64,000 nucleotides of DNA, taken from assembly GCA_963855995.1 (NCBI GenBank), contig OY979717.1:29242246-29306245 (forward strand). Direction: 5' to 3'. Positions within the stretch are counted from its first letter, which is position 1. Every line of letters begins with the position of its first letter. The DNA is from Muricea muricata. Lineage: Eukaryota; Cnidaria; Anthozoa; Malacalcyonacea; Plexauridae. Made by a program: the position numbers and the translations under genes. This document shows positions 1 through 64,000 of the stretch, piece by piece. The notes below the pieces were generated by a model. The model worked only from the letters and a program-made list of their open reading frames with translations, ran no database searches and was not told where the DNA came from.

Positions 1-29
1 ACAAGGGTGTTTGTGCTGCTGTCTATGCT

Positions 30-2111
30 GTGATAGAGCAGCCATCGGGGACCACTCAGACTCTCGTTGCGGCTAAGGCTCGGTTAGCAAAGCAAGGACT
101 AACTATTCCAAGATTAGAACTGATCGGAGCTCACATGGCGGCAAATTTGATTACCAACGTACATGAAGCAGTAGAGAATGATTTGGGGATACCTCTTCAC
201 TGTTGGCTAGACAGCACGGTAGTCCTGTATTGGCTTCAAGGTAACGGCACCTTCAAGCAGTTCGTAGCAAATCGTGTGAATAGGATAAATGGTCATAAAG
301 ATATCGAGTGGCACTATGTACCTACGAAGGATAACCCCGCTGATCTTGGGAGCCGTGGGACTAAGCAGCTTAGTGAATTGTGGAGAAATGGTCCTGAGTG
401 GCATCACAAGAAAACTGGCCGGCAAGCCCAGTTATCAAGTCAACTATCGAAAGTCAAGCAGAAGAGAAGATGGAACGGGAGATTGTCGCCTGCACCGTCC
501 AACCCGAAGAGAAGAAAGATTTGTTTGATGTTTTGATCGAAGTAAATATCACTAATGTCTGGAGAGTGTTGAGAGAGTGTGCCTGGGTTCAGAGGTTCAT
601 ATCCAACCTGAAGCTGACAAAAGTAAGTCCAAACCTCGGACCGTTAACTACAAAAGAGTTGGAAGAACAGCAGGAATGGTGGATCAAGAGAGTTCAACAA
701 AACCCCGGGAATGTCGACAGCTTTCAGACAGATCGAGTTCGGCTCAATTTGCAAGAAAATGAACAAGGAATGTCGAGGACGGATCGTTGGCCAGTACCCA
801 ATTTACTTACCTGATGGAGCACCCTTCACCCATGCACTAGTCCACGAAGCCCATCTTCACACGCTACACGGGGGAGTGGTTCTTACTATGGCGAGAGTGC
901 GAGTAACGTTCTGGGTCCCGAGACTACGGAAATTGGTTAAAGAAGTTCGAAAACGCTGTTGGGGATGTAAGCGATTTCAAGTCAGTGCATACGCTGCACC
1001 ACCGCCTGGTCAGTTACCGGTAAGCAGAACACGGGGAGAACGACCTTACGAAGTGGTGGGAGTCGACTTCGCTGGACCGATCAAGTTTATCATCAAGGGA
1101 AAAACAGAGGGGAAAAGTTATCTTTGTCTGTTTGCTTGTAGCCTAACGCGTGATGTTTACCTCGAACTGTTACACACGTTAGAGATGGAAGAGCTCCTGA
1201 GTTGTCTTAAGAAATTCGTAGCGAGACGAGGTCGACCTAGACTAATATATTCGGATAACGGAAGTACCTTCAAAGGAGCGGCGTCATGGATGAAGAAGGT
1301 GATGAATGACGAGAAGCTGCACGATTATCTTGCTAAGAATAAAATTGAATGGAAGTTCAACTTGTCGCGAGCACCATGGTGGGGCGGACAATTTGAGAGA
1401 TTAGTGGGTATATTCAAGGGAACATTCTACAAAGCAATTGGAAATGGAATGTTGTCTTTTAGCGAATTGGCTGAAATCGTCACGGACGTAGAAGTCGCAA
1501 TTAACAACCGACCATTGGACTACGTTGAAGAAGATGTCCAACTTCCATTGCTGACACCTAACTCGTTGCTGTTTCTTCAGCCAAACTATCTACCCGAATT
1601 GGAATCCCATCATCTCGAAGAGCCAAACCTGCGACGACGAGGGAGACACTTATCTAGAGTAAAGGATGCCATGTGGGCACGGTGGAGAAAAGAATACATA
1701 AAGAGCCTACGAGAACGGCATCGGTTGCAGGGAGTGAGAGGAGTCCGAGCACCGGCAGTGGATGAAATTGTCATAATAAAGAGCGAGGAGAAGAATCGCA
1801 ACCGGTGGAAACTTGGTAAAGTTGTTGAACTGATTCGTGGCCGTGATGGAGTGGTAAGAGGAGCGAGGGTCCAAACGGAAAAGGGAGTACTGGAAAGAAC
1901 ACCGCAGCATTTGTATCCACTGGAGCTGAAGTGCGATCGGTCGGAGAAGAGAAGTTTGAATGTTGAAGCCCTGGAATTTCAACCCAAGCGTCAAGCAAGT
2001 AAAGATGCAAAAATGAAGATAGAGGTTGCATTGCTAACGGACAAGACTCGGACTAATAGTCGTTTGAACTATGAAACTTTAAAAATTTTGAGTTGTTTAA
2101 AAACAAGTTGA
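30..2111 (+). pseudogene. BEL/Pao retrotransposon pol, 3' part (RNase H + integrase), frameshifted
   Basis: This is the C-terminal half of a BEL/Pao-type pol polyprotein; the protease and reverse transcriptase would lie left of the window. The first ~125 codons resemble the Pao RNase H region, with LDSTVVLYWLQG and WHYVPTKDNPADLGSRG. From 711 a long frame of 466 codons carries the integrase: an HHCC zinc-binding module (HEAHLHTLHGG and CWGCKRFQ), then a DDE core with D in VGVDFAGPI, D in YSDNGSTFKG and E in WWGGQFERLVG, then the C-terminal domain usual in Pao integrases. The frame leaves register near 395-400 and returns near 770, so two indels separate RNase H from integrase. The integrase itself looks uninterrupted. 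The element is therefore relatively young but not autonomous. Family assignment is by motif recognition. Confidence 0.9.
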
Positions 2112-2166
2112 CGGTTACAGTCTTCTCATTGACATGTAGCTTTAAAATAGCTTCATGGGGGGAGCG

Positions 2167-2417
2167 TGTCGAAGACTGGGACGGATTTATTGGTTAATTA
2201 TTTATAACTTTGTTTAATCAGGCTGACATGGAGTACTTGTCACGTTGAGCCTGCGATTTTCCATATACACACACGAGGTTAAGTTGACGATTGTGATTTA
2301 GAGAGTTTTGTTTATTAAAAGTATTATTTTTGGTATTTTTTTTCTGTGACGTATGGCGGATATCAGCTAGAGGCAAGCGTCCGCGATACCCCCGTTGATA
2401 AGTTATATTATCTGGCA
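2167..2417 (+). repeat. Probable 3' LTR of the BEL/Pao element
   Basis: Directly after the integrase stop there is a purine run (ATGGGGGGAGCG) that fits a polypurine tract. It is followed by TGTCGAAG, a plausible LTR start, and a plausible end at TATCTGGCA near 2417. The 5' LTR is outside the window, so the boundaries are inferred from the TG...CA rule and not from comparison of two LTRs. Confidence 0.55.
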
Positions 2418-2622
2418 TGAGCAGGGCATATTGCAGCTTGATGGTTACAACTGATTATTTTGATAGCTAACTATTATGTTCTGAGTATGTCTTCCCAGGC
2501 AGCATGGCAGCATATATGTAGAGCTTGATACCCATGATACAGTATCAGCTGGATAAAATGAAATTTTGCCATATAATCATGCAGGCCCTATTCTCCAGGG
2601 ATGTCGTTGTACATATATAAGG

Positions 2623-2857
2623 AAAGGCTGCTTTCCAGTTATCCGTTTTTTACACTTGCGTGCAGGCACGTAAAAGCTTAAACTGTTCCAAGTAGTTTGT
2701 ATTTAACAAACGGATCACTTAAGTATGCTAACTCGTAGGGAATGCTGAGTTCTCTGCATCGAAACATTTGTTCATTTCAAATATAACATCGATATTGATT
2801 TAGACTTTTACGTGCGTGTACGTACCTGTGTAAAACTCGTAACTGGAAAATAGCCTT
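2623..2857. mobile_element. Palindromic MITE, family M1, copy 1
   Basis: The ends are inverted copies of each other (AAGGCTGCTTTCCAGTTA at the left, TAACTGGAAAATAGCCTT at the right), with further inverted complementarity inward around the ACGTGCGTG motifs. A second copy of the same family lies at 15196-15415. There is no coding capacity. Confidence 0.75.
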
Positions 2858-3170
2858 AAAATGATTTTCTTCTTATGTTGTAAAATTCAGTGGATCACTA
2901 GGCGACAAGGTATGCTGTTCGAATTTTTTGAGTTAATAAAGTGCTGTTTTTTGCCATTTTTTGTCTAAAATATAGCCTGGTTAAGGCCATATTTTATGGC
3001 ATGATGCAGTGCTCAGAACGTCGGAAATGCCATTTCCGGGCTTCAAATTTCAAAAATTCAAGGACCCCCTAGTTATGCCGGACCTAGGAATTTGCTACAG
3101 TCAGATTTTAAGCTGGATCCGCCCCTGAGAACTGTACGCATTCCGGGTGACCTGTGTTCATACATTATTT

Positions 3171-3359
3171 AACAAATAGATTTCATTTTTGCTGCATTCA
3201 TTTTACTGCAATAGATCACAGATGACGTCATAGCGTGTGAAGAACATAAAAGTACGCACGAGATGCAGTCCAGTGCGTGACTTTTTGTTCTTCACACGCT
3301 ATGGCGTCATCTTTGATCTGTTACAGTACAGAAGCACAAAAAAATAAAATCTATTTGTT
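3171..3359. mobile_element. Short palindromic MITE
   Basis: AACAAATAGATTT at the left is mirrored by AAATCTATTTGTT at the right. The central halves also pair (GATGACGTCATAGCGTGTGA against TCACACGCTATGGCGTCATC), so the whole ~190 bp can fold into a hairpin. It contains CRE-like TGACGTCA sequence by chance or selection. It is non-coding. Confidence 0.75.
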
Positions 3360-3520
3360 TTATATTATAATAAAGTTGACAAAAATCATGCGAAGATCCG
3401 CGAAATAAATTAGCTAAGTTAGATCACGCCATCAGTTGACGTCATCCGTGCGTGTGTACTTTAATAACACACAGCTCGCGACCTGTGAAAATGCAGAACG
3501 AACACGTATTATTATATAAA

Positions 3521-4160
3521 TATAAATATCCTAAGGCTGGCAACTCTTTTACAGTTATAAACTGACACATGTTAGACTTTCGCCTCAAACAAAAAAATTA
3601 ACAGAATTTATCGCAAAAAAACTAGATACAAATGATCTTGGATATCTCTTCTACATTTCTAGATAGTTTTTAGACAAAAACAAGATTCGAAAATACGTAA
3701 ATTTGTTCAATAAAAAGTGTTTTTGATCGAAGTTTTCCGTGTAGATAGGCGGGATGCAAAGTGCTCTACAAACGTCATCTTCGGAAATGACTTCGGCTAA
3801 GTTGCTATTGGCTGATGAGCACTCGGAAACGCCGAAGAAAAGACAAATTCAGTAGCAGCCAATAGGAACTTAGATTTGCTCAGCCGAAGTCATTTCAGAA
3901 GATGACGTTTGTAGGGCACTTTGCATCCCGCCTATCTATACGGAAAATTTCGATCAAAAACACTTTTTATTGAACAAATTTACGTATTTTCGAATCTTGT
4001 TTTTGTCTAAAAACTATCTAGAAATGTAGAAGAGATATCCAAGATCATTTGTATCTAGTTTTTTTGCGGTAAATTGTGTTAATTTTTTTGTTTGAAGCGA
4101 AAGTCTAACATGTGTGAGTTCATTACTGTAAAAGAGTTGCCAGCCTTAGGATATTTATAT
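3521..4160. mobile_element. Foldback element with ~300-bp inverted arms
   Basis: The sequence from about 3521 to 3827 is repeated in reverse complement from about 3853 to 4160 with only scattered differences, leaving a ~25-bp centre. Matching landmarks are TCCTAAGGCTGGCAACTCTT at the left and its complement near 4130-4152, and GATAGGCGGGATGCAAAGTG near 3750 against its complement near 3920. No open frame of note is present. This fits a foldback or long-TIR MITE. Confidence 0.85.
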
Positions 4161-4165
4161 AATAG

Positions 4166-5470
4166 TGTATGAAGTGTGATTATGTGCGCACTGATCTCTA
4201 TATGAAACTACACACTGAATTGGGCCGCCTATGACAGAACAAGACGCCTGCTAAGGCGTTCACTCCGCCTGCCGGAACGAAAATGGGCACAAGGCCAAGC
4301 AGGGTTGTAACTAGAGAGTTCATTGGGGGTGGGGTATATTCACTTATTTCTGTTCTGCCCAACTAATTCCTTTTTAAATCAATTGCTATTAGGGTACTTT
4401 CCAAGGCATTTTACCAGTAAGACATTGCTAGCACATGTTATGTAATCACTAAGATAACCAAAAATCAATGTCTGAGTGACTTGCCAGGCACTCTGTCCAG
4501 AGTCCTAGTAGGATTGCGTTTTTTAGAATTTAATTTAAATTAAAGACTTTCATAGTACATATGTTAAACAAGATTCTTTTGTCATAATACCACCAACATA
4601 TAGCTGTTTTATTTTGCAAGTAAAGAAAATTTTACTAAAAGTCTATACAATACATCAAATGATCAATATATTAACCTGATAGCATCATTTAAGTCTTATT
4701 CTGTAGCACACTTCCTGAAGTCTCCACGATATAATTTGTTGGGAACTTTAGACTAACATATGTATTTCTGGAATTGGAATGTAAAATGTCTCTTACCTTT
4801 TATAATTATATGAGATCCCACAAGCAAATAAATCATTTTGCACGAAATATTAGCATCTCAACATAGGTAGAAATAGAAAACCAAGGAAAGAAATCCCAAC
4901 GTGTTTAGAATTAGGAACACATTTCCTAGACTCATTCCTTAATCATGGAATGATGAAGTCTATCAGAATTTAAAACATTTCTGGAGCAATGTTTTGATAA
5001 AGAACCTTCCTGTCCCTTTTTGTTAACTATTACATGTTAAAAAAGTGTTTTGTATGTAGATATTTCAGTAGAATTTGCGTTTGATTCTTGTGTAGAAATT
5101 TCTAAATTTCCTTAAAGGTAGGAATAAACCAGAAAATGATGGAAACACGCTCTCAAAACTTCACCGCGATACATCGCTCCTCGGTAAAGTTTCGCGGTGG
5201 AATTTGCCGTTTTAAAACATTTTGCATGAGAATCTTTGCACGTAAAACCTTCTTGCGGTTTAGATGCTCTAGCACACGTGTTAAAATGCGTGTTTTGTTG
5301 ACACATTTCGCTAGAAATTGAGTTTAAACGCTGTGTTTAGGTCGGCTCACACGTCTTGTGCCAGCGGTATCACCCATGAGCGCTGCACCGACTTCTGACA
5401 CCGAAAAAAACCAAAAAAAAAACAGAAACGGGGCGAATTTAAAACTCCGCCTCGCCTACGGCAGGCGGAG
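4166..5470. other. Intergenic, no gene recognised
   Basis: AT-rich sequence with only short, unconvincing open frames on either strand. I saw no protein motif, RNA gene or clear repeat here. Confidence 0.5.
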
Positions 5471-5471
5471 T

Positions 5472-6560
5472 AATTACGTACACAGCAAACAAAATTGCCT
5501 AAAGCGCGTCGTTTGTCGAAAATTAAAAATTGTAAAAGATATACCGTTTGTATATAAAATTTAAACGCCAAGAAATTACGTTGTACGAAACCCGTTTAGC
5601 GCTATCCACAGGTTAAATTTTGGCCATCCGACGGATAAAGTTCCGGCGTTTAAATCAAGTTAAATGACAACAAATCAGTATACTACCCGGCGTTTAAATC
5701 AAAGTTAAATGACAACAAATCAGTATACTTGGATGAAAGAAGGCGTGAAAGACTGCAAATATCCCGATTAAAAGTCAATTTAAATGAACAAGAAAACTCA
5801 CTTTTTACTGCTTTGCTATTAAATTGCTCTTGTGGTACATCGAAGTGACTTGAATCATAGGCAATCCTTTGCAATATTATTTTCGGATAAACATTGTCAT
5901 CGCTTCGATTGTTCGTTTATTTTAGTACACATGCAGGAATAAGAAAAACGTTCACGGTCAGCCTTTAACTATGGAAACAATCCCTTTGAATTTTGAAAGC
6001 CAAGCAAGTTGAGTAGTTTGCATAGACATCAAGACGTCAAAATTTTGTTCGCTGTGGCTTAATCGCTTAGCATAGCCAATCAAGACTTGAGGTCAAATGT
6101 TCTTAAAATTGTACTGAATAAAGTACAAGGTCAAGGAACAAATATTATCAGCGAAACTCTGAAACTCAGCACGAATTACAACACAACTGTAGCTTTTGAC
6201 AAATGCCTTCGGCTTTTTGCATAAAAAACCAAATATCTCTTACGAAATCTGAATAAGAAACCGCGTAAAATATGTTCAAACTGTGCAGACGTTTCGTAAA
6301 GCTTGAAACAACTGGACTAGGTTTACTCAAAATATAAACAACATCGAGTTTGATTGTACTAAGAATTTAGTGCAATCACATTCACTGGTTCACACATTAT
6401 AAAGCTTGAAAGGTTCACAAATACCTAGCAACAGCTGACGAAAAGGTAAGAAATTTCAGGTGACTTCATTCATTTTATATACAAATGGTATATCTTTTAC
6501 AATTTTTAATTTTCGACAAACGACGCGCTATTAGGCAATTTTGTTTGCTGTGTACCTAAT
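5472..6560. repeat. Inverted repeat pair (~90-bp arms) bracketing ~0.9 kb
   Basis: The arm at 5472-5562 (starting near TACACAGCAAACAAAATTGC) is repeated in reverse complement at about 6474-6560 with roughly 95% identity by eye. The enclosed sequence has no convincing ORF. It includes a ~40-bp tandem duplication (GGCGTTTAAATCAA...CAGTATA) at about 5651-5730. The whole may be a non-autonomous DNA transposon, but no target-site duplication was recognised. Confidence 0.6.
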
Positions 6561-7299
6561 TTTATCAACTATCTTGCATTGCTGGTTGACTCAGACATTT
6601 GACTCAGATCTGACTCAGATAGTTCCCTCCCCCCTGATGCAAAATTTTCACTCTCAAAACTGTGCATTTTTTAGACCAATGGAATCACACAAAATATTTT
6701 AACAATATGACGAATACGCCAACCTCTGGCATCCCGCATAGAGACAAGAAAGTTTTCGCCAAAACCTTTGGTGTGAGAAGATAGAAAAATTATCAGAGCA
6801 TGATATGTTATAATTTTTTATTATGTTTTACTTCTTTAAACAAAGTATTTTGCTTTTTGTTCGAGTGATATGTTCGTAATCTATTAAAGAGTTGCCAACC
6901 TTATGTTATTATTGCTATCAATATGGACGGCGCTTGCGCACGTGACAAGGTTAGGAAGAATGGGGTGAGTTTAGCATTGATCGATATTTACAACGTTCTA
7001 CACCAAGTTTTGGGCTGCTATGGTATAATGCAGAATTTCTCATTTAAATTGGTTATGTCGTATTAGAATTAATATAAACTTTGTTTACGTTTTACATCAT
7101 TTTTTGGCAAACAAAAAATTCTCTTCTCTTGGGAGTATACAGTATTGTGCTTTGCATTGGTTTCTATTGTCTTCAATCACTCATTGCTTGTGATTGGTCC
7201 TTAAAATTATGGCTAATGTTGCAATTATTCCTGTATTTCTTCTAATTCACATGATCATGTATTCGTGCGCCATCTTGACGGCATTTTCTGCCAGGCGCT

Positions 7300-7790
7300 T
7301 CCTTTTCCCGTCTTCCTCAAGTACCATTAACAGTATATTGTATGGATTACCGGCCTATCAAATAGCAAAATTACAGAGAGTTCAAAACACTGCTGCAAGA
7401 TACGATTAGTTTATATGATTCCTAAATTTACACACATCAGTCCTTATTTAAAGGAACTTCATTGGTTGCCGGTTAAATTTCATATTGAATTCAAAATTAC
7501 AATCTAAACATTTCAAACAATTCATGGATTGGCTCCTAAGTACTTGTGTGAACTAGTTAGAATAAAAGAACAGTCCTCTTATCATCTGCGATCAAGTGAA
7601 GAAATAATATTATTGCAGCGATCAGAAAAGTCTCTTACTAGACACGGGGATAGACCCTTCCAATTTGCTGCACCAAGATTATGGAATCGTTTGCCTAGGG
7701 ATTTGAAACTTGTAAATTAAATCGGCACTTTTAAAACGCAACTTAAAACATATCTTTTTATAGTAGCTTACGATACTACTTAGTAACTCG
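7300..7790 (+). pseudogene. LINE (CR1/L2-like) reverse transcriptase, 3' terminal fragment
   Basis: The broken reading frames give the characteristic tail of a non-LTR retrotransposon ORF2: SILYGLPAYQIAKLQRVQNTA, then a HWLPVKFHIEFK-like segment, APKYLCELV, and finally FQFAAPRLWNRLPRDLK followed by a TFKTQLKTYLF-like end. At least one frameshift and internal stops lie between these blocks. Only the 3' end is present, as expected for 5'-truncated LINE insertions. Confidence 0.8.
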
Positions 7791-8036
7791 TTGTCTTGAC
7801 TATTATATATGTTATCTTATGATATTAAGTTATTTAGTAATATTTTATGATTTAAACTCACATTTTGACTTTTAATGTTTACGTTGCAGTTATAGTTTAT
7901 GATGATTCATGAGGAATAATGATAAATCGTGCTTACGCTCATGAAAGTGCCGTTTTTCTATATATTGTTACCTTACAAATTACTCAACCTCACAAACACT
8001 CATGGAGTGTGATGTCAAAACTTTGTTATTTGGGTA

Positions 8037-8822
8037 TCAGAGAAAGTTTAATATCTGGACAAGGATAACAGCTGTAACAATTCCACATATTGTCATTTCA
8101 ACGGATCTTTGCAATGCAGCCGCACCGTGTGCGATAGTCGGTGTCTCTGCACTAGCTGCTTCGGTAGAGAGCGTGGAGTTTGGCTTATTACCGTGTGCGA
8201 TAGTCGGTGTCTCTGCACTAGCTGCTTCGGTAGAGAGCGTGGAGTTTGGCTTATTACCGTGTGCGATAGTCGGTGTCTCTGCACTAGCTGCTTCGGTAGA
8301 GAGCGTCGAGTTTGGCTTATCAGCTCCTCCTGGACACCCATCTGACATGCTGTTCGGGTCTAGCGTTTTTGGCGAGACGGTCATATTCTTGACAGCAAGC
8401 GTGGCTGGTTTTGAATCAGTTGCCTCTTGTGTGATAGTTCCAAAGAAGGTTCCACGCAGACCTTTCGTGATGGTACCACCGCTCCCACAGGTAGAGCAGA
8501 TTCCATTGGCACGGGCTACCTCAAGCACCTTCTGGTTTCCGACGCCGTCCAAACGAACAGCGTTGGCGTAGGCTGGGGATCCACTTGGATTGGGCAGCAA
8601 GATGTTAAAGCCGCTTTTGTAGCACACACTGACATCCACTAAACAGTGGACTGAATGCTTCTCCGGATTTTCTAGTGTCTTGACTCTTGGGTTATCAAGG
8701 AGGGTACCGCGGTCGATGCAGAATTTGTCCATCACGAAGCCTTCCACGCAGACCTCTCGTGCAGCGTTTGCACCGCCCCACGATGTAATAGCGGCAAGTA
8801 GTAGCAATAAACGTGTAGCCAT
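8037..8822 (-). CDS. Secreted Cys-rich protein with three 22-residue repeats and hydrophobic C-tail
   Basis: An uninterrupted 261-codon frame. I start at the Met at 8822 because it opens a textbook signal peptide (MATRLLLLLAAITSWGGANA) and because a strong splice acceptor (pyrimidine run, then TTTAG at about 8855) lies 32 bp upstream, which makes the upstream in-frame Met part of an intron. Residues ~21-165 hold a Cys-rich domain with motifs such as CVEGFVMDKFCIDRG and HCLVDVSVC. Residues ~167-233 are three copies of KPNSTLSTEAASAETPTIAHG, each with an N-glycosylation sequon and many Ser/Thr, like a mucin stalk. The last ~19 residues are hydrophobic with no basic tail, suggesting a GPI signal or short membrane anchor. 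I do not recognise the domain family. A cell-surface or extracellular glycoprotein is inferred. Confidence 0.75.
   Translation of the reverse strand: MATRLLLLLAAITSWGGANAAREVCVEGFVMDKFCIDRGTLLDNPRVKTLENPEKHSVHCLVDVSVCYKSGFNILLPNPSGSPAYANAVRLDGVGNQKVLEVARANGICSTCGSGGTITKGLRGTFFGTITQEATDSKPATLAVKNMTVSPKTLDPNSMSDGCPGGADKPNSTLSTEAASAETPTIAHGNKPNSTLSTEAASAETPTIAHGNKPNSTLSTEAASAETPTIAHGAAALQRSVEMTICGIVTAVILVQILNFL
8125..8322. repeat. 66-bp x3 in-frame tandem repeat inside the secreted-protein gene
   Basis: Three consecutive 66-bp units (8125-8190, 8191-8256, 8257-8322) are nearly identical at the DNA level, including silent positions. That indicates very recent expansion or gene conversion. The unit length is a multiple of three, so copy-number change keeps the frame. 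Confidence 0.95.
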
Positions 8823-8854
8823 GTTTTCAATGTTTCTTTCAACAGCTTGATAGT
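8823..8854 (-). other. 5' UTR part of the coding exon of the secreted-protein gene
   Basis: The minus-strand sequence reads ...CTTTTCTTTTTTTTTAG then ACTATCAAGC, a strong acceptor. The exon would start at 8854, and an upstream non-coding exon lies at higher coordinates and was not located. Confidence 0.55.
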
Positions 8855-9133
8855 CTAAAAAAAAGAAAAGTACGATCATCTAAAGCTTCGGTTTTTAACA
8901 TTTATTTAACACTTAAGAAGAGATTTAATTTTCTGTTAATTTTCTTCTCTGACGACAACAACTTTATCGTATTTCTTATATCCCTGTGTATTTGCATCCA
9001 AGATCATGCCTTGATACCAAAGCTTATTTCTGTTTATCAAATTATATAATAATATAGTAATATACAGTACATCACACGATTTTACAATTTCAAGCCAAAC
9101 AATGTTCTTGATATTCTGTCAGCATAGTAAAAG

Positions 9134-9432
9134 TAGATGGGAGGATAAAAGGCGGATAAGGGGATAAAAGGCGGATGGGTGAATAAAAGGCGGAAGAGAG
9201 GATAAAAGGCGGATAAGGGGATAAAAGGCGGATGGGAGGATAAAAGGCGGATAAGGGGATGAAAGCCGGATGGGAGGATAAAAGGCGGATGAGAGGATAA
9301 AAGGCGGAGGAGGGGATAAAGGGCGGATGGGAGGATAAAAGGCGGATGAGAGGATAAAAAGCGGATGAGGGGATAAAAGGCGGATTGGAGGATAAAAGGC
9401 GGATGGGGGACAAAAGGCGGATAGGAAGATAA
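9134..9432. repeat. Minisatellite, GGATAAAAGGCGGATGnG unit, orientation 1
   Basis: About 18 copies of a ~16-bp unit (GGATAAAAGGCGGATGAG with variants). The reverse strand of the same unit forms the array at 10918-11185. The long frame across it only translates the repeat and is not a gene. Confidence 0.95.
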
Positions 9433-10421
9433 AAAACGCTAGGTAATAAAACTATGGCAATATGATATATTGTTTCGGGTTAATGTTCGACAAAGAAGAG
9501 TTTTAACATTAAAATTAGTAACATTTTATAACATATACATAGATCGATGCCTTCTATTAAGAACAATGTCGTTTGAATTTTTTTTATTTCACAGATAATA
9601 ATATAACGTTTCATAGTGGTTGAATATAATGTTTGACAACCAATCAACAAAGATATTTAGCACTAACAGTAAAAGTATTAACATCTAATGTATTAAAAAC
9701 TATGGCCGTTTGATGGTTTTTTTATTTTCAACAAAAAAAAAACATCATTGTACTGGGTGTTGCAAAGAAAAGCTACACCCTGCTTGATTTCATGTAGCGT
9801 AAAAGCTATTTCTCTAAATAACTTACATAAAGCAGCGAATTCACTAAGGATTAAGTTGAGGTCCAATCCATAATGTAAAAAAGGCTTTGGTTACATTTTG
9901 GATTGCTGAATTTATAAAATATAATCTACTTAGTATGTGACATCTGCATAGTAAATGGTACGTATTTTGCTCGTAAATGAATATAAACCAGAGTTTCAAT
10001 TTAAAAAAGTTTGCAAGGTGCGAAACTTTGACAATGTTTGTATTTGTGCCTTATTTTGTTACTGTATGCGCAGAACGCAAGTATTGACAAATCTAAACTG
10101 AGTAAATTCATTGGTCTTTTGTTCAAATGAGGACATGAGACAATTTTAAAACTGAAAATCCAGTCGCAACAATGCCTATTTCATTACGAATTTGAACCGT
10201 AAGTGAAGTCAAATAAAACTTTCTTTTAGTAACGTTAGTACTTTGCTTATTTCGGAAAATAAATTTTATGCGCAATTTCTAGAAGTAATTCGCCTTTGCA
10301 TGGAAATGAACTTAATTTCAAGACGTTTTCACGTGAAGTGAAAACTGCGACCGATTCGCTTGATGCGGCAATTTTTGCTGTCGTTTCGCCAATTTGTAAA
10401 ACTCTAGGAAATGTCAACACA

Positions 10422-10602
10422 CAGTGGCGGATCCAGGGTAAGTCAAAATAAATTATAGCAGCTCAAAAGCAATGTCATAGGTTATGAATTTCGAAAGAAT
10501 AAAATCTAACCAATGAAGTTGCTTTGAGGGTGTTTTAAAATGCAAATATATCCTAGAATGAGCTGTGGTAATTTATTTTGACTTACGCTAGATCCGCCAC
10601 TG
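10422..10602. mobile_element. hAT-type MITE, family H1, with 8-bp target duplication
   Basis: Terminal inverted repeats are CAGTGGCGGATCCAGGGTAA at the left and the complement (ending GATCCGCCACTG) at the right. A perfect 8-bp duplication TCAACACA flanks both sides (10414-10421 and 10603-10610). The CAGTGGCGG end and 8-bp duplication are hAT hallmarks. A sibling lies at 41663-41841. Confidence 0.92.
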
Positions 10603-10839
10603 TCAACACATGTATGTATGTGAAGTCAAACAGGGTATAGTTTTTTTTGGAAACACGCGGTGTATTTTACTAGGACTATCCCGAGAGCAAAGGAAAATAC
10701 TGGTTTATTTGCAAAAAACCCCGAGTATTTTTAGCTTTCAACAAAGTCTGACTAACATTTTCATGAAGCAACATTGTTTTTAACATGAAACATAGATCTA
10801 GGCAATAAATGCTACTATCTTCTCAGTTAAAGATCACAA

Positions 10840-10867
10840 CCCTAACTTTAACCCTAACCCCAACACA
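10840..10867. repeat. Short interstitial telomere-like tract
   Basis: CCCTAACTTTAACCCTAACC is a few degenerate units of the animal telomere repeat (CCCTAA). It lies about 50 bp left of the second minisatellite. Confidence 0.6.
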
Positions 10868-10917
10868 AAAACAATGTATTGCTATAAAGAACAAGTGCCC
10901 TAATTGTTTTTCCTAGC

Positions 10918-11185
10918 GCCGTTTATCCCCTTATCCGCTTTTTATCCCCTCATCCACCTTTTATCTTCACATCCGCCTTTTATCCCCTTAACTGCCTTTT
11001 ATCCCCTTGTTTGCCTTCTATCCCGTCATCCGCCTTTTATTCCCTTATCCACTTTTTATCCCCTAATCCGCCTTTTATCCTCTTATCGGCCTTTTATCCT
11101 CCCATCTGCCTTTGATCCCCTAAATCACCTTTTATCCCCTTGTCTGCCTTTTATCCCCTCATCCGCATTTTATCCCCTCATTTTA
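10918..11185. repeat. Minisatellite, same unit in opposite orientation
   Basis: About 16 copies of TTTTATCCCCTCATCCGCC-type units, which are the reverse complement of the array at 9134-9432. This array is more diverged. The two arrays face each other across 1.5 kb that contains a hAT MITE. Confidence 0.92.
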
Positions 11186-11519
11186 CGATCGTGCAATGGA
11201 ACCGTGCAAATATTTCTTTCCATTGTGCGGTTGATTTCATTATTTTCAACTACTCAAACTGTTACCATGGCGTGCAAGCTGCACGCATTAAATAGCGAAT
11301 CTATGAACGTGGCGCCACAATGTGAGCGATGGAATTTTATTCAGTAAATGAATGATCAACTTTATTTTAGCACAGTAATCTCATTCAACAAATGCTAATT
11401 TCTAAGAGAGGCGTGCTGACATTTACAATTTAACTATGTTACGAATTAATACATACAAACTATTCTATATCAATACTATACTCTAAACCCAACTACACAG
11501 TTAATTTAAAAACTAAATT

Positions 11520-12015
11520 TGAAGGCAGCGGCCGAGGAAGAAAGATTTTTACAAAATGAGTCACACGATACCAAACTTCCAATATCTTTCGGTATCCTAT
11601 TCCATAATTTAACCTCACTATAACTGAAACTGTACATGTTTTTTAACAAATTCTGTCTTGGGCCTTGGAATAAAGAGCCCAGTTGAAGAACCTCTTAGAC
11701 AATAGTTATTCACATTGTCAGAAAGTTGAAAGATGTCACACAGTGTTAGTGGAGCTAACTGATTTACTGTTTTGTACATTAGCCTGGCTTTCACTACTGC
11801 TCTACGTTCTTTAAGAGATGTCCAACCGAGAGATGTACGAGCTAAGATAGACTGTTCATGAGTCCATATTGGAAATTCATAATTAATCTAGCCGCTCGAT
11901 TCTGTAATTTTTGGAGACCTTCAATGAGACCTTTATCAAGCTCATCCCAAACCTCACAACAATGATCACAATGCGGCTGTATCAATGCATTGTATGCCAG
12001 CAATGCATTGTATGC
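11520..12015 (-). pseudogene. LINE (CR1/L2-like) reverse transcriptase 3' end, decayed
   Basis: The minus strand reads as a typical LINE ORF2 terminus: LIQPHCDHCCEVWDELDKGL, then LQKLQNRAARLIM, and later a FSYSEVKLWNRIPKDI-like block near the end. Several stops and frameshifts interrupt it. It is a different insertion from the fragment at 7.3-7.8 kb and lies in the opposite orientation. Confidence 0.8.
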
Positions 12016-12016
12016 C

Positions 12017-14671
12017 AGTTCTAATTTGAAAGAGATACTAGATGATAAAAATTATCCAGGTTCTTCGGTATAAATCCACATATTGACAGGTAATTCAGAA
12101 TTTTGTCATCGTGAAAATTTGACAGCCAATTTTTTTAAATTCATAAACAATTTGCATTAGCATGTTTGATAATTAAATCAAATTAAGTTATTAATTAATT
12201 CTATCACAAATATGAGCCTTGGCTCTGTTTGACTCCTGATCAGTCCATCATCGGAAATACAAAGAGTTAAAACGCACACAAGATATATGTTAAGCATCAT
12301 TCAATTTAAATCCAGTGTTCAAATGCGCGCGCGCTTATCAAAAATACTGACAAATTTTTGCTAATACCTGCGAAGATGTTTTCCTTCCTTCGTTTATGTT
12401 GTAAGGTTGTACAGAAATATTTTTTATATATCACACAGGAAAATACACGGGGCCTTGGAAATACCAGATTTGTTTCTCGTGTTTGTGCTAACTTGTGAGA
12501 TATCGTGTTTTGGTATTTCGCTTAAACTATGCATGTATTATTCTCTATTTTCCTCCATAATTATAATAAGGCGTTATGGATTGGTGTTACTGCATTTCTT
12601 CACTTCTTCCGCTCGTCCTTTAGACTTGTAATCAAGTCATATTTGGGTATACCTAAAGGCCCATATGGATTGTTTTAACTTAGTCTCAGGTAGTAGGAAC
12701 GTACCAAGTGAAAGGTTTGGGAGTTTAGATAGCCGCTACTTTCGCTAGCTTTTTCAGGGGAAATATTTTTCAATTTGGTCAGCAGAAAATGCGACTTGTC
12801 AGAAATTTGATTAGAAACCGTACGTAACAAAAAGAACATGAAAATGAACTATTGGTCCTGCACAAACAGGCTCGGAAATCCAAGAGGATACAAAATAGTT
12901 AAACGAAACTTTAAGTCATCATTCACCAAGTAATATGCAATTAATGCACTAAAAATATCTCCCATTTCTTCATTTCAGCACAATTGCAACAACGCATCAT
13001 TTCACTCAAATACACTTATATTCTTAATTAAATTAGAAATATTTAATACGTCGAATATGACAAATGCATATGGTTGAAATACAACATTTAATATATGCAA
13101 AAGAGATCGGACTATGTGCACATCATTTTGGCGTATGGTATTGAAAGCTTTTAGAGACATCGTTTGTATAAATACCGTGCATATATTTCATTAATCACAA
13201 TAATTATGCAATTATTTGTGAAGTGTTCTGTGCTTTGCTACAGGGCTTAATTACCTATATTCTTCCCCTTATAACTCGACTCACTAGATTTAAGTTTGCT
13301 AATGTAGATACATGTGATGGTGGATATTTGTATAAACTAGATCAAATAGGCAAGCTAAAGTATGTGTATGTGACGCCGGACTCTTTAGCTCAAGTAATAT
13401 TACATTAAAATGATGGTAGTGATCGCTTTTATAGTTTTATTTATTTGGTCTAAACAAGACAACGATATCTGACATAATTGTTTAAAGCTACATGTGTCCA
13501 AGAACTTATATTCAATGTCGGTATATAGTAATCGATTTTTTGACAGAGACAGACTGAGTTGTTGTCGTAAAACACAAATATCAACAAGTGTTTGCTGAAA
13601 AATAACCCCCCCCTACAAATTGAGAAGTATAAAGCTAAATGTGGAAATAGCTGAAAAATTGGAACAGTTTATGTCTTGTGAAGAGTTTGGCTTTGATTTA
13701 AGCTTATTCAATGCGACTTATCATGCATAACTAGGTTTTCTGATCAGTGCTGATTTTTGTTTACAGAAATGCGAAACATTTCGCTGGCAATCCTCGTATT
13801 ATTTAAAAAGAAATAAAAGCTAAAGGACGTATATTTTGAGTGGAACGAGGGCACGTAGTCAAACAGACAGACCAGTTTGTAGTGTAAAGGACAAAGCGTC
13901 AAATTGTAAAGCGAAATAATACGTAGACACACTGTAGTTAAAGAACGAAGCGTCAGATTGTAAAGTCAAAGGAGGGTTAGGCACTCCGTACTCCGTAGCT
14001 TGTAGTTTAAATTAAGAAAGAAGCGTCAGATTGTTAAGTCTAATTAACATGCGTTGACACACAGTAGTTGTTTGTAGTTTAGAAAATGAAGCATCAGATC
14101 GTAAGGTCAAACAATGCACAGACACAAAGTAGTTTGCAGTGTAACTGAATAACTGAGCATAAGACTGTAAATTCAGAGTATATAACTTGACACACAATAT
14201 TTTGTAGTTTAAAGCACGAAGCATCAGATCACAAATTCACAGGTGCGTATATATGACAAACAGTAGTTTGTAGTTTCAAGAACGAAGTGTCAGACTGCTG
14301 AGTAAAAAATACGTACGTAGCCTCACAGTAACTTAGCTACAAGTTTTTTGTTCAATGTAAAGCATCAGATTGTAATTAGTAAAATCTGGCATTTATATCA
14401 TGCCGTGTTCTCATGTTCCAAACCACTGCGTATTCACGTATCCACCCAAAAGCTAAATTTTCATCAGAGATGCGGTTTATATGGTGGTTGATAATCCATT
14501 ATGCCAAGTTCATGTCAACAACCGTTTCCACATACCCTTATATTCCTGGCTGGCTTGGATCAAATTGCAAAATTGTTGCCAAGCAAGAAGCGAACTGTGA
14601 TGTCTGACGTGTCAATATAGCTACACATTATGAAATACAAACCTCAATTTTTTCACCCAACTCTGAAATCA
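12017..14671. repeat. ~2.6-kb tandem repeat, unit 1
   Basis: This unit opens with CAGTTCTAATTTGAAAGAGA. The marker ACAAAGAGTTAAAACGC occurs near 12259 here and recurs near 14758 and 18433 in the next units. It contains no long ORF. Within it, 13790-14370 is an internally repetitive stretch. It lacks the insertions seen in units 2 and 3 and so serves as their empty-site reference. Confidence 0.85.
13790..14370. repeat. Degenerate ~68-bp tandem repeats (in unit 1)
   Basis: About eight diverged copies of a motif around GTAGTTTGTAGTTTAAAG, AACGAAGCGTCAGATTGTAA and a GACACAC tail. A shorter set occurs in unit 2 at about 17140-17540. Confidence 0.8.
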
Positions 14672-15195
14672 CAGTTCTAATTTGGAAGAGATACTAGATT
14701 TTTTAAAATTTATACATACATGTTGATAACTAAATTAAATTAAAAATAAATAAAGATACAAAGAGTTAAAACGCGCACAAGATATATGTTAAGCATCAAT
14801 CAATTTAAATCCAATGTTTAAATGCGTGCGCGCTTATCAAAAATACTAACAAATTTTTGTAAATACCTGTGAAGAGGTTTTCCTTCTCTCGTGTTTGTTT
14901 TCTTTTTACAAATTCTTTCACGAATTTTCTACAAATACAATTTTAAGTTTTTATTCCTGTATGAATTTTACAATACATGCATATATTTGGCTTTTCAATA
15001 TTCGTTTGCCTTGTAAGGATGTACTGAAATGTTTCTTATATAAAACAGGAAACTATATGGGACCTTGGCACTCCCAGATTTTTAGACTTGTCAAACTTGT
15101 CAGAAATTTGATTAGTACGTAACAAAGAAAACATGAAAACGAACTATTGGTCCTACACAAAGAGGCTTGGCAATTCAAGGGGATGCAAAATAGTA

Positions 15196-15415
15196 AAGGC
15201 TATTTTCCATTTACGCGTTTTTTACACGTACGTACCTAAATCAATTTCAATATGACATTTGAAATGAAAAATGTTTTGATGCAGAGAATTCAGCATTCCC
15301 TACAAGTTAGCATACTTTAGTGGTTGTATTTGTTAAATACAAACTACTTAGAAGAGCTTAAACTTTTACGTGCGTGCACGTGCGTGTAAAAAACGGATAA
15401 CTGGAAAGCAGCCTT
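15196..15415. mobile_element. Palindromic MITE, family M1, copy 2
   Basis: Same family as 2623-2857, with ends AAGGCTATTTTCC and GGAAAGCAGCCTT, in inverted orientation relative to copy 1. Unit 1 at about 12897 has the uninterrupted sequence (ATAGTTAAACGAAAC). Comparison suggests a short duplication around TTAA at the insertion point. Confidence 0.85.
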
Positions 15416-16299
15416 TAAACGAAACTTTGAGTCATCATTCACCAAGCAATATGCAATGCACTAAAATACCTCCAATTTTTTCATTTCAGAATAATTACGA
15501 TAACGCATCATTTCACTCAAATACACATGTTCTTAATTAGATTAAAGATATTTAATACATCGAATATGACAAATGCATATTGACTGAAATACAAAATTTA
15601 ATAATAATATATGCAAAAGATATCAGACTATGTGGACAACATTTTGGCGTATGGTATGGGCAGTTTTAGAGACATTGTTTGTAAAAATACCGCGCATATA
15701 TTACTTCAATCACAATAATTATGTTAATTATTTATGAAGTGTCTGTGCTTTCCTACACCGCTTGGTAATCTATATATTCTTCCCGTTATGACTCGACTCG
15801 CAAGATTTAAGTTTGATAGTGTAGATAGATGTGATGGTCGATATTTGCATTATCTAGATCGAGTAGATAAGCCAAAGTATGCGTATGTGTAGTCGGAACG
15901 AAATTATGACTCTCGCTTTAGCTCGAGTAATATTACATTGGAATATTGGTAGTGATCGCTTTTATTTATTCGGTCTTTAAAAGAGAACGATAGCTGATAT
16001 AATTGCTTAAAGCTGCATGTGTCCAAGAATTCACTTTCAGTATTGGTATAGTAATCGATTTATTAACAGAGTCGTGGTCTTAAAACACAAATATCAACAA
16101 GTGTTTGGTGAAAAATAACTCCCCTTCCCTCCCTACCCCCCCCCCCCACAAATTAAGAAGTATAAATTGGAAATAGCTGAAAAATCGGAACAGTTTATGT
16201 CTTGTGAAGATGCGACTTATCATGCATAACTAAATTTCTGCTATTTTATTGACAGAAATGCGAAACATTTCGCTAGCAATCTTCATATTACTTAATAAT

Positions 16300-17080
16300 C
16301 TTCCCTGTCGGACGTAAGTGAATAAAATGCCACTAAAATCTAATTTTCTTTTGCTGTGTAAGCCCCTAAGAAATGAATCAAGTGTCATTGTATTCTTCAC
16401 ATAAAAATCTTTCGGAAACTTACCGTCATTAAGTCGAGTTATGGGAAAGTTACACTGATTCTGTGAATAGAAGCTTATTTACAAGCATTTTTATGTCTGG
16501 AATAGCTCTTGATCTTTGCTCTATTAATGTATCACGTGTATAAACTATCACGTGAATACATGCTATATGGGGTAAATTGACTCGTAGAATCGATTGCCGG
16601 CGTGTTTGAGTGTCTAGGGTCATTGTTCGTATAGTTTGGGGGGTCATAAAATATTTTACTTCCGGTTTTCTCGCTACAATGGAATGCGTCTTTTTTGTCA
16701 GCAAATTGTGTGCGTATAGCTACAAAATATAGATCACTAAAAAGAGCTTTTCAAAGCGATTCTGCTGGTACAATTGCCAAGAAGTAAATCCTAGAAGAAT
16801 AGGAGATATTTTCAATCAAAGGTGACTGTTTACAATGTATGTTTATTGACAATGCAATTTACAACATTTTACAATATATCAAATTTCATATACTCTAAAC
16901 GGCCATAAATCGGCTGCATTGCACTGTATCAAAAATCTAAAAAGATACTTTAATAGATCTTTATATGCTGATTTCAATGGTGGTACTCGTTTTTTTTTTT
17001 GCCTTGCGTAAAAGCCGGGCTATGCCACGGCAAAGTCATCGTTCACCCATGAACGAAATACAAGAGTTCCAACAGGGAAG
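16300..17080. mobile_element. ~0.78-kb non-autonomous element inserted in unit 2
   Basis: Bounded by short inverted ends, CTTCCCTGTCGG at the left and CCAACAGGGAAG at the right. Unit 1 lacks it (continuous sequence near 13800-13810). An inverted relative occupies about 19855-20775. Only short frames are present (a minus-strand 84-codon frame, 16450-16704, without recognisable motifs), so it is probably non-autonomous. Confidence 0.75.
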
Positions 17081-17139
17081 AGTTTTAAAAAGAAATGAAA
17101 GTTAAATGGCCATACTTACTTAAGGTAGGTATATTTTAT

Positions 17140-17540
17140 GTGGCTACGTAGACAACCCGACACACCAGTTTATTGTGTACATGTAAAGGACGAAGTATCA
17201 GATTGTAAAGTAAAATAATACGTAAACAAACTGCAGTTATGAACAAAGCATCAGATTGTAAAGTAAAAGGACGGTTAGACACTCACTAGTTTGTAGTTTA
17301 AATTAAGTAGGAAATGTCAGATTGTAAAGTCTGAACATGCGTTGACACATAGTAGTTGTTTGTCGTTTTGAGAACCAAAAATCAGATTGTATAGTCAAAC
17401 GATCCACAAAGTAGTTTGTAGTTTCAAGAACGAAGTATCAGACTGCTGAGTTAAATAATACGTACGTACGCATACACACACAGTAACTGGGCTACTAGTT
17501 TTTTGTTCAATGTAAAGCATCAGTTTGTAATTTGTAAAAT
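17140..17540. repeat. Degenerate ~68-bp tandem repeats (in unit 2)
   Basis: Homologous to the repeats in unit 1 (GTAGTTTGTAGTTT and CATCAGATTGTAA blocks), with fewer copies. Confidence 0.7.
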
Positions 17541-17938
17541 CAATGAATACGTAGTTTGATTCCATTGAATGGAAATCAGATTCATACATGCGTCATATAA
17601 GTATTTCAGTGTAACTGCATGTGAGTCTTGGGCTGTTTGATTTAGTGGTCTGACATTCATATCGTGCCGTGTTCTCAAGTTCCGAACCACAACGTATTCA
17701 CGTATCTAGTCAAGGCTAAAATTTCATCAGATATTAGCTTTATATGGTGATTGGTAATATATTATGTCACCATGCCAAGTGCATGCCAACAACCGATTCA
17801 ACATGGCCTCATATCCCTGGCTGGTTTGGATCAAATTGCAAATTTGTAGCCAAGCAAGAAGCGAACTGTGATGTCTGACTTGTCAATATACACATTATAA
17901 AATACAAACCTCAATTTTTTAACCTAACTCTGAAATTA

Positions 17939-19651
17939 CAGTTCTCCAATTTGGAAGATATACTAGTTGATCAAAATTATCTAGGTTCTTCGGTACAAAT
18001 CCACATATTGACAGGTAATTCAGAATTTTGTCGTTGTGAAAATGCGAGTGTTTTAAAATGAGCGTTTAGGGACTTCCCAAAAAAGTTTGCACAGCTATCA
18101 CGTGACTTTCTCGACCAATAAAATAGCGTTATTAGGCGGGCTTTGTTTTGCGAGGATTTTTAACATAAAAATTTACATAGCGCACTAAAATACACAAATT
18201 TGATAGTTAATTTACACGGATTCTGGTAGAAGGCTAATTGAACTTTCGATTTCTCAAATATTTGGTAAGGCAAGCCCTAATTCCTTGTTTATTTTTATTA
18301 TCAATTTTTGCAGTACAATTCAACTTGACAACCAACTATGATAATTAAATTTAATTGAATTATTAATTAATTTTATTACAAACATGAGCCTTTGTTCTGT
18401 TTGACTTCTGATCAGTCCATCATCGGAGATACAAAATGTTAAAACGCACACAAGATATACGTTATGAATCAATCAATTTAAATCCAATGTTCAAATGCGC
18501 GCGCTTATCAAAAATACTACCAAATTTTGGTCAATGCCTGTGAAGGGTTATCTGGAAAACGCGGACACGGACAACATGCTAACCCTAACCCTAACCCTAA
18601 CTGTAACCCTAACCCTGACTATTATTTCACATAGAATTGTTACTTTATAAAATGGGTGATATGATTTTTTTCTCATTTTCTGCTTTGATTGCTTTTTGTC
18701 GTATTTTTTACGTGTCCGTGTCCGCGTTGTCCGTGTCCGCGTTGTCCGTGTCCATGTTGTCCATGTTTTCCAGATAATCCCTGTGAAGAGCTTTTCCTTC
18801 TCTCGTGATTGTTTCCTTTTTATGAATTCTTTCACGAATTTGCCACAGATACAATTTTAAATTTTCATTCCTGTATGAATTTTACAATACATGCAGATAT
18901 TTGGCTTTTCAATATTCGTTTGCGTTATAAGCATGCACTGAAATATTTCTTATTATAATACGCAGGAAAATACATGGGACCTTGGAACTACCAGATTTGC
19001 TTCTCGTGTTTGTGCCCACTCGTGAGATATCATGTTTAACACTCGAAATAAGTCTGGTGTTTCGGAGCACCCATGCATGTATTAATTATTCTTTATTTTT
19101 CTGTTATAATAAGGCGTTATCAATTGGTGTTAGTGCATTTCTGCGGCTTCATCGGCGCGTGCTTTAGACTTGTAATCAAGTCATATTTGAGTACAACTAA
19201 AGGCCAATATAAATAGTTTTCACTTAGGTATTAGCGAGGTGCCGAGTGGGTTGGGAGTGGAGACAGCCCCTACTGTCTTTAACTTTCTCAGGAAAACAGT
19301 TATAATTTGTTGGCAGAAAATTCGACTTGCCAGAAATTTGATTAGAAATCGTACGTAACAAAAAGAGCATGAAAACGAACTATTGGTCCAGCACAAACAG
19401 GCTTGGTAATCCAAAGCGATGCAAAATAGTTAAATTAAAACGAAACTTTAAGTCATCATTCACAAAGTAATATGCAATTAATGCACTAAAAATATCTCTC
19501 ATTTCTTCATTTCAGCATAATTACGATAACGTATCTTTTCACTCAAATACACATATTCTTAATTAGATTAAGGATATTTAATACATCGAATATGACAAAT
19601 GCATATTGATTGCAATACAAAATTTAATATATTCAAAAGATACCGGACTAA
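17939..19651. repeat. ~2.6-kb tandem repeat, unit 3 (truncated)
   Basis: Starts with the same boundary motif as the other units and follows unit 1 up to the TTTAATATATTCAAAAGAT segment, where homology stops at about 19650. Extra sequence at about 18050-18330 and the 235-bp element at 18546-18780 are insertions relative to unit 1. Confidence 0.8.
18546..18780. mobile_element. 235-bp TIR element carrying telomere-like and GGACACG repeats
   Basis: The ends are inverted (GGTTATCTGGAAAAC and GTTTTCCAGATAATCC) and flanked by a perfect 8-bp duplication CTGTGAAG (18538-18545 and 18781-18788). The two sister repeats carry the single-copy target near 12365 and 14868. Inside are about five CCCTAA units at 18579-18620 and a CGTGTCCGCGTTGTC minisatellite at about 18710-18765. 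An 8-bp duplication fits a hAT-like mechanism, though the ends are not CAG...CTG. Confidence 0.85.
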
Positions 19652-19854
19652 CTTAAGGAAGGATGAAAAGAATGGAAAGAAGAACGCTATGATGAACGAA
19701 AAAACGTTAGAATTTTTACCAGCGGACGAAGGACGTATTACGGTCGCAATGGATGAATGGGAAATGTGAGTGGAGATTTGAATTAGCTAAAATGCATGTA
19801 CAAGCGCGTTCACAGGACGATTGATCAACGCCAAGATCAACCTTAGCTCCTCCC
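19652..19854. other. Unassigned spacer after the tandem array
   Basis: Unique-looking sequence joining truncated unit 3 to the inverted element. No gene is seen. Confidence 0.4.
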
Positions 19855-20775
19855 CGTGAGTTCTCTTGTATTTCGTTCACGGGTGAACGATGACTTTGCT
19901 GTGGCATAGCTCGGCTTTTACGCAAGGCAAAAGAAAACGAGTACCACCATTGGAATCAGCATATAAAGATCTATTAGAGTATCTTTTTAGATTTTTGATA
20001 CAGTGCAATGCAGCCGATTTATGGCCGTTTAGAGTATATGAAATTTGATATATTGTAAAATGTTGTAAATTGCATTGTCAATAAACATACATTGTAAACA
20101 GTCACCTTTGATTGAAAATATATCCAATTCTTCTAGGGTTTACTTCTTGGCAATTGCACCAGCAGAATCGCCTTGAAAAGCTCTTTCTAGTGATCTATAT
20201 TTTGTAACTATACGCACACAATTTGCTCAGAACGAAGACGCATTCCATTGTAGCAAGAAAACCGGAAGTAAAATGTTTTGTGACCCAAACTATACGAACA
20301 ATGACCCCTAGACACTCAAACACACCGGCAATCGATTCTACGGGTCAAGTTACCCCATATAGCATGTATTTCACGTGATTCTGACTATTGCATAACTAAA
20401 TATAAGCCAAATTTGGTAATAGGTCAAAGACCAAGAGCCATTCCTGACATAAAAATGCTTGTAAATAAGCTTCTATTTGGCGTATTCAAACGAAATTTTC
20501 AGTACAAAAGCGCTTGAATATAAGCCTTATTCCTAGCTAATAACCATTGGAAGATGTTTCACAGAATCAGTGTAATTTTCCCATAACTCGAGTTAATGAC
20601 GGTAAGTTTCTGATCAAATCTTAAATGTATTTGCAAATATAGCGTTTGACAATAATATTAACCCCTCAATCGAAAGCTTTTTATGTGAGGAATACAACGA
20701 TACTTGATTCATTTCTTAGGGACTTACACAGCGAAAGAAAATTAGATTTTAGTGGCATTTAAGCATTTTATTCAC
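19855..20775. mobile_element. Inverted relative of the 16.3-17.1 kb element
   Basis: Reverse-complement homology to 16300-17080 throughout, for example GGCATAGCTCGGCTTTTACG against the complement near 17010. About 150 bp near 20380-20570 are extra relative to the first copy. It has no coding capacity. Confidence 0.75.
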
Positions 20776-21295
20776 TCTAAACTTCTCCTGACGAACATAT
20801 GATCACAGAATAATGAAGAAAAAAGGGCCACTTGGGGGTAGAAAACGTGCTGATTTTTTTGGGCGCACTTCTTTACGTCCGCCATCTTCATAGCCACTCG
20901 ATCAAACATATCAACAACAACTGAGATACGTGTAAAAATTATACATAGTTAAAATTAGTCTCTGAGAATTATTTTTCCCCAATTATAGTTTAAACGCGCA
21001 TTCTTCGATCACACAGTAGTGTTGCAGTCGAACAAATATATACCTATACACCAAATTTATATATTATTTTGACCAACAAATTACCTGCTTGTTGTAGTGT
21101 TTTGCGCGTTAGAATACCTTCGATAATGATGTAGCTTGAATAGTATGTTTTGGAAAATCTTATCTCCAGTTGATATTCTGTGAACTTTTACATTGAAGTT
21201 CATGACAATCTGACTACACCCTATGCGGATTTGTCTTATCGTCTGTATATAGAGTTAAACAAACACTATGGGTGATATTTTATTGAGATTTGTTT

Positions 21296-21528
21296 CCAGA
21301 AGGCTGCAAAATTTGAACATATTTTTTGTATTGACGAAAATTTTTCGTCCCGATGCGTACACGTCAAGCCTTATAAGATTTTTAAAGCTCCCATTGGTTT
21401 AAATGAATACTTTTTTAAAAGTGCACCAATAGGAGCGTATAAATGCTTTTTAAAGCCTGACATGTACGCTATCCTTCATCGGGACAAAAAAATTTTCTTC
21501 AATACATGAACATTTTGAAGCCATCAGA
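21296..21528. mobile_element. Palindromic MITE (~230 bp)
   Basis: The left arm AAAATTTTTCGTCCCGATGC pairs with the right arm near GCATCGGGAC-like sequence (CATCGGGACAAAAAAATTTT), and the inner parts also pair (CTCCCATTGG against CCAATAGGAG). It lies immediately upstream of the decayed LINE. Confidence 0.65.
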
Positions 21529-21544
21529 AACATCGAAGACAAAT

Positions 21545-22810
21545 TCCTAATTGCGCTACGTGAAAAAAATTGCTTTCAACAAAATAACTTCAAGTTCAAA
21601 GTCCCTGAACTGGTCGGATCGTTTAGAAATACTGGCAATCTAACTAACACAGAAAAATTAAAAAAAGCCCTCCGGTTTGTGTTTGCTATCGACCACCTAA
21701 TTCCGACTTAAATGAATGACTCGATCGAGTTGTACACGACATTCCTAGAGGAAACATCTCACTACGATAAAGTTCTTGTTCCCGGTGATTTTAATTTTGT
21801 TGATCCAACTTAGAAATCCTGCGAAGTATTTACCACACCAGAAAGAAATAGATTGGTCAGGCCTTCCAAATATAGAGAACTCACGTTTAATTTCTTCCTG
21901 CAACAAGCTAACATGTTCCCAATCAGGAAAAACAACATCCTGGACCTCGTTCTGTCGACTACTCCAGATAATGTTGCCAATCTGTCATGCGTTTCTGCAA
22001 GATCAGTCTATCTTTCTAGTCTTTGACTTCCCAATGCATATAAATCAACCGGGCACGACAAAAAACTGACTGACAAGGCCTTTAACGCACCCTAATCAAT
22101 TGTATCTTTATTCTATCACCAAACAATCCACCGACATAAACGTCGATTGGGAGAGTTGGAAAAATCTCTTCCTCGCTCTTTCTTGTAAATATATTCCATT
22201 GTGAACGTTTAAGCCACATGGCCTTGTATCGACAGCGAAGCGAGACGCCTTCTTTCCGAAAAATAATGATTCCAGTCGGAAAAAGGTAGTGCTCAAGGTC
22301 CATGGAAAAAGTCATTGGTGAGGAGAAAGCGAATCTAATTCTTCCAAAAATTCCAATTTTTGTCAAAATCCAACAGCAAAAGTTCTGATCACGGTGTAAA
22401 TCTTCCACCAAGCACCAAAATATTTCTAACAAAATGACCTGGAGTCAACTCTCGAAATCAGCTACTGCCGATAACCTTTTCGATATCGCAAATTTGTTAT
22501 ACCTATACTTCTATTCATTATCTAAACCTTCCCATGCTGCCAACAAAAATTCCTTTGCCTGTGCTTTCAACTAGGATGCAAGCTACCCGTCCACCATCTC
22601 AGATATTCTACTGACCGTAAAGGAAGTCAGCCATGCAATTAATAAGCTAAATGAAAACAAAGCGACTGGTGCAGCCTCAATTCAAAACATTCAAATACAA
22701 AATATAGCGACTGGTCCAGACTCAATTCCAAAACATTCAAATACCGGAGAAAACTACTGTCCATGACGTTTCCAATTACAGACCAATATCTCTACTGTCT
22801 CTAGTATCTC
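21545..22810 (+). pseudogene. Decayed LINE: endonuclease and start of reverse transcriptase
   Basis: Frames interrupted by many stops spell out a non-LTR retrotransposon. VLVPGDFNFVDPT at about 21770-21812 matches the GDFN motif of AP-type endonucleases. It is followed by NILDLVLSTTPDNV-like sequence near 21935-21975. Near 22610-22740 an EVSHAINKLNENKATG and DSIPK segment and an ENYCP...TFPITDQY-like block fit the start of a CR1/L2-type reverse transcriptase. It is heavily decayed and not functional. Confidence 0.7.
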
Positions 22811-22819
22811 ACCGCCTCC

Positions 22820-25690
22820 TAATTATTTCTTATTTTCAATATATATTAAAGGTAAAATCTAAAGCAAGTGATATAATCAGTCATTGCTCAAATTTACTAG
22901 TAGGTTTGCTTGTCAACAGGGGAATGTTGTGACTGTGAAATCACCATCAGACCAGCTAGTATGTACATCAACAGATAGACTCCATCGCAGTCGGCATTTG
23001 CTGTCGTTAAAACATCCTTGTTAAGATATGTTCATGTATTAAATACTTCACATTACAAAAATGTAATTAATTGTGATTTTGTAGGAAGTCTAAGTCTCAG
23101 GTGATATGAATAATTAGTAAGAACCAATCATGTAATAAAATGCTCCTGTTAATCAACATTACTATAAATAGCTTCATTAGTAAGATTATTGACCAATCGC
23201 AAGTTAACACATTGTATATAGACTACCATAGATGCACTTTATGTAAAAATAAAATCAGTTCTTGTAATGCTTCCACAGTGTGTGTGTGTTTTAATATAAA
23301 GCTGTCATATGACGACAACGAGCTCAACATTCCTCAAGGCTGACTCGAGGAACAAATTCCTTTCCAAATTATTGACCAATCAGAGTCTGACTCCAGAATG
23401 AGAAAGTCGCAACCTTTGACCTTTCGTTGTTATTAAGAGAATGATGGCCGATTGGACGAGTGCTTTAAATTAGTTCTGCTTTGATAAGTTGAATATACAC
23501 CAACAACAAGCAATTGAGTTATTTGTGAATGGAAAAAAGATATAGTTGTTAATTTATGATCGGATCAATTCAAGTTAATGCCCCCTCCCTATGGCATCTA
23601 TTGAAATAACAAAATCACTCATTTTCACCGTCCATACTATATAATCCTTTTGGCAATATTCTAAAACAATTGCTTAATATTTACACTAAAGTTTTCAACG
23701 TAAACAATTACCTATGACAAATTTAACGCGCTTCTATCTCAAAATATATATCACGTGCTTTGTCCAAAACGAACTAGATTTCTCCTTTGTTCATCGCTAC
23801 GCTTTCATTATGAAGTCTTAAAGAGTTTGATTAACTGTTATGGACAATATTGAATCGTTGAAATGTCCCAGAAGAAATTTTAAAGTGGACAAAAGTTGCC
23901 TCGATAAATACATTTACGAAGAACGCAGCGCGAGCAAAGCGTAACGCAATTTAAACGCAATTACTATGTGTAAATACCCAGTATGGAAACAAAAATTAAA
24001 TGTCCGAAATCAACAACCATATAAAAAGAAATATCGATACTTTAACGATGCTTATCTTTCTATTTTGTACCGTAGAAGGGGGGGGGGATATATTTAAGTG
24101 ATCATTTGGATATACGCCACCCAGGGCGATAACTTCAATTGATCCCAATGACTTTCTTTAGAGTTTCTGTTTTTTCATCATCCATATCTATTAAGTAGTT
24201 CACTTTTAGCCACCACGCAATCCAACGAGAAACTTATAGTAAATCTATTATTATACTTCGAGGGGACTTTTCCCTGGGAAGTTGCCTGGGAACTGGTCAA
24301 TTCGTAATAAATGTAATTTATTCGTATGGATCCTGACTGGTTAACGAAACAAAGGGAATGGAATATTGTTCTCAAGTAAGCTGACTGCAGTGAGTGAGCC
24401 TTGGGCGAAAACAATATAGTCTGCTTGGGAGGCTAAGCAACAGTTGGTGTCATTATGATTCTGAAATAGGATTCAAATATAGCAATTTAACAAAAACTGT
24501 TTTCATTTTATATCGCAAGTTTATTTTAGATTGCACAGAAGTTGATTGGAAAATTTTCCCAAACTGAATTCGAGACCTACTATTGTTTCCAAATACGTTT
24601 ACTAAACACTTACTTGTGTCAGGTGTAAATGTGGTCATTGTCAAATCACATACATAATGTAAGCACCACTAGTAGCATAAATATATAGCATAGTACCAAC
24701 CAATCATGTTTATTTCATCAAATGTTAAGAAAAAATAATTGCACACAATTTAACATACCTTCTAGATCACTCTGGTCAAATTCAGACATATTCCTGGGTG
24801 ACGAGGGCTAATATTAGCCAGGTGTATTAAACAATCAGTTAACAGAACAATTATGTTTTTGAGAAACAGGTGCTTAAGATCTACTTTATTTCAAGTGAAA
24901 TCTGCATTTAAATCTTCTCGGAACACAAAGTAAGCAGCTATGAAAACAATGTTATGTAAAATGTCAACGAAATCGCATCAACATTCCAACAGATATTCGA
25001 TACAAAACAAATTTAAAACTAAAAATATATTTTGTGTTTTCCGCCATTTTGAAAGCAAAAGTCACTCGACCCATTCTTTAACCATCGTTACCGTCGTTTG
25101 CGACAAATGATGAACGCGCAGGACTAAAATGAACAATTTGTTAGTTTGACTAAATTTGGATCTGGGCAAGAACGCAGAAATCTGTCCCTACATCTGGAAA
25201 GAACATCTTAAAATTTCTAAAATGTTGCGAAGTTGAAAAAATTTGTATATATTCGTATAAATGGTAACTTTTCAGCAAGTAGCTAATACTTTCGCACTAG
25301 ACTTTGTAATTTTATTAATTTTAAGATTCTCTTTCTAGCTGTTTGTGAAAGACTTCTTATGTTAAAGAACACAATTGGCAACACAAGTCAGCTCGGTTAC
25401 TCGAACCAGCCCGTCTACAGAATTCTGCAACCATCCCGTCAAAGATTTAGTGATCCATCCTTTACAAGAAATGCATAACAAAGAGTGAATAAGAATAGAG
25501 GCGATTGGTTAGCATTGCATGTATTTGCACGCACTATATAAGTATATTAATATATCAATTGCTTTCTATGCCATAAATAATCAGTAACTCAACAAATGAC
25601 GGTAGCTCTATAGCTTTACATTAGGATTGCACATAGTGAATTGTATGGATCCTTTGATAAGCATGGCTGGCTCTGTTAGCGAGATGGCTC
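22820..25690. other. Intergenic, no gene recognised
   Basis: AT-rich sequence with short frames lacking recognisable domains. A (GT)n run occurs near 23280 and a run of G near 24078. I found no gene. Confidence 0.45.
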
Positions 25691-25695
25691 AGTAA

Positions 25696-25815
25696 GGCCT
25701 GTTTCGGACGTCGAAATTTTCATGTATCAAATTTAATGTAAATGAGCCAAAACAAGGAGTTTAGTTCATTTGCATTCGATTCGGCACATGAAAAGTTTGA
25801 CGTCTGAAACAGGCC
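25696..25815. mobile_element. Harbinger-like MITE (120 bp) with TAA duplication
   Basis: The ends are inverted (GGCCTGTTTCGGACGTC and GACGTCTGAAACAGGCC) and flanked by TAA on both sides, the usual 3-bp duplication of PIF/Harbinger elements. It is non-coding. Confidence 0.85.
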
Positions 25816-25819
25816 TAAG

Positions 25820-26930
25820 CCCGATTAATATCTCTTATATTTCTCCAAGGAGATTGTAATCACCTGTGGACATCGTTCAGATCAGAACCTAATCGCTTTT
25901 ACAGTAGTCAGTCTAGCTGTTTTGCGCAATCTAGTCTCCTGTAATACATAAAGGACACGTGTCTTTCGTTTATGTCGACATAGTCGAAATGCCGTTTACA
26001 ACGAGCATACACGTATTTCTGTGTTATCACAAGAATGTCGTCCAAACTGAAGGGTAGTCCAAGCTTGCGAGTGGTTTATACTATGTTTGGTTTGCATGCT
26101 TGGTACAGATATGCCATGAAAATTTCCAAAAATTTAGGACTGTTGCTTCATCTGAAAATATAATGTTATCTTTTCTGATCATTTTGATACCAGCCTTGTG
26201 GCTTAATAGTATAAACTTTATGTGTGCACGATGAACATGTTTATAGGCATAGTCTTACTGTCTAGAACAGACTGGGGGAAAGGCTTGAAAATATGTAAGT
26301 GTGGTCTAAAACCATGACACTCGCAGTTCTTGATTTAAATAATGCTTAAACTTATGATTATTAATTGTGAATAAAATTGAATATAATTGGCATTTTAAGA
26401 AATCGCTGACATTTTACAGCTAACCCATGCAATAAACGTTGTCCTTTAAACATGCAAAGCAAAATGGGAACACCATGTATTTAATCAGTCTAGAAATCTA
26501 CTACGGGGTCATTTCTTAGAGATGGTAAACGTTTCCTTACGAAAGCAATGCATTCACAAATATACGTGCAAAGTTCAAATGCAGAAAACGGCAATCGTTT
26601 TTTAACTAACTGTTGGATGACTGTCGAATAACTTAGGTATGTAGCTGTAAATGTATAAATTAATACATGCGTGCTTTCAGGTTAATACCTGGCACAATAA
26701 AAAATAATGTAGACGAATCTGAAATCGCTCTCTGTTTCGCAAAGCGCCTCAATGCATGATGGTTTTTATTAAAATAGATTGTTTTGGTACTCATAATCTA
26801 GAATAAACCGAAAAAATGAGAAATTTAAAACGTCAATACCCGGGGGTTGTGTCTTTTACGACATGTTAAATGCTCCTTGCGCGCAAAACGTAAATGCCTA
26901 AAAAGTAATTTTGACTTGATAGATGGAAAA
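25820..26930. other. Intergenic; partly a diverged piece of the IL-17 duplicon
   Basis: No gene seen. The segment near 26420-26560 (GTCCTTTAAACATGCAAAGC, then TAATCAGTCTAGAAAT) resembles 35200-35310 and 61330-61440, so duplicon material extends here. Confidence 0.5.
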
Positions 26931-26934
26931 TTTT

Positions 26935-27413
26935 TTAGGTGTTGCATTGCTGTACAAAATTTCAGAAAATTTGCTCGAGTCTAAGCCGTTCAAAACGTCG
27001 CACGAACTTCCATTTTTTTTGCAAAATTAGCTTTGTGCATTGTTTAATTTATGTTATTATGTACCTAGTTTGCACACAACTCCAAATTACTCTCGATTTC
27101 AGCTCGCTTTTGAAAAATCATTACGAATGTTCGTTTGTAAGTTCAGAATGTTCGTTGCAAAGGTCCAATGTTTGTTTTGAAGTTCATTCCGAGTATTTAC
27201 GATGGTCGAACAGTGAGCAATTTGATTAGCTGACTTATAATGGCAGCCAATCAGAACTTGCAAAGCTGGCTCATCGTAATGATTTTTCAAAAGCGAGCTG
27301 AAATCGAGAGTAAAACGATTCTTACTGAGAAAAATATACGTTCGCACGACGTTTTGAATGGCTTAAACTCAATCAAATTTCTTGAAATTTTGAACAGCAA
27401 TAAAACACCTAAC
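26935..27413. mobile_element. MITE with long (~180-bp) imperfect inverted arms
   Basis: The left end TTAGGTGTTGCATTGCTGT and the right end (complement of ACAGCAATAAAACACCTAA) pair. The arms include GATTTCAGCTCGCTTTTGAA at about 27096 and its complement at about 27285. The left arm carries an extra ~60 bp. No gene is present. Confidence 0.75.
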
Positions 27414-27599
27414 ATATTTTCTACCTATACTAACTCCAAATTACTTTCGAGCATTTAAATTTAACGCGCAAGCCATTTTTAATGTGTTTCAAAATACGCA
27501 CACGCCTGGGTTTGAAACATTCGAATTTCAGAATATATTTATTTATACCCAAGCAATGTATATCAGTAAAAAACGTCATACTTCAAACCGCTTCGCCAA

Positions 27600-28400
27600 T
27601 CAGAACTTGAATCAGAGCTTCGCCAAACACAGTCTACTGTAAGTCGTCTTTTTTATGAGCGCCATCATGCATTTATTAAGGATGTGATTATGCGACTTTA
27701 TTTAACTCTTCTTACTACATACTTTCAATAGGCCAACCAATAAAACATTGCTTTAAATATAAGCAGTAAAGCGCGGTTTCTATTTGACAGTAACTGCCTT
27801 ACAGGAAAGTCATTTACGACGATGTGATAAAACCTAGATCTATATTTTGCTTTGTGTATTTGTGTACTTTGCAAGTTGTGATCAAATCAGTCATTATTAA
27901 GTGCAGATCTTTGTTGATACTCTATGACATCAGTCATATTGATAAGTCAACGCCGCAGTTACGACTAACCACTTAAATAAATTGCAAAATTATTGATACA
28001 TATCAATACAGCAGTTCCAACCACTTAAATTAATTGCAAAATAATTGATAAATTTCAATACACTTCCTAAAAGAAAGTTTTAAGAAATGAATAATAGAAC
28101 TGTGACTTTGATCTTACAAGAATTCGAAATGCACGATTTGTTTGGGTAACTAGGCAACTTACACTCATACCTCGTTAAAGCAGTCCTGGTTTCGGTGTTG
28201 TAGAAAGTTTATGTAAGGCTGAACTGGCGAAAACAGTCATTGTATGCTTAACAAACATGCAAAGATCATATGCGCCAGTTAGTCATTTGGGTCGTACAAA
28301 ACAGTGGGCCGTACAAAACTATAAATTTTCACGCTAATTCCTGCTTCACTAACATGTATTTGTAATTGGCAAAATTATTAAAATAATATATTTATCTTCC
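27600..28400. repeat. IL-17 duplicon fragment (upstream block), plus orientation
   Basis: The segments near 27790-27850 and 28060-28300 are the reverse complement of 36400-36470 and 36020-36240, and are also similar to 44230-44400. No coding sequence is present. It marks the left spread of the duplicated unit. Confidence 0.6.
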
Positions 28401-30222
28401 ACCACAATAAAGTCAATGAAATTGTTTATTAAAAATTATTTTTAGGTGAATTGGTTACCAAGCGACGTCCATTTGTGACAACCCAGAACGTCTATCGTTG
28501 CACCAGGAAATCGTATGCATGACCCAGAAAGGCTCAGATAATGCTACATACGTTCGCGCGTACGTCGTCCTCTCTTAATCAACTATGAACATTACATAAG
28601 TTGTAATGTAGAAAATAACGTTTAATAACAAGTTTCTTCTTTCTTTCTTATAAACCCAAGTAGGATCTCAGCTTGAGTCTTCTTCTTTCATGAAGCACCG
28701 TTTCTCATGCAGGTATATTCGTTTATAGTACAAAACACAAAATGGTTACAATACATTTGTGATACCTACACATGCAACTGCGTAAAAAATTGAAGACTAA
28801 AAAATATCAAAATTTTATACTGCCCATGTGTTCCAGGATGAAAATAATCTATGTGCTCTGCCGAAAGGTGTATATTGAATAGACATCACTGAAAGTTTTC
28901 GCTAATTTGTATACATACCTATCATATTATCAAATTAGTCTATCGTTTTCTACCTCCAGCGAACTCCTGAATGATTACTCGCCTGACGAAATGTCAAAAA
29001 CAGGTCTTCATGTACTGACATCTCGCTGAATACATTCTTCCAGATTCAAAATACAACTCAATACATTGTCTGTATCACGTCCATTCTCTCTTTACTTCGA
29101 CTGTGTTATGAATAATTCTCCGTCTCCTTCACTACATTCCGCCATTCTCTTACAGTTTCATTCAACCAGCCATTTCGTACTTGACAACACTTGTATGGTC
29201 CGTTCTGCATGACGTTCATTATTTCCTACGCATGCATGAATTTACTTGAAAATTAATTTTGCAAGCTGCCAAAAGCCTCAACCCTGTCCTCATTATCATT
29301 ATTAAATATGATAAACTGAATTTCGGCTTTTACCCTCTACGTAGCGAATCCTATTGTCTTCTTATTATGAGTTCTGCCTGAGTGTTTATGCTACGTTTTG
29401 CTACGATACAGCCGAAGAGGAAAGCAGGCCTAAGGACCCTGTAGAGAGTTCTGAAAAGAATTATAATAGTTTCATTCCCTTGCATAGGTCATCAGCACAT
29501 ATAGGGTGTGTCATAAAAAATAGACCTTTAAAGTAGCCACAATTCAAGTTAGCCGAATCAGTTTTATTAATTCTTTAAAACAGCTCTGAATGCTTCGAAC
29601 GAAAAACAAAATGTTTTGTACATGAGAATTTAATAATAACGGCTTAAAATTTTCAGTGTGTAAGATCTTGTGCCACTTTTTGAATTATTAGTTCGAAGCA
29701 TTCTGAGCTGCCAAATTGATGCAAAGTGTCTACTTTCTATTGATGCATCCTGTATTTTCTTGAATTGCACGTCGGCCATATGTAAGTGGTAAGCACAAAA
29801 GAATATTCTATCATGCAGTTCTATATTGTGGGCACTAGCCAACGTGGGCGAGAAGCATTGTGTGGTCTGCCCCTAGACGTTCGTTGCAAGTCAAGAAACA
29901 ATAACTGGGCTCTTGAAGAATAATAGAATATTAGAACTATTAAATGCGATCATTGTAAGGGATGTGGCAAAAATAACTGTCTCGCTAAATACTTAAGCTT
30001 TATTCAATTACCAAGTTTATTAGCTAATTATGAACATGTATACTTCCATACTTTAATAAGTTAGTACTATCGCTTTAGCGCTTTTATGCTTTAACAGTCT
30101 TGTATTTATTCAGATAAAACAGGAAAGCATGTGTACATGATATATAAATCATTAAAATGTTCATTGTTCGAAGTTTAAAAGTGTTTAAATCACAATTGTC
30201 CCCTCAACATACAAGAAGGAAT

Positions 30223-33200
30223 TTACTTAAAATTGCTTATGTAAACATAAAGCACAGTTATTCTGCGTATCTTCCACTCATTCTTTTCCCTTTTTAAGAC
30301 CAACGTATAATATTTAACTGGCTTACAAAGCCATTCGTTGCAAGTACTTCCACACTTGGCATAGACAATGTTCTGAGGCAAACGGTCGACATCTTTTTGT
30401 ATTTGCCAGGTTCAAGGACATTTAATAGAATTGCCATTCCAAATGGGTGTCGATAGTTGTGGTTTATACTTGTTTTTTACGAGTAGGTAACGGCTCATGA
30501 GATTCTTGTACGTTACTGCACAGTTGGTTGGTAAAGAGCTGCATTCTTTGAAGAATAAATGCAGAAACAAACAGTATTAATGATAGAAACTGTATGCTTC
30601 TACTTCTATGCAGCTCTAATTCATCGAGGACCACAGCTGAGGAGATTTGCTTGTGTTTCACAAAAATCACTCATTCGTCTTTGGAGAAAAGTTCAAGCAG
30701 ATTGCTCGGAGAAATGTACTAAAATTTCATTTTCAGGATGTGTAAAATTACTTTTAACAAAGCCAAAATTCATAAACAATATTAATTTATATTACAATTT
30801 CCATCCCTCTAATTAAAGTCTGAGGCAACTAAACAAGAATGGAGCTTTCCACCTTAATTAACAAATTAGCAGAGACGGATTTGATTCACGCCTAATGCAC
30901 TAATTACTCCGAGCAGTTAATCACAACAAAAAAGATGGCATGTATATTTTACCAGAATGCATTGCGGAAGTCTAGAAAACACGACTAAAAAAAGATGTCA
31001 AGAAAAATATCTAATAATACAAAACTTTAACAAAACGAAGAAAATGACCTGCTCTGTTATTTTTGCTCTTGAAATGATTAGCGACCACAATGAATTCTGG
31101 TAAAATGTAGCGTAATGCGGGGCAAAACGAGACAGTGGGGCTAAATGAGACACTTGGGCTTAAATGAATATAGCGAGTGATCTACCGCTATTTGCCTAAT
31201 AAGGAATTGCGGGCTCATTCGTGATGCTTCTTGGCTTGTTTTGAAAGTTATTACAAATCAAACTATCAAAGGCTAATTTCTGACGAGAATTATCCTGAAT
31301 TTTGTGAGTGACATTGGATCCTGTCTGGTTAAATTAAGGTACATTATTATTTTATATTTTAAATAGTATTTCTTTTCTCTCGCAGGTCGTAACGATCGAA
31401 TAAAACCTTATTTATTTAAGAGGCATTAGCATGTGCCCTTTCATGTCAGATGTATATTTTGTTAATGTTGACTGTAATTTTTCGCATTGGACGACTTTTA
31501 ATTCACTCAGGCAGTTGGGGCAAAATGAGACAAGCCTACAGCCTTTTAAGTTTGTATACTTATGTGAACCTTTTTGTTTGTCGTTATCTGTTGTTGTGTT
31601 TACTAAATGATTCTGCACAACAGCACAATATTAATGTTGTCTCAATAAAGCAAAGTCACCAATTCTTTATGGATTTATTGCCAATGTAACATGTAAATAG
31701 GTCACCAAATTCTGGTGTGATACCAGTTACACATCATCCAATTCAAGTTGTGTGAAATTTTGCCTAGAAATGTTGCACCAATGGTCATTAGTATATGACT
31801 TTACTGCAAAATAAGCAATATTAACAACAATTTTAAATTTGGCTGCAAACTCATTGGTCATGATTTTTTGCCAATCAACCCAAAGGACAACCCTGATCTG
31901 TCATTTCGAAAACCACTTGTGACTGATGTATATAGTGTGAATAAAATGCCTGTCCACTGTATTATAATACTGGGGCAACTGTGTTAAATAAGCTGTGTGT
32001 GAGTAGCTTATAAATACTCAAATGTTGTGAAAATAGTTTAATAAGTGTACATATGTCAGTGATAGTTATAGTCTCGAAGATGTTATAAAGCGGCATGTCT
32101 CTTGTTAGCGACCAGTGGTAGACATGGTCGAACTACCATAGTATTATTTATTCTATTTGTATTCAGTGACATGTGTCAGTGGTGTTAAGTTTTTCCCACC
32201 AGTGATGAACTTGAAAGAAAAAACAAGTCTGCTTTGATCGACCATGCTTCAGACCCTGCTGGCCTCTGTTCTCCAACGAGTGAATAGACTATGACTGGTT
32301 TCTGATGTTTCATCAACATTTTGTCATCCAACCCTAGCCTGCAAAATGGTCCTAAGATCTGACACTGAGCATGTGCAAGATATACCAAATGTCATGTGTG
32401 TGATGTGTTCTGGTCCAAGTCTGCTGCAGGCAAGGAGTGAGATAAATGCTCCTTGTTTGAACATTATGGTAACAGGAAAACTGTCAATCCATGGTAGTCA
32501 TCTGAAATGCAACCTGTTTATATATTAAGAAACTGATAGTTAATGTATTGTTACATTTAGTTAAATCATTTGATTAAAAATTTTTTTATTTTTGAACATT
32601 TTTGTAGCATTTTATTTGCCTGTCTCGTTTTGCCCCACATGCTGGGGCAAAATGAGACAATAATGACTTGTTGTTTTTGTTCTCATAACACGACAGCCGT
32701 GTCTCCAAAAGAGTTAAATTACGATTTAAAACATCAAAGTCATAAACGAAATAATCTAAATATTTTTTTCTATTTGTGATGTTCTGAGCAACAGTTTTTG
32801 CATATCTGTAGTTATTTTTCACAAATTTTCATTAAATTTCATCAAAACTTTGGACAAAAATATGCCATGAAAAGGATGTAATTCGCAATGCGTAACGATA
32901 AACAGCATAACCGCACAGAATTTTTTTCATTATAGGTGGAGAAAAGACATCATTTATGGAGAATCGTATTTTTGTAAATAAAAAACGAAGAATACGTCAC
33001 AAAACTATCAAATCACTTGTTTTGAAACATATTTCTCGTTCTTTATTTACAAAAAATCCATTCGCTATGAATGATTATTATCTCTTGACTGCAAAGATTG
33101 TGCCAAAAAATCACTATGGCTTCAGGCATGCGCCAGCGAAAGTTATTTTAAAGGTTTATCCAACGAATTCCATTAAAGTTGTCTTGCCAAATGGTAGACT

Positions 33201-33651
33201 GTAAACTATGAGCGCGCAAGGGATGATGGATTATTGATTATTTTTCCTCTGATACTCAGGAAATTACATTCGTAACAGGTACATTTAAATTTATACCTTT
33301 CCCACTTGCCTTCCATGCTAAATGATTTTATTACCAGTTTAGAGGTGAAAATAAACAATAACCCGGGCGTTCGTAGTTTACAGCTTACGCTTCAGGAAAG
33401 ACAGCCTTCATTAAGTTCGCTGTAGAAATAAAACAGCTCCATAATGGCTGCCAACTTTTGTTAAAGAGTTGTGCTCAGATGTTACGAGTGCTGCTGTGTC
33501 AACACAAGTGTTTCAAATAAAATGCTGAGTTGTGCACTTTGAGTTTGCACTTCATTTTAAACTGGTTTTATTTTGAAGTGGTTGACTTATCGTAAATACA
33601 GCAATGGAAAATCAGGCAAAGTGTTCTACTTACAATACATTTGAAATCCAT
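30223..33651 (-). pseudogene. IL-17-like cytokine pseudogene (copy A)
   Basis: Exon 1 (33651 down to 33634) reads MDFKCI and keeps its GTAAGT donor. The large second exon lies at about 30572-30223, so the intron is ~3 kb. Exon 2 is clearly homologous to the intact 38-kb gene: [32 protein letters not shown] and VKYYTLVLKREKNEW are all recognisable. Three lesions are seen. The first Trp of the CPWTW motif is TGA (30412-30414). The splice acceptor and first exon 2 codons are deleted next to 30572. Two codons are missing before the final ITV strand. The TATA box is intact. The gene is dead as a protein but may still be transcribed. Confidence 0.9.
31108..32727. mobile_element. ~1.6-kb insertion in the intron of pseudogene A
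   Basis: The directly duplicated copy at 58.8 kb passes from AATTCTGGTAAAATGTA almost straight to TTTAAAACATCAAACTCAT, while this copy has ~1.6 kb in between. The insert carries GGGGCAAAAYGAGACA-type motifs at both ends (about 31118 and 32625-32660) and once near 31515. The right end is itself a palindrome around CCCCACATGCTGGGG. There is no ORF with a recognisable domain. Its class is unknown. Confidence 0.7.
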
Positions 33652-33736
33652 TTAGTCTATATTGTAGTAATCTTATTGTAGTTTTTCTACAGAACGTCGT
33701 AGTTGCATGTGCTGATCAATTGACTTTGGGGACCCA

Positions 33737-33743
33737 TTTTATA
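33737..33743 (-). promoter_or_regulatory. TATA box of IL-17 pseudogene A
   Basis: TATAAAA on the minus strand within CCTATAAAATGGGTCCCC, 92 bp before the ATG. The intact genes have the same context and spacing. Confidence 0.75.
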
Positions 33744-36700
33744 GGTTTTCTGGCGTTATATTATAATTTTTGCTGGAACACGTGAAGCTGGAACAAAACT
33801 CTATCACCTGTGTACGCTTTTGATTGCTTAACAGAAGAATACATGTAATTTACCCGCATGATCGGCATGTACTGTATATGCATGCTAATTGCCGAACAAA
33901 TCACAAATATGTGTTTTGCAATTTCCAGAGGATATGAATTATTCCATCCAATCGTATTGCTTGTAAATAATTTTATACTTTTATCATATACAACAGTTTT
34001 ATACAATTTTTTGTTGCAACAAAACGCATTGATTTATAAATGCATTAGTTGCTGACGTTGTATTATCAGCTATCTGCAGTATTTATTTTTTGCGTGACTG
34101 TATATTTAGCATTTGTTTGCCGTTTGATCTTCAAGTTTTTTTGGTGACTCATTTTAGTACTGGTGCGATTAAATATAAATAATTACACGCAGTGTTAGAT
34201 GTAGAGGTATATAAGGACGTTTAAAAGTGCGAAACCGGTCCTCGTAGGCAAGATCTTGAGCTGACTTCGTCAGTTTAGGCAGTAATAAGCAAGCTTCATT
34301 AGAGATATAGGCTCCTTGAATACCAGAAGTGATAAAGGATGATTCGATATGTCGACTGATTACTAGCTAGCTATATACGACTAACTTCCCGACGGAGGAC
34401 CGTTCCTCGATGGAAACGTTTCCCAGTTGTTTTATCGCTTCAGGCAGTCAAAGAAACCAAAATATTTCGTGCATTCTTTTATTCATACAACTCTTAAACC
34501 TGACGAATCCCAGCATGCTAAAGGACTGGGGCATTTATGTTGTTTGTAGTTGTAACATACATGTACAACCACAATAATACAAAATGAACACAGTTTAAGC
34601 TTCAAACGCGTATGTCAATATGCATTCAGGAATTATTCTGAAAATCTTATGTTGGTTTTAAGTCGAGTTAAAAGGAAGAGAGCACTAGCTTTTTATGATT
34701 ATTTAAAGTCAGCGTTTTATCGCTTTATATCCGGTTGTATATTTCCTATTTGAACTGTTTGTCTTGCGGTTGAAAATATTTGACAGCATTGTGGCTCAAC
34801 ATGCTGATAAAGTTGTACTGTATAGCTATAATTGCAAAAGAATGCTGCTACATCGCATTATCACCGATCACCTGCTGCGCTTTTTCTTTAGGCAGGATGG
34901 CAAACATTCTATATTTGGTCAGTAGTAATTCACGAGCGAAACACAAAGGGAATCATTCCCGCAGCGTGCGATGAAGTTACCTCAATTTGGATTTTTTCGG
35001 CTTAATTTTTCGACGTAGACAAACTTCATTTGTAAAATTGCTCCACCAATCTGACGGTACAAAATGGATCCATTTAAGACAATTAATTCACTCGCAGTTC
35101 TTGCTTTAAACAATACTTCAACTTGATTATTATATAATTGTGAATAATATTAAAAATAATTGGCATAGTAAAAAATCACTGACATTTTACAGCTAATTCA
35201 TTAAACGATGTCCTTTAAACATGCAGACCAAAATGGGAGCACCATGTGTTTAATCAGTCTAGAAATGTAGTACGGGGGTCATTTCTTATAGAGTTGGTAA
35301 ATGTTTTCTCACGGAGCAATGCATATATCTAATTAAGTTCAACTACGAAGATTACAACTTGTGATCCATTTAAGCTTTGAGCACTTAGAGTTTAAAGTTT
35401 GCCGCAAACGGCAATCGTTTTTGTACTAACTTAAAACAGAAATAGATTTAGTATTTTCTGACTACTTACTAAGATAAATAATTGCAAAAAAGTTGGTTAA
35501 TTTCAATACAGCACGGTCTCAGACTTCCTGAAACGAAGTTTCGAGAACATAATAATGGGAATTTTGATTTTCGTCTTGCAAGATATTGCTAGATAAAGAA
35601 GACATCCATTTTTCTTTTTGACTCTAGAAACTAGTGAACTATTCCCCGATTTACGTTGGTTAAGAGAAATAATTCCAAATTTAGAGGTGAAAAAGGCAAT
35701 ATAACACGTCTATCCCTTGCATGCTCATAAATGAAAGAGTACGATTTTGGAAGGACATGCAGCCTTAAGTTTATTCAATTAGCTATATATGCATTAATTT
35801 CAATGGCGGTCAAATCAAGACACCCATCCGAGTAATATAAATGTCCATGGTACTAAGGTGACCATGGTACTAGTTATGGCGTAGTGAAACCCAAGAAATA
35901 TACCGGCAATCATATCTTGTTACAGTTTCGCAATACTAAATTCAACGGATATGAAGAAAGCTTGCTGCTACAACCAGACTGTTTCGTACGACCCAAATGA
36001 CTGACTAGCGCAACCCAATACAACCATATTTGAATAGCTTTTGAATCATATGATCTTTTCTGTTCAACCTTGCGTAAACTTTCGACAAGACCGAAACCGC
36101 GGCTGCTTCAATTAACGAGGTATGTATCTACGTTGCCTAGTTACACAAACAAATCGTGAATTTCAAATTCTAGCTTGCAAGATCGAAATCGCAGTTCCCA
36201 TTATTCTGTCCTTAAAACTTCCTTTTAGGAAGTCTAGGATGTGCTGTATCGAAAATAGCCAATTTTCTGTTTTAAGCCTTACATTTACTCGTAACTGTCG
36301 TTCACTTATCAGTGTGACTGATGCAATTCAGTATGAACAAAGAACTGCACTTAATAATAACTGAACTTAATACAACTTGCAAAGCAACAAAAAGATCTAG
36401 TTTTCATCACATCATTGTAGATGACTTTGCTAAGGCAGTTACGGTCAAATGGAACCCAGACTCTACTGCTTATATTTAAAGCAGTGTTTTATGAGTTGTA
36501 CTATTGAAAGTATACTGCATATTAAGAAGAGTTTACAAAGTCGCATACTTACATTCATAATAAATGCATGGTGACGCCCATAGCAAGGACAACTTACAGT
36601 ATCCTGTGTTTACATTCTGGTTAGAAATGTGCATGATATATAGTGCAAGTTTTCACGCAGATATCACACATGCATTACTTATTTACATATTTACTTTCAA

Positions 36701-38076
36701 GAGTCATCCAACAGTTACTTGAAAAACGATTGTCCTTAAACCTTAAACTCCAAGCGCTCAACGCATAATTGGAGCACAATTTGTAAGATTCATAGTTGAA
36801 CTTTGCAGGTATTTGTGAATGTACTGTTCACGTAGGGAGAAATTTGCCCTCTAAGAAATGACTTCCATACTAGATTTCTAGACTGATTAAACGGTGCTCC
36901 CACTCTGCTCTGCATGTCTAAAGTTTATGTTTTGAAAGAACAACGTATTTGGGTCGAGCTCTGAAAAATCTCAGTGATTTTTTGTTATGTCGATCAATGA
37001 TTGTTAATTTTATTGACAAAAAGTTACCATTAGCTTAATTAGTATTATTTGAAAGAAGAACTATGAGTGTTTTAAATGGATTTATTTTCTGTGGGTTAGT
37101 TGATTGGTGGAAAAATTTTCAAAATAAAGTTTGTTTTAGCCGAAAAATGAAGCCGAGAATCCAAATTAAGATAAGTAACTTCATCGCATGCTACGGTAAT
37201 GATTCCCTTTGTGCTTTTCTCGTGAATTATTACTGACCACAATAGAATGTTTGCCATTCTGCTCAAAGAAAAAGCGCGACAGTTGATCAGCGGTAATGCG
37301 ATGTAGCTGCATTCTTTTGCAATTATAACTATACAGTATAATTTTTTCTGCATATTTAGTCACAATGTTGTCAAATATTTTGAGCCGCATGACAAACAGT
37401 TCAGATAGGAAGCCTACAAGCGAGTGATAAAGTAATAAGACGTTGACTTTAAATTTAATCATAAAGAACTAGTGCCCTCTTCTTTTTAAGTCGACTTAAA
37501 ACGAAGAGCCTTGTTTATTACTACCTTCACTGGCAAAGTTAGTTCAAGATCTTGCCTACGAGGAGAGTTTTAACACTTTAAACCTCTATAATTATATATC
37601 TTTACAGTACCATGCAGTACTAACATGAGTCACCAAAAAAAGTGAAGTTCAAACGGCAAACAGATGTTAACTATATAGTCACGTAGAAAATTAAATACTG
37701 TTCATTGACCGTCACAAACTAATACAATCTATAAATCATCAATGCGTTTTGTTGCACCAAAAATCGCTCTATTAAAAAGTATAGCTCTATGAAAAATATG
37801 AAATTGGTTACAAGCAATACGATTGCATGGAATAATTCATATCCTCTTGAAATTGCGAAACGCATATGTGTGATTTATTTCGGCAATTAGCATATACATG
37901 CCGATCATGAGGGCAAATTATATGCAATTTTCCGCTGAGCAATCGAAAGCGGGGTCGTGGACGATAGAGTTGTTCCAGCTTTACGTGTTCCAGCACAAAC
38001 TATTTTTACGAAATATATATGTTATTTTGGACGTTGCATGACATTTATTTTTAGTACAAATAAACCCAGAGAAACC

Positions 38077-38083
38077 TATAAAA
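38077..38083 (+). promoter_or_regulatory. TATA box of IL-17-like gene B
   Basis: TATAAAA in the context CCTATAAAATGGGT, 89 bp upstream of the start codon. The context is shared with the other copies. A TTCCAGC...TTTACGT block about 100 bp further upstream is also conserved. Confidence 0.8.
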
Positions 38084-38165
38084 TGGGTCCCCGAATTCAA
38101 CTGATCAACACATGCAACTACGACTTTCCGTAGAAAAAACGAAGAAGTACTAAAATCAAGACAAC

Positions 38166-38841
<676 letters not shown>

Positions 38842-39566
38842 ATTACTCATACTGTATTGAGGTGGCAATCGTGATTTTAAACACTTTTAAAACTTCGAAC
38901 AATGAACATTTTAGTAATTTATACACTATGTACACTTGCTTTCATGTTTTATCTCTATAAATACAAGACCGTTAAAGCACGCACTGGAATAGATTGAATG
39001 AAAAGAATATTTATCCTTATCAAAGATTTGAAATCTACTTGATTACAGAAAGTAATAAATAGTAACTTATTAAAGTATTGAAGCGTACCCGTTGTTAACT
39101 TTAAATTTTCCACTAATAGACTAGCTAGTTGAATAAAGCTTATGTATTTAACAAAACAGTTATTGTTGCCACATAGCCTACAATGATTGAATGTGATAAT
39201 TATATTCTATTGTTCTTCAAAAGCGCAGTTACATTATTCTTGACTTGCAACCAACTTCTCGGGGCAGACTGCACAATGCTTCTCGCCCACGTTGGCTAGT
39301 GCCCACAATAGAACTGAGCTTGTGCTTCACCACAAACATGGTTGACGTGCAAGTCAAGAATGGGGTGCATCAATAAAAAGTAGACCGTTTGCATTAATTT
39401 TACTGCTCAGAAAGCTAAGAAAGACGCAAGACCTTATCACACTAGGAATTTTAAAGGTCTTTATTATTGATTTCCCATGCGTACAAAACAGTTTGTTTTT
39501 CGTTCGAAGCATTCAGAGCTGTCAAAATGATATAAAAGATTGAAGGGTTTGAATCCAGGTTGAAAA

Positions 39567-39844
39567 ATTTTACTATTTATTTGTTCTTCCAGATTAACAA
39601 AAAGTTTAAATACTTTTGTCTAACGTTTCGGTCTCCTCTACGTATAGTTATAGCTTAATAGTTGATGAACGTGCACGCGCGGACTCGCGTGAGCAAACTC
39701 GCGAACTTCCAGCTGACGCAAGTCAGTAACGGTAAACTTTTAATTTCATAGTCTTTGATAATGGTTTCCGTAGAGGAGACCGAAACGTTAGACAAAAGTA
39801 TCTAAACTTTTTGTCAATTTGGAAGAACAAATAAATAGTAAAAT
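39567..39844. mobile_element. TIR MITE (~278 bp)
   Basis: ATTTTACTATTTATTTGTTC at the left is mirrored at the right (GAACAAATAAATAGTAAAAT). The inverted match continues through AACGTTTCGGTCTCCTCTACG for about 75 bp. It sits in the right arm beyond IL-17-like gene B. Confidence 0.85.
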
Positions 39845-41027
39845 ATAAAAGATGCGGCTAATTTGAATTGCAGCTACCTCAAAGAGTCTAATTTTTATTG
39901 ACACAACCTATTTATACTGATGACCTATACGAGGGAACGAAATTTTTAATGTTATTTCTTTTCAGAACTTTGCCAAGGGTCGTTAAGCTTGTTTTCCACT
40001 TAAGCTGTATCGTAGCGAAACGTAGGGTAAACACTGCGGCAGAACTAATGATACGAGTACAAAGAATACCCTACGTGACGGAAAAAATCCGGAACCCAGT
40101 CCATTATCTCAAATAATGGCAATGGATTGGGTTGGGGCTTTTAACAGCTTGCGTGAAAATTAATTTTAGAGTGAATTCATATATGCGTAGGAAATAATGA
40201 ACTTCATGCAGAACTGAGCATACAAGTGTTGTCAAGTGCAAAGTTCTAATTTTGTTAGAGATTGTAAGAGAGTGGCGGAATGTAATGAAAGCGACAGAGA
40301 ATTCTTGACATGCAACCAATCTCTCGGGAATCATAAGACAATGTTACTCGCCCACTACGACTGGTGCGCGCAATAGAATTGATAAAATATTCTTTTGTGC
40401 CTCACCACCAACATGGCTGACGTGCAAGTCAAGAATTGTTCATAACACAGTCAAGGTGCAGAGAGGATCGACGTGATACGGCCAATGCACTGAGTTGTAT
40501 TTCGAATCCGGAGACGTCAATGAAGACCTGTTTTCTGACATCTGTAATGCCTTTAGAAGAAAATGTCTTGCAAAATGTGGCTGGGAATGCAAAATTAAAG
40601 TGTTCCCAAAGCAAGGCGAGATGGGCAGTAAATCGTTCTCAAAGGATACGAAGCGAGTATACAGACGGTGGGCGATTTAATAAGCAGTTATTGGAGATGA
40701 TATTATAGATAGATATTATAGGTGAGGCTTTGAGTTATTTTATTGATGTTAGAAACTGAAATTTATTACGTTTTTCTGTGTTATGTCATGGATGGAGAAC
40801 AAATTAAACTAAATCTATATTGCTGTTATTGTAAATACCGCTGTTTTGCTGTCATGACAGTGTCCAATATTTGAGAAATTACGGACGCTTGTTCAAAATA
40901 ATGACTGGTAGAAGTTCATTGTTAAAAAGAATAGTCAGCTAGAACAATAGATCGAATAACGAATTACGTTTCGTAAAGACGAAACCATTGAGTATTTTGA
41001 TAATATAATCATCTGGGTAATAATTAT

Positions 41028-41178
41028 CTGGGGCCGGTTGTATAAAACTTCTAATCACTTTTTTAATCACTGTTTCGTAGTTAAATAGTGATTAAGTACA
41101 AAATACGTTGTTCTGATTGGTTGACGTTTCCACTAATCATAGTTAACTTTAATCACTTTTTTATACAACCGGCCCCTG
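41028..41178. mobile_element. TIR MITE (~150 bp), GGGGCCGGTTGTATAAAA ends
   Basis: CTGGGGCCGGTTGTATAAAA and its complement TTTTATACAACCGGCCCCTGG bound a short sequence with further inverted AATCACTTTTTTA motifs. It is non-coding. Confidence 0.85.
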
Positions 41179-41499
41179 GGTTTTAACTTTTGCTAACGGT
41201 TAAAGTGGGAACCGACTTTTTAAAGATTAGAAATCCCTAAATTCAACGTACCGACAATGAATCGCGCCACTTACAGCTGCTCTTCACTTGCTCTTCACTC
41301 TTTTGCTAATAAGATAAGTGAGTAAAAGACAATTCAAGAACGCACACATAACGTATAACAGCGATTTGATTTTTACCACTTGAGAAGCTATTATGTTGAA
41401 TAAAAACGTAGAATTTTGGAACACGTATACAGCATGTTTTAATCAGAACTGATGAGAGTATGTTAGTGTAAAATCCTTTTCCCGCAGACAATTTTATCA

Positions 41500-41880
41500 A
41501 ATATAAGACGAAACAGACTCCAAATATCATCATCTTGTAAACTCAAGATTTGAGTTTGTTCTTTTAAATAACTCAAATCTGGGATTATTCATTCAAATCT
41601 TGAGTTATTCATACTTGTTCATTTAAATAACTCAAATCTTGAGTTTACAAGATGATGATATTCAGTGGCGGTTCACAGCCCATTCTAGGATATATTTACA
41701 TTCTAAAATACCTTCAAAGCAATTTCATTGGCTAGATTTTATTCTTTTGAAATTCATAACCTATGACATTGTTATAAAGTTATTTTGAATCTAAAATTGA
41801 GCTGCTATAATTCATTTTGACTTACCCTGGATCCGCCACTGATGATATTCGGAGTCTGTTTCGTCATATATTTGTATATT
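41500..41880. mobile_element. Palindromic MITE interrupted by a hAT MITE
   Basis: Inverted halves run from about 41510 (GACGAAACAGACTCCAAATA) to about 41873 (complement TATTCGGAGTCTGTTTCGTC), with internal CTCAAGATTTGAGTT hairpins. The hAT MITE at 41663-41841 is inserted in the right half, so the palindrome is older. Confidence 0.75.
41663..41841. mobile_element. hAT-type MITE, family H1, copy 2, with 8-bp target duplication
   Basis: CAGTGGCGG...CCGCCACTG ends with a perfect 8-bp duplication ATGATATT (41655-41662 and 41842-41849). The internal sequence matches the 10422-10602 copy in reverse orientation. Confidence 0.93.
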
Positions 41881-42370
41881 AGTGTACAGGAAGCTTGACT
41901 GACAAAGACCGCACAAACTTCTCGTTAGTGGCCTTACTGTCCATCTCCACACAAGAGATATCGGCCGAGCCAGAGTTACTCGTGCATGTTAATTCAGCCG
42001 ATGGCTCACCGTCTGCTGGTTGATTTTACCGAGTTTTGAGTTTCATGCAACGTTTTCTCGCTTCTCAAACATGTTTCATGTATATTCAGGTTCAATGCGT
42101 GATATCAACTAGCAAGTAGAAACGAGTTTAAGGTTTGTTATTATTACTACCTGTCAATGTACTAATGAAATACCTTGTGATAAAATGGCGTACAGCCGAA
42201 ACACGTCAAGAATCAAGCAAGATACGAAAGAGCAATTTTAACAATGCCATTTGAACCAAATATAGCCGTGTTTTTTACAAGTTTGAATTTTTGTAGAACA
42301 AGTCTTAGGTGGAGAATGATGCTCTGAAATCACAAAGACTAGGATAAGTTACATACTTAAGCGCAGAGAC

Positions 42371-42676
42371 TTCAAAGAGGGTGGTAAAGGGTATTTTCGT
42401 GAGCCGTTGTCGATTAATATCTGTTGCGTCATGGGAATTGCGAAATGCTTGATTTTGGTGTCGTGAAATGTGATTTGTTTTACGCCCGTGAGGTGAGATT
42501 CTCAATCAAAATGCTCTGTGAAATGAGAATAATCGATGTCAGTCTCGTGAATTGTGACTCCATTGTTCAAATAGGAGTAAAAATATTTTCGGGGGTCGTC
42601 GGACTTTCTCGTAACCCGAACGTAAATCCCCCTCCCTGTAAACGTGATCCCCAACCCCTTTTACCACCCTCTTAAA
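42371..42676. mobile_element. ~0.3-kb TIR element next to the orphan IL-17 promoter
   Basis: CTTCAAAGAGGGTGGTAAAG at the left mirrors CTTTTACCACCCTCTTAAAG at the right. The interior has loosely repeated GTGAAATGTGA / GTGAATTGTGA motifs. It ends within ~15 bp of the point where IL-17 promoter homology stops. Confidence 0.7.
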
Positions 42677-42689
42677 GTTCTTTTTGAAT

Positions 42690-42880
42690 TAGACTAAAAA
42701 TAGATGTCAACATGATTAAGTTCCTCAGATTGTGAAATAATTAGTACGAAGTAGCTATTCCATAAAGGACGTAAAGCTGAAACAAAACTACATCCTCTGT
42801 AGATGTACGACCGCTTTCGATTGTCAAAGGAAATTTGATGATATGATTGGTATGCATAATAGTGGCAAAATTTTTAATTG
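42690..42880 (-). promoter_or_regulatory. Orphan IL-17-type upstream region (gene lost)
   Basis: On the minus strand this reads CAATCGAAAGCGG, then GTTTTGTTTCAGCTTTACGTCC, then TTGACATCTATTTTTAG. The same blocks occur in the same order upstream of the intact genes at 37.93-38.06 kb and 46.64-46.78 kb. Homology ends before the TATA box, where a TIR element begins, and no exon 1 or exon 2 homology was seen to the left. It is a remnant of a fifth, divergently oriented IL-17 copy. Confidence 0.65.
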
Positions 42881-43979
42881 TATCCATTCGAACACCTTTT
42901 GCGAAGGCAGAGCACATGAATTATTTCAATCCTGGTACACATGCATGACATAATATTTTTACATTTATGCACATTGTCTTTGCAAGTATATGAAATAGTT
43001 CTTAGTGGAGGAAAAATAAGTTATTTTGTCGGACGCATAATTTTCTGGTGTCTCTATTTTTTAGGCAGTTGTATGTGCATCAAAAATGCATAATTCAGCC
43101 TTAAGAATGTTAAAGGTTTTGTCTAGTTTTAAATAAAATGAAGACTCTACAAATAACTATTAATAACGTCCCAATGTGCCCTAAAATGACCTTCACGATT
43201 ATCATATTCATTAAGTAAACATGGATGTCAAAAAATTTTCAAGCAGAATTTTTTGACAATAAAGTCATTTGTGACCTTGCATGTTTACTTTCTATAGAAA
43301 AAATCTCGAAATCATCTTGCGCATTTATTTGGAATCATATAGAAATCGTTTTATGCTTTGTTCCATAAATGAATGCCTGCATAAGTTTTCTTCTACAGTG
43401 ACTAAGGATCTTTATTTCATGAAACAACAAGACCATTTAATCTTTGATATCATTTGGATATTGTGGGGCTTTCAGTAAAAGAAAGTTGTTGTTAAATGTT
43501 TATTTTTTACATTACAACTTATGTAATGTTCATAGTTGACTAAGAGAGGAAGACGTGCGGGCGAAGTTACATCGCATTATCTGACCTCCTGCTGGGTGAC
43601 ATAATTTCCTTGAACAACGGTAAAAGCTCTAGATTGTCACAAATGTTTGCTTGGTTTTGGCTTGACTTTTATCAACAATGATTTCCATTCAACAGGAAAT
43701 CATTGTTAATAAAAAAATTCATTGACTTTTCTAGTGGTGGAAGATAGATTATTTTAATTTTGCCAATCGTGAGTAGATATTACTAGCTGATCAGCGTGAA
43801 AATTTTTGCTTTCAATAGCAAAGTGCAATGACCGCGAGAAACGCTGGAACTAATCGTTTCGACATTGATAATTGATATACATCATTTGTCTGAGTATTCC
43901 CAAATACTATGCACATGTTAATGAAATACCCGTTTCTTTCCCTTAAACCTCTGTTTCGCACAAATTCTCTTAATTACCT

Positions 43980-44110
43980 GTTGGCAAAAATAGCTAGACT
44001 TATATTGTATATACAAGTTTATTCCTATATTGACTTATATTGTATATAGACTTATATATAGACTTATATTGTATAAGTTTATTCCAAAGTTTATTCCTCT
44101 AATCGTTATT
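43980..44110. repeat. Short AT-rich tandem repeats
   Basis: GACTTATATTGTATA is repeated several times, with AAGTTTATTCC interspersed. Confidence 0.8.
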
Positions 44111-44199
44111 GGTATTCGATAATTATATCACCAAGATAACCATGCAGGAACAGGCCAACTGATATATTGTTGACCTCGTTCCAGCCGCTTCAAAAATTA

Positions 44200-46550
44200 G
44201 CAGCAAAAAAGAGGGTACATTTTCTCTGAGCAAATTTAAAACTTTGAATTCTAGTTCCTAAAAGGAAGTATGAAGCATACAATCGATACTCGTGTGATCG
44301 CGTGCAAGAACTGTTTGTTTGGGTAGCTAGGCAACACAGGCATAATGACTCAGCATGCGGCCGCGTGAAATCAGTCATTATAACGTCCGCAAAAACAAAG
44401 ATCATATGATTGAAATTACATGTACATGCTAGCGCTGACAAGTATTCACATGTATATGATAAGGTTGCATCATTCTCCGCAATGTATTCGGAAAGACTTT
44501 GTCAAAACCAGAAAAATTTTACAGAGATATTTAGGACCGACGTTCATGCTAGAAGATTTGTGATTTCCATGTTTAGCGCGTCTTGTGCAATTTGAAAGAC
44601 TTTTTTATAATATAAGATTATTTTTAAAATTGCAGTGAAGACAGGTTTCTGTAATGGCCCTCCTGTATACATGAATCAGGTATGCCTTCATATATGTCAT
44701 ATAAGATCAACGATCGAGACCGATCTCATTACGTTGAAGAACATCAGAAATATAGGGAATAAATTAGTAGATAAGAACATGTAATGTCATTTTACAACAC
44801 ATAATTTTTTTTATATTATGCATTGAATATACGTAGTTGCGATATTTCTTGTTCATAGTTAAAAATTTTTGAGTTATCAAATTTACTTACCAATTAGATT
44901 AAGAGCACGAGATTTGCCCGAATCAACTATCAACGCATAGAAATTGAGATAAAACGGGTAATCTAATTGTTTTAGTAGAATCTGAAATAAATAATTGATT
45001 TTTAAGTCACTTTGCTGAAAAATACTATCACAAATTAATTGTCTTTGAATTCAAAAAATACACCAAGAAAATTATTGTTTTTTTACTCGCTATCTATCGA
45101 GCAACAGATAGCAAGTAGATTAGCCATTCAAATTACAACATTGGCATGCTAGTATGATTCTATTAAATTATATTAGGCTAATCGGGCTCCAATTAGCTCC
45201 AATGAACCGGCTTCTTTTAACACACTTTATATCAAAACTAAAAGTGCTCTGCAAAAAAGTTTTATCTGTTTCAATGTTTTGCAAGCAGCATGCATTCACA
45301 TGCGTAGCTCCCGATTTTTCTTTCACCGATAAAGTAAATCGTTTAGACTAAAAATGGAAACATAATTGAAAAATGCTGTTTTTCGTATTGCAAGATAGAC
45401 CTTCAGTTTTATGTCAGGGCTTTCAAATTGCTTTAATAAAACAGATCATCCTTCTAGAAAGAGCTGAAATGAAATTTCTTACACTATTTTTACATCTTCA
45501 CATGACAAGAAAAAGGTAAAAATCGGCATAATTATATAACATTTGACTCAAATCTACCTTAAAGCGTTTACTTTCTTGTTAATGGTTTCTCTATTGGAGA
45601 ATGCACGTGCTATGAGCCAAACTAGTCAATAAGGTACTTGCAATCGCTAATATAAAGGTAAACTTTCTGCGTGAAGAAATTGCAACCGGAGCTTTTTACT
45701 AGATTTAATTCCCTCGTCACTTAAAAACTTTACGTTCGAATTTTTTTCACGTCAAAAGTGAGTAAGAAAATTGAAAGTAGCTATTTTATTGGCTCATTAG
45801 ACTCAAAATGTATTAATCTGGTTCTGCAGAGGCTAAAATAATTGACAGGCATTTCTTCACAAAATATAGTTAAAAAGCTTTTAGAGAGGAAAAATGTTTA
45901 TACCAGCTTGCATAATTCCCACTATATAGAACCTCTGCCGTAGCTATAGCAATCCAACAGGAATTCAAAGTAACTCAACAGGTGGCCAGATTGCGATGCG
46001 TGCCAATCATGTTTCCCATTACAGTAAACTATTCATATTACAGTTTCCAATTGTAATGTATAAAAGTTTAGTTTAAAAAGACACAAAGGCTAAAAGTCTG
46101 ATAATGGTATGCAGGAAGTCTTGAACTCTCCTTCTCAAAGGAAGCTGGATGTTTTTTGCCCTATCCCGCATTGTCTCTCGTTATACAAAGAAAAATAAAA
46201 TTCATATAAAATTTCAAAATTTAATGTGTTATATACGTTATAAAAATTTAATGCATAATTTTCTTATCTAAAAAAGAAAGAATTCGATGTCCGTAAATTA
46301 ACAGCTAATGAAAAATTAGTGACACTGCGACAATTGAACCCAAAGGAAATGGTCGCGGCAGATTTCAGAACGATCTAGGCAAAGGTCTTCAGGAAACTTG
46401 TGGCTAAATGGTGTTGAATGTTGTTTAAACATGAAAGTACTATATCAAATAAGCAAAGACGCCTTTGTCAACAAAGTTTACGATCGAAATAATCCACGTG
46501 TGCAAACATAGCATCATGTTATGACTGAGGTTTTGTAATGGACACGATGT
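44200..46550. other. Upstream region of IL-17-like gene C, partly duplicon, no gene
   Basis: The segment 44230-44400 resembles 28060-28280. The remainder is AT-rich with only short frames. No RNA gene or protein domain was recognised. Confidence 0.45.
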
Positions 46551-46791
46551 TTGATTAGTAATTATTATTTCATAAGAAAATACGCCAATTACTATGCATG
46601 CCATTCATTTAGCAAATCATACACAATTTTTATTCCTGGTGGCGGAATCGAAAGCGGCCATGAAGACCAAAAAATGCAGTTTTGTTCCAGCGCTATGTCC
46701 TTTACGTCATATCCGCATGGTATTATTTTCTCTAAACATGCGGTAATGGAACTTGACGTTTATTTTTAGGCCAAATGAGGTTGGGGAGAAC

Positions 46792-46798
46792 TATAAAA
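46792..46798 (+). promoter_or_regulatory. TATA box of IL-17-like gene C
   Basis: TATAAAA in CTATAAAATGGGT, 92 bp upstream of the start codon. It is preceded by the conserved TTGACGTTTATTTTTAGG block. Confidence 0.8.
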
Positions 46799-46883
46799 TG
46801 GGTGTCAACGCACAATAAGGCAAGACAGTTACGACGTTTCGAAGAAGAACGAGCGCAAAAAGAACTATATACAGTAAAAGAAA

Positions 46884-47781
46884 ATGGATTCTAAGTCTAT
46901 CATGTGCATGGTTAGTATTTTACATTTGGTAATCTCACAGGACTATATATGTTAACCGCTCTTCAATAGAGCTAGTACAACAAAAATAAAATTGATTAGC
47001 CCTCACGCACACAATTTGAGGTCTTTTCATACATGAAGTGATGATATTCATTAAAGTAGATGGAAATCACACTCCCTCCTCGAACCAGTCCAGCTTTGTA
47101 AAGAGACTATAATCTGTAAAGTGAATGGTAACTGTCATCATATTGTTTACTGATATAACAAAGAGTTCTTCATTTACGTGTAGACATAAGAAAATTTAAT
47201 CATTTTCACGGAATGTTATTGCACCCCAATGGGTAAATTTCTCACGTATTTCTCATGTGTTCTCTTTTTCAAATCCTAACTACGGCAATGATCTTAAATT
47301 TCAGCAGCACAATTCATTGTCAGTTTTATACCGAACCCTATATATAGAGTGACTAATGTGCTTAGTGTCTAGTGACAAGTTCATTAACAATCCATTTCTC
47401 TATTTTCAGCTCTGCCTAGTTATCCTTCAGTTTTCTCTAAAACAAAGCAATTCTTTACCAACCAACTGTGCCTTGACGTACAGTGACCTCACGAGTCGTT
47501 ACCTGCTAGTAAAAAACAATTATCAACCACAACCGACAAACCATTCACAAAAAAGTTGGACTAGTGATTCTATCAAGTGTCCTTGGACTTGGCAGGAATA
47601 TGAAGATGTTAACCGTTTGCCCCATAAGATTGCTGAAGCCCACTGCGGAAGTTCTTGCAATAAATGGTTTTGTCAAGCAGTGAAATATCACACTACAGTC
47701 TTAGTAAGAAAACGGAATGAGTGGAGATTACAAACTAAGGAAATAACTGTGGCTTACGTTTACAGCAAACATACTATTTAA
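46884..47781 (+). CDS. IL-17-like secreted cytokine (copy C), two exons
   Basis: Exon 1 is 46884-46910 (MDSKSIMCM) with a GTTAGT donor. Exon 2 is 47410-47781 after TCTATTTTCAG. The joined frame is 132 residues. Residues 1-~23 form a good signal peptide (hydrophobic MCMLCLVILQFSL). The mature protein has C29, C66-P-W, D75...R78-L-P80, A86-x-C88, C92 and C97, then a V-K-Y-H strand and a terminal ITVAYVY strand, all in IL-17 order. It is more diverged from copy B than pseudogenes A and D are, and its intron (499 bp) lacks the TA array. The same Tyr-x-Tyr replaces the canonical Cys-x-Cys. There is no NST sequon at the position used by copy B. Cytokine function is inferred from the family. Confidence 0.85.
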
Positions 47782-48032
47782 TGTATCACTACGGACATGA
47801 GATACAAACAATTTTGTAACGAACATTTCAAGCACATGCTTTCTTGTTTTATTAAGAGTACTTACTGGAGATAGAAGCGATTTTTACTGATATTTACCAT
47901 TAGATATTAAAATTAGGATTGTAAGAAGATGTCAATATGGGTAAATGGTCATAACGTATTAACTTATTTGAAGTATTAGAGCACATAATATCTGACATAT
48001 TTTTGATATATTGTAGTAGAACAATAGGAAAG

Positions 48033-48493
48033 TTTAAACATGGTGAAGGCTATTTCAGATACCTTGAAGCAGATCGGTCCCAGTACTTTCGTTAATTTCA
48101 CACGGCCAAACAAAGGTCTTATAATATTGCCGGCTTTTGCGCCCGACGACTTTCAGGCTTTGGCTAAGCGTACTGTTTTGCTATATCAAAACTATTCTCA
48201 CTCACTGGGACTGTATCTACTTCACCAAATTTAGCTGAAGAGGGAACGCGTAGTGCGACAATCATTACTTGCCCTTCGGGCTCGCGCTTTAGCTAAATTT
48301 TGTGAAGTAGATATACTCCTAGTGAGTGAGAATAGTTTTAATATAGCAAAACAGTACGCTTAGCCAAAGCCTGAAAATCGTCGGGCGTAAAAGGTGGCAA
48401 TATTATAAGACCTTTGTTTGGCGGTGTGAAATTAACGAAAGTACTGGGACCGATCTGCTTCAAGGTATCTGAAATAGCCTTCACCTTTAAACA
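48033..48493. mobile_element. Foldback element F1 (shared core, private arms)
   Basis: Near-perfect inverted arms: TTTAAACATGGTGAAGGCTA at the left, the complement at the right. They enclose a 139-bp core (48194-48332) that is itself palindromic (TTCTCACTCACTGGGACTGT... and complement). The core recurs at 50101-50238 with different arms. The 64-codon frame on the left arm has no domain and its complement is mirrored on the right, so I do not call it a gene. Confidence 0.85.
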
Positions 48494-48499
48494 CCAATC

Positions 48500-49890
48500 G
48501 TCGTTAGAACTTTTTCAGCCTATCGAATTTTTACTTGAAAGTTATCACACAAACTCGGTTTTCCTGCCTCAGAGAACGATGTAATCAACTCAGGAAAAAA
48601 CGTTAATATCCGCAATATATGCACACTTAAGAAAAGCATTATTAATTTTAAGGTATTTGCGTATGAAAAATAATATAGAGGAAATACTTGTGAATTTCGT
48701 ATTGATAGAAGTTTTGTGGTAATAAATTTCCTTGCTATTTTCGCAAATCTATATTTAAGAACTTGAGAAAACTTCACGTACGATTTCATATATGAAATAG
48801 ACTTTTCACCATCTGTGAAATGTTGCAATTCCACTTACGAATTAACTTACGATTTTACATGCAAACCACTAATCTCATGCACATGTGAAATAATATGTGG
48901 GACTAAAATTTCACACATCAGATATGTAAATTTTACAGGACAATCGTTTGCTTTCACATGTGAAATGATCCAATTCAACACTTAATTTGACATTTTCATC
49001 CTCTCCATGGTAAAAAGTCTCATAATGACTCATAAACGAGTTCTCCTATGTAACTAACAATACAGGACCATAATAATATGACTATACACAACAATCTCTT
49101 CGAATGATGTTAATTCCAACTGCTGTCTACCAATTGTTTCTAGGTTAAGTCAGAAATTTACCTTATTTATTGATTTTCATAGAAATAGTGCGAGACAAGT
49201 TGGGAAAGGGATGTTAGACTGGGCAAAGGCAAAAAATGCGTTGCAAGCTATAACTGCGGCAGTCGTTGAGAAAATGTTACGTAATTTAAGATTGCGAGGC
49301 ACGTTACATTTTGTAATTTGCTTGCAACTTTGTGTTTAAAAAAAAGTTTGCATAGTGTAACAGCACCTTTACCAATTAACAAGTCTGCACTCGATATACT
49401 CACACAGTATATAACGCTACACTCACATTCCAACTACTCAGATTTTGAGTGTACACTCGGTTGTACTTAAGTGGGTTGGCCACAAACTGCTATGCCCCCC
49501 TGTAGACAGTCGCCAACTACCAAACCTTTTTACAAAGCCCTTGTGCCATACTCATGTTGTAGTCAGCACTTAATTTCTTCACAAAAAAATGAAGCAGCTT
49601 TTCGACGTGAAAGCATTAAATTAACCCTCGCGAAGGTATAACGCGCGCAAAACTGAAGAATGAAGACTGCTTAAAAGAGGTCAAATCAATCTCAAGCACG
49701 ACACCCTGGAAATCGTCATGTCGTGTCCTTGATGTTGAGAGTCTGTGGTAGCAATTCAGAGACGGATCTAGAGCGTTAATTCATATACTTATATGTTCTA
49801 CCCGACTAATTTCTTTTTAAATAAACAAGGTTAAATCTGTACCCCAAGCCATATTAATGTTTTAGATCCGTGCACGCCCAGCACAATACG
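48500..49890. other. Intergenic, no gene recognised
   Basis: AT-rich sequence. Short palindromes of the type TTTCACATGTGAAA recur at 48880-48975. A minus-strand frame at 48520-48834 (104 codons) has no recognisable motif and no supporting signals. Confidence 0.45.
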
Positions 49891-49976
49891 AAGATATCAA
49901 CCTCGTCCCCAGGGTCATATTTGTGGGCGCGGTGAGGAAATAGATGACTCTTGTAAAGGCTGTAAAAACGGTCATG

Positions 49977-50311
49977 GCTTTATAGGATACCCTAAAGGAC
50001 GAAATGTCGAGAGAGCACTGGGACTGTGTTGCCCGTGTGTTTTGTGTATCCCCATACATATAATAACTATCAATCACGAGTCATTCTTGGGTTGTCACAT
50101 TTCTCACTCACTGGGACTGTATCTACTTCACCAAATTTAGCTAAAGAGGAAGCGCGTAGCGCAACAATCATTACTCGCTATTCGGGCTCGCGCTTTAGCT
50201 AAATTTCGTGAAGTAGATACAGTCCCAGTGAGTGAGAAATACACAAAACACAGGGGCAACTCGGTCCCAGTGCTCTCTTGACATTTCGACCTTTAGGGTA
50301 TCCTATAAAGC
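49977..50311. mobile_element. Foldback element F2 (shared core, private arms)
   Basis: Arms pair through GCTTTATAGGATACCCTAAA at the left and its complement near 50292-50311. The 138-bp core 50101-50238 is the same as in F1. The left arm has ~45 bp of extra unpaired sequence (50050-50100). Confidence 0.8.
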
Positions 50312-50317
50312 AAGATG

Positions 50318-50640
50318 TCAATTTCTTAAAATAAGAAATTTTTCTTGGTCCGAAATATAGCCTTTTCTGGACAAGAAAAAAATTTCTTGAAACAAGAAAA
50401 AATTCCTTCTTGATAAGAATATTTTTTCTTGAAACAAGAAAACACATTTTTAGTATCGTGATATTTTGAAACAAGAAAATAAGTTCTTCATTTTAAGAAA
50501 AAAAAACTTACATACAAGAAAAAAAATTCTAGAAAACGTATACGTATATTTCTCATTATAAGAAAATACAAATAAGTTCTTTGCAATACTTTTTCTTACA
50601 ATAAGAAATGTATAACATTTTCTAGAAATAAGATTCTACA
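50318..50640. repeat. TTTCTTGnnACAAGAAA-rich tract
   Basis: A run of at least ten short inverted motifs built from AAGAAA and TTTCTT (for example TTTCTTGAAACAAGAAA). Low complexity, non-coding. Confidence 0.8.
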
Positions 50641-51539
50641 CTGATAATGCAGGCATTGATATGCAAGTGAACAATCTATAAATATGTTAAAAGCTATTGA
50701 AAAGCATTCCACTTGCTGGTTTTTGCATCTCGAAAAACTTTTAACTAGAGTTTTGGAATTTTCAGTTGTCGCATAGCACTTCATCGCTTTTTTATTGTTG
50801 ACCGGCGAATAAACGACTCATTGATTATATGGTTGCATCCTTGCTATAAAGCATGCAGTATAAACATGGAATTTTGTGGGCCGACACGTGATACGCTTTT
50901 GTCCAATTGCAAAACAGGAAAATTGAACTTTGATACTTGCTACTGTATATAAGATTCTTGGAGATTTTCGAGCATGCGCTGTCAGTGCGCCTTTACAAGC
51001 AACAATTTTACCAACAATTTTTAGATGGTTATTCACTTATTCTATTCTAAAATTTCTATCAGAGAACACTAAGACATGCTTCTCCTATTTAAATCATGAA
51101 TACGACAAGATTTATTCGTTTGAGTCTCAGTTTTAACTACTTCATTTATATTTGTACATGATAAACTAGATATCCAAAATGTATAGTACCTGCATAGGGT
51201 ACAATACGATCCATTCGATCTGCACGCATGTTATTCTTACGCTACATTCGACCATCTAGTTTTGTAATTTGTTGGACTAAATTGTGTCCTTGCTGTGATA
51301 CTCAACATCAAAACAACTCCAACCAACCACAAGTTGTATATAAAAACCCCAACCTAATAAATGTGCAGGAAACAGGAAGTAATATTATGCTGTCATTTCG
51401 TTAAACCAATCACATTTATTGTCACAAACCCTGAATGGTCGAATGTGTTAACCAATGAAAAAGGAGACTAGGACAGCCTTTACCAGGGTCATCTATTTCC
51501 TCACCGCGCCCACAAAGATGACCCTGGGGACGAGGTTGC

Positions 51540-52190
51540 GAAGATTTTGTGTAGTAATAAATTCAGAATGCATTTGTCTGTATAAATAGAAACACTAATG
51601 AAGAGCTGTCATGTTGCATATAGAAAAAAACAATTCCGAGCTGCCCGTTGTATAACGATAGTAGAACCATAAAATGTTTGCTGGGAACAATATAGTGTTC
51701 ACAATGCTGTAATAACGTGAGTCCGTAATAGCGTACTAAGTTTGTTTAATAGCGGTGTGGCGGGTTGTCGACATAGTTGCAGTTGACTGTATAGTATACC
51801 TGGAGCATCAAGCAGAGTTTATGATCTGCCACTTTTTTCAGATCGTATTGTAAAGGTAGCGAACGAGAGAACAGAGGTACTCGAGATGCAACAGGAGGTG
51901 CAAGGAGGGGTTAAAGGGGGCAGGGGAATGCCAAACACTAGAAGACGGAGACATAATACGAGACCATATTGCAACCAACAAGGTGAAACTGACTATGGCT
52001 GTTATGGAAGTAATACCCGTGAAAATGCAAGTTTTGATAATCATGACAACATCAATATACCGGCTCTGGTCAGTTATGTACAGAAATTAAGCTCCTTCAG
52101 ATATTTTAAATTAGAAAATAAGAAGGAATGTAGTGTAAGAATAAAGTTTGGTGTGTAGGTTTGCTCGTCTTGCAACATTTGATCGATAAG
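51540..52190. other. Intergenic, one unsupported 90-codon frame
   Basis: The plus-strand frame at 51886-52158 has a Gly/Arg/Asn-rich start and no recognisable domain, signal peptide or splice context. I leave it uncalled. Confidence 0.4.
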
Positions 52191-52195
52191 GGATG

Positions 52196-52372
52196 ATCCT
52201 TGCAAATGATAGAGCTATCCAGTATAAATAAAGTTATTTTAGTTTAGGTTTCCCTCTGTAGAAACACGTAAGCAATGAAAGATGAGACTTTTCCTGGACC
52301 AACATGAAGAACTGTTTAGAACTGATTGAGCTATCGAGTATAAATAAAGTTATTTGAATTTAGATTTCCGTG
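52196..52372. repeat. Two direct repeats containing AATAAA
   Basis: GAGCTATCCAGTATAAATAAAGTTATTT and GAGCTATCGAGTATAAATAAAGTTATTT-type segments lie ~117 bp apart. Each carries a polyadenylation-like AATAAA, but no upstream gene could be assigned. Confidence 0.6.
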
Positions 52373-53719
52373 TATAACTAGATCAATAACAGGTGATCAT
52401 TTCTTGTCCTCTAGGAAGAACAAGAATCTGTAGAAGAAGGAGCTCTGCAGAACAAAAGTTGCAATATGTCGACTTGTTTTATCTTTCATTTAGGGCAGGG
52501 GACAACCTCAGTACCATGGTGTGACTGCATCGCCTTGCATTCACGGCCTCATCATCCTGAACCTGTCCACTCGTACGACGGTAGACTGAACCACCATACT
52601 TAAGTGAAAACAGTCAACTCAGACGACCAGAGCGCCAAGCAATGTAAGCTGTTAAACATTCTAATATTTTGTCTTCAGTAAAATGGCTTGGATAGTGCTA
52701 TTCACCTATAACACAACCGAAAATGATGCAGTCGTGTCGTGTGGATTGGCCTTTATAGTTAACTTTAATTTAAACCTGTCTACGCGGTACGAGTTGTTGT
52801 ATACGATTATCATCATGCACACGGTATCATCTAACTTTATACATTTTGTGTTTTAGCAAAATATTTTTTACATATAGGTTAAAGCACGAGGGAGAGGTTT
52901 TTATTTAACTGTGAAGTCTTTGCAGTTAAATAAAAACCGATACCCGAGGGAACTTGTTTATATGCTCGCCACACCCTATTCTTTTGTTTTCCGGAGGTTT
53001 TCGGCATTAAAAATTCATACAATTGTATTCATGTATATTTTTGAACTTGCAATATTCAGCAGGGTTGGTAGATTTCCTGCATAAATAAGCCAAACATTTA
53101 ACAATGCTCATTGTTTTCCTTTGTATTTGCCTTTTGTTCTCTTTTTCATTTCGATGGTACTAATGACGGTTTGCTTATTTATTCATAAAATCTACCAGCC
53201 GTGATATTCAGTGAAAAATCATTTGAGTTCATATGCAAGGAACGCGAAATCAGGAGCGTAACTTCAAGTATACGGTTAGGGGGGTGCGACCATATTTTAC
53301 CCGACAAAATGGGCGTGGTCAACAAAATCAAAAGGTGTGGTCAACAACAATTGTGTTGACAACAATTTTATAAACCCTTTATTTGTGTCGAATCTGTGAC
53401 AAAGAAAAGTTTTCTAATATTCTAACTTCATTACCCTACATATAGCATAGCTCCATTAAGCAAATTTCATAGTAGGTCAAAATGTTTGGCATAAAGTAAA
53501 ATTATTATCACAATATGTCTATCGCGCTAACAGAAATACTCATCTTTACTCTACGTGAAGTAAAGCCTTGACCCATTCATAACCAGAAAACACTACTACC
53601 TATAAGTATAAGTGATAAAATAGAATGTATGAAACAATTAAGCCCAATGTCACATGTCCTTTTGAAAATAGTTATGAAAATAGAATTTAAATTATTCTAG
53701 CTTTTAATAGATAGTTTCA

Positions 53720-54790
53720 GTTTTCGATTCTTTTTGGTTGCCCAACCTTTTAAAGCCATGCTTAGGTCAATTTCATCGCTAAAGTCTTTTTCTGTTGCAA
53801 GCACAATCAGGTCATCAAGGCGTTCTCCTTACATAGTTGATCGAAGAAAATTCTCTATTATATTCATCTTGCTAAATGTTCTTTCATTCGTGGCCACAGT
53901 AACTGGTGCAGTTAGCAAAAGTTTATAGCGGGAAAGATCGACTTGTACTTGTAAGCCAATTGACAAATGTCATGGACTGTCATACAAGGCTCCTCAGCAT
54001 TCTGGACGAGGTTTCTAAAAATTTCAAACTCAGAAACCAGGCACACTGGATTAACAGCAACCGACGGTAGGAATATTTCCGAGATTGCTTCAGCTTCTTC
54101 CACCGTCAATTTTTTCAAGTGGTGATTTGCCAGGACCAACGCTTCGGCTAAAGGTTTTACTTTTTCCAGGCAATCCTTAATGTCGTCTTTGTACTCCTTA
54201 ATCAACGAATCTAGCATTTCAACCATGCGCTTACGGTAATATAGGTGAAATTGGATAGCGGCGGAAGTACTGGGATTGGCGTCAATTCTTCTGCTGGGTT
54301 TCCTCTGCCTTTTCTGGGAGAATTCTACTTGAGGATCAAGGCCATGAGTTTTGGCAAAACTGAACACTGGCGTCTATTTGGCTGTTCATTTCCGACTCGG
54401 AAGCTCGAATTCTTTCTAGTGAGGTTATGGTTTGCTCTGTTAACGTAAGAGCATTAAAAATTTTTAGTTCGGTCTTTTGCATCTGCGTGGTGATGATTTT
54501 TGTGATCTTCATAATTAGGCGCATGCATGTACATAAGAGCAAACATGAAATTGAAGTCTACTACGTGATCATAAAGGCGTGAAGCGTTATCCCTCGTGGG
54601 TTTGTCAACACTTCTTATTAAACTGGACAATGTGTCCAAAGCGTCTTTGACAGCACTGAACGACCTCCACATCGCATCTATCGACTCACTCGTGTATACC
54701 CAGCGAGTTTTTGAAAGTTTGCGTATTGAAGTACGTTCTCCACTTCCTGAAGATTTTCACGAAGTACAGCGCTTCGTTTGCAGCTTCTAC
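53720..54790 (-). pseudogene. hAT transposase (ZMYM1-like) C-terminal half, degraded
   Basis: Read on the minus strand in order: a TRW-type segment with SESIDAMWRSFSAVKDAL near 54650, a YDHVVDFNFMFALMYMH block, then STSAAIQFHLYYRKRMVEML near 54240, and finally the hAT dimerisation region LLTAPVTVATNERTFSKMN near 53900 with NFLRSTM following. This order and the TNER...FSK signature match the hAT superfamily group that includes ZMYM1-like proteins. Frames shift at about 54450, 54360 and 53925, and a stop follows LRSTM. The N-terminal zinc finger and catalytic regions are not recognisable. It is a non-functional remnant of the transposase of the element it sits in. Confidence 0.85.
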
Positions 54791-55188
54791 TGAAAAAACA
54801 TATAGCTGTTCCAAAATATCATACATTTGAGTGAATAACGCCGTTTTACAACAATGTTCGTTGAACGTGTTCGACCTACAAAAGACAAACTACAACTGTA
54901 AACACACTTCCAGAGCTTAGCCTTAAGGGTTCAAGTACACCGTATCTGACTTGTTCATTTGTAATTGATGAGTATTGGGCATAAAATTATAAAAAAGAAG
55001 ACAAAGCTAACTACTATGTACACAATTTAAGCGCTAAAAGTTACCTATGTCGATGGATAGATAGATAAATAGCTTAATTATGAACTTCCATGGCAGTATA
55101 CACTGAATTGCGGAAATTTTACAGTTTTAACATACAAGTTAAAAAATACACTATAGCTAATTTATAATATTACAATATTATACAAAAG

Positions 55189-56075
55189 TTAATTCTTTGA
55201 ATTATAAAAGCGTGCACTACTATTTATAAAGGAATCACGGAATCTGTTTGTTTTGCAAGGAGGAATAGTAAATGATCTGTTCTTTCGCAATGCTACCGAT
55301 GGTTTACTTACATTAAATGGTAAAAGAGCATGCCACCTGTCTTCTCTGTTTATACAAATCTTTTTAAAAAAGGTCTGACAAAGTTCTGATCTACGTTGGT
55401 AAAGGTTACAAAGTCCAGATTTAGCCAAGGCTTCTTTATACGTGAGGTCGTAGCCGTATATTATACACATAGCCCCTTTTTGGATTCTTTCAAGTGACAG
55501 ACTAAGATATTCTGGCAAGGCGTTATGGTAGACCTGGCACGCATAAGTTAGTATTGATCGAGTACATGCTACATAAAATTGAACTAGCTCTTGACTTGGA
55601 ACTTTAGCGCGTTTCAATTGTACAAGAAAATAAAGTCTCTTGGCTGCTTTTTGACAGTAGCATCTATATGGGAGTTTCATTTAAGATTATTTTGAAGATG
55701 TACTCCTAGTATCTTGCCAGAAGTAACAAGTTCGACTAGTGATTCATCAATATGAACTGGCTCTCGATCTGTTGGTAAACGGGAAAATGAAATTCTTAAG
55801 TCTTTGCATTTCTTTGGGTAAAGTTCGAACTTATTCTGGTTGGACCATGTACTTATTTCATCAACAAAGGTTTGTGCTTGGCTGGCAATATTTTCTCTGA
55901 CAACTTCATAGATAGTAGTATCATCCAAATATTTATATAATCCATCGGCAGATGGTGCCTGAAGATCGTCAATCATGTCTTTGATAAGGAATGTACGGGA
56001 TGCATCGGCCAAGCAAATTTTGCAAACACTGCTGTGCTCCATTGAATACTCCTGACATAGAAGCTGCAAGAACAT
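55189..56075 (-). pseudogene. CR1-like LINE reverse transcriptase fragment
   Basis: Two adjoining frames in different registers (56075-55677 and 55680-55189) give the middle and end of a LINE reverse transcriptase. The catalytic box reads YLDDTTIYE (usual YxDD), followed by FVDEISTWSNQNKFELYPKK, GKILGVHLQNNL, then KRLYFLVQLKRAKVPSQELV, RSILTYACQVYHNALPEYL and a terminal TNRFRDSFINSSARFYN. One frameshift separates the parts. It is 5'-truncated and lies inside the hAT element, so it inserted after the hAT. Confidence 0.9.
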
Positions 56076-56356
56076 TTTGCTTTACGTTCTGAGCGCACAC
56101 AATTGTTATTTGCTATACTTTATTTTAGCAGAAAACATTAACCACAGTCAAAACGTTTCCCGAAAAACTGTCATGACTCATCTGGCTATAAATTAATTCT
56201 AGTTTCAATGTTCGTTGAAAAAACGTATCGCCCAAAATTTGCCCGACAAAATATCAGTAAAGCAGAAAAATTTGCCCGATAAAACAGTCATTTTCTAGCA
56301 TTGGGGGTGTCACACCCCACACCCCCCCCCCCCCAGAAGTTACGCCCCTGGGTGAA

Positions 56357-58006
56357 ATGGCAGAAAGTGACGAAGAACTGTTTATTACTCAGAATACTTT
56401 TATAACAGAAGAAATAACTGAGAGTGATGTGATATTAGAGGGAGGATCAGATATTGAGGCAAGGTTTAATCGCTGGTTATGCGATGCAGAAATACAGGAA
56501 CGTGTTCCGAAGTCTGTTCCTTTGGCCACGCGATACAAGGATAGATGGGCGGTGAAAACTTTCGAAACGTGGCGTTTAACCAGAGAAAAATGGTGGTTAG
56601 TGATAAGAAAATCCGTTGTTTTAAGACGCCTCTCGAAAATATGTCGGCAGAGGAGCTTAATAAGTCGATTTCGTATTTTGTGTTTGAAGTCAAAAAGCAA
56701 GACGGCAGAGAATATCCAGCTAATTCACTGCATAGTTTGGCTTCTAGTTTACAACGTTATCTAAAAGCTCAGTGTGGGAAAAATTTTCCGATTCTTCAAT
56801 GACGATTTTTTCAGCAAATTACGTACATCACTCGATACTGTAATGAAAGAGCGATCGGCGGCTGGAATAGGTGTTAAGCCCACAAGAGCTGAAGTCATTT
56901 CACAGGACGAAGAGTATCGATTATGGGCAAAGAATATCCTTGGGGAAGACAGTCGCACTCAGTTGGTCGAGACGTTAATCTACTTGTCTGGACTTCATTT
57001 CGCATTACGGGGTGGAAAGGAGCATCGTCGTCTGCGTTGCGTTAATTCTCAAATTGTTTTGAAGTACGACGATAAAGAGAAGAAATATCTGGAATATACG
57101 GAGGATATTAGTTATACAAACGCTGGTGGTCTTAGCAACCGAAAGACAAGAGGGAAAATTACTCATGCACATGAAAATGCTGACCCATCGCAATGCATAG
57201 TTCGTCTGTATGAAAAGTAATGTAGTCTGTGGTAAGAGTTTGTTTTATTTAATCTACAGTGTATGTAATTTTTAACATGTAAATTCGGTTTAGTCAAAAT
57301 AGTCTGTATTTAGTGTTTATAAAATATTTTTGATTTATTTAGTCCGAAACAGAGAACCAGTGATGCTTTCTACCTGACTCCGTTAAGAATTCCAAAGAAT
57401 GATTGTTAGTATTCTACAGTTCCCTTGGGCCACAACAAGTAGCAAGCACGGTAAAGCGATTGTGTGAGGCTGGGGGAATATAAGGTTTTAAGATAAATCA
57501 TAGCTTACGATCGAGCGACATCTGCAACGAGATTGTACGACGCGAAAGTTGACGAACAGCTAATTTGTGAAAAAACAGGTTTGTTTGCTTCATGGTTATA
57601 ATAGTTAGAGACTTGATAGGATGTATTTTTGGTAGTTTTTTACACACTAATTTAACGTGGCCATATATTATAGAGTTTAGTTTCTGTGTAGGTGCAAGGT
57701 ATTTCATTGTGTTAAATTTGACGTGTGGGATTAATTTCAGGTCATCGAAGTCGGGCTGTGCGAGCGTACAAAAGAGCAAGTAAAGAGTTAATATACGGTA
57801 ATTTGACAGCAACAAAAAAGACGTGTACAACGACGATTGAAGTAAAGGAGGTGAACCCGGAGCCTGTCGAAGTGAAGAAGAAAGCGACTCACGAGCCTGT
57901 TGAAGAAAGTGAAAATAAGAAAAAAGCTTTTGAGCAGCATCATGGAGGACATGAAGGTAAGAAAAAACCTTTCAACATTACTATTAATTTTAACTCAAAC
58001 TCTTGA
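56357..58006 (+). pseudogene. Crypton-type tyrosine recombinase (DUF3504-like), two introns, decayed
   Basis: Exon 1 (56357-57231) starts MAESDEELF and includes ENMSAEELNKSISYFVFEVK, KLRTSLDTVMKERSAAGIG and ETLIYLSGLHFALRGGKEHR, where the Arg after LHFAL fits the first catalytic residue. Exon 2 (57343-57578) ends NHSLR...TRLYDAKVDEQLICEKTG. Exon 3 (57741-58006) begins HRSRAVRAYKRASKEL with the H-R and the Tyr nucleophile. Both introns (57232-57342 and 57579-57740) have GT-AG ends that restore the protein exactly. Breaks are a frame change near 56565-56600 and back by ~56800, TAA at 57218-57220, TAG at 57407-57409, and further indels including a 4-bp insertion at the H-x-x-R motif. Tyrosine recombinases of this type excise and integrate Crypton DNA. 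The C-tail is Lys/Glu-rich. Confidence 0.85.
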
Positions 58007-58358
58007 ATGCAATAATTTTGATTTTATAATGACAGTCTTTGTGCTTAATGACTGCGTTGTGTATTAAAGTACGCATACATGAATGCAATCTTTTGTTTTG
58101 AATAAAATTTATAATGTTGTGTTAAGTTAATTGAAAGGAATTAGCGGTAGGTTATTATTTTAAAATAATAACCTGGTATCCGGTTTTTATTTTTTAGTAA
58201 TAACCTGTTACCCGGTTTTTATTTCATGTAAAATGTTTCTTACAACCCCGCCTTTCCCCCGGAATATTCAAATACCATCGCCTACTTTCAGACACTGGTT
58301 ATTACGCTGAAATTAAAAACCGACGGAAAACAAAAGAATAGGGTGTGGCGAGTTTATA

Positions 58359-59800
58359 AAAGTAGGTAACGGCTCATGAGATCCTTATACGTTACCGCAC
58401 AGTTAGTCGGTAAAGAGCTGCATTGTTTGAAGAATAAATACAGAAACATTGGGAACAGTTTAAGCAAAGAAAACAGTGTTAATGATAAAAACTGTATGCT
58501 TCTGTTTCTATGCAGCTCGAATTCATTGCGGACCACAGTTGAGCACGAGATTTGCTCGTGTCTTATTAAAATCATGTGTGTAAAAATGATGTGTAAATTA
58601 AATTACTTTTAACAAAGCCAAAATTCATGAACAATATAAAACGTAAACCATAACGAAAAAGATGGCAGCATGTATATTTACCAGGATGCATTGTGGAAGT
58701 CTGGAAAAGACGACTGAAAAGAAAGAAGATGTCAAGAAAAATATCTAATAATATAAAACTTTAACAAAACGAAGAAAATGACTTGCTCTGTTATTTTTGC
58801 CCTTGAAATGATTTGCGACCACAATGAATTCTGGTAAAATGTACATTTGCCATCTCTACGTATTTAAAACATCAAACTCATAAACGAAATAATCTAAATA
58901 TTTTTTACTATTTGTGACGTTCTAAGCAATGGTTTTTGCATATCTGTAATTATTTTTCACAAATTTTTATTAAATCTCATCAAAACTTTGGGCGAAAATA
59001 TGCCATGAAAAGGATGTAATGCGTAGTGCGTGACGATAAACAGCATAACTGCACAGAATTTTTTTATTATAGGTGGAGATAAGACATCATTTATGGCGAA
59101 TCGTATTTTTGTAAGTAAAGAACGAAGAATACGTCACAAAACCATCAAATAAGTTGTTTTAAAACATATTCCTCGCTCCTCATTTACAAAAAATTCATTC
59201 GCTATGAATGATTATTATCTCTTGACAATTATTATATCTTGCGCGAAAAAATCATTATGGCTTCACGCATGCGCCAGTCGAAATATACCTTAAAGGTTTA
59301 TCCAACGAATTCCATTAGGTTATCTTGCCAAAAGGTAGACTGTAAACTATGAGCGCGCAAGGGATGATGGATTATTGATTATTTTCCCCCTAATACTCAG
59401 GAAATTACCTTTGTAACAGGTACATTTAAATTTATACCTTTCCCACTTGCCTTCCATGCTGAAAGACATTATTACCAGTTTAGAGGTGAAAATAAACAAT
59501 AACTCGGGCGTTCGTTGTTTACAGCTTACGCTTCAGGAAGGACAATCTTCTGTAAGTTCGCTGTAGAAGTAAAACAGCTCCATAATGGCTGACAACTATT
59601 GTTAGAGAGTTCCAGTTAAACTATTGCTATGAGTACTAGTACTGCTGTGTTGACACAAGTTTTAAATAAAATGCTGAGTTGTGCACTTTGAGTTTGCACT
59701 TCATTTTAAATTGGTTTTATTTTGAAGTGGTTGACTTATCGTAAATACAGCAATGGAAAATCAAGCAAAGTGTTCTACTTACAATACATTTGAAATCCAT
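58359..59800 (-). pseudogene. IL-17-like cytokine pseudogene (copy D), truncated by transposon
   Basis: Exon 1 (59800 down to 59783, MDFKCI) and its GTAAGT donor match copy A. Exon 2 starts at 58458 but its acceptor dinucleotide is AA instead of AG (58459-58460). The coding homology covers only the first ~33 residues ([19 protein letters not shown]) before stopping at about 58359, next to the end of the Crypton-like element. The C-terminal two thirds, including all the IL-17 core cysteines but one, are absent, and they are not found on the other side of the element. The TATA box is mutated to TTTAAA (59886-59892). Confidence 0.88.
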
Positions 59801-62800
59801 TTAGTCCTTATTGTAGTACTCCTATTGTAGTTTTTCTACGGAACGTCGTAGTTGCATGCGCCGATCAATTGACTTTGGGGACCAATTTTAAAGATTTTCC
59901 TTGCGTAATATTATAATTTTTGCTGGAACACGTGAAGCTGGAACAAAACTCTATCGCCTGTGTACGCTTTTAATTGCTTAACAGAAGAATACATGTAATC
60001 AGTTGCCCGCATGATCGGCATGTACTCTATATGCTAATTGCCGAACAAATCACAAATATGTGTTTCGCAATTTCCAGAGCATATGAATTATTCCATGCAA
60101 TCGTATTGCTTGTAAATAATTTTATACTTTTATCATATACAACAGTTTTATACAATTTTTTGTTGCAACAAAACGCATTGACTTACAAATGCATTAGTTG
60201 CTGACGTTGTATTATCAGTTATCAGTATTTATTTTTTGCGTGACTGTATATTTAGCATTTGTTTGCCGTTTGATCTTCAAGTTTTTTTGGTGACTCATTT
60301 TAGTACTGGTGCGATTAAATATAAATAATTATACCCAGTGTTAGATGTAGAGGTATATATGGACGTTTAAAAGTGTGAAACCGGTCCTCGTAGGCAAGAT
60401 CTGGAACTGACTTTGTCAGGCAGTAATAAGATAGGTTCATTAGAGATAGAAGCTCTTTGAATACCAGAAGTGATAAAGGATAATTCGATATGTGGACTGA
60501 TAACTGGCTAGTTATACGACTAACGGAGGACCGTCGCTCGATGGAAACGTTTCCCAGTTGCTTTATCGCTTCAGGCAGTCAAAGAAACCAAAATATTTCG
60601 TGCATTCTTTTATTCATACAACTCTTAAAACTGACGAATCCCAGCATGCTAAAGGACTGGGCAATCTCTTACATTTATGTTGCTTGTAGTTGTAACATAC
60701 ATGTACAACCACAATAATACAAAATGAACACAGTTTAAGCTTAAAACGTATGTCAATATGCATTCAGAAACTTTTCTGAAAATCTTACGTTGGTTTTAAG
60801 TCGAGCACTAGTTTTTTATGATTAGTTAAAGTCAGCGTTTTATCGCTTTATATCCGGTTGTATATTTCCTATTTGAACTGTTTGTCATGCGGTTGAAAAT
60901 ATTTGACAGCATTGTGGCTCAACATGCTGATAAAGTTGTACTGTATAGCTATAATTGCAAAAGAACGCAGCTACATCGCATTATCACCGATCACCTGCTG
61001 CGCTTTTTCTTTAGGCAGGATGGCAAACATTCTATACTTGGTCAGTAGTAATTCACGAGCGAAACACAAAGGGAATCATTACCGAAGCGTGCGATGAAGT
61101 TACCTTAATTTGGATTTTTGCAGCTTAATTTTTCGACGTATAGGCAAACTTTATTTTTAAAATTGCTCCACCAATCTGACGGTACAAAAATGGATCCTTT
61201 TAAGACAGTAAATTAAGACACTCGCAGTTCTTGCTTTAAACAATACTTAAACTTGATTATTATATAATTGCGAATAAAATTAAAGATAATTGGCATAGTA
61301 AAAAATCACCGACATTTTGCAGCTAATTCATTAAACGTTGTTCTTTAAACATGCAAACCAAAATGAGAGCACCATGTGTTTAATCAGTCTAGAAATCTAG
61401 TACGGGGTCATTTCTCATAGAGAAGGTAAATGTTTCCTTACGTAGCAATGCATTTATCTGCAAAGTTCAACTACTTCTACGAACCTTACAACTTGTGATA
61501 CATTTACGCCTTGAACGCATAGAATTTAAGGTTTGCCGCAAACGGCAATGGTTTTTGAGCTAACTTAAAACATAAACATATTTAGTATTTTCTGACCACT
61601 TAGATAAATAATTGCAAAAAAGTGGTTAATGTCAACACAGCACGGTCTCAGCTAGACTTCCGATCCTGAAACGAAGTTTCGAGAACATAATAATGGGATC
61701 TGTGATTTTGATCTTGCAAGCTATTGCTAGATAAGAAGACATCCATTTTTCTTTTTGACTCTAGAAACTAGTGAATTATACCCCGATTTATGTTGGAGCC
61801 GCCGATTTACCCAAGTAATTACCATAATTTATAGCAAGTAAATTCGCCGTCATAGGTTTCCTATAGGTGCATCCGACGGCGTCGACGCTGCATATTAAGT
61901 AATATTTAAGAGAAATAATTCCAAATTTAGAGGTGAAATAAGCAATAACGCGACATCCCTTGCGTGCTCATAGATTAAAGTGTACGATTTTGGAAGGACA
62001 ACCTTAAGTTTATTAATCGTATATGCATTGACTTCAGTTGCGGTCAAATTAAGACACGCTCATCCGAGTAATATAAATGTCTATGGTACTAAGGTGACCT
62101 GTTTCAAGATTTGCTGAATTATGGCGTAGTCAGAAACCCAAGAAACATGCCGACAATCATATCTTGTTATAGTTTCGAAATACTAAATTTAACGGATATG
62201 TAGAACGCTTGCTGCTACAGCCAGACTGTTTCGTACGACCCAAATGACTGACTAGCGCAACCCAATACAACCATATTTGAATAGCTTTTGAATCATATGA
62301 TCTTCTCAGTTCAATCTTGCATAAACTTTCGACAAGACCGAAACCGCGGCTGCTTCAATTAACGAGGTATGTATCTACGTTGCCTAGCTACACAAACAAG
62401 TAGTGAATTTCAAATTCTAGCTTGCAAGATCAAAATCGCAGTTCCCATTATTCTGTCCTTAAAACTTCCTTTTAGGAAGTCTAGGATGTGCTGTATTGAA
62501 AATAGCCAATTTTTTTGCCATTATATTATTTTGTAAATAGTTACAAATACCAGATTTATTTCTGTTTTAAGCCTTGCTTACATTTACTCGTAACTGTCGT
62601 TCACTTATCAGTGTGACTGATACAATTCAGTATGAACAAAGAACTGCACTTAATAATAACTAAACTGAATACAACTTGCAAAGCAACATATATATAGATC
62701 TAGTTTTCGTCACATCGTTGAAGATGACTTTGCTAAGGCAATTACGGTCAAATGGAACTTAGACTCTACTGCTTACATTTAAAGCAGTTTTTTATTAGTT

Positions 62801-64000
62801 GTATTATTGAAAGTTTATATTAAGAAGAGTTTACAAGGTCGCATACTTACATTCATAATAAATGCATAGTGACGCCCATAGCAAGGACAACTTACAGTAT
62901 GCTGTGTTTACATTCTGGTTAGAAATGTGCATGATATATATAGTGCCGGCAAGTTTTCACCCAGATATCACACATACATTACTAATTTACATATTTACAT
63001 TCAAGAGTCATCCAACAGTTACTTGAAAAACGATTGTCCTTAAACCTTAAACTCCAAGCGCTCAACGCATAATTGAGCTTTGCGGGTATTTGTGAAAGGA
63101 CTGTTGACCTAGGGAGAAATTTGCTCTCTAAGAAATGACTTCCATACTACATTTCTGAACTGATTAAACGGTGCTCCCACCCTGCTCTGTAGGTTTAAAG
63201 TTTATGTTTTGAAAGGACAACGTATTTGGGTCGAGCTCTGAAAAATCTCAGTGATTTTTTATTGTGTTAATGATTGTTGATTTTATTCACAAAAAATTAC
63301 CATTAACTTAAATAGTATTATTTAAAAGAAGAGCTACGAGTGTTTTAAATGATGGTTCATTTTGTATAAATTGATTAATTGGTGAAGGAATTTTCAAAAT
63401 GAAGTTTGTCTTAGCCGAAAAATGAAGCCGAGAATCCAAATTAAGGTAAATAACTTCATCGCATGCTACGGTAAAGATTCTCTTTGTGCTTTTTTCGTGA
63501 ACTATTACTGACCACAATAGAATGTTTGCCATTCTGCCCAAAGAAAAAGCGCGGCAGGTGATGCGCCGTAATGCGATGTAGCTGCATTCTTTTGCAATTA
63601 TAACTATACAGTATAATTTTTTCTGTACATTTAGTCACAATGCTGTCAAATATTTTAAGCCGCATGACAAACAGTTCAAATAGGAAATCTGCAAGCGAGT
63701 ATAAAGTGATAATTAAGACGTTGACTTTAAATTCAATCATCAAAAACTAGTGCCCTCTTCTTTTTAAGTCGTCTTAAAGCGAAAAATCTTGTTTATTACT
63801 ACCTTCACTGGCAGAGTGAGTTCAAGATCTTGCCCACGAGGAGAGTTTTAACACTTTAAACCTCTATACCTTTACAGTACCATGCAGTACTAAAATGAGT
63901 CACCAAAAAAAGTGAAGTTCAAACGGCAAACAGATATTAAATATGTAGTCACGTAAAAAATTAAATACTTTTCATTGACCGTCACAAACTAATACAATCT
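58362..64000. repeat. Second copy of the IL-17 palindromic duplicon (direct repeat of 30.48-37.73 kb)
   Basis: Collinear with 30480-37732 throughout. Examples are GAGCGCGCAAGGGATGATGG at about 33211 and 59350, the segment at 34780-34975 against 60900-61095, and GACCCAAATGACTGACTAGC at about 35990 and 62237. It lacks the 1.6-kb intron insertion of copy A and has ~110 bp extra at about 61797-61908. The last bases match position 37732, so the window ends about 440 bp before the place where a plus-strand IL-17 exon 1 would start. Confidence 0.92.

What the first reader, a model, noticed from the sequence alone, without database searches (positions are those of the whole stretch)
29080..64000. Cluster of IL-17-like cytokine genes arranged in repeated head-to-head palindromic units
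Seen: five related loci (copy A pseudogene minus, B intact plus, orphan promoter minus, C intact plus, D pseudogene minus) with the same 18-27-nt first exon and single large second exon. A/B, orphan/C and D/(outside) are divergent pairs, and A/B have long inverted arms around a centre near 35.9 kb. Known: IL-17 family members occur in cnidarians and act in immunity. Inferred: the family here grows by duplication of a whole palindromic unit, giving birth-and-death evolution in which the minus-strand partner repeatedly dies while the plus-strand partner survives.
Basis: partly seen in the sequence, partly recalled or inferred. Interest (0 to 1): 0.9.

Follow-up and report, generated by a model that had tools for sequence, protein, structure and literature searches.

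The report
Coral-type IL-17 gene array, palindromic pairs
An animal that is probably a coral or sea anemone carries a long array of IL-17 immune-signal genes built from repeated mirror-image gene pairs in which one partner is broken, and the IL-17 proteins found lack two cysteines that normally help hold this kind of protein together.

Summary
B and C are two-exon genes whose proteins pass the Pfam IL-17 cut-off; a model of C matches IL-17 structures in 50 of 50 listed entries. A and D are pseudogenes and the orphan promoter is real. The window lies at one end of an array of about 165 kb with six copies of a block [A/B pair + O/C pair]. Of 12 minus-strand partners 0 are intact; all 11 plus-strand genes found have intact coding sequence. 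The promoter tree separates O and C from A and B, and A from the rest: mirror pairs predate the amplification, and the copied block holds two pairs. 'The minus partner repeatedly dies' rests on about four independent lesions (p about 0.06). SEFIR (IL-17-receptor-type) domains exist. New variant of a known kind.

The parts
30223..30567 (-). A exon 2, pseudogene: stop in place of the W of CPW, splice acceptor removed by a ~25-nt deletion
33634..33651 (-). A exon 1 (MDFKCI), donor GTAAGT; TATA box CTATAAAATGGG upstream at 33744-33733
38076..38087 (+). B TATA box CTATAAAATGGG
38166..38183 (+). B exon 1 (MDLKFI), 18 nt, phase 0, donor GTAAGT
38476..38841 (+). B exon 2 with stop codon: rest of hydrophobic leader and the whole IL-17 domain, intact
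   Evidence: PF06083 E 1.3e-7, 32.3 bits, cut-off 24
42669..42796 (-). O: orphan promoter remnant (C's mirror partner); no exon 2 found; weaker homology extends to about 43.0 kb
   Evidence: E 4.1e-8; E 6.2e-6 against best 0.39 in the reversed control; one search score 222 against randomised maximum 152.5
46791..46802 (+). C TATA box CTATAAAATGGG
46884..46910 (+). C exon 1 (MDSKSIMCM), 27 nt, phase 0, donor GTTAGT
47410..47781 (+). C exon 2 with stop codon, IL-17 domain, intact
   Evidence: PF06083 E 6.1e-6, 27.0 bits; AlphaFold2 model and fold match
58353..58446 (-). D exon 2 remnant, truncated after ...MSRYLLL; acceptor AG lost
59783..59800 (-). D exon 1 (MDFKCI); TATA box degraded
61906..64000 (+). 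upstream half of gene E (D's divergent partner); E's exons lie beyond the window end
   Evidence: 86.9% to 35660-37730; exon 1 at 64438, exon 2 at 69936
32720..37730 (+). A/B divergent unit, direct copy at 58857-64000
   Evidence: 90.0% over 2993 columns and 86.9% over 2153 columns
33572..35431 (-). left inverted arm (upstream of A), mirrored by 36713-38244
   Evidence: 71.8% and 75.0%
29039..30569 (-). A exon 2 and 3' flank, mirrored by B's at 38486-40512
   Evidence: pieces of 74.8-87.9%
36722..36944 (+). ~220-nt dispersed inverted-repeat element inside the arm; among the candidates scored, the rest of the searched arm piece matched outside the array only by a 44-nt hit on contig C16 and by the ends of a few element copies (up to query position 260)
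   Evidence: 40 of 84 candidates scored
26316..28305 (-). remnant of a further unit (pieces 26316-26578 and 27625-28305) left of A

Best explanation
This is one end of a cluster of IL-17-type cytokine genes in an animal that is probably an anthozoan cnidarian. Shown: divergent gene pairs with mirrored promoters; a block of two pairs (A/B and O/C) present in six tandem copies over about 165 kb of the assembly. Shown: the plus-strand genes found are intact in coding sequence and the minus-strand partners are broken. Inferred: an inverted duplication made each pair, and the blocks spread by unequal crossing-over with conversion between copies; dead partners most likely ride along because they share the block with a useful gene. 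Inferred: the intact genes make small secreted dimeric cytokines (tiny first exon plus hydrophobic leader, then one IL-17 domain) that signal through SEFIR-type receptors, four loci of which the genome has. Shown: the domain keeps the CPW and CxPV cysteines (the third, invertebrate bond) and the two cysteines after the 'RxP..I..A' motif, but both C-terminal knot positions are aromatic residues. Inferred: the two stranded cysteines pair with each other or across the dimer.
For: Family: (19 of 19 aligned proteins match PF06083 at E 0.1 or better). Gene structure: (11 of 11 plus genes have TATA, an ATGGAT... exon 1 of phase 0 and a GT[A/T]AGT donor). Array. Pairs copied as pairs. Constraint: B-C dN/dS 0.45, 0.29-0.47 over 20 B-by-C comparisons. 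Receptor-type domains. Missing cysteines. Arms mostly specific to the array. The exon-2 protein of gene E equals database protein P0004, which is held on a 2.38-Mb contig, not this one.
Confidence: 0.82

Rival explanations
1. Assembly artefact: the later blocks are the second haplotype or a mis-join, so the array is shorter than it looks.
For: Blocks run type I, I, II, I, I, II; corresponding blocks agree at 94.1% and 98.8% (1-4, A/B and O/C halves), 97.9% and 98.6% (2-5), 99.0% and 97.9% (3-6). A total of 5000 N lies in the fetched stretch.
Against: Within the window A/B and D/E differ by 6-7% in ungapped columns and 10-13% with gaps, and A and B arms by about 25% with gaps, which I take to be above allelic divergence (not measured here). 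C copies of types I and II differ by 4-5% in exon 2 and 8-9% upstream. A C-like and a B-like gene appear to share one 123-kb contig elsewhere (P0002 and P0003; inferred from equal contig size).
Confidence: 0.15
2. The mirror arms are a fold-back transposon that carries IL-17 promoters around, not gene duplication.
For: A ~220-nt inverted-repeat element in the arm is dispersed through the genome, main pieces at 70-79%.
Against: That element covers about 28% of the 781-nt arm piece searched; of the 61 matches listed (40 of 84 candidates scored), those outside the array lie in the element (query up to 260) except one of 44 nt on C16. The mirror symmetry runs on through promoter, exon 1, exon 2 and 3' flank.
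Confidence: 0.06
3. A different cystine-knot hormone family (PTTH- or neurotrophin-like) that only resembles IL-17.
For: One of 50 listed Foldseek rows is the PTTH-Torso complex; the C-terminal CxC of IL-17 is missing.
Against: PF06083 above its cut-off, CPW motif, 25 of 26 PDB profile hits and 50 of 50 VIA-listed entries are IL-17.
Confidence: 0.05
4. The missing C-terminal cysteines are supplied by an unseen third exon or alternative splice form, so the knot is normal.
For: Gene models here rest on genome sequence only.
Against: An in-frame stop follows the tail in 11 of 11 plus genes; the V-A-Y-V-Y-type tail is kept in 37 of 37 rows, some at 20-31% identity to C, which a spliced-out tail would not need; the genome-wide Pfam search listed no canonical form, but it also missed the C11 genes and several array genes, so it is a weak test.
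Confidence: 0.05

Closest known systems
Sea urchin IL17 clusters, SpIL17-1 (PMC5457136, passages read)
   Same: Tandem array of closely related two-exon genes whose first exon codes only the start of the leader (eight SpIL17-1 genes and one SpIL17-10a gene in 59.8 kb); the authors note two subfamilies (3 and 9) without the two C-terminal cysteines.
   Different: No mirror-image pairs with a dead partner in the passages read. There the C-terminal cysteines are missing in two subfamilies only, with truncation or other cysteines offered as reasons; here the tail is complete and both positions are replaced in each of 37 rows.
Cnidarian IL-17 families of Saco et al. 2021 (PMC8353272, passages read)
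   Same: IL-17 genes in anthozoans: 11 sequences in Pocillopora damicornis, 3 in Nematostella; CPW motif in invertebrates; two exons commonest (in mussel); tandem duplication in expanded repertoires.
   Different: Invertebrate IL-17 is described there with 6-8 conserved cysteines; mature B and C have 5. No remark on cnidarian C-termini in the passages read; supplementary alignments were not available.
Human IL-17A and IL-17F (PDB entries)
   Different: Human IL-17A has Ser where B and C have the Cys of CPW. Cys144 and Cys146 of IL-17A (numbering recalled) would fall on Tyr102 and Tyr104 of the model if the last strand aligns without a gap.

Membership tests
Interleukin-17 (Pfam PF06083) | Profile score above the curated cut-off | tested here: met
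   B 32.3 and C 27.0 bits, cut-off 24; 19 of 19 members of alignment A3 match at E 0.1 or better
Interleukin-17 (Pfam PF06083) | IL-17 fold | tested here: met
   50 of 50 VIA-listed entries and 49 of 50 listed Foldseek rows are IL-17; model mean pLDDT 75.5
Interleukin-17 (Pfam PF06083) | C/SPW motif and two cysteines after RxP..I..A | tested here: met
   The three core cysteines in 23 of 23 rows; the CPW cysteine in 18 of 19 rows of A3, the 19th being a fragment; in P0011 the motif reads CRW
Canonical IL-17 cystine knot (four knot cysteines) | C-terminal Cys-x-Cys pair | tested here: not met
   0 of 37 rows have it, 37 of 37 have an aromatic-x-aromatic tail (36 rows differ; P0010, which lacks the tail, and P0016, a fragment that ends in VAYVY, were left out). 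So B and C are filed under PF06083 as IL-17-like proteins without the canonical knot, not as canonical IL-17; sea urchin subfamilies 3 and 9 set a precedent
Invertebrate IL-17 third bond | Cysteines in CPW and CxPV | tested here: met
   a third bond in invertebrates is from PMC4517768 (passages), its assignment to these two positions is my reading
Interleukin-17 (Pfam PF06083) | Secretion signal | tested here: inconclusive
   Hydrophobic leader visible in the spliced B and C; no predictor was available
Interleukin-17 (Pfam PF06083) | Signalling through an IL-17 receptor with SEFIR domain | not testable with these tools
   SEFIR domains are present (5 matches over cut-off, 4 loci); binding cannot be tested

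The most novel reading that the evidence does not exclude
Anthozoan IL-17 cytokines as a whole lack half of the classical cystine knot: both C-terminal cysteines are aromatic, the two stranded cysteines bond to each other (their spacing varies from 2 to 4 residues) or across the dimer, and the full IL-17 knot is either a bilaterian addition or was lost once at the base of this lineage. Coupled with this, the array is a diversity generator in which a mirror pair keeps one live gene and one donor pseudogene for gene conversion.
Probability: 0.3. Interest if true: 0.75.

Novelty: new variant of a known kind. Interest (0 to 1): 0.6.

Why it matters
IL-17 is among the oldest animal cytokines, and its disulfide knot is used to recognise it. 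A genome in which every IL-17 gene read here lacks the C-terminal half of the knot makes it testable whether the knot was assembled stepwise, and may help explain why surveys disagree (PMC4517768, passages, reported none in Nematostella; PMC8353272, passages, later reported 3). The array is also a readable case of how a cytokine family grows: mirror pairs first, block amplification later, with one partner decayed in every copy.

Tried and rejected
Orphan promoter as chance: the first scan with 200-nt queries gave no score above shuffles; longer queries and profiles did, so I accept it. A plus-strand promoter of the leftmost remnant (about 29 kb): similar to O (204 against a randomised maximum of 143) but not to A, B, C or D promoters, so not counted as a promoter. 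P0003 as an intact orthologue of A: dropped, since the larger tree puts it among the B-types, unresolved. Gene conversion limited to exon 2 of A/B: dropped, because ungapped identity of arms, exon 2 and 3' flank is alike, 85-92%. Viral and prokaryotic contigs holding relatives: 3 and 53 pattern matches, none confirmed. Rfam: no match in the window at gathering scores. Foldseek against the viral library was not run. Ten full-text searches showed, in the titles and abstract starts listed, nothing on the C-terminal cysteines of cnidarian IL-17; the library holds open papers only. Of six papers I saw passages (PMC8353272, PMC4517768, PMC11797021, PMC12022774, PMC6321704, PMC5457136), none in full. 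In one search the script took a too-early AG as acceptor in the C copies, so the printed C peptides carry extra intron residues; the acceptor used here is the TATTTTCAG. In the third B-type gene about 460 nt sit between promoter and exon 1. The PF06083 genome search listed only 10 of the places found with the C protein, none of the 9 on C11, so its silence about canonical IL-17 is weak.
Full report
WHAT IS IN THE WINDOW. Self-comparison shows a direct duplication of 32.7-37.7 kb at 58.9-64.0 kb (90.0% over 2993 columns, 86.9% over 2153) and inverted similarity about a centre near 35.9 kb (71.8-75.0% in the upstream arms, 87.9% over exon 2). B (38166-38183, 38476-38841) and C (46884-46910, 47410-47781) are two-exon genes with a TATA box CTATAAAATGGG about 90 nt before the start codon, first exons of 18 and 27 nt ending in phase 0, donors GTAAGT and GTTAGT, and acceptors ending in AG. 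A (minus, exon 2 30223-30567) has a stop in CPW and has lost its acceptor; D (minus) lost its acceptor AG and breaks off at about 58353. A promoter remnant lies on the minus strand at 42669-42796 opposite C.

THE ARRAY. The window is C2:29242246-29306245 of a 453-Mb genome in 74 contigs. A search with C gave 25 matches: 14 in C2:29.27-29.44 Mb, 9 in a second cluster at C11:4.33-4.46 Mb, 2 on C12. I fetched 200 kb round the window and searched the 264-kb stretch. In window coordinates there are six A/B-type pairs (minus/plus promoters near 33.6/38.0, 59.8/64.2, 99.7/104.5, 124.2/129.2, 150.8/none, 180.6/185.4 kb) and six O/C-type pairs (42.7/46.7, 74.3/78.3, 107.2/111.3, 134.2/138.3, 160.0/164.0, 187.3/191.4). 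The fifth B-type was not found; the fetched stretch holds a run of N, so its absence is not evidence. Plus genes found: 5 B-type and 6 C-type, 11 of 11 open and with TATA, exon 1 and donor. Minus partners: 0 of 12 intact. A2, A4 and A5 share one truncation and acceptor loss; A3 and A6 share a deletion of about 100 nt that shifts the frame (their tail also reads VAYVC); A1 has its own deletion and stop; for O1-O6 no exon 2 was found. That is about four independent lesions on the minus side and none on the plus side (p 0.0625 one-sided if both sides were equally at risk; copy counts give Fisher p 7e-7 but copies are not independent; the window alone gives 0.10).

HOW IT GREW. In a FastTree of 23 promoters the 6 A-types are split from all others (support 1.000), the 6 O-types group (0.996), the 6 C-types group (1.000) and O plus C are split from A plus B (1.000). 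The 5 B-types stay near each other, but the long O/C branch attaches among them with weak support (0.416), so they are not cleanly one group. The mirror pairs therefore predate the amplification, and a block with both pairs was copied. Block comparisons show mosaicism: blocks 1 and 2 agree at 93.4% in the A/B half and 98.8% in the O/C half; blocks 3 and 6 form a second type (99.0% and 97.9% to each other, 92.5-94.3% to the rest). The 357 coding positions compared in exon 2 of C1, C4 and C5 are identical and C2 differs at one. I infer unequal crossing-over and conversion. dN/dS is 0.29-0.47 in 20 B-by-C comparisons, but 0.86-1.14 among B1, B2 and B4 on 7-9 changes, which says nothing either way. 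A1 against B1 gives 0.36, so A probably died late. A genome-wide search with 781 nt of the right arm (61 matches; 40 of 84 candidates scored) found the arm in the array, and elsewhere a dispersed element of about 220 nt plus one 44-nt hit, which speaks against a transposon as the unit.

THE UNEXPECTED PART. IL-17 domains are described with four knot cysteines, of which sea urchin workers name the two C-terminal ones, and invertebrate ones with 6-8 cysteines (PMC8353272 and PMC5457136, passages); the Cys-x-Cys spelling is recalled. Here the tail is V-A-Y-V-Y or close to it: 37 of 37 rows (19 database proteins, 9 array genes, 9 genes of C11 and C12; 36 rows differ), none with Cys-x-Cys. P0010 lacks the tail, and P0016, a fragment ending in VAYVY, was left out. 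The two cysteines whose partners are gone remain in 23 of 23 rows, spaced by 2 (4 rows), 3 (18 rows) or 4 (1 row) residues; four distant database members keep an extra cysteine in a later loop. The genome-wide PF06083 search lists 10 matches, all in the array or at the C12 gene that equals P0013, none canonical; as it listed none of the 9 C11 places and not all array genes, it cannot exclude a divergent canonical gene. Sampling was seeded with this family, so relatives with Cys-x-Cys in other species are not excluded. Structure alignments end at model 109 on residue 151 of IL-17A; without a gap Tyr102 and Tyr104 then sit at 144 and 146, which I recall to be the knot cysteines.

HOW IT MOST LIKELY WORKS. 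Inference from the family: secreted homodimeric or heterodimeric cytokines acting through SEFIR receptors. The genome holds five SEFIR matches over the cut-off at four loci; the one compared with the PDB resembles the adaptor TRAF3IP2 (Act1) (E 9.6e-7), so which of them are receptors and which adaptors is open. Promoter blocks shared by B- and C-types (AATCGAAAGCGG, GTTTTGTTCCAGC, TTATTTTTAG, TATA) suggest common control.

WHICH ANIMAL. No name is given. One GFP-like locus (with stops between its pieces), of which an 81-residue piece is closest among solved structures to DsRed-type and coral chromoprotein-type sequences (species of those recalled), fits an anthozoan. Database protein P0004 equals the exon-2 protein of gene E, and P0013 the C12 gene, both on contigs of other sizes.

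VERDICT. As a kind it is a known one, a tandemly expanded invertebrate IL-17 family, in a new variant: mirror-paired blocks with one dead partner each, and a domain without the C-terminal half of the knot.

Noticed in passing
36722-36944: About 220-nt inverted-repeat element inside the arm of the A/B unit; copies, main pieces at 70-79%, on contigs C1, C2, C3, C5, C7, C11, C16 and C63, with 8 copies clustered at C16:8.50-8.59 Mb.
   Followed up: partly
8037-8879 (minus): Intronless frame of 280 aa with hydrophobic ends and three near-identical 22-residue repeats (66-nt units, 99%); no Pfam match at E 0.01. Looks like a secreted or GPI-anchored repeat protein.
   Followed up: partly
12016-20477: Three diverged direct copies of a block (pieces at 74-90%) with inverted pieces 16466-17082 / 19847-20477 (89%); no frame over 110 aa.
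   Followed up: no
648-2111; 55189-56081; 56765-57220: Mobile-element genes: integrase with DUF5641 (BEL/Pao-like, name recalled), a reverse transcriptase piece below the Pfam cut-off, DUF3504.
   Followed up: partly
3520-4160, 39567-39844, 48032-48492, 49977-50311: Self-complementary stretches of about 280-640 nt, probably short fold-back elements.
   Followed up: no
9129-9434 and 10917-11181: Minisatellite (shifts of about 19 nt in the self-comparison) in two blocks of opposite orientation.
   Followed up: no
L029-L035 (C11:4.33-4.46 Mb): Second IL-17 cluster of 9 matches with another cysteine layout (AKCTNCDLNKC or AKCTxDLKCDAKxC, later KDC), also without Cys-x-Cys; 7 of 9 read.
   Followed up: partly
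G000:C2, window coordinates 196312-209485: Tandem repeat with a period of about 3.3 kb right of the IL-17 array, 95-98%.
   Followed up: no
38293-38419: Long (TA)n run in B's intron; in P0003 the same intron start reads open from the same [11 protein letters not shown], so automatic gene callers start the protein in the intron.
   Followed up: partly
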